In this document: positions 1-64,000 of the stretch, piece by piece
How the letters are laid out: every line of letters begins with the position of its first letter
Numbering within the stretch: position 1 is the stretch's first letter
Assembly (NCBI RefSeq): GCF_036669915.1
Contig: NC_089317.1
Location: forward strand, 7,797,911 to 7,861,910
Origin: Pocillopora verrucosa
Lineage: Eukaryota > Cnidaria > Anthozoa > Scleractinia > Pocilloporidae
Length of the DNA: 64,000 nucleotides
Reading direction: 5' to 3'
The notes under the pieces: generated by a model
Told to the model about the DNA's origin: nothing
Database searches by the model: none
What the model saw: the letters and a program-made list of their open reading frames with translations, nothing else
Program-made: the position numbers and the translations under genes

Positions 1-2348
1 TACTCGAAACAGGATATTCTGGATTGTGGATGAACGCGCATAAAGACAACACCAGGCAAAATGGCGCCGAGAAAATCAACTCAAAGTAGTCCTTGGTCTT
101 AGGTGGTAGAGATTGTGCACTCTTTTAAATCCAGTAACTATAAAATCTACGCTGGGAAGTGAGATTGCTCAAGACCTATTTTATTAAACAATCCTGACAT
201 TCACAGAATTATACTCCATTTTGCTGTCAACGACAATGTTTGCAGTTCAACCTGAGACTCTCTCGTTTGGCTTAAAATAAACTGATTCCCTGCATGCTCG
301 TTACAATTTAGACAGTTGGTGTTTTCTTGAGACATAATAGATTGAGGATTGCTTTTTAGAGCATCCACAGTATTTCTGCAGTTTCATCCTTGTCACTTGC
401 GCTTGCTCGCACTTTGAAACTCACGACATCATGATAAATGTTTATGACATTCGGATATCTCATTATTCAAACGTAAAATTTTCCCCGCGCGTAGTAAGCA
501 TACCACTGAAGACATCCTCGTCGTTATGGTGATGGGCTTCATCTGCATGATATTCCTTGTGTTTATAGGGCTTTTACCCTTAAGCAATATTGCCGAAGTT
601 GAATTCGTCTTTTTTCTCGACAGAAACGACATTTTTTAAAGCAGTGTTAATATATATGCATTGCTTTTGTGCAGAGGAAACTGAACATTCGTTGTTCCAT
701 CAGGTGAACGTCTTGTGCGGAATATGTGTATTCAAATGATATCTAGTTTAAATATTTGATTACAGGTAGCTAGTCCATACTTGCAAAACGAGCCTCCGTG
801 AATTTGCGCAATGGCCAAAATATGAAGATGAGAATAAAAAGTCGTGTTTTCGACCAAAAAAAGCTGAACTAGTTTTGAATAAATACAAAGTTATCTAGCT
901 TAAGTGGTCTTTGCATCGAGTGAGTTTCTTGATTGATTTAGGTCCGTTTTGCCTTTTATTTATAGACTGATATTTTCATATTTACGGGGGCTTATTTTGC
1001 AAGCTAGGGCTACCTGTAATTTGACCGATACCTATATGATGACATAACAACATATGGCCACTCTGAGTTTCCAATCAGTTTTATCTTTTAGAACCGATAG
1101 TGTCAATCACTGATTTTTGAGCTTCCTCGTCAACGCTGATATCGGTACCAGCCAGGGAAGAATAACATTCAATTTACTTTCAGAAAAAAAGAACTATATG
1201 CCGCGAGCCCTTGTAACATCATCTATATTTTGATCGGATATTTTTTCATTGCAGTGTATATCAGCAAAGAGCCTATACCTGTTAGAAAAAAGCGATGACG
1301 GCTAACCTACGATAAAGTGTTTTTTTTATAATCGTATAGCAAAACAAGTGTTTAGTGTTTCCACCGAAGAACGAACGTGCTTAGTGTAATCGAAAATAGG
1401 CTGAAAGCTAAACGAAAACGCTTTCCTAATTATCTGAGATGCTACAGTTTATTCGATAAGGGCAAATGCATCGAGCTAAAAAAATAAAAATATATTTTAT
1501 TACTTGAAGATCTAAATTAACAAAAAATTATGTTTCTTGATCTTTGATAAGCTTAAATGACCGCCCAGGAGTTATTGTAACTACAACTATGCTAGAATCC
1601 TAGGAAATTCTGAATCGGTTCCCGGTGCCCAGCACCTAAATTAGTACAAGCCCCTGTAGAGATAAAAGATGGTAGAATATTATTATTATTAGTATTGGAA
1701 ACGAAATGGCATAGTGACTGGGTGACTGTAATTTTTTTAGACTTTTTCGCTGTCTCTTCAAGAGCTGTTTTCCTTCGTAATTTACTCTGTTAGGAAAGGT
1801 GCACCCTTTTACATCCATTAAAAAAAAGCTCATAAAGACTTAAGTTAAATCCACAAAACGAAGGCTCTGGTAGTCGCTAAACATTTCACCATCTAAATAT
1901 CTATTGAATATCAGTTGTTCCCTAATAACGAAGAAGAAAATGATGGAGAATTCCCAACCCTTTGCTGATTAGGCTTAGGCCTAAGTTTACACAACTTTTC
2001 AAGAATCTGTAAACATCTTGCTTGTTTGTTTAATATCGCTCGGCCGCGAAATGGTAAATGGACGTAAAGGCTAGTCTTGTCAGATCGACCTCGCCCTTAA
2101 GATATTGGGTTCAACAAGAGTTGCATATAGTTTTTACAACGATAACTAGCGACTAGTATGCGTGACATTCCAATGATCACTACTGCATTATTTATTTTAC
2201 CCATGATATTTCGGTAACAGCTCTAAACTTGGTATTTTAAATTAGTAACATAAGTAGGCTTCGAAGTTTTTGTTCAGTATTAATACATGTAGTAGCGTTT
2301 CTTCTCGTTTTTTCGCTGTGTAACGTGATTCACTTTGTGGAAACTTAC
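1..2348. other. Non-coding flank and presumed last intron(s) of gene D
   Basis: AT-rich sequence with stops in all frames apart from the candidate exon at 463-570. A short phrase at about 1156-1177 (GGGAAGAATAACATTCAATT) recurs at about 3387-3406 next to the gene D transmembrane exon, so a piece of that intron was probably copied here. No other feature was seen. Confidence 0.5.
463..570 (-). CDS. Candidate terminal exon, possibly last exon of gene D
   Basis: On the minus strand a 35-codon open frame follows an AG at 571-572 and ends in TAA at 463-465. Its product is acidic and histidine-rich (HADEAHHHNDEDVFSGM, then ENFTFE at the end), which reads more like a cytoplasmic tail than random sequence. 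It lies downstream of the gene D tail exon, which ends in phase 2. This frame would start in phase 0, so at least one more exon between them would be needed. I could not identify that exon. No homology is recognised, and chance is a real alternative. Confidence 0.25.
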   Translation of the reverse strand, partial: PYKHKEYHADEAHHHNDEDVFSGMLTTRGENFTFE

Positions 2349-5300
2349 CAAATCTCCTGGTCTTTGCTTTGTGGGTTGTCAAAAATGGTAATTGGATTGG
2401 CTCTGATAGGTCCACCAACGGATGGAACGGCTCCAGAGATACGACGAGCGCGAGGATTCTGTAATGAGTCATTATTAACAATATATTGCGGATAATATGA
2501 TACCAGACTGTATTCGTATAAGGGATGCCCCACCCATCTCCAAGAGGTGGATGATCGGGGAGGTGGGGGGGGGGGGGGCCGAGATTTTGGTTGAGTCAGG
2601 ATAAAATTTACCTGATACCCGCATAAGGCTCTGTATTCTTATGATTCCCCTGACTGGCAGTTAATTTGCAATCAATTTCCTATAGCCCCTTCCCCCTCCC
2701 CCCTCGGACGGATCAACATGTTGGATCCTTAACATCTATACTGTATGACATTTTACCCCATTCGGCTCCTCTTTTTCTTCCAGCGCATTCTCATGGTACG
2801 ATACTACAGGGTAAGAGCTGCCCAATTTATTTGATCCTCTGGACAAACTCATTACGTCCAACCTGAAAAGAAACATCCAAATGACTTGAACTACTCGCTC
2901 TTGAATGAAAATGTAAACAAGCAGAAGTGATATGTTGGTGATAAAAGATCCTTGTTAGGCAAACCTCACTTAGATGATTATGGCTGAGAATCCTCTGTGT
3001 GAAAAATGTGTAATGAGTAACAGTTTTGATCAACCTGAAACCAATGAGTGGATAACACTCGGTGTGGCACAAACGTCCCCAGTGTCTTCTGTCATGTTCA
3101 CGTGACTGAGATTATATTAAATATACTCAAAAAGCGGTTGCAAGGGGGAATAAATCACAGGAATCTATTACATTTCTATATGTTCATATATGATCAGACT
3201 GAGTTCAACCATCTTCTTTTAACAGGAAAAACAAGTTTTAGGTTTAAGCTTTTGACATGATTTATTAATTGAAAACTAGTTACCTTTTCTGGACCTTGCT
3301 CAGCTTACTAGCCAGACATACAATGACAATGCACTGGATGAAAAAGAAGAAGCAAACTGCTATGACACCAGCAATGATCACTGAAAGGGAAGAATAACAT
3401 TCAATTTACTATCAATGTCAAATTGCAAAACGTTATAGTACACTGGAGCTGCTACATGTGCCTCGCAATTCTACACGAAGTTTTTTCCTGTGTTCGTCGG
3501 TGTCAATGGAGGTGTGGTCGTTAAACCCATCAACGTAGCTGTAAAGTTGCGTTTCACGGAATGTACTCCCAGGCTACCTGACGAATTTGGCCTGGGTTAC
3601 GTATTGCTTTGGTCAGTACGTAATTTACAAGCCTTAAGGAGCTAATTGTTGCTCGCAAAAAGCGGCCACAAAAGCCACAATAGCCTATACTGCTCTATGA
3701 TTTCCCTTTAGTGAACCGAAATGTTGGATCATTTTATCCTCCAAACTTTTCTTAGAGGGGGAGTTTATAAAACCTTTATTAATAGGTAAATGGCACATGT
3801 AAGTTAAGCTAACCTGGATTGGACTGAAATGTTAAATGACTTTATCTTTCAAACTGTTTTTAGAGTGGGAGTAAATGACTTTATTAATAGGCAGATGGCA
3901 TATGTACGTTAAGCTAACCTTCATCTTTGTGATGTAAAAATACTGCCATATATAAATTTAATAATGTAACGACATGCAATTCTTTGTTTTACCTTTTCAC
4001 TACTTCATTCATTTATCAGTTTGAGATAATGAACAAAATGGTAGGCCTATTCTTAAACAGGAGATATCAAATACCATGTTTACTTCATTTATCTATCGAC
4101 CTGAAACCTACCATGCAATGCTTGGTGTAATTTCTATGCCACTGAGTAGACTCTGAGCATGCGTATTGACATAGAAGGGTAATTTAGTATTGTCAACTGA
4201 GTTGATAACATAAATTGGTCACCGTAAAGTGTTTTAAAAGACACGGAAGACCACCAGATTATGGTAGTCGGTTAATAATTTGTGGGAAATATGCCTCCGA
4301 GCAATCGATATAATTAGATGCAATGGTAAACTTACGTATTTCGTTTAGTTTGTTACAGCATATTATTGAATCGGTGCAGTCTGCTGCGCCTGAAAGAAAC
4401 ATATATATTTTGAGTCGACATGATTCATTGCACAATGCAGCACATTGCAGTATTTTAGTATTAATCATAAAAATTACGATTTCCTCGATTGTAATTGGTC
4501 TAAAAAAGCTCCTATTTTCCTCTAAGTCACCTACCAAGTTACCATTGAACAGTTTGTTTGCGGAAGTTCAATAAGCCAATCAAATTCAAAGTTGTAGTTT
4601 AAATCAACAAATCACAACCTTGGTTCAATCACCATAGAAACAGTGTACATTTACACCTCTTTTGTCAGTCCTTTAATTCAAATATTCCCTTTCTTTCATT
4701 ACTTGGCAATTCTTCTTTTCTCGGAAATTGTAATCTTTATGATTAAAAGGTAATAAGTCGTCCAATTCGGTCTTTAATCATACTCGTGATAAACAAATTG
4801 GACTCTAGCGGCGCGGTCGTTCGATTTTTGTCATCACTCGCATGATTACAGACCGAGTTGGACTCCACTCAGTCCTATTACCATGACATATGACTGAAAT
4901 ATAACTCATTTGAGTTTCTAACACTAGTGATTTCCCTTAAAAGTTATCAAGCAGCTTGTGTAGGAATCCTGCAATCTCGTCTTGACTTTTATTTCAGTAA
5001 TTTCTCTAACAAATCAAATGTTTCGCAACATTGTTGTTGGATTCTAATTTTCGGCAAGGTTTCGGGAAAAAACTCCTAAAGGAATGTAAATTTAAGAGCA
5101 ACACGCATTTTGAATATTTGGGAGTAGTGATGTTCGATTGTTTGCATAGATTTGCATAGCCTTTCGTAGAAAAACAAAACAATGAAAACACCTACACATT
5201 TTCGAAACTCTACAGGAAATTTCTAAACGACAGCTTGATATGAACGACGAAGGTCATTCATTAAATTAATTTTTTGTGCTTGAAACATATCTTTGTTTGT

Positions 5301-5693
5301 TTATGCAGGTTTAACGGTTTTTCATCTCTTGTCAATGGATCAGGTTAGTAACCTTCGACAAAATTTAGAATCTTTTCGCGAAGAGTCGTAGAATCGTTGG
5401 CACGGACAAATTATTTCAAAATGGCGCATCTATCAATTGCGTGTGAACTGCACATTTAACTCCTGTACTCGAAGGACGTTTGCTCAGAATATAAAATAAG
5501 CTTACATGTATCATCACTTCATGTCTGTGAAAGAAGATCCACGAGACAGTTAATTTTACCCTTTTTTCCTTTCTTTAAACATATTCGGCTCTAAATATTT
5601 TATTAAACAGTTAACTTACGTACCTTCGCTTAAAATACTGAGCAGCAAAATAACAAAGAGACAAGCCCTGTTGTTCATCTGTACCGCAAACAT
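2349..5693 (-). CDS. Gene D: small type I membrane protein with cysteine-bearing mini-ectodomain (3' end incomplete)
   Basis: Four minus-strand exons were assembled from splice signals. 5624-5693 is a signal peptide exon starting at ATG (hydrophobic CLFVILLLSIL) and ending in phase 1. 4336-4389 is 54 nt coding GAADCTDSIICCNKLNEI. 3284-3380 is the transmembrane exon, IIAGVIAVCFFFFIQCIVIV followed by a Lys-rich stop-transfer. 2349-2507 is the tail exon, with an alternative upstream acceptor near 2549, ending at a consensus donor GGTAAGT in phase 2. All junctions agree in phase. The mature ectodomain would be about 18 residues with a C-x5-CC pattern, unlike the cysteine-free acidic stretches of its paralogues. 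A tail exon after 2349 must exist but is not fixed. Function is unknown; topology is inferred from the signal peptide and one TM segment. Confidence 0.65.
2565..2578 (+). repeat. G14 homopolymer
   Basis: Fourteen consecutive G on the plus strand. On the transcribed minus strand this is a C tract lying just upstream of the gene D tail-exon acceptors, so it may act as polypyrimidine tract. It is also prone to slippage and assembly error. Confidence 0.9.
4173..4247 (-). repeat. Fragment of the GGTGGCCAATTTA foldback family
   Basis: The phrase AGGGTAATTTAGTATTGTCA, followed by AACTGAGTTGATAAC and TTGGTCACCGTAAA, matches in reverse orientation the elements near 16.7, 27.7 and 48.5 kb. It is a truncated copy in the intron between the TM and ectodomain exons of gene D. 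Confidence 0.7.
4430..4890 (-). repeat. Interspersed element related to 51.12-51.56 kb
   Basis: Reverse-complement blocks match the plus-strand stretch 51120-51560 in the same order: a GACCGAATTGGACGAC block, a TTACAATTTCCG-GAAAAGAAGAA block, and ACCAAT-ACAATCGAGGAAA. The outer end carries a short imperfect inverted repeat (AATTCGGTCTxTAATCA / TGATTACAGACCGAxTTGG). It sits in intron 1 of gene D, just upstream of the mini-ectodomain exon. It is probably a non-autonomous DNA transposon. Confidence 0.7.
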
Positions 5694-8227
5694 TTCTCTG
5701 CGCCTGACTGTTCGCTAAAGTTTCTCTAAATTTCAAAGAAAAAGAACTTATATCATAGATTAGTTGTGTTCAAAGTTTGTAGTCACTGAACCTTTGCAGG
5801 CAGATTTGAATAATATCGCATTGGAATATGCAAGTTTTGCCACAGAATAGAGTCATCAGACCCAGCAAGACACTTGAAGCATGCATTGTGTTTTTTTTTA
5901 AGGAAACAAAGGACATCAGGGAAGCGTGGAAAAAACAAAGTGAAAACGCATAATATACCCAGTTATTGAGTTGTCTGTTCGTCATAAACAGTGATACCTC
6001 CGTGTTTGAAATCAGTAAAGGTGCTCTTAAGGACGTTTTCATCTCCGTTGATTCAAAACGAAAGATTGATTGCTTCTGTACAAAAATGAAATGAAAAATA
6101 AAAAAAAAGAAATCTAGAGAGGCGAACTACCTTGACGTGGATTTGACGTTGATAGTGAAGTTTTCAACTAATCTTGTTGATTATTTTCAATTAACGTGTT
6201 CGTTCCAGCGTTACGTTTTGGCTGTTTTACAAAGCCAAAATAATCTAATTCACATGGCCAAATTTAAATTTGTAAACGATTCACCCGGTCATCGGTTAGT
6301 TTTCTGTGGTGTAATTTTAATTCAAAGGGGGTGAAAGTATCGTATCTATTTCCTTGCTGGTGATCGAGTCATAACGATGGATCAACTGTGAAGTTAGATA
6401 ACTCACAACAACTTTCGCTGTTTTTGCAAGACAGCCTTTACGAAATAATTGAGATTGCAGTGCCAAAGTAGGATCAGTGCCTTTGTCTGAAATTATGATT
6501 TCATTTTTATGTCATGTTAAAACATGTTTGATGCAACTTACTGTTTCCTGATTATTTCTTGAAACCTCTTTGGTTCTACCTTTGCTATGGCAACAGCCAA
6601 GCATGTCGTGAAGAGCAAATAAATGTGGACTTAATTTCTGACCAGATTTTTATCATACGTTTTATTAATTCCTAACAGACCGAGGTTATTTTTCATAATT
6701 TTTGACTGATTTATTCTAGAGTTAAAAAAATATCAGTCCTTTAGCACCTCTCGTAGAATCAGTGAACCATTTCAGATTTCTACTAAAAGACGCGTTTCGA
6801 AAGTACTAGATGAGTGGACCCGTTGTGGGGTGAAATTCTTGTCATTTTTTTTTTTATTGTTAGTTAAAATTTTTTCGCCCACGGCCTCGTTTGGTTTACC
6901 TTGAGAATAATGTTGTGACCTTGACCATGCACATTCTTTCCATAAGTTCGATACAGCTGGGCAAATTTAGTACAAGTGATGAACAAGATTTTGAGACAAC
7001 TTCTTTCAACTTTCCTCTCTCCACTTTCAAGACTAGCGGAATAAATCTCATTTTGTTTAGTTCAACAGAAGTAAACGTGTGCAGGAGATTATGTTATTAT
7101 ATATTAAGAAAATTTAGTTCTATAAATCATTTCATTCCTATCTATTTTGTTTCCAGTTAAGAGGCGAAGTAGGTTCAGATCGTGGCTCAGTTGTAATTTT
7201 GTAGAAACACCTCACTAAAGGAACGTGAATGGCCGAGGAATTCATTCCGTCAACCACACCTTCAAAGAAATGTCTGCTTAGTCGATCATAACAAAACCTT
7301 GGGCTTAATGCTAAACCTCCCGAAAAGCGTGGTTTTCTCAGCTTTTTCTCTTAAAGCTTGTGGTAACTCATAGGTTCCCGGCTTAAGCACAATGACAGAC
7401 CGTTGGCGTCATTTCCTCCTTAAAATCGCCACATTTACACCAGCATATAAGATATTTTATGCAGCCTCATGTGCTTAAAATACTGCTGTCAGTTGTTATC
7501 AAATTTGCTGATACTGAGAGCAAAGCCCTTATGATCTTAAGTTTAATCTAATTTCGCAGAATGCACCAGGCATCTATGAGTATCAGCCTAATCGCAAAGT
7601 TCTCATTTGTCGATGTTCTAAAGGGCATAACCAGCATTTTTCAGGGAGGGGAAGGTACAGTAATGAATCTCTGCTCCCCATGCATGAAACTGATTAAATC
7701 GCCTCTCCTCCTTACATATATACGGGTTTGTATTGAGGTACTTGTAAATATTAATGCTTTGTAAATTTTTCGAATTGAAACGCTTTTATGTTATTGACTT
7801 AAATGGGAAAAAAAAAAAAAAGAACGTCACAACAGTTGTTGCATGGGCACCCTAATGTTCAATATTATTAAATGTTGAACATTTGGTTTAAAAAACAATA
7901 ACGTTTCATTTTTATGACACCGATCCATTTTTCCACTAAATTTTTCGTTAGATTCAGAGCTTATTGAAATTTTTGTGATGAGTCTAATGTTATCATAGAT
8001 GTGAATGCTATTGTTACATGTATGTTGTGAAATGTTTCCACGCACAAACTGATTTCCTGGATATATTATGAATTTAACTGTGTATTAGGTGAGTTGTAAT
8101 TTCGTTACCGTTAAAGTACAGAGTTAACGTTATAATTAGAAGTAGCATGTAATTGGGAGCGGCATAGGGTAATCGAATTAATTCTGCGAGCACTGATGTA
8201 TGAAATTAGGTATTTGCAGGGCGTTTA
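5694..8227. other. Intergenic, 5' flank of gene D
   Basis: No supported exon was found on either strand in about 2.5 kb. Open frames here are short, hydrophobic or low complexity and lack flanking splice signals. The promoter of gene D should lie just above 5693 but no TATA or initiator motif stands out. Confidence 0.4.
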
Positions 8228-8658
8228 AGTGCATAGGAACCTAGCAGCATGATTGTCAAGTAAAGCCTTGTTTAATAGGATATCAGTGCCCACGAATCGT
8301 TGTAGAACGTGAGTGAGTCCTGAATCCCACACGGAATTACGTATCTGGGTTTGGATTTCCTTAGCTAATAAATGCAGCATTTTTGTAACCCTAGGATTAG
8401 AATGTAAGAGAGTAGATAGATTGCAGAACGGAACGTGTAATGCTGAATTGTCGTCAATAAAACCTGAATCAAGAGAAAGTATACAGTCCAAGATTACTGA
8501 ACTAGCGTGTGCGGAATTCTCAGCAACGCAAGTGAGAAATTCTGCCCAATCTGGCATAGTAGTGTAAATAAAGATTGCGCTTACAGAGTGTAGGTTGATA
8601 CCGTTGTTATGACATATTCTAACACATGGACTCATTAACAGTAAATTCTCCAGTTGTC
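8228..8658 (-). CDS. Unrecognised 143-codon open exon (terminal exon or gene fragment)
   Basis: On the minus strand an acceptor TTTCAG (8659-8664) is followed by an uninterrupted frame to a TAA near 8226-8230. It starts Q-L-E-N-L-L and includes CVRICHNNGINLHSV, a Leu-rich middle (NLSTLLHSNPRVTKMLHLLA) and HAARFLCT at the end. Composition is that of a soluble helical protein, reminiscent of armadillo/HEAT-type domains, but I recognise no family. It lies between genes D and C on the same strand and does not fit their exon pattern. It could be the last exon of an unseen gene, a retrocopied or transduplicated fragment, or chance. Confidence 0.35.
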
Positions 8659-8935
8659 TGAAATGTTACACTAAATCTTATACGTTACAGTGGTATTGAT
8701 AAAGAGAATGGTTCCAGAGCACAGTTGATACCAAAATTATCATGTAATTCAGTCAATGAAAATTTTTACATTGAGACCCCTTATCTCCAATGTAACGCTT
8801 CATCGGATGGATTACCGAGCGGTGTCCATACTTTAATTTGGGATGATCAGCTGCTTTGTTCATCGAGTCATTGGGACTACATCTAGCCTACTACATCGTG
8901 AATAATCTGGTTGACAATACTAGCATCCAAGATGG

Positions 8936-10706
8936 TTACGTCGTGTAAATATTTGGCGGACTTGAACGATCCTCACCTACCGCCATCTCATATGAAGGTA
9001 GGAAAGGGAATCTGTTTATACACTGTAATTCAGAATCCGGTTCTTCTGACTGATGTCTAAATGAAATAGAGGTTCTAAACCAAAAAATATATAAATTAAT
9101 AAATAAAAAAAACAAATAATTGTCAGTAAGTGGTCTAAAACGGGTCTAGATATGCACTATTACGGATTTAATTTAGATATGAACATCAAGCTAAACACAT
9201 TATTTAGCTTATTCATATGTCTTTGAAACTCTAAATGGGTTATAGGGAAGGAGTGGTAAGTAAAATTTATTATATCGCTGGCAGTTTCCCTGGGCAATAT
9301 GACATGTGTCGTAAATGACATTTCACTCGCTCTTTCACCTGCCTCCACAGATGGGCCCATCTTGCCCGCTCGGAATTGCTCCCTTTGATCCCGTTCAAGA
9401 AAAACAAATACCTGTAACGGACTTACTAGTTTCGTAATTTTTGTAAAATGTCGGCAATGGATTCATAAAAAGGAGCAGAAGACAGTCAAACCTTTGTGGG
9501 TTTATTGTGTTACAAACACAATTGGCTTTCTTTCCCAGCCCTCAAATTAAACAACTCAATCTTGGTTCTTAATAAAGCGGAAACTTTCAGCTTTATAATA
9601 AATCCTTTATTGACCAAGCTTGTTAAGTCAAGATGGCTGGATATTGCCTTCATTCTATTTTTGCGTTTTCATGGAGCGAAACGATGTCGAAGTCCATAAA
9701 ATGCAAAAAAGGAGCTCGGCCAATATCCAGTCATCTTGACCTGTTGACCTCACATTGGGTCAATAACGCCTACACGACAATCAAGCTGAATTTTTGGTGA
9801 TTTATACCAATTCTTGTTCTCGCATCGATACATAGCTTGATTATAAGCCATTAAAACTCAAGAGAGAAGATGTCATCCTCCCCCACTACGTTGTCTTCTA
9901 CGCGAAAAAGAAGCGCGTAGAAGATCGTGTGGGTCAGGCAGGAAGAGGAAATTGCGCAGCCGTTTATCTGTCAATTGCTACTTCCGTTTGTCTCTCATTT
10001 GCTCTTCCACCTGCCTCCAAAGACAGAAGGCCTAAAACATGCAAAGATTCCCAATAATGACAGAATCCTGTTTTGGGAACGGTATGAGGACTTTCAGTTC
10101 TTCACGGATTCCCTTAATTTAGTTAGAGATTTCGGTCACTTCTCTGGACCCTGAGTCAGTTTTATACTTACCCCAAAGCCAATTTTTGGTTTCTCGTACC
10201 TCTGATGACTAAAACGTGTTCCTACTCAATTTAAGAAAGTTTTCTACCACTCAGTTTCAGACCCTTACTCAATGTTCTTCAATTGACGTACAGACCAGGA
10301 GAAAGAGACTTACCCATTTGCTCTGTCCCAAACTTTGCAGCATAAAGTCAACACTAAGATAGTATACTGAATGGCAAGGATGGCTCCCATTACGATTAAC
10401 ACCGTGATAGCAACTGAAAATAGAACGATAAGAAAGAATGCAAAGGTTAATTAGAGAAGTAGAGTCATGTTAAGTGACGGCTAGCGCAGCTTAAAACTGA
10501 AATTTCCGCATGTTACATCCTTGCAATGAAGCGGCATTCGAAGGAGTCTGGAAGTGACCTTTACACTCGTCTTCCCTACGTCGCACCATTGTAAGCCAAA
10601 TAAGGAGATTTTAGAAACAGATTAGATCTACCATAGAACTGGCACAAAACTTACGTGCATCATGGCCTTGCTCGTCACCAGTATCATCCAAACTACCACC
10701 ATGACT
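8936..10706 (-). CDS. Gene C: small type I membrane protein, paralogue of gene B (5' end not found)
   Basis: Three minus-strand exons. 10655-10706 is an acidic ectodomain exon (HGGSLDDTGDEQGHDA) ending at donor GTAAGT in phase 1. 10314-10413 is the TM exon (AITVLIVMGAILAIQYTILV, then CCKVWDRAN), running phase 1 to 2. 8936-9056 is the tail exon with stop TAA at 8936-8938 (FPFLPSYEMAVGEDRSSPPN). The TM core shares LAIQ-x-x-x-x-x and CK-x-WD with gene B, and FPFLPSYEMA in the tail is identical. The tail is only about 40 residues against 109 in B. The acceptor of the ectodomain exon (10706 or 10704) does not match the phase-1 signal-peptide exons of the paralogues, and no signal peptide exon was found, so the gene may be 5'-incomplete, divergent or decayed. 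Confidence 0.6.
9590..9790. repeat. Imperfect inverted-repeat element
   Basis: TCAAGATGGCTGGATATTG (about 9628-9646) recurs inverted as CAATATCCAGTCATCTTGA (about 9722-9740), so the segment can fold back. It lies in the intron between the TM and tail exons of gene C. It is probably a MITE-like element. Confidence 0.6.
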
Positions 10707-11123
10707 CTTTATCAAACAAAGAAATGTGGTTATTATAATTTTGCATCGGTATAATTTATTAACGTTGAGAAAAAAAAATTCCCTCAGTTTCAACGGAGGT
10801 TACCTAGTGAGTAACTTTGTTGTGGTTACTCTTCAGCCCCCCTTTTGTTCATTTCTTTTTCTATTCCTTCTCGTTCATTTATTGAACAATATATTTACTC
10901 ATCCCATTATGTACAGGATCGACAGGGAGCTTACCACATATTTCTTTGGAGCTACATTTGATATGAACACTGGATTCAGAGTGATAATTTCCGGAGACCA
11001 AATTTTTGAAGCCCAGCCATTTAAACAAAAGTTAGCCGTTTTCAAGACAAAACACGTTTGGTGCCATCTTCAGTTTAGACAAAAAAAGTTGATTTTTGTG
11101 ATCAAGCCCAAGATGGCTGAACC

Positions 11124-11142
11124 CTAACCCTAACCCTAAGCA
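11124..11142 (-). repeat. Short interstitial telomere-type tract (CCCTAA)3
   Basis: Three contiguous CCCTAA units, the complement of the TTAGGG metazoan telomere repeat. The tract is too short to be a chromosome end. Confidence 0.8.
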
Positions 11143-14100
11143 ATTACTGGTAAAATGCTTATTTAACTCAAGCGTCCCTCTTAAAAATAAATATCGTGAC
11201 CAGTGATTGTATAAAATGTTGCCTTAAGTTTGACATTATCTGAGTAACCGGTGAAAAATTGCAGCCCATTGTATATAATTCTTACAAGTTTCCTTACAGC
11301 GCCGGTTATTTGGAGGTCTAAAGGTCAATTGGGAATCGAGTTGTATGAATTCTTCTATTCACGTACACGTTGCTAATATTAGAAAACTCCACCAGTAGCC
11401 TAGTAGTTGGAAGTTTAGTCCAAAGGTTTTTCATGAAGGTTTTTCAGGAAAAAAGCCATGTTTGTTGTTAACTACTCTTGAAAAAGCATAATGTTGTCGT
11501 ATGATGACAAGGCAGAATTGGGCTCTTTGCTTATGCTTATCAGAGGGACTTGATTAGCATAAAGTATTTTATTTTTGCGTCCGAATCCATCGTTCAACTT
11601 TCCTGCGAAGAAGATCAAAGATTGAGATCGTAAAGAAAAAAGCTTGTAAGAACTCTCGAAGGCTTAGTAATCAATTTGTTACATTGAAAAACTGAAAAAC
11701 AGATTAATGTCGGAAAAAGACTTTATAGAGATTTCTTCAAACTGGGAGGGCAAAGTCCAATTAGAAAGACTGCGCCGCTCGACATGGCCTAAACAGACCT
11801 AACATGAAAGATCGAACATTGGTTCGTTCAGCGCCAAATCACTCACCGTTAACGTGGAAATACTACAAACACACAGAGAATGTGTATTCATCTCTCAAAA
11901 ATACATAAGAAAGCAAGTTGACTTCATCTCACAGAATCTTTTGGTTTCCTCTACCGCTTCAGATTTCTTGTTCCTTCCCCAAAAAACTTTCTCTCTGGCT
12001 CACCGCTGATTTTAAAAGGGTGGGAAAGGTACCTCGACGGCTACATCGGCTAAATCAGTCAGAAACGGTGAGAAGGCGACATCAATTCGTTTTTCTTTGT
12101 CAATCCCCCTTTCTGATGTATTTTAGTGGCCTTGTCTAACTCATTACTGTCTCTTCTTCATCTCTCCCGAGGAACATCTCCGAGTGAAAGTCTAAAGGTT
12201 TGTACTTTGGACCTGGTGACATTTCACGTGAAATGCGGTGAAAGATTTATTTGGATCCTATCAAATTCGACTATATGACTTAAATTGTGTAGCACCGCGC
12301 AGCTAGGCTACATAACGAAATCTTCCTTTGATGGAACTCGAATTGTTTCAGTGGGTGCCATCGAGGAAATCGTTTGACCGTTGACTTAGCGTCCCGTAAC
12401 CCACAAAGGTTGCTGTCACGGGGGCTGATTAGGAAATAGGAAATAGTGAGTATTTTTGTTGCTTTAGATTTGTGGCAGGATCAACTATACTAAAAAGAAC
12501 TTCGCTTAATCGGTAGCGATGATCCTATTATAGGATTGATAGGAATTTTGAGAGCCTCTATTTGCAAATGTGGGGAATACAACATCAGTTCACAAATTTG
12601 ATAATTTTTATTTTTATGAGTCAGCTATTACTTAAAATTGCATCAAAATGGTCCGGCGAAAGTTTTGCTGAAAACTTGAAGCATCCTCAAAACGCGCCTC
12701 AAATGAAATTAATGAATATGCAGTTTCCGAAAAGTATCTCAGCTGATGAATCGAGAGGCCCAGACGAAACGTTGCGTCGAAGCATTCAAGTCTTATTTTT
12801 CAAGTATTCGACAATTTTTTGTCTTGGAAATTTATTCGTGAACACGTGTTTGAGTCACTTTCACAGATGTTTTTAGATAAAGATCAGACTGTTAGCAACT
12901 TAAAATTTGCGAACAGGACTTTGATAGTGAAGCAGAACAAAATTATTTCTTTGGGTAACGTCAAATACTGGTCATAGACACCTTCATAACGGAAAAAGTT
13001 TTTGCTATTTCGACAAAATATCTCATTTGCCCTTCTTAACGGCGCTCACACTACAAGTCAGCCACACACTCACCGTGACCAAGACTGTTTGCACTGATCA
13101 CTTTTTTCTTTATCATTAAAGGACGTTTTCAGGCATGTTATAATTAGTGGCCAGTTAAGGAAGCTTTCGGGTCGGCACATGGGATTTATATTTTAAGCAT
13201 TTTTCAGGCAAAAAACAAAAACAAACAGAACAAAAACAAGGATCTGTTCGGAGAATGTATCGATCCTACAAAATCATAGAGAGGGTCAGAAACACATGAT
13301 AGAGTCGTGATGTGAAGTTGTTCACAGCTGAGATCACGCTCAGACAATAATTGCCTTGCGTGACGCTATAGAGCCTGAGTCACCTGACCCAGACAGGCTG
13401 ACGACTATGTGTTGTTGCGAAGTCAGAAGAGCACGACAAAGAAATGAAAAACCTACCCGGCGACTTCCCAAAAAATTAATTCACCCGAACGGGACTATTC
13501 TTTGTTTTTTTCTCGCCAACAAAATTTATGTAAAGAAGCTCAAAGAGAAGAACTTTTTATGGTTTTTAAAACGACATCTATGAGTTTCGAAGCTTGAGTA
13601 AAATTGTTTATATGCTTTTCACCTTTTTTATTTGTAAATTTTGGGAAATTCCCAACACCCTTAAGGGTGTAGGAACAAGTGACACTAACAAATGATCAGA
13701 TTTGCTCTAGATATATACATAAATGGCTCACAGTCGAGGAACGAGAACAACTGGAGTTTTAGCAGTTACACGGTCGTGAATATGTTCTGGAAGTCTTTTG
13801 CAGGATCACAGGGTGATGTAATTTCAAACCCACTGTGTAGCTCACACGGACAACGTAATAAATAAATTAAATTAAAATTAAATTAACCCTTTCACTTCCA
13901 GGAGTGAAAAAGCCTTTTCACAAAATCCATAAACTTTCAAAAGAGGAAAGAAAGAATGAAAAAACCCAAAATGTTCAATCAGGGGATTGTTGATTTAGGA
14001 TAATTTTTCAGAGCTATAATTAAAAGCAACGTATGCTAGGCGATGCAGAGAATTGACGTGCAAATCTTGTGAGTGGAAGGTCAGATCACAAAATCATAGA

Positions 14101-14666
14101 GAGTATGCGAAACATCCTCGTGTTTTGCTGCGGTCATAAGCTCTCAGCATCAAAAAAGGAAATTAGCACGTGTAGCTGGTGTTCTTTATGGTATATGGAA
14201 AAAGAGGTGCGAAGCTGCGGGAACAAGTAGTAGAGATTCTACCATTATTCAGTCCCACACCTTTCGCTTTCGACATGATATTACCCTCCTGATGGAACAA
14301 ACGAACGTGCCCTTCTCTTGTGCATTTCATTCTGGTTGTAAAACAGGAAAACTTGAATTAATTAATTAATTTATTAATTCATTAATTAACGCATGCAGGA
14401 GTGTCTGGTCTATCATTATAAGCTATGACGTTCATGTGTGATCAAGCACTTGATTAGTTTTCGTGATGCTAGCTGCGTTATTTGCCAAGCATACTACTGT
14501 TTCAGGGAAGCAGGTGGTCAAAAATTACTTATAAACTCTTGTAAAGAGATCTCATGCGCCTTTCCAGTGCCGTACTTGAAACACCAAATATCCGTAATCC
14601 GTTGATTGTCAAGTCAGAGTGCCCCTATATGTTACAATCTGGTTATATCGACTGAGGTAACCATGT

Positions 14667-14735
14667 GGCCAATTTGCATTATCAGCTCAGTTGATTAAAC
14701 CAACTTGAATTATCTTGTGATGTTCCCCATCGCCA

Positions 14736-14769
<34 letters not shown>

Positions 14770-14795
14770 ATTAGCTCCTAAATAAGCCCGGGCTT
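14667..14795 (+). repeat. GGTGGCCAATTTA foldback family, degenerate copy
   Basis: It contains GTGGCCAATTT, TCAGCTCAGTTGATTA, then CGCAGCACCACAGTTTCTTT and AGAAACTTACCC, the conserved right-hand part of the family. The AACTTACC end mimics a minus-strand donor site, a likely source of false exon calls. Confidence 0.7.
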
Positions 14796-16734
14796 CATTC
14801 TCCAAGATTTAGTACATTACAGTATTTGGTGAACGAATGAAGGATGTTTCACATTCAATGTCAAAAGGTTCCAGTTTTCCAAAATAAATCATTTGTAATT
14901 TACTACGCATTTGAAAAAGGAAAGAGTTTAATTTTAGATGAAATTGTTAAGTGTCATGTTTCATCAATTTACTATGAAATGTTCCTCAAAAGCTGCAGAT
15001 GCGTGTACTAACAAGTTAAGTTGCTAAGATAATTTAGAGTAGGGTAATTCATCTGCTGTTCTATCTTAATGGTGTATCTTCTATATTTCTGAAGGAGACT
15101 AGTTAAATCGATTTCGGATAATTTTTCTTCGAAGGTCATTTTTAGCTTGACCGCGCCTGACCTGATCTTTTTTGCGTTTGACAGCAATCTTTATTTTTTA
15201 TATACCTGTGTATTGCAATCGCTTTCGGAATTTTTAAACCCCGTTCCTTTTCAAGCCCTCTTGTTCGATTTTCTGTAGTCACCAAACGCGACGGAGCCTG
15301 AAGAAAGCTATTTTAAGGTATACGGTCTTCGAAGATCTGATCACGCTAAGTCTTTAGAACGTGGAGCTGTCAAGATTTTGTTACCGAATGGTAAAAAAGT
15401 GTCTGAAAAAGCTTCGTATTTTTTTAAAATTTCTGTCCGCAATTTATCGTTTCCTAATGAGTTTTCATTAAATCTGTTACGAGGAACGTTCTATAATTCA
15501 CTTATTTATCAATTTATTTTTTTCAAGAAGCGAACCTGACACAACGCTTAGTGATTTAAAATTAGTAAAATAACTCGCTTACGCGAAATGAATACCAAAA
15601 TTTAATTTGCTGCTGATAGTTGCAAAGATCGAGTACAGCTCTGCAACACAGCTAAATTAATCTTGAGGCTGAAATCATGCTTATCAACAGAAGGATAAAA
15701 GAAAAGAAAAATAAGAACCTACCATTTTTGAAGAGCTGTTCAACACGTGCAGGTTATTTTAACAACTTAAGCTTATGTCAGCAAGACTGAATTCAAGCCT
15801 CCTTTTTTAATATCAGACGTGACATTAATATCAAATGTGAAAAAAAATCGCAAATCATGTGAAAATCCAATGATATGAGGTGACCTGTTTCTAGTGGACA
15901 TATTCATTCATATGTGAATAGAGTGGAGCTACTTTTGAGGCAAAATTTATTTTCAAATTAGTTATGCAATTCTCCTAAGAAAAAAAAACGCACTGATCAG
16001 GACACGCGTTCACGATTCTTGAATCGGTCACTTTTCACAAGGTAAGAAACTCAGGTGAAGACAACGGCTTGAGGATATATTGCAAAGACTTCTCACCAAG
16101 ACTTCTCAAAGTGATGGACATCCTTCATTCTCTCAGTAGGAGAAATTATAGAACAAAAGATTCACCTAGACTTCACGGAAAGTTGCAAAACAGTCATTAT
16201 TAGAGCTACCACGAAGGTCGTTCATCCAGCACGTGCGGTTCTTATGCAATCCAATCGTCTTTGTTATAACGAGTGTGAAATAAAATGTTGCATTTTACTT
16301 CATACTCGAATTACATGCGAAAAGTAGATAAATGTGGAATTTACTGTGAGAAAAACAGAAATTTGATGCCAGTATTTTTCAGGCGGTCGACGTACATGCA
16401 AGATAAATGTCGCTAAACAGAGATTGAGGTCATAATCGAATTGCCTGCATTTTTTCTTCTTTCAAATTCATACGTTCGTAAAACATTTTATACTTAAAAA
16501 GAATAGTTCATTATCAAAAAGGAATTTATTTCACGTATTTTTGAGCAAATTGAGATTACAGTGTATGAGAGGAAAGTGATTTTTTAGCTTTTTTGACATT
16601 TGCACGTGACTGTTTTTGCTTGCGAACGCTCGAGGTTTCCGAACTGTAAATGATAGCCCCCTGAGAGCCTGCCTTGCATAGAACTAGAAATAAAATAAGT
16701 TTAAAGTTAATAAAAGGACACAACTAACGAAGGA

Positions 16735-16900
16735 CTGTAGAAGGGCTAACGCTCGAAACGTTAGCTTTTTAACTCTTTATGGTGGCCAATTTACGGAACT
16801 TATCAACTCAGTTGATGATACAGAATTACCCTGTTATACTCTCCCACCGACGCAGCACCACAATTTCTTTAGAAACTTATCCCTAGTTCTATGGGCTGCG
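16735..16900 (+). repeat. GGTGGCCAATTTA foldback family, long copy
   Basis: This copy has the ordered blocks GGGCTAACGCTCGAAACGTT, GGTGGCCAATTTAC, ATCAACTCAGTTGATGATAC, CTCTCCCACCGACGCAGCAC and TTTCTTTAGAAACTTA, matching 27.6-27.9 and 48.5 kb. No coding capacity, so presumably a non-autonomous mobile element. Confidence 0.8.
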
Positions 16901-19448
16901 AATACATTTATTTTTTTCGGCTGACCATAATTCTTCTCCTTTTATCCTTTTAAACTTTGCTTCTGTTCGAAAAGGCGAAAATATCGCAGGTTTTTCCTAG
17001 CCATAAAACAACTTGAATAAGTATAGTTTATAACTTTGCAGTCGCAATTTTTTATTTTATTTTATGTCTTCTTCCCTTGTTGAGAAATGCATAGAAAGAG
17101 GAAACCATGCCTATAGCGATATTTTGGTCGATTACCAGATCAACAGTCGAGCTTTGCTTGCAAGAGAGCTTTAATAAATAGAAATCAGACAAGGTTGTGT
17201 CGGGATAAATTTTGGCCACTTAGGATGGCCGATTTATTGTCTAAAAATTAAATCTTGTACAATTAATCATTGAAGATTTTAAATTTGTTTAGTTCTAGCA
17301 AAGGTTAGGGTACAACAAAAAAAGGTAAGTTCGCAGAAGACAACCACGTAAACAAAAAGAGGAGGACAAAGGGAGGAGTGGGTCAAATTTGCGCAGAGTG
17401 TTAGGTTTGAAGACGTTTAGTATTATTGTTATTAAACGTCGGGGAACTAGCTATCGAGCACACTACGCTCGGCGAAAGGCACCAAGACTCTCAAATTGTC
17501 TTTTTCACTTTTCTTATTAATTACTCGGTTCTCCAGTACACAATTCTACTTATATCCAAGCTTATTTCATTCTGTGTAAGTCTGGTTAATCTCTTAGGCT
17601 CTCACAATTTGATTCTCACTGAATACTTGTTCTTTGACTGCACGATTCTGACTCTGCTTATCTGCATACTGTCTACATTCTTCCAGTCTGCTCTCCTCTC
17701 TCTTCTCGAGACTCCTAAGTGAGCTGTCAAGAACATGCTTATATATTCACTACTGACAGATATTGTCGAGCATGCCAGCTGGCTGACTTTAGGAGATTAA
17801 ACATGAACTTTCGTGTGGGTCTAAAGCAAGGTCTTTAAACAAACAAAGCACGTCCAAGGAAGCAAGACAAGGCTGTCACAATTCAGAAACTCATCATGAC
17901 ACCCAAAACCTAAATATCTTCGGAATTCGAGTTCATACTTTGAATATATTCTAAATATAAACGAAAGATTAAATCATTCTAAACTGACCAACTAAATTAC
18001 TAACTTATCATAAAGTAACAAAATAGTTCATCAAAATAGGACGCACCAGCGAAATATGGCACCTCTTCTATAGATCACTGGAAACAGAAATTTTCCATCA
18101 AACGCGTGCCTTGCGCAAAGAACAATCTTATATTATCAAAGTCACCAAATAGTCTTGTGATTATTGTACAATCAATTTCGGATACTACGAGTCTGCCCCC
18201 CTCAAGTTTTGACCTTTCCCTTCATCTCCTTGCCTTTAATCATTGACTTATTATCCTAGTTAAGTATTAACAGTATAGCAGTATAAGGTAGTTGGGGAAG
18301 GCGTGGCGCGTGACTTCCAAGTTTGTAACCACAAGTGTGCCAAGTGTGTTTACTAGCTTGTTGTATCAATAGAGACCTTCAGTAAACCAAGACGATGGCG
18401 GCAACGAAGACGTGGCAAAACAAAAGATCTAGTGAGCAGAACAATAGTTCAGCACGTGCGTTTTCAAACTGTGTTAAATTCTTCGCTGCCCTCTACAAAA
18501 TAACATCGTGATGTCATCAAAATTCGTGTGATCTGAGAGAGGAAACCCCGACGGCAAATTTTAAATACGCTTAGTTAGCATTAGTTTAGTTTATTTTAGA
18601 AATTGTTTTAATTAACCAGTTAACACAGGAATTCCCCGACTGTCTTGTCATAGTCTATACGTATACAGAGCGCCAGCATTTATTACGCACTTCCCTCGAA
18701 TAAGTATGTCAAAATATATATATATATTTAGAAGGAAAACCACCAATTTAATAAATGTTAAACCACTCTTTTTTTCATCGAGGATAACCGATAACGGTTT
18801 AATATTCAATATTGAGTGGAACTTTGGGAACCTGTCTTGGATAGATGAAAGGAATATCTAAAGCTTTCAGCATAGTAAACTGATCATCAGTCATAAATAC
18901 ACTTAGTTAGCATTCGTTGTTTTTGTTACTATTGTTATAGATATTATCATTTGGAATATTTTTTAGCTTTCAATTAAACAGCGTCGTTTCCACCGACATA
19001 TCTGATAATACTTATGGTTTTCAGTTCTCCTTTTAACGAATCAATATTAAAAAGACTCTAGAATCGAGCGCATCATACCAAAATTGTCATAAACTGCCAT
19101 TGCCTACGTGTCGTTAAGATAACCTTCAAATTACAATATCGATATGCACAAGTAAAGGCGACATGCAACCGCGATTTTTAGAATAGATAAAAAATATAAA
19201 GCCCTCTATTTAGCATCCATCGATTCAAATGAATTATTAAATTTTGAGAAACTAACTGACCTTAATTTGTCATGTTAAAACTTTCGATATTATGCTAAAT
19301 ATAATTTTACTCTCCTTTTAGGATCATCTGCTACCTAAACTATTGAAAGCACAACGATTTACTGAAATCCGAGTTTTACTGAAAGCGGAAAGACGAAGGC
19401 GCCAGTAATACATCTGAAACTTTTTAAACTCTAGATCTTATTTTTTGT

Positions 19449-20480
19449 TTATTTTGCAGCTGGTGGTACGTTCATTTCGTTTTCTGGTGAAACCCTAACT
19501 TCCCTGCCACAAGTAAACGAACACGTAATGAAACAAAACATGTTCCTTAATGCCATGTGGAATCTTGAACTAGATGCAATTAGTATGACAGGATTAACTG
19601 CAGCGCTAATAGATGGAAATATGTAATAAAACAAAGCTAAAGATAGTAAGCACGAATCTTTGGTATACAATGAGGGTAAAACCATTTTGAGAATAAGAAA
19701 AACACACAGTGGAGTCCAACATAGAAAAAATGTTATGACGATTGATATGAAGACTTTCATGATAACCTGATTCTGTTGTCTGTTGCGGATTGCTACGTTT
19801 TGTTGCACTTCATCTCCTGTAGGCCGTGTTTGTCTCAAACATTTCATGATTTTGCAATAAAGTATAGGTATAACTTGTAACGGAACGCAGTAAAATACTA
19901 CAAATCCCATGGCGTAGAATATGCGACGTTGATCTTCGCCCCAGTTGAACCTACAAAATTTGTGACGATTTTCTAAGACTATTTTGGAAAACCAGACGTA
20001 AGGAAAAGCACCGGAGACTGAAACGATCCAAGTGGATAGCAATAATATGGCACGGCTTCGACCAGTTATCCTCGTGGCTTGGAAAGGACGGACAATGGCG
20101 ATGAATCTGTCCACGACGATCAACACGAGACTGATGACTGACACAGCCTGGGAAATGGATCTTGAATAGATACAAAACTTGCATACAGGTGTAGCAATGG
20201 AGTCACTAATCGTATGCTTTCCTGATTGCATTCCTTCAATTGCATATAGCGGCCAGTTCGTCATAGCGGATAGCAGATCAGAAATAGCCATGTTCACAAT
20301 GAAATAGTTTGTGCTTGTTCTTAGCGTAACGTCTTTCAGGAAAGCAACTGTCACAAGGGTATTTCCGATGAATGCCCAAATACTGATGAGGGAAACTGTT
20401 GCTGTGAGCAACCCAGAAACAACATATGGACACGAAGATTTATCATTGAAAACCTCATCACTTGAGTTGTTCATGTCCAC
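19449..20480 (-). CDS. Class A (rhodopsin-like) GPCR, single exon
   Basis: A 343-residue intronless receptor with a complete seven-helix layout. Landmarks: TM1 Asn40 (GN), TM2 Asp68, TM3 Cys100 able to pair with Cys176 in the second extracellular loop, DRF at 124-126 in place of DRY, TM4 Trp151, TM5 Pro200, CWTP at 254-257, and NPVIL at 296-300 in place of NPxxY. Asn-Ser-Ser near the N-terminus is a glycosylation sequon. Conserved CWxP, the disulphide pair and DR indicate a G-protein-coupling receptor of the peptide/amine-like sort; the ligand cannot be read from sequence. Start: the ATG near codon 1 gives the expected short N-terminus. An AATAAA overlaps the stop codon (plus-strand 19448-19453). 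It lies between genes C and B and is unrelated to the 52-59 kb receptors beyond the fold. Confidence 0.92.
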   Translation of the reverse strand: MDMNNSSDEVFNDKSSCPYVVSGLLTATVSLISIWAFIGNTLVTVAFLKDVTLRTSTNYFIVNMAISDLLSAMTNWPLYAIEGMQSGKHTISDSIATPVCKFCIYSRSISQAVSVISLVLIVVDRFIAIVRPFQATRITGRSRAILLLSTWIVSVSGAFPYVWFSKIVLENRHKFCRFNWGEDQRRIFYAMGFVVFYCVPLQVIPILYCKIMKCLRQTRPTGDEVQQNVAIRNRQQNQVIMKVFISIVITFFLCWTPLCVFLILKMVLPSLYTKDSCLLSLALFYYIFPSISAAVNPVILIASSSRFHMALRNMFCFITCSFTCGREVRVSPENEMNVPPAAK

Positions 20481-23400
20481 TTTGAAAAACTCCGATTTTT
20501 TTATGATGATTCAACTTGTGGTGCTGATACGAACGTGCTTTGACTTTGAACTAGCTTTTAAACTCTCCATAATTTACCGGTGAATCATTTTAAGGCAATA
20601 CCGTCTGTCAATCAACTTTAAATTCAGTTGACGTAATCATTTTAAATCCAGATATGTTTCAATGATAGACCCATAAAAAGCTTAATTTGTGCTTGGTTTC
20701 GTGTCATAAAGAAATTCTGAACACAATATTTCAGATTATACAAACAATGCCACTCTAAATAAAAATCAATTCTAAATAAGCCGAATAATATCATAACTTT
20801 CAATACGCTTGCCTCAGAATCTCCTAAATTTAGTTAGGAAAGACGCCAAGAAAGGCAGATGTCCCAAGAGCTTGCGTTCTCTCAGCTTTATGCATCTTTG
20901 TTGTATGAGATAACGTTGGACACGTCTCATTCTTGTTATTTTGTTGTGTTTTGGTTTTTTTCAGATAGAAATAAAGAAATAGAAACTTTTATTATCCTTC
21001 CACGTAGTATTTGCTGTTTTCTCACGAGAAATTTGATACATCCACGCTCGTGTGTGTACAGATAGAATTGCTTTTACGTTTTACAACATCAGAGACGAAA
21101 GACTTCTTCATAATTAACTTATTATTTAAATAAACAAAATAGCCTCGTCATTCTGATATCGGTCGATTCGTTATCACTCCCAGCAATGCGTAAGATTGGT
21201 ACTACTTTAATATGACAGATATTTCTTCTCCTGGGTGGAAAGAGGCTCTACAAGAGGTATATGTCATGCCTAAGATCGCAACGAAATAACAAACACCAAG
21301 GCTAGGTTTACTTCGAACGACAAAACGTTTACTCTTGATGCAATTGCCGGAGTCCTTCTTTCTCAAAAGGCCCACGTTTCTTCTGGCTTGCATCGGAAAC
21401 ATTTGAGAAAAAATTGCAGGTTGAGCGAAACAGAGGATATTACTAGACTAAACTAATAAACGGAAAAAGCTAAAAGAAAATGAAAAATGTAATTAAAGAC
21501 AGAACAGAACAAAAACTGTAAAAATGTTACCGTGGGAGTGAAAAGGACATGTACCCTGAGTTATTTTCACGGCATTAAAGCATACTTTACGAACTGTTGT
21601 AAAAGTAAGCTTAATTTACATTAGCTACCAAAGGAAAAGACTGGTAATTTCCCCTATATTATTGTAACAGCGGTTTATTTTTTCCTCTACATCCATTACT
21701 TTTCAATTCAAGAAATTTATATCACACAAGATTTTCGCATGGAAATTATGAAGTAATGGCATTATTGCTTAAAAATTTTTAGATCGTGGCGTTTGAATCC
21801 GCAATCTATGGCAGAAGCTATTTGTAAACGAAACAGCACCTGCTCCACTCGATATCCAAAGCTGTCATTTTTATTTTGTACCGCAAACAGTTCCAATTGT
21901 TAAATGTATGCTGCAAAATACTCAAAGAAAGGCATAAGGAAAACCAACAAATTGCATTGGGCCAAGATACAACTTCGGCCTTCTCTTTTGTAATTTGCAC
22001 AACTGAATCATAGCATATTGGAAAAAATCGAACAGATACGTGATGTAAGTAAAACCAATATTTTAGAAATAGCATACAGAGCGCGTCATTAAAGTCACCA
22101 CAAAGTTTACTTTGCAAATGACAAGTATCTAAAACTTTGTTTTAATATTTGCTACCAATCACGTTTCGATATGCAAGAAAAAAGCTAGAAAATCTTATTT
22201 ATGAGTGTCAGTTGATTTATTCGTAAATCTTTCCATCAAGGGTTTTCAGTAAAAATAATTTCATTCTGTGTCTTGAGCTGAAAAGGTTGCATAGAGTTTT
22301 GCTGATTATATGCACATTTTCTCAAACTGAAATTTTTATATTATCAGAATTAAAAAGAAAGTGTCTTTGTGTTGAGAGGGAGGAGTAAATTAAGAAGTAA
22401 TGCCTTCTTCAAGAACATTAAGGGTAGAGATAAAGCCGAAGTAATTACGACGCAAATCAGAACAGAGATGTGGGTAAATAGAAGACTAAAGATAATTTCA
22501 TCAAATTACCCTTAACGAAAGAAAGTAGGGGATTTGAATTTGATTATTTCCCTGCATATAAACACTACATAAGCAGCTCGCTCGATCTTGTGGATTAAAC
22601 TTTGATTCATGCAATCGCTTCACGATTATCCCGAAATCGTTTCCGACCGCAGAGCACGAACAAGAAGCGAGCCGTCAAATGACAAGAGCTTTACCGAGAG
22701 CCTACAATAAGTACTGTAAGCGATTTTTTGTAGAACGTCAGGAGAATTGTTACGCGATCGCATGCATCACGTCATGACGGTCAATCAACAATATCAAGTT
22801 AGGCTTTAATTGTGGGCTTTAACTGATAAAACAGTCAAATTCTCGGGTGGCTTGACCGGCGCTAGAAGCACTGAATAAAAATGCCAGTTTTACGTGGATC
22901 GTGAAAATTTTCGGAAGCTTTATGGATTCTTCAGTCTGTGGTTTGCTCTTTGCGAGTCTGATTGTTTACAGTCAGGTCAGCTCCTGCTCAGATCGTTTCA
23001 AAGAGAGCTCAGATGGCTGCACGATTTAACAAGATTGATCCAGATAATTTAACGGGTAAGGATGATCCAGATTATTTAATAGGTAAGGATGATCCAGATA
23101 ATTTAACAGGTGAGGAACGGTCGCGTTCTCCCTCGATAAAAATTACAAAAAAATGGCGAAAAATTTGACTTGTGTAATTATATGTTTCAGGTGCGATCAC
23201 GACTGTGTGCCCTACGTTCCTAACTCTCCACTACAAAAATATTCCTGCTTAGATAAATATGGATATTGCTTATTTCTGCCGTGAAGTGCCGGTGTTTGTA
23301 TGTTGTCAAGCCTCGCGGGCTCATCAATATGAGGAACAACTCGTCAAAACGTTTAAGAATATATCTTTATAAACAAAAAGGACTATATATACAAAGTTGA

Positions 23401-24392
23401 ATTATTCAACATAAGCAAGAGATTGTATGATACAATCTCTTGATATAAGCGACTCGTTTTACACGCCATGAAGTCCCCGAAAATTATCTCGAATGACAAA
23501 CGATTCCTTACTTACTCTGTTGATGACTTCTGCCCATGAACTTCACATTTTCTAAGCTTCAGCAACTTTTATTGAATACAGTCCTTTACAAGGTTACACT
23601 TACTCGATCGATAAGACCACAAGATCACCTGTTCAGTCATCACTGCTGTATTCCAACACATCACTTTACATTCCTTAAAATGGAATTATATTAGAAAAAT
23701 ACTTAATATTTTGTCAGTGCTTGATCTTGGCATTTTGTACGAGGAAATTATTGCAATTCTTCCCTTTCATTCTTCATGCATTTTCCACTTAGTGACTCGC
23801 AATCTTTTACAATAAAAATGACTGATCTTTGCGCCTTTCTTTTTCTTGGTTACTCGTGTGCAAGTGTCAATGAAAGGCTCATTCATTGTTTATCGCCGGG
23901 GGAAGGGATGGATAACGACATCTCCGAAAACCTTCCCCCCACAAAAAATTATGACAGATCCCTAACTATGAAACTAGCTCTTGAATTGAATTCCTTTATA
24001 GTTCCTCCTTTATCGTCAGTATCATAAATGTATGAACACTTTACAAACTTCCATGCGCTGTCACAAGGAGGCAATATTGTTCGCGCATCAAAAATAACTG
24101 GTTAATTTTGATTTTATTTCCTACTTTTCTTGCTAACTGCATGGTCCTTTCATACGTGGATGTATTTACACCAGAAGGTAAAAGTTTTTGACGCAGTTCC
24201 ATGGTCGACGAAGACTTCATAAATTGGTGGTGTGTACACACTGCAACCATTTTTTGGTAAGTTTCTACTCGATTTTCTGTCTATGTGGTTGCACTTGATG
24301 TGAAAAGTTGCCCCATGACTTTGTTTTCGACGCAAGTACAACTGTTAGGAGAACTTAGCTCTGTTAAGCTAGTTTTCACTTGAACCATAATG
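20481..24392. other. Intergenic, mostly featureless
   Basis: No supported gene on either strand except the repeat-bearing small frame at 23013-23168. Sequence is AT-rich with scattered short ORFs lacking splice context. Confidence 0.4.
23013..23168 (+). CDS. Small hypothetical frame with in-frame 27-nt repeat
   Basis: An ATG at 23013 opens a 51-codon frame (MAARFNKIDPDNLTG, ending KKWRKI) containing about three copies of a 27-nt, nine-residue unit of the form DDPDNLTGK. Each unit contains a GGTAAG or GGTGAG at a 27-nt interval, with GT at 23056, 23083 and 23110, so each repeat carries a possible 5' splice site in the same phase. It may be the first exon of a gene with alternative donors, or a chance frame over a short minisatellite. 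No partner exon was found. Confidence 0.25.
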   Translation: MAARFNKIDPDNLTGKDDPDYLIGKDDPDNLTGEERSRSPSIKITKKWRKI

Positions 24393-27300
24393 TTACAAGT
24401 TAACGGTTTCCTCCACAGGCGCGATAGCGACTGATTCCTCGATTTCTGAAACTACTCCATCATCTAGGCTGCTTCTGCTTCTCGGTGAGTTTGCAACACA
24501 ATGATTTGTCTCTGACTCATTCCTTTGATTTTCTTGGAATGCAGTCGTACCTGGACTAGCTATCCCCAATATTACACCATCGTCAATAGTAGTAACAACT
24601 GTGTCGCTGCTAGCAATACTCTGCTGACTCGTACGCACTTCATTCATCGCCATCTCATATGAAGGCAAGAATGGAAATTCGTTTGTCAGCTGTGATTCAG
24701 GATCCTCAGCAACTGACCGAGATCTGAAAAAACAGGAGGAAAATAAACTTAGCAGTTGCTTGGCAATCTTTTAAAAGCAGAATGAAAAACTGCCTTTAAC
24801 AAGCTTCCAAAGGCAACCATTACCATGTGAAATGAAAAAGGAGAAAAGTTTTTAGAGAAACTTTTGTGCTGCGTCAGTGGTGGTATCATAAGATATTTAG
24901 GTTCTACCAACTAGGTTGGTAAGCTAAATTGGCTACCGTAAAAAAACCGTAAAAACGAGAAATAAGAACTCACTTAAACACCGCATCCCATGCTTTGCAT
25001 GCAAAAATAAAGAAGACAATCAGCTGAATGGCTAAAACAACTCCATATACTATGACGATCGTCAAACCACCTGTAAATTAAAAAAAAATAAAGAAATGAG
25101 TTTTCCTCAGTACGTCGATATGGAATGCATTACTGGAAATATTAAACATGAGACTAAACAAAGTAGCTTTAAAAGGCGCTTGAAAAAAGAAAACTGACGT
25201 CATACAGTTATATCGAGCAGTAAATAGTTTTATTATAACTATTACGGAACTGTTAATATTTTTATTTTACTTTATTACCGACATACTCACAGATTGTTAT
25301 GTCGTAGACTGAGATAAAATTTTTGATATTAATGTTTTTGCTTTCCTCTTTTGGTTATTTTTTTATTCGTGGCAATACCCGCAAAACGGCGATACTTACA
25401 ATACTGTAATGAGCTAAGCGTATTGGACCACATTAATAAAGTTACCTACTTACTTTTACTTACACCAGATTATTTAGACAAAAAGAGACTGTGGAGAATC
25501 TCAAGAGACTCTTTAATCAACATCCTTGGCTTTTCCATTTACTCATCAATATAAAATAAAAATAATTTTCAAAGAATTCTCTGGTGCTTACTAAATCTCT
25601 TAGCAGTGGTAATTTCATTCTACCCTAGTTGAATGTGGACTCCCCACCCACTCCTCCCCCTCCAACGGTTCTTGATCTCCAACACTGACCAAGAGTAATG
25701 GACCAGTCATTATTTATCGTCTGGGTAAGCGGGTGGGGGAGATTTTTGAGGATCACATGGTTATCAGGGGTAACGGAAGGTGATCAGTCGTCGCCAACTT
25801 AATACGAAGGGGAACTATAGATATTGACTGTTTATTAACTGCCAATGAGGAGGATCCTAAGAATCCTCCAACTCCCACCCCGAACCTCCTCCCCGCTCCA
25901 TCGGCGAAAAATAGTGACCACTCCCTAAACGAGAAGCGACAATAAACAAATAAACACATGGCACAAAATGTATTTAGGAGAAGATCGCGACTTACTAGCT
26001 TCATCGTTAGTTCCCTCGTCTTGGTCTGAGTGACCAATATAGTCTAGAAATCGCAATAAGAAAGAGAAGAAAAAAGGAACAGATGTATCATTGCATATTA
26101 CTGATGTGATGTTTTCATAGTAAGTTCTAAGGAAATAGCAACCAAATTAAAAAGTTATTTAAAGAAAGTTATCCGTTTGCCTCACGTCAGTGCAACGAAG
26201 ATACATTTTAGTCTCCCTTATGATACGAACCCAGGCCTTCGGATTTAAAAGCCCAATCTCTACCACTTAGATAGATAGATAGTTTATTATCAAGAACCTT
26301 GCAGCCACAGGCTGAATTACGTTTGATTTACAATAAAATATATACTACAAAAGAACACAGTAGTCAAAGTGAACCAGGCTAGCTAGATGAGCCGGAGACA
26401 GGCCCTAATTCTATGCTCAATTTTGATCGGTTCTTACCCATGATCTATGGGAGGACAGACGCATAGATGGCAACATAAATGACGACGTTTTGTTTTTTAT
26501 CATGATTATAAAACAAATAGATCCCATGTCACCGTAGGTCTGTAAAGCTCTCTTAGAGTAATCTGTAATCTCTTATTAAACATGCGCACGGCAACATAGA
26601 ATGTATTTGTTAATTTTTGGCGCTTCGGCTTGAGCGTTTCTTCCCCTCCCCTCCCCACCCCCTAAACCTTTATAACAAAGTCGCCCTGTTTCAGATCTAA
26701 AGGCCGCAGCTCGAGACTAGCTTTTAAAAACGAAACCTCAAAGAAGTCGCACTTTTCTTGCGAGGGGACATCGAGTAGGTCATTTCAATACCTTGTATCT
26801 AATTCTGACGAAAGGCTAACCATCGGAGCGTCATTTTTAGAAACTCTTGAAGGTGGCCAATTTAAATTATCACCTTAGCTGATAAAACTAAATTATTCCT
26901 CCAGCGACGTGGCACCTCCCGTTTATTCATTTACTTGATTCTGTTCCCTTGGCTTGACCGTCTATCAGCGTTCCTATAAGCGGGCATTTGGTACTCTAAC
27001 CGTAGCCCTTGGCGCCGAGAATTCTTCGGTACTCACGTCCATGTCATTGTGTTCCGTTTGTTGACTTAAACCTTAAATGTTAATCTCCCGATCTTAATTT
27101 TCTAACCCCCTCCCTTATAAAACCCTCTAAACGAAGGAAGAGGGCACTTTAAAAGGCGGAAATCTGTCTAGGAAAAGGATCGGAGATGTAAATTCACTGA
27201 ATAATCAGAGAGATGTGTTCGACGATTTTTTTTAACGATGCATAAAACGCGTTGAGAGGCAAGACATGATGCATAAAACGTGACATTCACGAAGAACTAA

Positions 27301-28586
27301 GAGACCAACTAGCATGCATGAATGGATATCATCTCATCTCATGGATGATTGTACAAAGACAATAAATTATTTTTTTTGTACAATCCACCATATGCGAGAG
27401 CTTGGTAGTTGTTATTTTAGCCCGTATGAACCTGGTCGTGTAACTTATTTCAACATTGCTTCGTGGATGGAATATAAACTTACGTCGGTGGCATCCCAAC
27501 AAAATAAAAATGAAAAAAAGGAAGAAAGAGAGAGATAGAGAGCGAGAGAGAGAGAGAGAGAGAGAGAGAAAAATAAAGAGAAGAAAGAATAAACAGGCCC
27601 TGATCGACTCCGCCGTGAAATAAGTATTATAGCATTATCAAAGGGTAATTTAGTATTATGAACTGAGTTGATAACGTAAATTGGCCACCGTAAGGAGTTT
27701 AAAAGTTGACTTTTCGAGCACTAGCCCTTTCGTCAGAGCGATGAATGAAGGGCTAACGCTCGAAACGTCAGCTTTTAAACTCTTTACGGTGGCCAATTTA
27801 AGATATCAACTCAGTTCATAGTACTAAATTACACTGTTATAATCTTCCACCGACGTAGCACCACAGTTTCTTCAGTGGGGACATCGAGTAGGTCATATTA
27901 GTACCTAATATCTAATTCTGACGAAGGATTAACTTCATGATTAGCATAATTAAAGCTTGACAGCACGCTAGATATAGAGGTTGCTTTCTTTCTGTACGTC
28001 CCCAGAGGATAAACGTGTTGTTCAAATTTGCCGTTTGTACAGCATGTTTACGTAAAAACAAAAGAGCTGCTCGAAGCTGGTGTTTCTCGGATCCTCCTTA
28101 TTTTAACGCAAAAACGTGACCTTCCAGTGTCGATTTGTTGCTTATCAAGATGATCGATATGTAGGGTACACTTCGATTATAACGAAATCTAATTTAAGTC
28201 TTAAAAATGAAAAGGTTCAAGAACGTTTAAAGATCAAGTGAATATCATCAGCACAGAGACAGCTTAGGCTTGATTCTCGTAATAAAAAATTTACGGTCTT
28301 GAAATGAAATGCCCAGTTTAAAATCTGAAATTTGAAAAGTAGACGCCACATTCAAAGGGATTTTACTCAATCCAGTTCAGACTGAGTAAAAACCAAAGTT
28401 TGTGGTTTAAGACCATTTCTTTTATGGCCTACGCGTAATATTATTGAAAAGAAAAACTTCCGTTCTCGTTTAACTATAAACAAAGTGTTTGTTCTGAAAT
28501 GCGCACGACGACTTACCTCCATGGACAGCAGAAGAAAATAAAGCCAACAGCAAGAACGACTCGTAGAGGTAGCCCCTTACACCCAT
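24393..28586 (-). CDS. Gene B: small type I membrane protein with acidic mini-ectodomain
   Basis: Four minus-strand exons giving 546 nt and 181 residues. 28517-28586 is the signal peptide exon (ATG at 28586, hydrophobic SFLLLALFSSAVHG), ending in phase 1 at GTAAGT. 25996-26043 is 48 nt coding DYIGHSDQDEGTNDEA. 24974-25070 is the TM exon (residues about 42-64, TIVIVYGVVLAIQLIVFFIF, then CKAWD), phase 1 to 2. 24393-24723 is the tail with stop at 24393-24395. Tail residues 88-96 read FPFLPSYEM, as in gene C, followed by a Ser/Thr/Glu-rich region ending EETVNL. The mature ectodomain is about 17 residues, six of them acidic. No domain-sized open frame is seen in the 2.5-kb first intron. Function unknown; a membrane adaptor or co-receptor role is inference. 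Confidence 0.75.
26269..26284 (+). repeat. AGAT microsatellite
   Basis: Short (AGAT)n tract in intron 1 of gene B. Confidence 0.7.
26845..26920 (+). repeat. GGTGGCCAATTTA family, fragment
   Basis: AAGGTGGCCAATTTAAATTA followed by a degenerate TCACCTTAGCTGATAAAACT and CGACGTGGCACC. It is a diverged copy in intron 1 of gene B. Confidence 0.65.
27525..27590 (+). repeat. GA-rich microsatellite
   Basis: Uninterrupted (GA)n core flanked by GAAAGAGAGA and AAATAAAGAGAAG runs, in intron 1 of gene B. Confidence 0.9.
27640..27875. mobile_element. Foldback element of the GGTGGCCAATTTA family, both arms present
   Basis: The left arm reads GGGTAATTTAGTATTATGAA, CTGAGTTGATAAC, ATTGGCCACCGTAA. The right arm reads the complement in reverse order (TTTACGGTGGCCAATTTAAG, ATCAACTCAGTTCATAGTAC, TAAATTACACTGTTATA). 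The centre includes GGGCTAACGCTCGAAACGTC. The right end continues into CCACCGACGTAGCACCACAG. This is the most complete hairpin copy in the window and shows the family is a foldback/MITE-type transposon without its own protein. Confidence 0.8.
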
Positions 28587-31382
28587 TTTAGTTAGAGACA
28601 CAACAATAATCAGAAGGTAGCTACTTCTAAAATAATGTTTCAAGGCATGTAGATAAAAGTCGAGTCATTCGCAAAGTCGGTTCTCAGCGTTGAAGGATCA
28701 ATATCCGATGATAGTGCCGTGGCAATATGCTTTCAAAATGCAAATGTACTGGAATACATCATGCTTGCGGAGTCTGGCTATCTCATTTCAACTGTCCTAC
28801 CGTGACACGTGATTCGTGTTTCACGTGTCACGTCAATTTCCCAAAATGTGAAATACTTTAGCTCCTAGACTTTTGATGCCAAACAAGCCACTTCCACACA
28901 AGAGAACTTTGAATTAGATAAAAGTTTCTCGGTAATACTAAGAACCTTTTGTAGGTTTTACGCCTCATTTACAGCGGTAACTGTAAACAAAATTCTGCGT
29001 CATAGATATCGCGCTAATTCTAATACGACGGCCGATAAGCGGGATTGAACACGCATAAGCTCGTCAAGATATTCCTAAAAGTTGCTTCAATATAACTCTT
29101 CTTATCAAAGTCCAAGTTGGCAGCAATTTTAATCCGAAAGTTCAAAAATTAGAGCAGAAAGTTCACGTTTTAAATCTTGGTAAAACTGTTAAGTTTTCTA
29201 TTTTGGTTCAATTGGCAGGTAAACGAAACAATGGTTGTGTATGGTAATATTCGCTGTTTACAAACACTGACGTCAAGATCATTTGTTATTCAAATACACC
29301 GACTGTTAAAAGAAGTGCTTTATTGATCTCACGAAAAGCACTAGACACGCAAAAAGTGGCCTTATCTCCACTAGCCGAATACAGTTCATTTATCGTTTTA
29401 CAGCTTTGCTGCGTTTATCATGATTTATGAGTAATAATTTGTTAACGGGATTCCTAGTTATGTTCATTGAGCCATTATTTCATCCTGACAACTTATTTAA
29501 TTTAAGGTACAATTCTCAGCTTGATTACATCACTGTACAAAACTGTATCCACATAAGATACAGTGGATTTTCTATATTTACATTTTCAGGTGGTCCGTTC
29601 CACGATGGGATGACCATATAAACTATTGCAAAATAATCCCAGAACCCAGCTCTGTTTCACAAAGATAAATAAACACACAAACTCCTGAGCAGGAAAAAAA
29701 AGCTCCTCTCTTCTCTTCATTTATAAAATTGAAGTATTGATGCATCTTATTGTTGATAGTCCTCGCTGCGTTCATCAGAGGAATTATAGAAACTAAAGTG
29801 TCTTAACCTTTTCGCTTCTCTGTCTCTTTCAGTAAGTAACAAAGTCATAAGTTATTCTGGTAGTGATAACGGGAAACTAAACTTTGAGACCTAATTACAA
29901 TAGATTCTCTCTTCACGCTGTTATCGTGAAAAGGCGTACTTGTCTTTGTTTCAAAAACCAGAAAAAAAAGTTGCAAGGGTCTGTTAAGCTATAACTCGAA
30001 GATGTTTACATGATTTCATGGTAAAATTAGTCAAATTGAAAATATGACCTTGGTTTTGTTGTTGTTGTTGTTCTCCTTCTTTTTCCTTCTTATGTCTCTT
30101 TTTGTTTCTTGGTTTAAATAAATCTCGAGTTCCTTTCACATTCGTAGAATAGATAGGAAAGCTCGGCCATGCGAGTAACTTGCAACCCATGATTCTTTCG
30201 TATGGATTTTAATGAACTGCACGTGGAATAAAAATAATCCTCTAACGTTTAAATACGTCTGCGCAATGAAACTCTTGGTGCAGTCATAATACAGTTTTTG
30301 TGATTAGAAAACTAGAGCAAGACTTGAGGCCTAAGGAAACCAATCCGCCTAGTGTCAATCAGCAGTAGACCACTCGTCATGTGCTCTACGCGATGCAGAT
30401 TATGTCGGTTACACGGAACGACACCTTCTTCAATGTGTCATTGAACACGAGAATTCGAGCAACGTCTCACTACAGTGCACGGTAGGAGCGATCTTAATAA
30501 AATTCATTTTTTAAATTCTGAGAAAATAGCCAAGTAGGTTTGATTCTCCAGTATTCACAATGCTCTTCATCAAAAAACTCAAACCGAAGTTGAACGTGCG
30601 AGCGGAACTTCAATGCATGCAAAGCTTTTTGTTTAGTTTTAAGTCACTTATCGTTGTGAAACGTTTTTATTCAGCAGCTATTGTCATTAAAGTATTTTAT
30701 AGCATTGTAATCTCATAATTTTTTTTTAATTCGTCGTCGACTATATTTTTTAGCCCTTTTTAAAATGTATTATAGAAGGATTTCACCGCAATATTTTATA
30801 GTTAGAGAATCGTAGAAATACGTCAAACGCATTCATTGCCCTACGTAATGGATGAGACACGAAAAGCAAGCAGGATTATGCAGTTGACATAAGGAGAGCC
30901 ATTTGAGTTAAATATCTTTAATGCGTGATAAATATATCGCACAACAGCATGCAATATTAAAAATTCCCGCTAAATGTCGAACAGCAACAAACCTGTCTTA
31001 TTTTATTTCTTAGAGTCAGTCATTCAGTTGGTAATGCAGTCGGTCAGTCAGTCACGCAGTCTGGGCACTCAGTCATCACGCAGATAGTGTTGCTGTCAGG
31101 AAACAGAACGACTCATCGACACAAGCTTGAAAACACGAGATCGTTATTGTTAGAAAAACCTTCCTTCGAAATTGATCATTCAGCAGATACAACTGTAGAC
31201 CAGGTGCAAAGGTGGTAAACTCTATTTATTTCCAGGAGTTTGAAACTTAAACACATGCACATGATTTTACTTTTGAAACGACTCAATTAGACCGAAAAAG
31301 AATGATAAGAAGCTCCTTGATATTTCACCAGCTCTTACGTGTGTCACTTTCTTTCATTAATCAAAACGGTGTGTGCCTGTCT
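28587..31382. other. Intergenic between genes A and B
   Basis: About 2.8 kb with no supported exon. Open frames are short and lack splice context. The promoter of B and the 3'UTR of A should lie at its ends; no motif is clear enough to call. Confidence 0.4.
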
Positions 31383-34300
31383 TTAGCGTTTGACGTCACT
31401 TTCCACCAGATCCATTCCAGATTGCATGCTGGTACTTTGGTACGCCTTGTTATGAAAAGAACTGAGAGTCTTTGTGTCTTTCTCGCTTTCCTTGGTGCCT
31501 TTTTGCTCTTTTTCTGTTCCTGGTGGAGCGCTTGTTTTTCCCATATTGTTGTTCTGGCGTTCACTTGACTTGAGGTCGTCGATGGAGTCATGAACTCCGT
31601 TGCTTACGTCGTTGAGCTGTGTGAGGGATTATACATAAGTCATGACATGATCCTCACGGGTAATCGCAACTCAAAAAATGCAGAAAACCGAATTCTCAGG
31701 GAAATGCAAGTTTTATGGATCTAACCTGTCTGTATCAGACAACGGCAAGGCAATGCCACCAAATGAAAAGCTACGAATGTACTTGATAGGGTAAAGGCAA
31801 ATCGTGGCGGATTTTGGTGGAACAAGTATGTGATAATGAGTTTAGCACTCAAGCAAGATAAGCTTTTTGGCTTAAACCTGTTCTTCAGTCTCAGTAAACG
31901 GTTAAGTACTGATAGCAAGAGGGTCTCAATGGCCGGGGGTAAACCGTTAGCTGTAAAATGGCCAAAATTTTAAACATCAGCCGTGAAAGCCATCACCCTA
32001 TTGAGACCCTGTACAGAATGAATGGCTACCGACAAAGCTACATCACGGGGCACATTCTGATTTTGAAATTATTGATTCCTTAAAACAATGTTGACCTTGG
32101 TAACGAGAGAAAAACGTAAAAAACATGACATAATTGACTTCCAAGGTTCCGAATAGATAGTGACGGTATCCAGATCATCACTGACAACTTACCGAATTCA
32201 ACAGCGGAAACATGTACGTTAAAAAAAACTACGAAATATTAAATCTACTCTAACGTTTTGCAATACAGCAAAGAAGGTAGAGGATTGTTCATAAAAAAAA
32301 GCTAGTCAAAGTTCAGTAAACCTCTTTCCTGACCTTAAGCTGCTCGAATTTGGCTGGTGACTTCTCCTCAGCGTGCTCGCTGGACCGGTACATGCTCTGA
32401 AACTTCTCCTCCGTTATTTCTAGATCATATCCTCTTCCACTACTAGAGAAAAGAAAGGAAAGAAAACGTTACGCCTCGAAAGGTGATCTTAAGTTTCAAT
32501 TTAGTCAACGAAAGTACAGATAAATCCTAAGGATGAGGGTGCTAACTATAATCAAATCGTTGACAAAACAACAATAACAACAACACCAGAATAAGAGAGC
32601 TGTGATTATAACGAATTTACTTTTCAAAAAGGAAAATAGTAAATAAATTGGAAATTTTCTGGTATGAAATCTGTATACGATTCTATTTCATTTATATTTA
32701 GACGAAATATTTTATTATTCATTTATTCTTAACCACTTATCTTTTTTTTCATCGTCTTTCGGAAAACTTTTAAGATTCTTACCTTGTTGTTCGGGATTTT
32801 CGGTTAGGGTAACGGTAGGGGAGTAATTATACTGGTCTATAACTTGTAAATAGAATGTAATCAGTGTCACAGTAAAGTTGGATATTTCGCTTGATGATCT
32901 AAATATTTGCCTTAAGGTCTGGAGTACTCACCCATATGTTAGTCTTGATCGTCTGATCAACATCAAAGACATCACGACGCTGATCACAAAAAATAAGCCA
33001 CACACCACCAAGAACACAATACTCATCATCAACAAATTTTCTAAGAAACAAAAGTTAATGGACAGAACAAAATGATAACGGCTTTGTTACATTCCTCGAA
33101 GGGCTCACAATGCACCAGCTAATGCAATTCTTGTAACTACAAAGATCTAAACGCAAATTCATCAACAGGCTTGTGGCATTTATTCGCTGGTAGTTTTACT
33201 AGTATATTGAACTTTATTCCCCAGTTTGTAATTTATCTTGACCTCACCACTTGTTTGTTTTACAAGAGAATAAATTAATGATTGTCAAAGGGCTTAATCC
33301 AATCTTCATTTATTTGTTTTAGAATCTTAATTGTCTTAATTTTCTCTCTCTTTGCAGTTTCTATTGCCAATAGCAAAACGAAAAGCTGCAGCAATAGCAA
33401 CAGCATCATCAATCACAGCGACCAGCTCTGCAACATGGCTTACTTTGTTTCGAGTGCAAAGCTTTAGTGCATCATCAAAAAAAATTCCTTCAAAACCTTT
33501 AGCTGTAGGTCTTTGGGAATACTTTGAAGCTAATCGTTGTTAGCTGTAATTTTTCCCTTCACAACCTTTAGCTGTAGGTCTTTGGGACTACTTTGAAGCT
33601 AACTGTTGTTAGCTGTAATTTTTCCCTTTTCTATGTAAAGAGAGAGTCAATGATCTGCAACTCACCATCCTCTCCCTTTCCAACGATATACGTATTTTCT
33701 GCAAGAAAAAAAACTAATATAAGAAAAGACTTCACAAGCCACTTTGTAACTCGATCGATGGCTAAGGAGCAGAGGAAAATGAAGTTTATTTTTTCTAATT
33801 TAAGTAACTCAGAGTGAATCGTTTAGACGAATTAAATCATTGATCCTTTTGCGTCGTCGCACGTAAGTGATTAAAAGTCGATGACAATTTTTTTTTGTAA
33901 CAGTAATTGCTACAAACGTCAACAGAAACAAACTAAAGTGGGATCACTATCAGTATCTGGGCAACTGCCCACCTTCTCCTCCCCTAACTCAACAACAGTC
34001 AACTGATAACAATTTAGGGTTAATGTTGGGTTAGGGGCCCGGGGGTAGGTGGCCAGTTGCCCAGATACTGATATTGATCCCAAAAGGGTATTTTCCTTCT
34101 ATGTTTAGCTTCCAAATTTTACTCTAGCAAGGAGACAGGACTTCAAGTACATTTGATTTACAGGTCCAATTGAAAAGTGCTCTGGAAGTTGAGTCTACAA
34201 GAAGAGTATAATCAAACTATCAAAAGCAATTAGTCATATATAGTTTCGTATTACCAATTTCATATCACACGAACAACTTGTATCCATTTATTTTTGAAAA

Positions 34301-34861
34301 TAATTGCAAAGATTATCTGCCATTGTTAATTACCGGCACAGCAAGTTTCTGTTAGAAATTTTGGGGAAACGGGAAAAGCATCACAGCGTGAGCAAAGGAT
34401 GTATAAGACATGTATAAAGCGGAACTCAGTGTTCGTAGAAAACGAGATATTGTGTCTTGTTAACAACTGAAGGTGGAAATGCTTTCACTATAAAGTAAAA
34501 GTATTGTTGTTCTTGGAAGAAATTTCTGATGTATCTAGACGAAAAACATGTCATTACAAGTCTATCCAGAATGATTAATTTCAGGGAAATGCATGACCGA
34601 GTTGATAATTATCGTGGCAAATCCATTAATATTATCCGTTCCCGAGAAAATGCGGGAAGGGTAAATTTGCAAGGATTCTGAGTGAGAATCACTAGCAAAC
34701 CATTGAGATCAGTGTGATCCTGTAATAAACGCCTTAGTTCCTAGAGATAAGTCATCCATATAATTGAACCAAAAGGAAAAATGACTACCTGCAGCTGCGG
34801 ATGACGCGAACGAAAAGGCTACCACGAGGTACAACCCAGTAAATTTGAAGTGGGTCCACAT
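31383..34861 (-). CDS. Gene A: small type I membrane protein with 33-nt ectodomain exon and FxNxAY tail
   Basis: Five minus-strand exons giving 558 nt and 185 residues. 34789-34861 is the signal peptide exon (WTHFKFTGLYLVVAFSFASS), ending in phase 1. 33666-33698 is 33 nt coding ENTYIVGKGED. 32932-33040 is the TM exon (about 39-64, MMSIVFLVVCGLFFVISVVM), phase 1 to 2. 32334-32442 is tail 1, acceptor 32442 or the in-frame alternative 32439, phase 0. 31383-31616 is tail 2, with TAA at 31383-31385. All junctions are GT-AG and in phase. Tail residues 162-167 are FHNKAY, a phi-x-N-x-x-Y pattern of the kind bound by PTB domains; the rest is Lys/Glu/Ser-rich. It is the closest relative of gene E, which lies divergently 1.44 kb away. 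No homologue is recognised. Confidence 0.78.
31914..32013. repeat. Short element with terminal inverted repeats (GAGGGTCTCAAT)
   Basis: It starts GAGGGTCTCAATGG and ends CCTATTGAGACCCT, giving inverted termini of about 11 bp around roughly 80 bp. It lies in the last intron of gene A. MITE-like. Confidence 0.65.
33496..33628. repeat. 69-bp tandem duplication
   Basis: CCTTTAGCTGTAGGTCTTTG begins at 33496 and again at 33565, and the two copies are nearly identical over about 64 bp. It lies in intron 2 of gene A, about 40 bp downstream of the 33-nt exon. Confidence 0.85.
33948..34084. mobile_element. MITE-like element, copy 1
   Basis: It opens GGGATCACTATCAGTATCTG, GGCAACTGCCCACC and closes GGTAGGTGGCCAGTTGCCCA, GATACTGATATTGATCCC, forming long terminal inverted repeats around a core with CAACAACAGTCAACTGATAA and TTAGGGTTAATGTTGGGTTA. 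A second copy is at 38126-38286. It lies in intron 1 of gene A. Confidence 0.85.
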
Positions 34862-36305
34862 CACGCTGGATAGACTCTACTTGCCTTGGACGACACTATC
34901 CTTGAAGGAAATATAATGCAAGAAACGTTGTTTCCCCTAGATTGTTAATATTTTTTTCTTAATTATAACAATACCTTTGATCTGTGAAAGAACGAAAGAC
35001 AGAGGCAATAATCTGTCTACAAGGAGTTCGAATGCTGCTCACAATATGCAATCGCATACCAAGATATTGCTTAGACAAAGCTTCTGGGGACCTCTTTGAA
35101 TAAATTATTGTCATCCCAACTCCGTCGCAATTAAATAGACTTCCTTCTTTTATAAAGTCATTGAGTAAATCCCAGCTGAGCTAAAAAGTTGGAAAGTCTT
35201 GAGGTTTCTTTAACTTCAGTGCAAACACTTTAAGCATCTCTTTGAGTCTCGTTTGTTTTGCGTTTCTATTTAAAAATACAATGTTGTTAGCGAATAACGG
35301 GGATTCAATACAAATAATGGCATTTTTTTAGAAAGATAATGATAGCGTTGGTCGATAACGATAGGAATAAGTTCATTTTATTGACTCTATCAGTGAAAAA
35401 ATCCAAAAAAAAATAGCACTAACAAGTTTATCGAATGTGTTCCTGTTAAGTTTCAACTTTAATGCACTCACGTTATGTTGACCTCGGCCATTGACTTTAT
35501 ACAAAACACAGTGGGCAAAGGAGACCTTTGAGTACATTTACAGTCTTGCTGTTCAGATATTTTATTTCAGTAACGCGTTAGGATCTGGGTATGAGATTAG
35601 TTCTGGGCTTCAAACCAGATACCTTTGAAGCATCAAATTTTTATAACTCCACATGTGACGTCTCCAACTGCTTTCAGAACTCGGAATGTTCGAGAATAAT
35701 TTTCTTATTGGAATTACTATCATAGTGCGTGTACCAAGCTATTTCAACAATTGTTAGACTTGGGACGGTAGTCGAATATGTAGTAACTTCACATGGCCCA
35801 ACGCATTAGGATAAGCACAAAAAAAATAATAAATCAATGATCGATCGTCAGTTACTAAGGGTTAACAGTAGATCGCGACAAATATTCAGTTTTCTTATGG
35901 AAATTTATTACCCTCCTTTTACAATGTCACAGCATGCTCAAAACTCAAAGTGGTTTATTCGAATCAAATACCCGGATGAAAGTTCATTATTTGTGACTTA
36001 TGATCCGCGAAAGATATGCACAGCTATATGTCGTTCTGTCGATTATTAACCAGATGAATTACCTTGCGGCGTAAAACAACCCTGAATCTGCTAAAAAAAT
36101 AAACGCATATTTGAGTCCATTTGATTTGGATTTGACCTTGCGTTTTATCGATAGACGCTATTTAGAAACATTGCTGCAACAGTAGGGAAAGTAAGAAAGC
36201 TTCTGTTGTAAAATGCTTATTATAATTCATGAAGACGTTCACGTTTGCGCAGGATGCGTGTTTATGTTGCATGTTGATCATTCTTTCGATAGGTTGAGAG
36301 CATCG
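34862..36305. promoter_or_regulatory. Divergent intergenic region of genes A and E
   Basis: The start codons of A (34861, minus) and E (36306, plus) face away from each other across 1.44 kb, with no open frame of note between them. This region should hold both promoters. No TATA box or repeated operator-like motif was identified with confidence. Confidence 0.5.
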
Positions 36306-39300
36306 ATGATGAGGAGAACATCGTCGGGAATCATTTGGCTTTGTTTGCTGAGCAGTGTTTGGTTGCCATTTACCAAAGGAGGTGAGTATTATTCTAATTT
36401 TTCTTCTTTTCCATTAAGATCTTAAGTTTAATCGGAAGCAATCTCTCGAAGCTATTTGAACTGAGCGTTCAAATGCCACCTTTAATTGTCAAGTTTACAT
36501 GCCTGTTGTATAAGAAGCGCAATTTCTTCGCCGTATCATAAATCACTCAGGATTCAGTCCCTTCAATAAAGATAAAAGTTCAGTGGATTTAAATTCAATT
36601 TGCTTGCAAAACACAATCCTTTTAATCGAATACATCTTTATTTCTTGTGGCCATCGCTGAGATTTTTTTTGTGCGTTGAACCATTACACGAATAATCTAG
36701 AAGCCTTCTTCAAAATTCTTGCGACTTCAAACTTACATCCTATGACCAATTCGAAGAATAAACTTTTCACGTCGCTTTAGTCAGCATTAACAAAAGCAGA
36801 AAGACGAAATTTTTTGCAGTTTGACATTATCATTTTGGATATTTAGTAAAATGCTGATAGGATGAACAAGCGCAGGAAATTTGTTCGATCATTTCCTAAT
36901 TATAAAGGAAAAGCCCGGAGCAGTGCCTTTGAAACCTTACTCCACATTTATCTGAACAATAAAATGAATTATGAAAAAGAAACCTTGAACTCTGAAGTGA
37001 GATGACTTATATCAGACTTTCGGCATAGCGGTACTTGTCATAAGGTGTACAGAAGTAGGTGTGCAGAAATACTGCTAGTTAAAGCAAAATGATTTGGCAC
37101 ATAAATAAGTTTTGCTTGAGTGTTCTGCCAGCGCACACAGTGTTGAATAATTTCTTCTAATTGTAGCTTTCCCTGATGTAATGATGTTTCTGCGCGTTGT
37201 TATATTTTGTTAATTTACGTTAATTTTTTGTACCTAAAATTGCATATTGTTCAACAGGCTGATCATGATTAGAGAATATTTGTTGATCTGTCTAGTCAAC
37301 TCGTTATGAGACTTTTCTTTATTAATTTTTCCTCGAAAAACTGTTATTCGTGCGAATTAACCAATCTTCATCCTGGAAATTAAGGGCAATGCATAATTTT
37401 CATCGTCTCATTGAGTTAGAAGACTGCTATTATACCATATCTTGACAACTATTTAGTAGTGAAACAATATCAACAACAAATACTACAGTTTATTACAATG
37501 TACGGAGATCTGTCCTTACCCAAAAAGAACTGGTTACTTCAATGAGCTAAATCTCTTCCAAGAGAGGAACCTTCTTAATGAACTCTGATACACTGATGCG
37601 TTCAAAACAGGATCTTTGGCACTCGAATATCATAATTGGCATTTAAGGCAACAAAACTTCTGTGTTTGGAATTCAAAGAGTGAATAACGGTATCCTCGAT
37701 CTGGATAAATCTCTATCTGGTGGATAGCACAATATTTTCATTAACGTTTGTTAACTGGATAGCGATTTATCCGTTGGATTGTGTTATTCGCCTTTAGAGA
37801 AACTGAGCCCTTGGCTCTATGTGAAAAAAACAAATTACAACATTTTACAGCTCTACATCGTCACGAAGAAGACAAGAAATTCTTCTTTGTTGAACCTTCT
37901 TATGGGTAAATGAGCCTGTTTCCTTTCTCAATGAAATTGTTTTTGTCCAGCATGATTATCAAAATATCAACTAAAAGGTATCTTCGCGTTATGTGTTGGA
38001 GCCATTCTTTTGAGAGCTTGAGTTTTAATTTTTCTTTTTATTTCCTCGCAGCATCAGAATACATCATAAACGAGAAATACGATGGTATGTACAAACAATG
38101 ATTCATATGATTTGTTAAAAATAGCGGGATCACTGTCAGTGGCTGAGCAACTGCTTACCTACCCCTTCCCAAGGTTCTTCTCATGTTACCCTCCCTTAAT
38201 CCAACAACAGTCGATAGCAATTTAGGGTTAACGTTGGGTTAGGGGAGGGGTAGGTGGGCAGATTCTCAGATACTGACATTGATCTAAATAACGTGACATA
38301 TAGTTCTCATCATTGCTGTGGCTATGAAACTTGCTTTTGATGTGTTAGCATTATGTAAGATTCCTATGTGGAAAATAGGGTAGCATTTTGAAAGTAGCAA
38401 CTATACTATTTAGCACTCACCAATAGACATAATGATAGAGTGTATATGTAGCTTCACCACTTGGAAATATGTCATGAGTAGTTTCAACGATCTACCGGAT
38501 TAGACACTGAAACACTGCTCAGAAATTGAACGCCAATTTTTCTACTTCATTTATTACTTTCAGCTATTCTTGTGGACTGTTCCATTGCATTCCTTGTTTT
38601 GGCCATAATTTTTTTGGTTCTTCTGCTCATTACATCAGTGTTCATTTACAGGAGGATGGACGATGGCGACGAGAGGTAGATAACATAGTTATTTTAAAGA
38701 GAAATATTTAAAAACTTGCATCACCAGAGAGTCAGAGGGAGTATCTACATCGTTGTCGGGATTTAAAGTCAAACGAAAGTACATAAAGTGAGTCTTTGAA
38801 TATTTCAAAAAAGTCAGACCAAACAACAAAACCCAATAGAAAAACATTCTAACAAACAAATAAATGTATTTATAAATAGCTGAAGAAAGGAATAGAAAAA
38901 GAGTAAAAAAAGAAATCCAATGAAAGCCAAGAAAGTTACGTATGGTGGGGTCATACTTCCACTACGATTTCGTGTAACTTACGATGCGAAGATTGTCATT
39001 ATGAGCAGATGACATTAGTAATCATGTTTCGAAATTGGTTTGGTCTTGTCTCCAGTTCCTTGCCACAAATTTCTTTCGATGGCTCAGTTATCATTTTTAA
39101 CCTTGCTAGCCTATTTGTGAGTGTACAATTTTCCTAACATAAAGTATGTCTAATAGTACGACTTAAATCTATCTTCAACTGGACTTTTTACAAGACAATG
39201 AGATTTTATCAACTGAGTTGAGCGTTTGCTCCTCGTCAGGAAAAACGCAGAAAAAAAGTATAAATACTATTAGGGTTTTTGAATTGGCCACCGTCAGAGT

Positions 39301-40647
39301 GAATGACTCAAAAAGAAAGTTTACAAACTCTTTACGGTGGCTCATTCACATTATCAACTCAGTTGACTTTTGATTACCAACTCATGAATTTTAAAGCGAT
39401 CTTCGCAGGTATAAACACTACTTAAGCAGTAGATAAAAACCAACTCATCTTGTTATATTCCCCACCGATACAGCAGAACAAGGTCTTTAAAAAAACTTAT
39501 TCCCTTTCTTCTTTTACTTTTTAGTTTGGGGAATAATAGGTATCAGGTGTCTTATCGAGACAGTGAACCTGCAAATATCAGAGACATTACAAGTCCTTTT
39601 TATGGCCATAGCATTTACACCCGCCGTACAACAACGAATATGTACCTGCCTGGTCGCGACAATGCTTCAGTGATTGGTGTAGACGGAAAACCAGTTAAGG
39701 TACTGTTACAAAAGTAACCATACTCACTCATCTTCCATGCACACTATCCTATCATGCATTGATCAGTTATAATCAATCAGTCAATCAATCATATATATAT
39801 ACACATCCACATACCTATTTATCTATATATCTGTGTGTCTATCAATCTATAAATCTATCTTTCTATCCAAAAGACCCATCTATCTATCTATCTATAAATC
39901 TTTTAATCTATCAATCTATCAATCTCTCAATCTCTCAATCTCTCAATCTATCAATCTATCAATCTATCCATTTATCAATCTACCAATCTATCAATCTATC
40001 TATCTATCTATTTATTCATTTATTTATCCATCTAGCTATCTATCTACCCATCCATCCATGAATCCGTCCGTCCAAAAACTCATTGATCCATTCCAATATC
40101 CACTCGCTCGACTGTTTGCCTATTCGTTTTTACGCTCATCCATTCTTTTAATCATTATCTAAGTCGGCTTCCTTTCAAATTTTAATCGACATCCCATGAT
40201 TTATCCTCCTTCCTTTATTTCAGTAGATGATCTTGATTTCAGTCCGTTTGTTGTTCCATATTTACCAAAAGTTACCAGCCTTGCTCGATTTTCTTTGAAG
40301 AAGCTGTTGGGGTAACATGGCTGCCTTTTTTCGCACCAATTAAAATTGCGAGTATATAATATATATTTGTTTTATCACAGAATATGGCTTACGAAAACAA
40401 AGCAGCTGCTATGGAAATTGAAGGAAAGAGCTTCAGAGACTCTCCCCCAGCAGAAAAAGGCCAGAAGGACTCCATGATGAGCGAGAAAAGGATTGGAGCG
40501 ATGGCAACTTTTGAGAATGCTGCCTATGGCAGTGTAGAGGAGAAACAGTCAAATGAACATACCTACGAAACCATTCATAACGTTAGCACCCAACGCTATG
40601 CTACTACTCGTCTTTCGTTCCCAAAGAAAGTCACTTCAGATCTGTAA
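36306..40647 (+). CDS. Gene E: small type I membrane protein with 33-nt ectodomain exon and tyrosine-rich tail
   Basis: Five plus-strand exons giving 663 nt and 220 residues. 36306-36381 is the signal peptide exon (MMRRTSSGIIWLCLLSSVW), ending in phase 1. 38052-38084 is 33 nt coding ASEYIINEKYD. 38564-38675 is the TM exon (about 43-65, SIAFLVLAIIFLVLLLITSV), ending in phase 2 after MDDGDE. 39525-39699 is tail 1, phase 0. 40381-40647 is tail 2, stop TAA. All junctions are GT-AG. The tail carries FENAAY at 176-181 (phi-x-N-x-x-Y, PTB-like, shared with gene A), YGSV and YETI (YxxPhi), and YEN at 136-138 (SH2/Grb2-like YxN). A polyadenylation signal AATAAA is at 40674-40679. The mature ectodomain is about 17 residues, so the protein is mostly cytoplasmic tail. 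An in-frame upstream ATG at 36213 would bury the signal peptide and was not used. Function unknown. Confidence 0.8.
38126..38286. mobile_element. MITE-like element, copy 2
   Basis: Same termini and core as 33948-34084: GGGATCACTGTCAGTGGCTG at the left, GGGTAGGTGGGCAGATTCTC and AGATACTGACATTGATC at the right, core CCAACAACAGTCGATAGCAA. It lies in intron 2 of gene E, while the other copy is in intron 1 of gene A. Confidence 0.85.
39181..39500. mobile_element. Foldback family copy with SINE-like insertion
   Basis: Arms ATTGGCCACCGTCAGAGTGA and CTCTTTACGGTGGCTCATTC with ATCAACTCAGTTGAC mark the GGTGGCCAATTTA family. Inside the right arm is GCGATCTTCGCAGGTATAAA, CACTACTTAAGCAGTAG, a phrase also found in the tRNA-derived SINEs at 59.4-59.8 kb. 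The element ends about 25 bp before gene E exon 4, so it supplies most of that intron's 3' part. Confidence 0.7.
39776..40060 (+). repeat. ATCT/ATCA microsatellite array
   Basis: Long run of (ATCT)n, (ATCA)n and variant units in the last intron of gene E. It creates long open frames rich in Tyr-Leu-Ser-Ile, which are artefacts. Confidence 0.95.
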
Positions 40648-42759
40648 AGGAAAACCGAAACACTAGTTAGGGAAATAAAGTTTTCGTCAAGGAGCCGCTC
40701 TAGTTTAGCGGGTTGTAAAAAGTAAGCTCATCCTAAATTTCTTGAAAAAAAAATGTATAAAATGATGCATTCCAATACTGGGTCATGATGATTTTGTGTT
40801 CTGATACTGAGCTTGTATCAAAGATGTTCACCTTGAGAGCAAGTTAGTGTTTTTAAGTATGAATTGTATGTAATTTTAGCAAATACTCTAGAAACACCTA
40901 TCTAGCCTGTTCCAGGTGCTCTCTATGTAAAACCAAGTGCTTAAACGGTGCAATAGTCGTGGAAGAGAGAAAAAAAGTGATTTTTAATCCTCAACTCTTT
41001 TTAAACGTCTCGTATAGCACTAATCTAACTTAAAAGTATATGAGAATCATTACAGGAACAGACCATTATCAAGAGTTACGTTAAAAATTTTTTTTTATCC
41101 CGTCAATGAATTGAAAGGCGCTAGCACATTACAATATAGCAACTATGCGAAGCTCTTCGGGAAAATAAAAACTGCAAATTAAAAAAAAAAAACACTGTTA
41201 TTATTCAAATCCTTACTATCGATACGTTTGAGTCAAAATTGATAAATCGAAGTTTTCACTATTTTTAATAATGACATTCGTCAAATAAAACAGTTTATAC
41301 TTATCAATAGAGTTTTGTTGATTACGTATGTTAAAAACGAAATGACACTTAGGCGAAATTATGAAATGATCTATTCCAAGCTTCAACATCTTCCCACCCC
41401 GGGCGACCCCCTGGGCATTTGAAAATTGGTTCGTTCAAATTCCCGTCCCCTGAACCAAAATTGTGTCAAAATCCCCCACCCAAGTGCTGAATTTGATAGT
41501 CAATTATTTTGCAAAAGGCAAGAACAGCGACTGTGACTTTCTACTCATTTACCAGCAACCGATTTGACTATTCAAGCTTTAAAATTCAGACCTTGCAGAC
41601 GTTTACTTCTGAGCCATCAGCTCGCCAAAGGGAACTCTTTTTCTTTAAACACCTCCATGTCAAAGATAAAACTCGAATATTCCTCTGGAAAGACATGACA
41701 CTTCCGGTTCAAATTCCCTATCTTACCAAGGCACGGTTCAAATTCTCCTCCCCCTGCGCACGGATGAAAGTCAAATGCTCGTGAGTTGTCAAAGAGAGGG
41801 GAGGGATGTTGAGCCTTTGAATTGATCGACACATAAGCTGTTAAAGAATCTGTGGTGCTTCGTTGGTGAATTATATTGCAAAATGATTTTGTTTAATCAA
41901 CCGAATTGATGTTTATAAATCCAACTTTTTTTAGCGTTAGCCTCTTGTCGGTTGATTCCGCTCGTTTTTTTGCGGCGTCTCGTCATGGGGCTTGTTGCAT
42001 GGTAATGTTTTCAAATTATGTCTACCAGCAGTGAAAGAGGAGGAAGGGATGAACAATAGCGGCATAAGGATTTTATCAGCAATCTTGTTGACATCTCTGC
42101 ATAGCGAGAAACAGGCAGTAGCAGCATTAATCAATCAGTAGCATTGATAAATCCACTAACATTATCGCGACAAGTCTACAACCTGCCTCGGGAACTAATA
42201 AAAAATTTCCTATATCCCTGCTTGAATCTTAGATCAAGGAAATGTACGAAGAAGGGTTTTTTGCTTCACTGTAACAACTAAATTAATGCCCGCAGTAGGA
42301 TATATATTTAGAATTAGGGAATCCCCCAAATAAAACGCGAGTGTCATGCACTTAGCAACGAACTCTTTGGACTGTGACTGTCACGCAAAACTTAGGAACA
42401 TCTGGGACACCAGTGAGAGGCCAAGAAAAATTAATGCTACGTGTAGTTTCTTAAGAAAATTAATGGCATGTAACAAATCAGCGACTGATAGAAGAAAACA
42501 CACTATTCAAAACAATTTTCAAAGTCAACCTCTCAAAATATGTTTTAGTGCTAAACGGAAGTTTCCGTTTCGACGGAAGTAGTGTCAGTATCAAAATATT
42601 AAATCGTCCTAAATAAACAGCAAGAACTATTTTCCTGCCTTTTCAGTTTCCTTAATTTGCGCGACAATGAATTGAGGGTATTCGCGTAGATGTAGATTGC
42701 TTGAGCCTACAAATAATTTAAGAGGTATTTACAGCGAACTCAGTATCCGCCGTTAGCCT

Positions 42760-42860
42760 CACATCGCATCGCATCGTATTGTATCGCATCGTATCATAAC
42801 GAATCGTGTCGTTTCGTATCTCTTCGGATCGCATCCGAATGCTAACGCGTCGTATCTTTC
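42760..42860 (+). repeat. Degenerate GCATCGTATC low-complexity tract
   Basis: Repeated CGCATCG / CGTATCG words with substitutions over about 100 bp. It looks like an old short-period tandem repeat. Confidence 0.75.
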
Positions 42861-43167
42861 CCTGCCACATCCTAAGAAGAATCTGAAAATACGGTTAGGC
42901 GAAAAAAACCGAAATCTGACTGATGGTACATTTGGTCAATTTTGACAGAGGTATTTGTCTTCCAGCGTATATAATGAGGGTTGCTTGCTGTGTCAAAATG
43001 GATAGCATAACCAAGAGACCATTTAGTGCAACCACCTTGACAAAGAAACACAAACAACTAAACACACAAACACACTCAAAAAGCAATGTTATTAATGTCA
43101 ATTCTCTATTCGTCAATATCAGGGAAAGCATTGACATGATGTTCTCTTTCGTAATCTTAAAAGATAA

Positions 43168-43555
43168 GTGTAAATAACATAGTGTTAGACATAGTTTGAT
43201 GCTACTCTGGTTTACAGATTTAATGAATGTAACCGAAGAAGTTGCAATTCATAGACCCAACGTTTCGACGCTCCTGTCTAGTGCCTTCATCAGGGGTGAT
43301 CTAAACGCTGTAACAGAAACGTGCGATGTTTATACTTACATTCGATATAAAAAGATAACACCTCTTGTTACAGCGTTTAGATCACCCCTGATGAAGGCAC
43401 TAGACAGGAGTGTCGAAACGTTGGGTCTATGAATTGTAACTTCTTCGGTTACATTCATTAAATCTGCAAACCAGAGAAGCATCAAACTATGTCTGATTGT
43501 CCACCTGGTTGCCGTGCGAACTTTAATATATTTTAACATAGTGTTATTTATACAT
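43168..43555. mobile_element. Long near-perfect foldback (inverted repeat) element
   Basis: The left arm (about 43168-43316) runs from TAAATAACATAGTGTTAGAC to GGGGTGATCTAAACGCTGTA, and the right arm starts at about 43365 with TTACAGCGTTTAGATCACCC. About 120 bp pair almost perfectly around a 48-bp centre. The right arm is interrupted by about 40 bp near its outer end before AACATAGTGTTATTTATAC resumes. Part of the centre recurs inverted at about 43840-43875. No coding capacity. Confidence 0.85.
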
Positions 43556-43715
43556 TTCCTAAGGTGCTGACAAGGAGAATTTGTTTAACGAGCAAGAGCT
43601 TCCTTAGTTGGTGATCATTTCCTTTATTTTAATGATCTCAAATGAATAATGCAGCAGTATCATTGTCAGGAGAAACTGGATGCTGGTCACTCTCAGGGGC
43701 TAAAGGATTAACAAT
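43556..43715. repeat. Dispersed repeat related to 49.68-49.86 kb
   Basis: GACAAGGAGAATTTGTTTA and TTGGTGATCATTTCCTTTAT occur in the same order and spacing at 49.7 kb. It is a fragment of a dispersed coral-type repeat also seen, in other portions, at 48.9, 49.2 and 62.2 kb. Confidence 0.75.
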
Positions 43716-44134
43716 GCTCAACTTATTCATTTTTAATTGTGATCTTCTGTAGACTGGGTATTCTATCTCTAGGTACTCAGAGTGAGCCAACACCCTGTTT
43801 GTTACATGTTTTAAACACTCGTATACACTCAACTTCTATCTTTTTACATCGAATGTAAGTATAAAGATCGCACGCTTCTGCTATACAGCCATTGATGTTC
43901 TACACATTCTAAATACTTTGATTTCTCAGCAGTTACTTCACAGTTGTTTCTATCCATTGGTCAATTGAAGGGCACTAATAAACAAGTGTATCTATCGAGA
44001 CCTGCGATCTGCAATTTTCACATCACCCTCTCCTCCAATTTTTTCAAAACGAGAAGAAACTGAATAAAAAAACTAGAAGTAAACAAAGCCCTATTCACAA
44101 GACTAAATACAATGATCATGACTGCAGGTGACAA

Positions 44135-46471
44135 TCAATTCACTTTTTTGCTTGCAATTTCTCTTTGCTTGCGATGCCTCAGTAACAAGCCAAGGGAGGG
44201 GAATCCAACCAGTGCAGTTTGAAACATCCACTTGAAACTTGTGACACGTGAAAACATCATCCTCCTGCAAGGTGATTAGTCTTTGTTTAACATGAGTTGA
44301 TGCAGATTATCAGAGTTATGCTCTTAGGAAAATCACCGAGATGTCTGAGGTTTCCTATTCTAGAAATCCTGGCCAGCAAGTTCTTCAAAGTCATACTTGT
44401 TGCCCTCATAAAAAAGTAAGTCAGTTGTAGCATCTGTGGTCTATTGGAGCACAGCCCTGTGCTCACTCATAATAACTTGCAACTATTTGATTCATAATTT
44501 ATATGAATTTTCTCTTTAAGGTGAAACTCTGTGACTTCTCAGTTCAAACAACACAACACTTTTAACATTTCCAAAGCAGACCCCTCTCATGGACCAAACT
44601 TTTTGTTGCTTCCAAGTCTTTTAATCAACAGGATAAGTATGTTTGTTAGAATGTTATATCAGCATGACACCCAGGGAAACCTTTTTATAATGCTGACACT
44701 AGCTGTTTATGTGGCAAAATTCACCACACACATCAGCTTTGAAATTAATACAGTTTCAGATACAGTCACCTTTAAGAGGCATGTCACAAGATTTTAGCCA
44801 TTAAAATTCACTTTTGCCATAGATAATTTAAGGACAGTCTTGGTCTATAATACCTAATTTATATAAATTCTACCAATGGGCATAATCTTTTTGGTTGGTG
44901 CTAAACAGTGGGAGCAACTTCTTAAAGGGACAAAATGTTGTGTAATGATCAGCATTTGCTGAGAACACTGTGCTAAGCCATGTGAAATGACACAAAAATG
45001 TATTCAAATTCACTTCAGGGAATAAAAATTGACAGTAGCAGATATCTACCAAAATATCCACTATTTCTACCTGAAAATATGAGTTGTAGGAATACCTACT
45101 TAATACACCCCTGTACAGTGCAAACAATCAGGCTCTGGTTGTTCAAAGCATGGATAATGCTGTCTACTGAATAAATTTCTGTCCAGCGGATAATGTGCTA
45201 CATTTTGTACCCCTAGGATACCAATATCCTGCCTTTATACAACTAGATCCAGAACCATTTCCTGAGCATAAAGAAGCAAAGTTTTGTTGCCAGGCTCAAG
45301 CAGGATCATAGCGATGTAAAACCAGCAGAACCAGCCATTGCCAGCACAATGTGTACTTTCAAGTTTATAGTATATTTCAGACAGAAATTTCTAGATTTTA
45401 AAAGAAAAATGCCATTACACTAATGGCTACATTAACAAATAACAACAAGGAGTTACTTTTGAGTCAAAGAACTCAATTCTCACCTACTAATCCTGTAGGC
45501 AAATCCAGCTTCTAACAAATGGGCTATTACTGCAAATCTAAAACTATGAAGTACAAAGAATCAGATCAATGAAATCAATGAGATCAATGAGATCAATGAG
45601 ATCAATGAGATCAATGAGATCAATGAGATCAATGAGATCAATGAGATCAATGAGATCAATGAGATCAATGAGATCAATGAGATCAATGAGATCAATGAGA
45701 TCAATGAGATCAATGAGATCAATGAGATTTTATAGTGCATGACACAAGATAGATAAACAAGATGCATAGGGGCTGACTGAGGTGGGATTAGAAATTGGGG
45801 CTGGCATTAAAGTCACCTAATTTGGAATCTCCAGGATTCTTCTCTATTATCTCTCTTTCTCTAGCATATTGCAACATGTAAAATAACAATGATAATAACA
45901 GTAATAATTCAAATAATAATAGTAATAATAATAATAATAATAATAATTAGAGAGTTCAGCTAATTTACAACTGTTTATTTCAGTCTACTTACCCGAGCCT
46001 CAAAAGTTTTAAATGATTTTTGGCCAAATATGACACAAAAGTACCAAATGGACCCATGGAATGCAGAGGTACCACATCTATGTTGTAGCAAACAAACTGC
46101 AAGAAAGTTGACATGAAAATTAGTACGTTGTGTAGTAATTCAAAATATCTTATCGATATGGATAGAATAATTTCCTCTTTAGAAAACTCGTACACAGTTT
46201 TATTGCGAGTCTCTGACGCTCTTTTGTTGCTCCTTGTTGTTTTTGATCAGTTTAAGCAGGTGAGCTCCGATTGAGAAATATGCACTCGCTCGCCCCCCAA
46301 GTGGTCTCTCACAAAAACACAAGAATCGACACTCACCCAGTAAAAGATCATAAGAAATATTATTATTATGCTTATAAACAACGGAGAGAACTGAAAGAAA
46401 TCCCCTTCATAGGACACTGAATTATCTTTCGAGTCATCCTTCTTCTTAGTTGTTAAGCGCGGAGGGGCCAT
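44135..46471 (-). CDS. TMEM254: TMEM254-like membrane protein (DUF4499)
   Basis: Four minus-strand exons giving 429 nt and 142 residues. 46337-46471 starts at ATG (MAPPRLTTKKKDDSK) with TM1 SPLFISIIIIFLMIFYW. 45993-46096 carries the signature VVPLHSMGPFGTFVSYLAKN. 45484-45543 carries FAVIAHLLEAGFAYRIS. 44135-44264 carries KWMFQTALVGFPSLGLLLRH and a basic C-terminus ending KKVN with TGA at 44135-44137. The order PxxxxGPxGxF, (I/L)xHxxEAxxA, W(F/M)xQTxxxGxxSLxxLL matches the TMEM254 family (human protein about 123 aa). It is predicted to be a small multi-pass membrane protein; its molecular function is not established. It is divergent from MMGT1 with 143 bp between the start codons. Confidence 0.88.
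45564..45729 (+). repeat. 9-bp minisatellite (GAGATCAAT)n
   Basis: About 18 near-perfect copies of a 9-bp unit, just downstream of the TMEM254-like exon 2 and upstream (in plus coordinates above) of exon 3, so within that intron. The period is a multiple of three, which creates an artefactual Leu-Ile-Ser open frame. Confidence 0.95.
45905..45947 (+). repeat. ATA trinucleotide microsatellite
   Basis: (AATAAT)-type run ending just before exon 2 of the TMEM254-like gene. Confidence 0.9.
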
Positions 46472-46614
46472 CTTTGGAACGCAGGCTTGTCTTATCAGCG
46501 GTAGCTTCAGTAAGCGAAATTTGATGATAAGTACATGAATGGGCAGGTGAGTCGGTGTCTGAAGGAAAAATGGCGGTCAGAGTTTAGAATCGTGCTCACG
46601 TCGATGAGTTTAAT
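46472..46614. promoter_or_regulatory. Bidirectional promoter between TMEM254-like and MMGT1
   Basis: Only 143 bp separate the two divergent start codons. The interval has CpGs (AACGCAGG, TCAGCGGT, TCACGTCGATG), no TATA box, and an AAAATGGCGG motif near 46567-46576 that resembles the YY1-type CCATnnn/AAnATGGCG site common at housekeeping promoters. Shared regulation is inference from the layout. Confidence 0.65.
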
Positions 46615-49600
46615 ATGGGAATCATTGGTCGTATTTTAGTCTTTTTTGGCCTGGCTGCTATATTGCATGCTGGTTACTCAGCAGTTCAATGTAAGTATTG
46701 GTACCATTGATGGTCTTCGATGTGTTTTCTATGTGTTTCATGTGTTTTATGAGACAGGCAATTACCGCGGTCATGTTGATCAGCCACACAAATTTCAGCT
46801 TTTTCTCCCCCCAGTTCTGGTTCTTCAAAATTCTTTGATTAGTTCATTTGACTATTATTTTGACTAAATAATCAAAGTTTTAGTACTAACCCTTAAAAGA
46901 CCAGTTCAGGCGGAGACAACACACAAAAAACGTGATGTGACATTCTTAATTAATTGCTCTCACTCTCCCTGATAGGTAACTTTGGGCAACTTTAACCCTA
47001 ACATATCAACTAATCGAGAAAAAAAAAATAGTAGTTATTTTTCACTGGTATATTTTCATAATTTTAAAGTTTTGAAGTTCAGAATTAAAGTTGAATGCAT
47101 GTGAGGAAAGCATACATATGGTTTTTTGGGCTTGTACATGTAGGGTAAAAAGAAAAAAAAGAAATATTATTTTTATCAGGTGTCTTTGTAAAGCCCTGTG
47201 CTGGGTTGTTCGAAGTATTGTTAAGCTAATTGAGCAATTCTAGCCAACAATTTTTATTCATAGTTTTTCATGGCTACAGCCTCCTGTAGGAGGCAAAGAA
47301 GGTAAAGCCACATACTTGTACATGTATGTCATTGAGACAAGTGCGTGAGTGAGTGTAAAGATAGAATTCAAATCTTGACCCAATTTTGACCTGATGTTTC
47401 CCAGTGCTACTTATTGTTTGCTTTGAAGTATCTTGGTAGTTCTATATTCTCACTTGATGCTCAGTTGAGTTCTCTCCTTTTGTGATTTGTAGCTTACTGT
47501 ATAGACACCAGTACCTTACATGTACATGTGTGTGTTCTATTCTTGTGGTGACACTACATGTCTACAAATCAGCAGAAAAAGATAAACATCTTACTATCAA
47601 TTCAGGTTTGGGTGTAATTAAAAACAAAAGTTTCCTTGCAGAAATATCTTGATAGGTGTGATCTTCTCATCACGAAACTTTAAGGAATATTTTTTCTTTA
47701 AAGAAAGAGCATTTTATCACTTAAATCAGCCAATTATGTAGATCTGAAGATATAATCTTTTTCAGTTCTTGCTGTAACACTGCAAAAGACAATAATCACC
47801 TCAAAATAATTTGACAGTGGGATCCACCAATGCATGATTTAAATCAAAAATTTCCCCTGCAGAAATATCTCATTAGATATGATCAGCCTATCATGGAGGC
47901 TTTGAGGGAATTTTCTTTCTTTGATAAGAAAGAATTTTACTGTTTGAATCAGTTACTTATGGCAAAAAGGGCCACTAAATTTACTGAGCATACAAACCGC
48001 AGAAAAGGGTACCTTAGGTACTTTAAATTCTTATTGAAAAGGTGTTGACAAAGTTTCCCTTGACATGGCTCAACATAATTGAAAAAATAGTAGTTCAGGT
48101 GATGAATGACCTCCTTAAAATGTATGTTCGAAACATTCAACATAAGTATGCACAGTGACTCTCAAATAATAACTTAAAAAGAAATTGTTCCTTTGATGTT
48201 AAATATAATGCTTCACAGGTTAACAAATGGTAATGCTGTTTTTCAACCACTCCACTATCAAATTTACTCTGTAGCAGACAGCAAAGTAACTGTAGGTAAA
48301 ACTTTTAGTGTGAGAGTTAAATGTTTTGATTTTTCAGGTCGAACTTATTACAAGTTGCTGGAAGAAGAATTTCCTGGCCTGCCTCCTGATGTAAGTAAAG
48401 CCTGTTTTAGCAAGTGTATATATCAACTTATTTATTCTTGTGTTTTTTTTTTTTGTTACCATGTTCCTACCAATGGCATAACTCCATTTTCTCCCTCAAT
48501 TCCTCCATTTGCTCTGATGTAGGGCTTATGCTCAAAATGTCAGCTTTAAACCTCTCAAATGTGGCCAATTTATGTTATCAACTCAGTTGATAGTACTAAA
48601 TTACCCTGGTATACTCTCCTACTGACACAGCACTTCAGTTTCTTTAGAAACTTTCTCCCTTTATTCATTTGCTTTAGAAACACTTGTATTACCCAACAAT
48701 GGAACTTTGTTGCCCCAATACAAATTCTAAGCTGGTAAACTAGTGGTCTTAGGTTTAAGCCCTCTGCTCTGCTTCTTACTGGATTTGTTTTCAGTTGTCC
48801 TGAGTTCAACTCCTTGGATGTACCTTTATTTACAATGTAGCCAACTGGTCTGCCTCCTGCCACCAGAAATTTTTAACCCTTTAACTGCCAAAAGCGATTA
48901 ACATGTTACTTCTCCCTGTAAGATCTGTATACTATCCAGCAAACAGGTAATGAGAACACTCAAACATATCAGTTAGAAGCTGTTATCCTGATCTAACACC
49001 AAATACACATAACTTATTTACAAGGAAATATGTAGCAGCTAGAGGGGAGAATGAGCAATTAGATCTTGAGAGTCCAAGGGTTAAACACCATGTTTCTTCA
49101 CAATGTTTCAATTTGTTCGTATTGGCCCTGAAGAGCCCCATTTGAGGAGTAGTCAATAAAGTATACATGTATACATAATTACTAACCTAGTTGTTATTGT
49201 TCTCCAGCCTTTTAGCCCTCGAACTCTCAAGATCTGATTGTTAATTCTCCCCTCTGGCTGCTACACATTTGCTTGTAAATCATTAATGAGAATTTAGTGT
49301 CAGATCAAGAGAACAACTTCTACCTGATAACTTGGTGGTTTCCCAATACCTGTTTGTAGGATGATGCATGAATATTATAGGAAGGAGTTACAGTTTCATC
49401 ACTTCTGGGATTTAAAGGGTTAATAACTTCTGTCATTTTTGCAGGTTTGCATTCAGTGCATTGTAGGGCTGATCATAGGCTGTTTGGGTGTGGCTCATAT
49501 GGCTGGAGAATTTAAAGAAATTAGAGCAGCTGCAGAGATGGCCAACAAGTGAGTCCAAAATTTGTTACATTGTACATGTCAGAAAGTTGGATTGGTGCAT

Positions 49601-50418
49601 TTATAAAAGCAAATGAACTTGTGCAGAAGGAATTTCTGAATTCTTTAACTCAACACCCTAACATCAGTATGCATATTCTCCAAACTGTTCTTTATACATT
49701 TTTAAGATGCGGACAAGGAGAATTTGTTTACCAATGAAAAAGGTTCTTTTGTTGGTGATCATTTCCTTTATTCTCATGACATCACTGTGTGATTCAGTGG
49801 TGATATCTTAGGGAGAAATTAGATGCTAGGCACTCCTAGGGTTTAATGGGTTAATGGTGTGGTATCCATACTCCATGTATATTATACAATCCAGTAAGCT
49901 TTGACAGAATCAGACAGCTTGCTTTTTGTACCTCTGTGCAATTAAACCACTGCATTTTACAAGCAAATTTTTGTGGCAAATCACTAGTGTGAGCTGCTTC
50001 CTATCTTTAGTCATTTGATAAATTCCCCTGAGAATTTTCAGTTGTTAATCAGTCAAGTGCTGTCAAGACTTAGAAAGAGAGAAAATTTTCACACCTTGGA
50101 TATTGTCGTATTGTAAATATTAATTTTCCTCAAGAGCCAGCAAAGAAATAGATGGTCTCTCAATTAGGAATTAGAAAAATTTGCTTTTTGATCGTGAAAA
50201 TTTTTATTTGGAGTGAGAAGTGGGGAGAAATTTTCACTCTCCTCCAAGCTCCTGCTTGTTGTTCAGTTATAATGTCATTGAAGTTTGAACGTTACCATTT
50301 TCTGTGATTTCACCTTATTTTCAGGAGCTGGGAATCATTTGGCAACCGGCCTTCATTTTACACCTACAGTCACAGAGGGAAGATGTTATTTTTGGCAAAT
50401 GAAGGGGTCAAAGATTAG
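46615..50418 (+). CDS. MMGT1: MMGT1/EMC5, ER membrane protein complex subunit 5
   Basis: Four plus-strand exons giving 327 nt and 108 residues. 46615-46690 codes MGIIGRILVFFGLAAILHAG, ending in phase 1. 48338-48390 codes YYKLLEEEFPGLPPD. 49445-49548 codes TM2 VCIQCIVGLIIGCLGVAHMA and GEFKEIRAAAEM. 50325-50418 codes SWESFGNRPSFYTYSHRGKM with TAG at 50416-50418. The family signature is clear: an N-terminal TM ending AHAxxSAxQ, lumenal or cytosolic LP-D linker, second TM followed by (V/I)HxAGEFK, then RPSFYxxxHRG. Human MMGT1 is 131 aa; this protein lacks the variable C-terminal extension. EMC5 is a core membrane subunit of the EMC insertase in the ER, which inserts tail-anchored and multi-pass proteins such as GPCRs; a magnesium-transport role has also been reported for the family. 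All introns are GT-AG. Confidence 0.95.
48535..48665 (+). repeat. GGTGGCCAATTTA family, copy in MMGT1 intron 2
   Basis: TGTGGCCAATTTATGTTATC, AACTCAGTTGATAGTACTAA, ATTACCCTGGTATACTCTCC and CAGTTTCTTTAGAAACTTTC follow the family order. Confidence 0.8.
48890..49430. repeat. Inverted pair of a dispersed repeat
   Basis: The block at 48895-49085 (ACTTCTCCCTGTAAGATC, ATCCAGCAAACAGGTAATGA, CTTATTTACAAGGAAATATG) recurs as a degraded reverse complement at 49205-49420 (TTGCTTGTAAATCATTAATG, AACAACTTCTACCTGATAAC). A direct relative is at 62195-62400. It lies in intron 2 of MMGT1. Confidence 0.75.
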
Positions 50419-51458
50419 TGTCATTCTGTGGCTATCTGTATTACCATGGAGTATGTTTGTATTGAATTACACAGACTCTGAATCTTGAAGGAAGCTACTA
50501 GGACTGAAAGATGATGGCTTAATTCGCAATTATTGTACTTCTGCCTTTCCCACGTATGCCGCAAACAGGCTAGCAGACTCTTGTACAAAGCAACTGAATG
50601 ATGTCAAAATATGTTGTATGTAAAAACTACAAATTTCGATTTGTCTACAGTATTTACCCTTTCGTGAATTGCTTATAATGTTCCTAATATAGACTTTATT
50701 GTATTACTCCGACATACTCACTGCAGGAAGCATACAAAAACGAAGCCTAGTTCAGTATTAATGGTCGCCGATCTAGTAACCCAAGAGTCATCTCGCCTAA
50801 AGTCAGGTCGCTCGATACTGTCGCTCGAAAGCGGAGTCTAGTCACTCAATACTTTTAGTCATGTTGCCCGGTAAAAGTGGAAATGATAAATACAATGGCC
50901 TCTAAGATCTATAAGTAATTTGAATTGTTCGAGTCCCATTAAATTCCTGAAACTTGTAGGTAAAACTTCATTCCAGAGATCGTGTAATTACTGACTGTTT
51001 TAAGTTTTATTCTTAAACAGAATGTTCCATTCGCTGCGCTCTTTCGCTTTTTTTCAATCTAATTTTTCGGCAGAGCTTTTAAGTTTGGGTATTAGTAAAC
51101 AATTTTTATCTTAGGATTTGCAATGGTAATAGGACTGCTTAATTCGGTCTGTAATCCCTAGTATGATTACAGACCGAATTGGACGACACAAAGTCTTATT
51201 ACCAATTAATCATGAAAATTACAATTTCCGTGAAAAGAAGAATAACCAAGATATGAAAGAAAGGGAAAATAAATTTGAATTAAAAGACGCAAAGGAGGCG
51301 CACATTGTGTGATGTCGCTCTGACATTGACCACAATCAAAATGGATGTGATTGGTTGATTTTAACTGCAACTTTAATGTGGTTGGCGTCTGAGAACAAAC
51401 TGTCCCATAAATAACTCATCTGTCCCATAACAAACTGTCCGATAAAAACTGAACTTGG
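50419..51458. other. 3' flank of MMGT1
   Basis: 3'UTR and intergenic sequence with no supported gene. It includes a short CpG-bearing stretch (50.76-50.83 kb) and the left part of the interspersed element at 51.12 kb. Confidence 0.4.
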
Positions 51459-51560
51459 CGAGTGAATTAGTGTAAAAAAAGGAGTTTTTAAACCAATCAC
51501 CATCGAGGAAACTGTAATTTTATGTTATGCATTTTAAATGCATAAAAAACTACCTCAAGG
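51120..51560 (+). repeat. Interspersed element related to 4.43-4.89 kb
   Basis: It contains the inverted pair TTCGGTCTGTAATCC / GATTACAGACCGAATTGGAC, then GAAAAGAAGAATAACCAAGA and CAATCACCATCGAGGAAACT. Its right portion (from about 51460) is inside the duplicated unit and is found again at about 55.99-56.08 kb. Confidence 0.7.
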
Positions 51561-54500
51561 GCGGATATTTTGATGCGTTCGACAATTCGCGTTTTCCAGA
51601 AGACTTATGCCTTTCTTTTCCATTTTAACGCTTCGGCGCTGTAGTCTTACAGGGGAAACCACTCAACTGGTTTGATACCTGTTCCTGTTTGCGCCATCGT
51701 GTCACGAAAGATGTGTGGCGATCAACATGAACAGGTGGAACAAACCGAAACTACAGATGTTCAAAAAAAGACTCTTTCCAAAGCTTTTGTTTTACATTTC
51801 CCACTATTCAGGAACAAATGAATCCAGGAAACATAATAGTACATAAGAATCATTTCCACTGATTCCCACGCGGCATGCAGTTGAACCAATTTAAGACCAA
51901 AGATGAACCATTACTAACTTTAAATTTGAAACTTTTTTGAAGATGTCGAAACGAATTTTTTTTTTCATAAATACCAGCTGGAATTAGAGTTCAGATAACC
52001 TTCTCATGTTAATGAACGAAAAGGTTCATTTCCTGACACTTTATCTGCGGTAACTCTAAGAATTATTCACTGTAGTGTTAATTTGTTGAATGATAAGCGT
52101 GTAGAGCTCTTTGGAGTGAATCTGTCAATATGTTGCTAGGCAATATCTAAAGCTCAAAACATTAGAAAAATATGAAAGCAAAATGGAGCATGAAAATTAT
52201 TTCCAAGGTAACTTGGCTGTCAAAGTAACATTTTTAGCTTTAATCCTCGGTGTTTCTCAATTCTTTAAATGGTGATTAAAATGATTTAAATGATTTATTC
52301 CTCATACAACTTTATCTATATCATCATTGCTTCGTACCTCCATATTATAGAAAATGATGTTTTCACTCGATCAGCCCGCTACATTTACATATAGTTCTGT
52401 ATTTGTCAAAGCACCACTAATGTTACAGTTCAGGTGCTCGTCAACCGTTTCCTGAGGCAATTTTTTTCCACGTTCTTTCCTAACCGAGTAAAATTGTGCA
52501 AACGAAGCGAGTATATTCTCAAGAATATCACCGTATTTATGATTCTAACCTCATCTTGCCACTACGCAAAAATTTAAAGTTTCCCTAAACGAAAAAAAAC
52601 TAAAAGACTTAGTTCGCAGCGCCATTTCAAGACGATCAAACAAATAAAAAAACATCGAGTACAAAATACCGAATAAAGAAATTGGAAAGAAAAGCTGTTC
52701 GAGTCTTATACGTCCCTCTTGTACCGTTTTTTTTTTCTATGAAGGTGATGGTTAGTGTTTCTGACGAGTTAATAGCTTGTTACTTCAGAAAGGACATTCT
52801 GAGTAATTGATAACCGATTTCTTCGAGACCTTGTGTTGAGTTGATTTTTCATTCGGATGGATGACGTTTGATGGCACTGTTTTCGGTCGTCGTGTTGTTT
52901 CCTTTAATTGGCTTTTCTGCCGGCTGTTGGAAATGTTTCCTTTAGCTCTTTTAACCCTAGATTTGGAACTCAGTACACGGCTAGGATTCACCATTCCTTT
53001 GGGCGATACCATACTGGTTAGTGAAATTGACAGAGCGGCATGAATTCTCCTTTGACTTTTTCGCGTTCCATGAGACTTCGATCTTTCGTGGTGGATTGCG
53101 GCGCTTGTCATGGAAATGGTCGCGTGTTGCTGTAACTCTAATTTACTAGACTGGGCAATGCTCGTTTTGTCACATTTGGTCAGCGTGGGATGGGACAGAG
53201 ATCGTCTCAGTTGCATCTTTGGATTTCTAGGAGGCTCAACTGAAGCTGATCTTTTCAAGAATAGAGCTAGGGTTCCCTGTGTTTGTCCTGCTAGATTTAT
53301 CAATCCTACGGATTCTCGTCTTCTTAAATTTCTTCGGCCGTCAAGTCGTTGTTGCGATTTCTTGACGCCTAAGAGCTCTAGGATAGCGTTTCGGAAACGT
53401 TTGTCTCTGTATGAGTTCATGATAGGACTTACTAAAGAATTAAACTGCACCACCGCTTCTGCGAAGCGGTAAACAGGATATGTACGGAAAGTGGGGGAAA
53501 AAATTACCAAAATGGCTGTACTAACGAATGGAACGAAGGATAGTACTATTGCTACGGTTATCATAGCTGTTGTTTTGGCCACCTTACTTTCGAGTTTAGT
53601 TTTGGCTAAAAAGGAAACTTGGTTGATTTGATTTCGGTCACGTTTCCGCACTTCCAGGAAAATTATGAAATAAAAATAGCCAATGGCGGCCAAGCAGCTA
53701 ACCATCGAAACAATTTTTCCTACTAGCCACGATGAAAGAAATTTGCGATCTTCATCAGCCACCTGTATTAGACTTGTTGGACCCTGTATGACAACTACGA
53801 ACAGCCAGACAGCTATCACAAGTCCCGTAAGACGCCTTTCTGTAACATTGTTCCTGTACTTTATCCAGCTCTTTACGGCCGTTTTCCTCTCCCACGCAAT
53901 GGCAGTTAAGTGGTATAACGATGACATGGACAGTGAAAAGATCATTGGTTTGTTTGCCAAGAAATTTATTGGACAGATGTACTCATATGGAACATGGCTT
54001 AATATCAACACATCGAAAGTGGCAGAAAGCGGCATAGTTATAGCTCCTGTTAGGAGATCTGTGACGGCCATGCTGCATAACAAAATATTTGAACGTTTTT
54101 CCAGTTCTCTTCTTTTCTTCAAAGCAACAATCACCAAGGAGTTGAAGAGAACGGTAAAAGGACAGGTAATAAATATTATGGCCACTTATATCCAAGAGAA
54201 AGTTGTATTGTTTAAATCCGCGTTGGGGTTTAAACGTTCAGGGCACAAAAACACTGACCTGTGGTGATTCGTGGTGGAGAGATTTGTGTTTGTGAATGTG
54301 TCGTTTATAGCCATGTTGACACAAGTAGCTGTTGTCAGAAATTGAACGACTCACTCATGTTGTCCTTCTGTATTTCATCCAATTTTTTTGCACTCAAACC
54401 GTGTAAAACTCAACTGTAATTTAGAGTCTGAGCTAGTGATATACGGAGAGTTATTGGTCCGCGTACTCAGTGATTAGCCGGCTGTTATTTGATGCCATTG

Positions 54501-55490
54501 TTAATCAGTACAGCGGTTTGCAGCCAATGTTTATCGACGTAAGTCTAGCAAATAAAAAAACGCTGACTGATATCAGCGAGCCCGCAATGTAACATGAATA
54601 CTTGTTAGAGGATTGCTTGGTGCAGCAGCTGTCACTTTAACGTGCGCCACAACAACAATGCACTGGCGGAGTTAAACGACTGCATTGAAGGCTTCTTACA
54701 TTTAGGGCCTCGAACTTTATGCTAAAGCCTGCAAGGTGAACAATTCATCGTTAAAAATGCTTCAGAAGAAATGCGAAGATGGCGAGCTTTGAAAGGAATT
54801 TAGACTTGAACGACTTCAGGAATTATTCTTACTTATTCTTATTTTATAAATCGCTTACTAATTTTCTTCCATTCACTTCCTGCGCGCTCACACCTCACCG
54901 CCTCCTCTCCGAAAAAGGGCGATTATCCTACGCCATCCTCCTACACTCCTTTCTTTCAATTTTTTACATGTGCCTTCATGTTCTTTCCTGTCCACAAAAT
55001 TGTTACAATCTATGGCGTTCGTATTTCAACAGGAACACAACTCTTATGGGTACCTGTACTGCACTAAGCCCGTTTGACTTCAACAATGCTTCATTCTTTA
55101 CGCTTCGCTTATCATACTAAATAAATAAAATACTTCTCAAACAGGGACCGTGCAGAGGGAGGGACGAGAAGGAGGGCTTTAGCCTTACCACCCCCCCCCC
55201 CTTTTAAAAAACACTTGTCCTGCAAAGCATGCCCCTATCCTCCCCCCTGGCTAGAGCCTATCCGTTTATCAATAGCCCCCTCCCCCCTTGCGCAAGAATT
55301 TTCTGCTCAAGCCCTGTCATCAAAACCAAGTTTTGCTTGTATATAATGAAATTCATCGAGCGATTGAATGATTACTTTATCTATTCACTAGCTGCGTTGT
55401 TTGCCTTATTCTTAATTTTAAGATACAGTGTTATTTTTAACTGCCCTTTACTTTACCTTACCTTAATTCATTTAGAGTGGAGACTTTAAA
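51460..55490. repeat. Segmental tandem duplication, unit 1
   Basis: From AAAGGAGTTTTTAAACCAAT to the TTACCTTACCTTAATTCATT stretch near 55460, this unit matches 55990-61230 in the same orientation and order, including the GPCR frame, its 3' flank (GCTTCGGCGCTGTAGTCTTA) and its 5' flank (GATGGCGAGCTTTGAAAGGA). Divergence is moderate with small indels outside the coding region. Confidence 0.85.
52785..54314 (-). pseudogene. Rhodopsin-like GPCR copy 1, interrupted by a nonsense codon
   Basis: Compared with the intact copy at 57338-58867, this frame runs from an ATG at 54312-54314 to a stop at 52785 with exactly the same length, 1,530 bp, and no frameshift. Codon 43 (plus-strand 54186-54188) is TAA where the intact copy has TTA (Leu), one base changed, just before TM1. 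After the stop the frame is open for 466 codons and keeps Cys in TM3, a WERK box in place of DRY, and VSPIM at the NPxxY position. The next in-frame ATG lies in TM2, so re-initiation would lose TM1. Only one lesion suggests recent inactivation, a polymorphism, or a sequencing error; UAA cannot be repaired by a single A-to-I edit. Confidence 0.85.
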
Positions 55491-57337
55491 TGAGTTCCTT
55501 GTAACTCCCACTTTGCTGTAGGAAATAACTTTACTCACTAAAAAACGTGCAAGTAATAAGATTACAAAAAATTGATATCAGCACTCTCCGTTTCAAATAA
55601 CTGTTTTGATAACAGTGTGTGGAAGGTGTGCAATAAAGTTTTAAAAAAAAAGTTTATTTGTAAAAAAAGTATTATTTTCATATAGGAAAGCAAAAGCCGT
55701 TGTAAGTGATCTTCGTTTTCATTGAAATAATTTTCTCTCGGTAAAATTTCACCTACAGGGGTTAGTGGTATTTTGATTTTATTTTCATGCATCAGATTAA
55801 CTCTGGCGGTTTCGTCAAAAATTTCAAAAGACCTGAACTCATTAAGAGCCTTTGTCATAAAACTATCAAGATTTGATATCCGTCGGTAGCCTTTTTCATG
55901 GCTTCATCGATTACAAGATCGCATGGGCATCTTGATAAATAAAGCATTACCTCGAGGGCGGATGTTTTGATGCGTTCGACAATTCGTGTGAATCAGTGTT
56001 GGAAAAAGGAGTTTCTAAACCAATCACCATCGAGGAAATTGTAATTTTATATTATGCATTTTAAATGTATTAAAACTACCTCTAGGGCGGATATTTTGAT
56101 GCGGTCGACAATTCGAGTTTCCAGAAGACTTATGTGTTTCTTTTCCGTTTCAACGCTTCGGCGCTGTAGTCTTACAGCGAAAACCACTCAACTAGTTTGA
56201 TACCTGTTCCTGTTTGCGCCGTCGTATCACGAAAGATGTGTGACGATCAACATGAACAAGTGGAACAAACCGAAACTACAGATGTTCAAAAAAAGACTCC
56301 AAAGCTTTTGTTTCACATTTCCCACTATTTTGGAACAAATTAATCCAGGGAACATAATGGTACATAAGAATCATTTCCACTGATTTTCATGCCGCATGCA
56401 GTTGAACCAATTTAAAAATGAACATGCACTCTTACTAATTTTAAATTTGAAACTTTTTTTAAGATGTCGAAACGAATTTTTTTCCATCAATACCAGCTGG
56501 AATTAGGGTTCAGATAACCTTTTCACGTCAATGAACGAAAAAGTTCATTTCCTGACACTTTATCTGCAGTAAATCTAAGAATTAAAAGGTATAATCAATT
56601 AAATTTATAAATGGATTGTTCCTTCAGTTTATAATTCACTTTAGCCTTAATTTGTTTAATGATAAGCGAGTAGAGCTCTTTGGTGTGAATCTTTCAATAT
56701 GTTGCTAGGCAATATATAAAGCTCAAAACATTAGAAAAATAGGAAAGTAAAATGGGGCATGAAAATTATTTCCATGGTAACTTGGCTGTCAACATAACAT
56801 TTTTAGCTTTAACCCCCACCGTTTCCCAATTTTTTAAATGATGATTAAAATAGTTAAAACGATTTATTTCTCATACAACTTTATCTACATCATCATTGCT
56901 TCGTACCTCCATATTATAGAAAATGATGTTTTCACTCGATCAGCCGCCACATTAATATGTAGTTCTGTATTTGTCAGAGCACCACTAATGTTACAGTTCA
57001 GTTGCTCGCCAATCGTTTCCTAAGGCAATTTTTTGTCATACCATGTTCTTTCCGAAGTAAAACAGTGCAAACGAAGCGAGTATATTCTCAAGAGTATCAC
57101 CGTATTTATGATTCCAACCTCCTCTTGCCACTACGCCAAAAATTTAAGCTTCTCTAAGCTTACTAGGGCTTTCAAACGAAAAAAAACTAAAAAACATAAT
57201 TCGCAGCACCATTTCAAGACGCTCAAAGAAATAAAAAAATATCAAGAACAAAATACCGAATAAAGAAATCGGAAAAAAAAACTGTTCGATTCCTTTACAT
57301 CCCTCTTGCACTGTTTGCGTGTTAATAGCTTGCTTCT

Positions 57338-58867
57338 TCAGAAAGGACATTCTGGGCAATTGGTGACCGATTTCTTCAAAACCTTGTGTTGAGCTGTTTT
57401 TTCATTGGGATGGATGACGTTTGATGGCGCTGTTTTCGGTCGTCGTGTTGTTTCATTTAATTGACTCTTCTGCCGGCTGTTGGAAATGTTTCCTTTAGCT
57501 CTGTTATCCCAAGATTTGGAACTCAATACACGGCTAGGATTCACCATTCCATTGGGCGATACCACACTGGTTTGTGAAATTGACAGGGCAGCATGAATTC
57601 TCCTTTGAATTTTTCGCGTTCCATGAGACTTCGATCTTTCATGGTGGATTGCAGCGCTTGTCGTGGAAATGGTCGCGCGTTGTTGTAACTTTAATTTACT
57701 AGGCTGGACACTGCACGTTTTGTCACATTTGGTAGGCGTGGGATCGGACAGAGACCTTTCCAGTTGCATCTTTGGATTTCTAGGAGGCTCAACCGAAGCT
57801 GATCTTTTTGAGAGTGGAGCTAGGGTACCCTGTGTTTGTTCTGCTAGATTTACCAATCCTACGTATTCTCGTCTTCTTAAATTTCTTCGGCCGTCAAGTC
57901 GTTCTTGCGATTTCTTGACGCCTAAGAGCTCTAGGATAGCGTTTCGAAAACGTTTGTCTCTGTACGAGTACATGATAGGACTTGCTAAAGAATTAAACTG
58001 CACCACCGTTTCTGCGAAGCGGTAAACAGGATATGTACGGAAAGCGGGGAAAATATTTACCAAAATGGCTGTACTAGTGAATGGAACGAAGGATAGTACT
58101 AATGCTACGGTTATCATAGCTGTTGTTTTGGCCACCCTACTTTCGAGTCTAGTTTTGGCTAAAAAGGCAACTTGGTTGATTTGATTTCGGTCACGTTTCC
58201 GCACTTCCAGGAAAATCATGAAATAAAAATAACCAATGGCGGCTAAGCAGCCAATCATCGAAACAATTTTTCCCACGAGCCAGATGGAAATAAATTTGCG
58301 GTGTACACCAGCCACCACCATTAGAATTGGTGGACCCGGTGTGATAACTCCAAACAGCCAGGCAGCTATCGCAAGTCCCGTAAGACGACTTTCTGTAACA
58401 TTGTTCCTGTATTTTATCCAGCTTTTTACAGCCATTTTCCTCTCCCACGCAATGGCAGTTAAGTGGTATAACGATGATGTGGACAGTGAAAAGATCATTA
58501 GTTTGTTTACCAAGAGTTGTATTGGACAAATGTCCTGAAATGGAACCTGGCTTAATATCAACAGCTCGTAAGTAGCAGAAAGCGGCATAGTTATAGCTCC
58601 TGTTAGGAGATCTGTGACGGCCATGCTGCATAACAAAATGTTTGAACGTTTTTCCAGTTCTCTTCTTTTCTTCAAAGCAACAATCACCAAGGAGTTGAAG
58701 AGAACGGTAAAAGGACAGGTAATAAATATTATGGCCACTAATATCCAAGAGAAAGTTATACTGTTTAAATCCGCGTTGGGGTTTAAACGTTCAGGGCACA
58801 AAAACACTGACCTGTGTTGATTCGTGGTGGAGAGATTTGTGTTTGTGATTGTGTCGTTTGCAGCCAT
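57338..58867 (-). CDS. Class A (rhodopsin-like) GPCR copy 2, intact single exon
   Basis: A 509-residue intronless receptor. The N-terminus has sequons NDT and NLS. Landmarks: TM1 Asn58, TM2 Asp86, TM3 Cys114, WERK at 141-144 with ERK replacing DRY, TM4 Trp170, TM6 Pro262 (SFVPF, no CWxP), and SPIMY at 296-300 replacing NPxxY. After TM7, YRDKRFRNAILELLG forms the likely helix 8. A long basic, Ser/Thr-rich tail of about 190 residues follows. These motif variants are typical of lineage-expanded cnidarian receptors; the ligand is unknown. The start ATG at 58865-58867 agrees with the paralogue. It is the functional partner of the broken copy 4.5 kb away. Confidence 0.92.
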   Translation of the reverse strand: MAANDTITNTNLSTTNQHRSVFLCPERLNPNADLNSITFSWILVAIIFITCPFTVLFNSLVIVALKKRRELEKRSNILLCSMAVTDLLTGAITMPLSATYELLILSQVPFQDICPIQLLVNKLMIFSLSTSSLYHLTAIAWERKMAVKSWIKYRNNVTESRLTGLAIAAWLFGVITPGPPILMVVAGVHRKFISIWLVGKIVSMIGCLAAIGYFYFMIFLEVRKRDRNQINQVAFLAKTRLESRVAKTTAMITVALVLSFVPFTSTAILVNIFPAFRTYPVYRFAETVVQFNSLASPIMYSYRDKRFRNAILELLGVKKSQERLDGRRNLRRREYVGLVNLAEQTQGTLAPLSKRSASVEPPRNPKMQLERSLSDPTPTKCDKTCSVQPSKLKLQQRATISTTSAAIHHERSKSHGTRKIQRRIHAALSISQTSVVSPNGMVNPSRVLSSKSWDNRAKGNISNSRQKSQLNETTRRPKTAPSNVIHPNEKTAQHKVLKKSVTNCPECPF

Positions 58868-59429
58868 GTTGACACAAGTAGCTGTTGTCAGAAATTGAAC
58901 GACTCACTCATGTTGTCCTTCTGTATTTCATCCAATTTTTTTGCACTCTAACATCGTGTAAAAATCAGCTGTCTCTAAGAGTCTGAGCCAATAATATATG
59001 AAGAGTCATTGGTCCGCGTACTCATTGTTTTGCCGGCCGTCATTTGATGCCATTGTTCATCAGTATTACGGTTTGCAGCCAATGCTTCTCGACGTAAGTC
59101 TAGCAAATAAAAACATTCTGATTGATATCAGCGAGCCCGCAATGTGACATGAATACTGGTGAGAGGATTGCTTGTTGTAACAGCTGTCACTTTAACGTCC
59201 GTTACGACAACAATGCATTGGCAGAGTTAAACGATTGTATTGGAGGCTTATTACATTTAGGGCTAATTGTTATTACATTTAGGACCAAATAATATTACAT
59301 TTAGGACTTTCTTACATATACGACAGTTATTATATTTAGGCCTTCAACACCTGTCATTAAGTTTCCGGGTATATTTCCGTTGCGTACGCAGAAATTAAAC
59401 AGACCAGAGTTTTTCTTTGCACCAGTGGC

Positions 59430-59700
59430 GTTAATAAGTGTTAAATGAATATGGAAGCGATTTTCACAGTAGTTAACATTACTTAAGCAGTATAGTGAAA
59501 ATTAGGCCTGAAAAAAAATAAGGCCTGCACAGGATTTGAACCCATGACCTCTGCGTAACCATTGTGGTGCTCTACCAACTAAGTTAACAAGCCAACTGGG
59601 AGCTGGTCCATTATGTTGGATCATAATAAACCCGTGAGGTGAGGATTCAATGACTGTAAATATAAGAAAGACATGTATCTGAACTGCGGTTAAAGAAATG
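59430..59700 (-). mobile_element. tRNA-derived SINE, copy 1
   Basis: On the minus strand 59520-59595 reads as a tRNA-like unit: acceptor GGCTTGT paired with the 3' GCAGGCC, A box TTAGTTGGTAGAG, and B box GGGTTCAAATCCT. The anticodon stem is degenerate, so it is not a functional tRNA. The flank has AAGCGATTTTCACAGTAGTT, AACATTACTTAAGCAGTA, the family body. Confidence 0.75.
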
Positions 59701-59815
59701 AATATGAAAGCGATCTTCGCAGTAATGAACACTACTTAAGCAGTAGTGACCTCTGCGATATCGGTGCAGTGCTCTACTAACTCAGCCAACAAGCCAACTG
59801 AGAGCTGGTCATTAT
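59701..59815 (-). mobile_element. tRNA-derived SINE, copy 2 (truncated)
   Basis: On the minus strand AGTTAGTAGAGCACTGCACC, GATATCGCAGAGGTC resembles the 5' half of a tRNA with an Ile-like GAT anticodon, running directly into ACTACTTAAG... and AAGCGATCTTCGCAGTAATG. The B box is missing at the junction, so a T-arm is deleted. Confidence 0.75.
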
Positions 59816-61230
59816 TTTCTTAATTCCAGAAGTAAATCTATCTTTAAAAAATAAAGATGAAAGTTTCTGATGTACCACCTAAAATAGTTTCATGATGTCA
59901 GTAGGAAACTTGGTCTTGAGGAGAGGATTTTATTCCGCAGGCCCTAATGCTGTGTGCGGGCCACGACAGACTCAGTCTTACAATGACTTCAAAATACCAA
60001 GTCTTGATTGTGGTAATCCAGTGCAGTATCAGAATCTAAATACGACTAAGCTTTTGAGCGATGGCGTATACGTTTAGGCCTTTAAAATGTAAATTTTTTG
60101 CAATTTCCTTTTTCTTTACGACTAACCGGTAAAATTTGTCAATTTTTACGATTATCGACTAAATCGTTTTACGGCTAACCGCACTGAGACCTTCTTTTAA
60201 AACATGCTTTAAAATGTAGCCTCTTCTGATAATAATCTTTTGAAACGTTTCAATTACCTACATACCTGAGAGAATAAGGAATACACAGTCAAGGATACAT
60301 CGTGTTTGACTTAAAATCAAGGATCGACTATCAAGAGTCTTAATAAAAACGAGTGGTATCCCTACCAAAATTTCCGAATTTTCTTCTTATAGCCGATGTC
60401 TCTACACACTTACTCTCGTAGGGCACATTGTTTTTGAAACAAAACACTGTGAGAGAAAATATTTAGCAAATATCAGCCTCAAACTTCGTTGGGCTAAAGC
60501 CTGCAAAGTGAACGATTCATTGTTAAATAAACTTCAAAAAAAATGTGAAGATGGCGAACTTTGAAAGGAATGATAACTTGAACGACTTCAGAAATTATTT
60601 TACTCATTCTTATTCTATAAATCGATTGCTAATTTTTCCCATACAATTCCTGCGCGCTCAAACCTCACCACCTCCTCTCCTAAAAAAAGCGAGTATCCTA
60701 CGCCATCCTTCTACACTCCTTTCTTTCAATTTTTCCTGTCCTGTCCACAAAATTGTTACAATCTATGGCGTTCGTATTTCAACGGGAACACAACTCTTAT
60801 GGTACTTGTAGTGCTCTAAAACCCGTTTGACTTCAACAGTGCTTCATTCTTCACGCTTCGCCTATCGGTATACTCCTCATACAGGGACCGTGTAGAGGGA
60901 GGGACGAGGAGGGCTTCAGCCCCACCCCGCCTACTTTTAAAAAAGACTTGTCGTGCTAAAGATGCCCCTATCCTCCCCCCTGCCTAGTTGGCTGAAGCCT
61001 GTCCGTTTGTAAATAGCCCCTTCCCCCTTGCTCAAGAATTTTTTGCTCAAGCCCTGTCATCAAAACCAAGTTTTGCTTTGTATTAAATTGAATTCATCGA
61101 TGGATTGAATGATTACTTCATTTATTCACTAATTGTATTATTAGTCTCGTTCTGAATTTTACGATACAATGTTTTTTTTCACTGACCTTTACTTTACCTT
61201 ACCTTAATTCATTTTAAGTGGAGACTTGAA

Positions 61231-61920
61231 CGTTTACGATAAAATTGCAGACACAGGTGTTCAATTTTGTCGAATTCATTATTCTCTAATCAGGGCTGAT
61301 CCGTTGAGCTTTAGGCGAGAATAGATTGGTACGACTGTCTTGTCCCGAGCCCTCTTCAATTTCTTTTCCTGCCGCACACAGGATCATCCAAGCAGTGTAC
61401 CACGATCTCCTGCGGAGAAATCAATTCCACGAGAACATTTTGTCTTTTGATCTGTAGTCTGACCATGACAGGTAGAACTGAATAATAAATGCAAATGAGA
61501 GTCACGTTTGGCTTGCAGGCGGGGAACCTGTTGATAAAAGCATGACCAGGTCATTTACTCTTTATTTTCAGACGAGTTCAGTGACTCTTTAAAATTACAT
61601 CACGACTACTTTTGCTTGGCTAGTATCGATGAGTATTTTTGGCCTGTTCTAAATTTACCAAATTGCAGTATCAAATATTTTAACCCAATTAAGCAATGTA
61701 AACTAATTTTTTAGGATTTACTATCGTTGGAGTCTTTTAAGTCCTTGATTTTTTTTTACATACAGTGTCCTTGTTTATTAGTTTTAAATAGCCTCCATTT
61801 TGTACAATTTACCATCTCAGCCGGGTGAGCCAAAAGAAAGTAACAAAACAGCTAAACCAATAAATGCTTGGATAAACAAATAAATCAATAAATGCAAGGT
61901 CGAAAGCGTATAAACAAATT
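61231..61920. other. Intergenic, nothing recognised
   Basis: AT-rich sequence between duplication unit 2 and the 7-bp minisatellite, with no supported exon. Confidence 0.4.
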
Positions 61921-61928
61921 TCAGGGAA

Positions 61929-62136
61929 CAGAGGACGGAGGACGGAGGACGGAGGACGGAGGACGGAGGACGGAGGACGGAGGACGGAGGACGGAGGACG
62001 GAGGACGGAGGACGGAGGACGGAGGACGGAGGACGGAGGACGGAGGACGGAGGAAGGAGGACGGAGGACGGAGGACGGACGGCGGACGACGGACGGCGGA
62101 CGGCGAACAACGAAGGGCGAACAACGAAGGGCGAAC
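61929..62136 (+). repeat. 7-bp minisatellite (GGAGGAC)n with diverged edge
   Basis: About 21 near-perfect GGAGGAC units, then a diverged edge of GGACGGCGGAC and GAACAACGAAGGGC repeats. Because 7 is not a multiple of three the array is open in several frames on both strands, giving artefactual Pro-Ser-Val and Arg-Thr-Glu-Asp-Gly proteins. The pure GGA/GGAC pattern is purine-rich and G-quadruplex prone. Confidence 0.95.
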
Positions 62137-62194
62137 GGTTTCCCGTAGTTGAGATTTCTCGGTTTCCTATCACTTGCGCCAAGCATTTCTTTTT

Positions 62195-62410
62195 AACTCT
62201 CCAACTCCCAGAAATTATGGACAAATAACTTCTCCCTGTACAATCAATACGTTATCCAGCAAACAGGAAATAAGAATACTCAAACTTATCAGGTTGAAGT
62301 TGATATCTTGACCTAACACCAAATTCTCGTTACTTATTTACAGGTAAATGTATAGCAGTCAGAGAAGAGAATTTATGATCAAAAATTGGGATTCAAAGGG
62401 TTTATTCATG
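62195..62410 (+). repeat. Dispersed repeat related to 48.9 kb
   Basis: ACTTCTCCCTGTACAATCAA, TTATCCAGCAAACAGGAAAT and CTTATTTACAGGTAAATGTA match the 48.9-kb copy in order. Confidence 0.75.
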
Positions 62411-62935
62411 CACCTTTTGGTTTATATTTCTGAAAAAGCATCATCTAATTAATTACTCGATACCAAACCGAGCCTCTCACTTCCAGTAGTGCTTGAAAAT
62501 CATATTTTACGTCAATTGTTTTATTATTTCACTTTCGTTACTGTAGAAAGGGTGACCTCTCTCAGCCAACTCATTCGATCTTGGTGAACTCTTCAAATCC
62601 TTTAGAAAGAGAGGATTGCTTTTTTCTTGTTTAAAAATAGGATGGGATGGGATAGGATGACAGAAACGAGAATTAATAATGAGAACTTAGGAGTTAAAGG
62701 GTTAATTTATGCACCTTTTGGTTAATATTTTTGAAAAAAGCATTATCTGGTGAATTATTCCATACCAAAGCGAGCCTCTCATTTCCAATGGTGCTTGAAA
62801 ATTATTTTTTTTCGCCGATTGTTATATCATTTCCCTTTCGTTTCTGTAGAGAGGGTGACTTCTCTCAGTCAACTTATTCAAATCCTTTGGAAATAGAGGA
62901 TCGCCCTCTTTCTGTTTAAAAATAGGGAGGGTTTT
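62405..62935 (+). repeat. Local tandem duplication of about 300 bp
   Basis: ATGCACCTTTTGGTTTATAT at about 62407 and ATGCACCTTTTGGTTAATAT at about 62708 start two similar blocks. Both continue through GCGAGCCTCTCA-TTCCA, GTGCTTGAAAAT and AGGGTGAC-TCTCTCAG. The second block has small indels. Confidence 0.75.
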
Positions 62936-64000
62936 TTATGACTCGACCATCACCAGCACTGAAGCTCTCTTTCTATACCCACAATTGGCAGCGAGAAAGG
63001 AAGTAGAAGGTTACATAGCAGTAAACTCGTGAGGTTTAAAGAGGGTTTCACTATTTTCCTAGCATCTACAATTTAATGAATCATTACGACTATAATTTTT
63101 CAATTTAGACGTCGGTAGCAGTACAAATTCTTTATCAGAATCACACTGTTTTAGGTCATTTAAGTCACTATAGCAACACCAAAGTCTTCAAGAAGCTCCC
63201 TTAATGTTAGCTGTACGTGTCAGAACTTGGAAAAAGAGCGGTAATCCCGCTTTTCATTTATCCTTTTATTTCTTTATCAAGTTGTACGATAATTTCTAAT
63301 CAACATATTGGGATTAGTTTTATGTAAAGTTTTCAAAAAAAGTTTTATCGTGGGGGCAAGAGATTATAAAATGTGGCGTGGGGTCAATTTTTCGTTATTC
63401 TGAGGTAGCTACAGACCTTCCCAAGTAATTTTAGTGACACTGCAGCTAAGTGTCTTAAAAAATAATGATGATAATAATAATGATAAAAAACGTAAACAAA
63501 TTTCAAATACATTAAAAAACTAACAGTGCGACTGATCACGTAGAAAGCTCCCAAAAAGTTTGTACTCTCTCCAATCCAGACAGACATCATTTTTGAAGCC
63601 AGAGCGCGTGATTATATATTTTTTTTCTTTTTCTTTGGGAACATGTACCAACTGATAGCAGCATCTTTAAGAGAATGAACTTAAATCATAGTTCCTTGTA
63701 ACTTGAAAACGAGTTTAAAATGATTAATTTGCTTTACGCAATCAGCGGACCTCAGGCTTTTCTCAATACTAAGGGTTGATTTAATTAAATAAATGTCATT
63801 TCACTATCAGCTTTGGCCTTCTTGACAATGTGCACAAAAAGAAATGTTTAGATAGAAGGTCCAGCAAACTTAGGATTGTTTAAGACTCGGTTTTGTTAAA
63901 CAGCGGCTAAACCATGTTTAAATAACCGGCCCATTGGCCTCTGCTCTTTCTGTCGTCTCTTTGTCCACGTACACCGCCCTATTGTTTTGCTAGCCGATTC
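62936..64000. other. Intergenic, nothing recognised
   Basis: AT-rich sequence with a small ATA/ATG microsatellite near 63.46 kb. No exon, RNA gene or complete element was recognised to the end of the window. Confidence 0.4.

Follow-up and report, generated by a model that had tools for sequence, protein, structure and literature searches.

Five genes for predicted small membrane proteins were located in the 64-kb stretch of a Pocillopora verrucosa contig that was analysed (the window; all coordinates are positions within it). Four of them (D, B, A and E) are intact, and one (C) is damaged or incompletely found. Complete frames of 146, 181, 189 and 219 amino acids were obtained for D, B, A and E, respectively, in which a signal exon, an ectodomain exon of 33-54 nt, a transmembrane (TM) exon and tail exons follow one another up to an in-frame stop. 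The splice junctions of these four genes are GT..AG and their exon phases are identical, the signal and ectodomain exons ending in phase 1 and the TM exon in phase 2. An AATAAA lies 3' of each of the four stops, about 153 nt away in A and at approximately the distances listed in the table for D, B and E. As cut here, the tails of D, B, A and E measure 73, 110, 118 and 149 residues, and the ectodomain stubs are net acidic and roughly 10-20 residues long (12-23 in the cut used for all five proteins). Based on this anatomy, the products are predicted to be type I single-pass proteins with a cleaved signal peptide, an acidic stub, a single TM helix and a tail in which no domain is recognised.

Table. 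Exons of the five genes, with positions in the window, strand and basis of assignment.
Feature	Position	Strand	Basis
Gene D exon 5, tail end and stop	2345..2458	-	AG acceptor, in-frame TAA, AATAAA 148 nt downstream
Gene D exon 4, tail	2757..2862	-	Phase 2 to 0, AG/GT
Gene D exon 3, TM, phase 1 to 2	3284..3380	-	Chain reconstruction and template scan
Gene D exon 2, ectodomain, 54 nt, phase 1 to 1	4336..4389	-	Chain reconstruction
Gene D exon 1, signal peptide	5624..5693	-	Chain reconstruction
Gene C tail exon with LPSYEMAV, early stop	8936..9056	-	Homologous to B tail
Gene C TM exon, phase 1 to 2	10314..10413	-	Template scan
Gene C putative ectodomain exon	10655..10706	-	Acceptor phase 0 or 2, not 1
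Gene B exon 4, tail with FPFLPSYEMAM and stop	24393..24723	-	331-nt open exon; AATAAA 274 nt downstream
Gene B exon 3, TM, phase 1 to 2, Cys at cytoplasmic end	24974..25070	-	Chain reconstruction and template scan
Gene B exon 2, acidic ectodomain, 48 nt, phase 1 to 1	25996..26043	-	Chain reconstruction
Gene B exon 1, signal peptide	28517..28586	-	Chain reconstruction
Gene A exon 5, tail end with FHNKAY and stop	31383..31616	-	TAA ends at 31383
Gene A exon 4, tail	32322..32442	-	GTTTAC donor weak
Gene A exon 3, TM, phase 1 to 2	32932..33040	-	Chain reconstruction and template scan
Gene A exon 2, ectodomain, 33 nt, phase 1 to 1	33666..33698	-	Chain reconstruction
Gene A exon 1, signal peptide	34789..34861	-	Chain reconstruction
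Gene E exon 1, signal peptide	36309..36381	+	Chain reconstruction
Gene E exon 2, ectodomain, 33 nt, phase 1 to 1	38052..38084	+	Chain reconstruction
Gene E exon 3, TM, phase 1 to 2	38564..38675	+	Chain reconstruction and template scan
Gene E exon 4, tyrosine-rich tail	39525..39699	+	Chain reconstruction
Gene E exon 5, tail with AYENKA, FENAAY, TYETI and stop	40381..40647	+	AATAAA 26 nt downstream

The original prediction gave all five genes one architecture. This holds for D, B, A and E, with their complete chains and common phases, and fails for C (8936-10706), which is partial: the ectodomain exon drawn for it can be entered in phase 0 or 2 only, no convincing signal exon was found, and its tail stops early, after 40 residues as against 110 in B. 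That the coding lengths are multiples of three had been offered as an argument against chance; the argument is circular, because any chain kept in frame up to its stop codon will be a multiple of three. The claim that these are membrane proteins with almost no ectodomain was borne out by the anatomy of the chains and by a search for large extracellular exons: in the eight introns scanned between signal and TM exons there was no open phase 1-1 exon of at least 60 nt, and the same scan recovered 11 of 11 known internal exons as a positive control.

The chains might nevertheless have been picked by chance, or be fragments of larger genes with extracellular exons that were not seen. They are known from genomic DNA alone, the signal exons were picked by eye, C does not close, and intron 1 of B holds a single weak phase 1-1 candidate of 57 nt (27107-27163). 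Against such a reading stand the introns, free of open phase 1-1 exons of at least 60 nt, the two homologous pairs described below, the rarity of the architecture in control DNA and a synonymous bias in both pairs, and we consider it highly improbable. A TM-exon template (generic splice rules and a 20-residue hydropathy of at least 2.2, thresholds set with the genes already known) gave five matches in the window, which are precisely the five named genes. Control DNA gave two matches in 24 stretches (240 kb, 5,672 nt of it N), neither with a full chain, and four were obtained from 1.28 Mb of sequence resampled from the window (20 first-order Markov runs). When signal, ectodomain and tail exons were also demanded, the counts were five in the window, where the chain counted for C is built on other, weak exons and not on those originally drawn, none in the control stretches and one in the resamplings (taken at a hydropathy of at least 2.45). 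Two scans under other splice rules separated the genes less cleanly. One returned the five genes and two further places in the window; the other, at a hydropathy of 1.9, returned ten rows, five of them elsewhere, and missed E, whose donor was incompatible with the rule used. The 20-kb flanks on each side contained one template match, lacking a tail, and tblastn of the five proteins against these flanks found nothing better than an E-value of 0.67.

Codon-usage scoring against three GPCR frames was uninformative, with one of 17 exons under 0.05. The pattern of substitution is the better coding evidence. Over 49 codons B and C differ at 14, 11 and 24 sites in codon positions 1, 2 and 3, with fewer replacement than silent changes (pN 0.27 vs pS 0.57), and over 82 codons A and E differ at 42, 31 and 53 (pN 0.45 vs pS 0.78).

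The five genes had also been proposed to form one local family. Their position and exon phases are shared, but sequence comparison supports only two homologous pairs, B-C and A-E, and leaves D unplaced; D and A gave an uncorrected BLASTP E-value of 0.004 over signal and TM segments. B and C are 40% identical overall and have a conserved G-x-x-x-A in the TM segment (GVVLA and GAILA). Searches of Pfam with all five proteins yielded no family at cut-off. All matches were sub-threshold, and the two strongest, C to AJAP1/PANP (E-value 0.0032; 18.2 bits against a cut-off of 27; absent from the homologue B) and D to Cornichon (E-value 0.0074; 17 bits against 29.2), were rejected as TM composition. 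PDB sequence searches with E and B gave no meaningful match, and tblastn detected no relatives of B in viral contigs nor of E in genome contigs. Within the coral's own genome B recovered itself and the tail exon of C only, E recovered only itself, and D recovered itself and one match on contig 4 (E-value 0.11) with stops inside; the sensitivity of this search is low, since the E query missed A. A literature search with few terms, covering parts of open-licence PMC papers, returned no named coral family of this kind. The closest systems by layout are the vertebrate transmembrane adaptor proteins (TRAPs) and, for B and C, the LPxY proteins PRRG4 and Commissureless (Comm).

The B/C pair shares the tail segment FPFLPSYEMA, identical in 10 of 10 residues and encoded with four nucleotide differences, all synonymous. 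LPSYEMAM in B and LPSYEMAV in C combine LPxY with an acidic and then small or hydrophobic residues. Corresponding WW-binding motifs are given in PMC5578492 as GLPSYEQAV for PRRG4 and GLPSYDEAL for Comm, and FLPSYEMAM (B) and FLPSYEMAV (C) match the extended Comm motif with conservative changes. LPSY is described as the main PRRG4 site for NEDD4, NEDD4L, YAP and TAZ (PMC3764795), and Comm requires its PY motifs to enhance ubiquitination of Robo1 (PMC12101832), although part of the literature holds the Comm-Nedd4 interaction dispensable for Robo control at the midline (as related in PMC5578492). A cysteine near the cytoplasmic TM end, which PMC5578492 attributes to all Comm proteins and to PRRG3/4, is present at that end in B (FACK) and C (LCCK). 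No PPxY was read by eye in the five tails, and B has no second PY motif. The Gla family was absent from the Pfam matches of the five proteins at E-values up to 1, and a Gla search at 0.001 found no match in the coral genome, nor in any of the 14 control genomes, and so does not establish that the family is absent.

With so little outside the cell, binding of a ligand through a folded domain is unlikely, and the products are most likely transmembrane adaptors. The full proposal, to which we give about an even chance, is that all five are such adaptors, that B and C would recruit WW-domain proteins (Nedd4-type ligases) via LPSYE, and that tail tyrosines of E and A would serve in docking. The adaptors would bring cytosolic proteins that bind their tails to partners in the membrane. 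The WW-domain proteins that B and C probably recruit are most plausibly ubiquitin ligases of the Nedd4 family, and B and C might thereby send partner receptors to endosomes in the manner of Commissureless through ubiquitin-dependent trafficking. E resembles a scaffold rich in tyrosines; there, and to a lesser degree in A, the tyrosines of AYEN, FENAAY/FHNKAY and TYETI could be docking sites once phosphorylated, or sites for endocytic adaptors. Since LPxY is missing from the tails of D, A and E, the ligase mechanism could apply to no more than two of the five proteins. For B and C it may be weakened by the shortness of LPxY, which can arise by chance, and by the single PY motif of B, where Comm and PRRG4 have two.

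Alternatively, all members could be tyrosine-based scaffolds like the vertebrate TRAPs (LAT, NTAL, PAG, LAX and others; SIT is also a member), with a stub, a TM helix, a palmitoylated juxtamembrane cysteine and SH2-docking tyrosines. Pfam holds TRAP families, and none of this type was matched at E-values up to 1. B, C and D have a cysteine at the cytoplasmic end of the TM segment or close to it, A and E have none there, and the nine tail tyrosines of E (one in YxN) contrast with three in A, two each in D and C and a single one in B, which sits inside LPSY. The layout itself agrees with a description of TRAPs (PMC4861716), yet as an account of every member this seems rather unlikely. Small acidic ectodomains and long tails had also suggested co-receptors that pair through the membrane as short subunits of multi-chain receptors, in the way of DAP12 or CD3-zeta, and the G-x-x-x-A of B and C could pack helices. 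Such pairing proved unsupported because none of the five tails has an ITAM and none of the five TM cores a charged residue (an Asp in E, at residue 4 of its TM exon, lies at the outer edge), and we hold it improbable. A comparably slight chance is given to B and C being adaptors of the WW domains of YAP/Yorkie, TAZ or MAGI, and hence of Hippo signalling and not of ubiquitin ligases. The binding of YAP and TAZ, besides NEDD4 and NEDD4L, by PRRG4 LPSY (PMC3764795) points that way by inference only, and the other LPSY single-pass protein considered, Comm, is tied to Nedd4-type ligases (PMC12101832).

Returning to the adaptor interpretation, the locus could represent a coral-lineage system that mounts differing tails on an unchanging framework (signal peptide, acidic stub, TM helix, fixed phases), a WW ligand in B and C, a tyrosine scaffold in E and others in A and D; we put this forward tentatively, as an unlikely generalisation. 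If true, invertebrates would have a parallel to TRAPs and to Comm/PRRG4, and a Gla-free LPSYE adaptor would exist outside the bilaterians. PRRG4 has been studied in vertebrates. Comm is reported only from insects (PMC12101832). With a Gla-free LPSYE single-pass protein in a cnidarian, it would become possible to test how old this receptor-trafficking device is and what its minimal form looks like, and the locus would supply concrete candidate adaptors in animals with many genes of no ascribed function (PMC13044578).

Among known systems, the vertebrate TRAPs (LAT, NTAL/LAT2, PAG, LAX, GAPT, SCIMP) share with D, B, A and E the combination of a very short ectodomain, a single TM helix and a long tail, with B, C and D a cysteine near the membrane, which in most TRAPs serves for palmitoylation, and with E many tyrosines. 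They differ in that no family match links them, that B has one tail tyrosine and that the four intact coral genes carry the ectodomain on an exon of its own, behind a signal exon. DAP12, CD3-zeta and Fc receptor gamma are similar in layout only, the coral tails having no ITAM and the TM cores no charge. Shisa-like (STMC6) proteins are likewise short single-pass trafficking proteins, and the D stub has three cysteines; it lacks the lumenal pattern C*C*CC*CC (PMC5578492), and the stubs of A, B, C and E have no cysteine. Comm has no signal sequence, unlike B with its signal exon, and its lumenal part is weakly Gla-like, with a second PY motif, PPCY, preceding LPSY (PMC5578492, PMC12101832); in common are the single pass, LPSYDEAL against LPSYEMAM/V and the cysteine at the cytoplasmic TM end. 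PRRG4 differs by a Gla domain on its extracellular side and by a further motif, PPxY, where B has a 17-residue acidic stub free of cysteine and no PPxY, but it shares with B and C one TM helix with a cysteine at its cytoplasmic end, with B a signal peptide, and its LPSYEQAV closely resembles LPSYEMAV of C and LPSYEMAM of B.

The exons of the five small membrane-protein genes (D, C, B and A on the minus strand, E on the plus strand) were reconstructed by hand on contig 6 (7797911-7861910) of the 353.4-Mb assembly of 52 contigs, and junctions and phases were then verified by script. Complete chains were obtained for D, B, A and E, each consisting of a signal peptide exon with a start codon (70-73 nt, phase 1 out), an ectodomain exon (33-54 nt, phase 1 in and out), a transmembrane (TM) exon (97-112 nt, phase 1 in, phase 2 out) and, up to the stop, one tail exon in B and two in D, A and E. 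The architecture originally predicted for all five thus holds for four, but the chain of C was not closed. The predicted proteins have 146 (D), 181 (B), 189 (A) and 219 (E) residues, and AATAAA occurs within 275 nt downstream of each of these intact genes. The adjacent genes A and E point away from each other, with 1.45 kb between their start codons. As predicted, the mini-ectodomains are mostly acidic, with acidic/basic counts of 6/0 (B), 4/1 (A), 3/1 (E) and 4/1 (D, on a cut including the end of the signal peptide); with that remnant removed, the mature D stub has about 17-18 residues.

In A, B, D and E, the genomic sequence of the eight introns separating the signal exon from the TM exon was searched for large extracellular exons. 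Open exons of at least 60 nt in any phase were scanned at a splice-score cut-off which regained 11 of 11 known internal exons, a generous positive control since these genes had also served to train the matrices. The scan left four candidates, located at three places (longest 133 nt), none from phase 1 to phase 1, and therefore none can be inserted alone in frame, in keeping with the prediction of tiny ectodomains. Another scan, with a limit of 30 nt, gave a single weak phase 1-1 candidate of 57 nt, in B intron 1.

Coding lengths divisible by three had been offered as an argument against chance exon picking, which is circular. A template for the TM exon, applied under generic splice rules, had five hits in the window, one at each of the five genes. 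Hits numbered two in 240 kb of control DNA taken from this genome, and four when 20 first-order Markov resamplings of the window were scanned. Full chains numbered five, zero and one, respectively (resamplings counted only at hydropathy ≥2.45), with thresholds set when the five genes were already in view and with the chain of C built from different, weak exons. Scans under other splice rules were less clean, one adding two window places and another adding five rows and missing E. Codon-position patterns in the B/C and A/E comparisons are consistent with coding; codon usage relative to the GPCR frames was non-discriminating (1 of 17 exons below 0.05).

More independent evidence came from pairwise homology scored against 1000 shuffles. 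B and C are related in tails (15.6 standard deviations) and TMs (10.4), with 40% identity overall, and A and E in both regions as well, at 5.0 for the tails and 4.8 for the TMs, with p 0.002 in either case. No other cross-pair exceeded 3, the best with D being the D-A TM comparison (2.6, p 0.02); BLASTP of D against A across signal and TM gave an uncorrected E of 0.004. Within the proposed single family, sequence supports two pairs, B-C and A-E, and leaves D unplaced; common descent of all five has gene structure and position as its only basis.

The homology of C to B is clear in the TM and tail exons. In C, however, the acceptor of the proposed ectodomain exon permits phase 0 or 2 only, the sole signal-like exons upstream are weak, and its tail stops after IYTT, where that of B continues for about 70 residues. 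Possible explanations are damage to this copy or a 5' part situated elsewhere. Replacement changes between B and C are fewer than silent ones (pN 0.27, pS 0.57; 49 aligned codons), so constraint has probably acted on C over a large part of its past.

Non-exonic DNA matches among the B, C and D loci coincide with copies of a palindromic core, ATCAACTSAGTTGATAA, which has 20 strand matches (at most three mismatches) in the window against 0.86 expected and looks like a MITE-type repeat. A second, different short repeat lies outside modelled exons in introns of both A and E, its two copies agreeing at about 85% across 52 bases. Two of the GPCR frames appear alike by eye, as if tandem-duplicated, the first being without an N-terminal part present in the second.

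Coordinates of features in the window
Feature	Position	Strand	Remark
C TM	10314-10413	-	
B TM	24974-25070	-	
Candidate exon, B intron 1	27107-27163		57 nt
GPCR frame, rhodopsin family	19452-20477	-	single exon; 7tm_1, E 1.5e-41; between C and B
GPCR frame (first of pair)	52785-54185	-	7tm_1, E 2.8e-21
GPCR frame (second of pair)	57338-58903	-	7tm_1, E 2.3e-22
ATCAACTSAGTTGATAA copy starts	4190, 6036 (weak), 14679, 16800, 26867, 27656, 27803, 39206, 39351, 41894, 48575		
Short repeat, A intron 1	33942-33993		
Short repeat, E intron 2	38233-38284		
Tandem array AATGAGATC x 18.9	45559-45728		98% match
Tandem array GAGGACG x 23.3	61931-62093		96% match

Pairing in the manner of DAP12/CD3-zeta is not supported, as none of the five tails contains an ITAM and none of the five TM cores a charged residue. 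In the TMs of both B and C, G-x-x-x-A stands directly before IQ (GVVLAIQ, GAILAIQ) and might serve in helix packing. The best reading of the five is as transmembrane adaptors in which a shared chassis carries two or three types of tail. All 10 residues of FPFLPSYEMA are the same in the B and C tails, and the four nucleotide differences beneath them are silent. The A and E tails have in common F-x-N-x-A-Y and a YR-x-SE-x-A segment, and the E tail contains nine tyrosines, including one YxN. Peptides of the FxNxxY-like and YxN kinds are ligands of PTB and SH2 domains. Of the five, E is the strongest candidate for a scaffold that docks proteins through its tyrosines; D and A are accounted for least well.

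No Pfam family reached its cut-off for the five proteins, and searching the same genome with B, E and D as queries gave no accepted member outside the window; one match at E 0.11 was not accepted. Since the search with E missed A, distant paralogues may exist.

According to PMC5578492, proline-rich Gla protein 4 (PRRG4) carries GLPSYEQAV and Drosophila Commissureless (Comm) GLPSYDEAL, and a cysteine near the cytoplasmic TM end, present in B and C, is a feature of all Comm proteins and PRRG3/4. PMC3764795 gives the PRRG4 LPSY as the main site for NEDD4, NEDD4L, YAP and TAZ. B (and C, if it is expressed) would probably bring WW-domain proteins, Nedd4-type ligases being the likeliest, to partners in the membrane. 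The layout of the cluster fits that of vertebrate transmembrane adaptor proteins as outlined in PMC4861716, and the tail motif fits PRRG4 and Comm. Because defining features of each are absent, the cluster is assigned to none of them and at most works like them.
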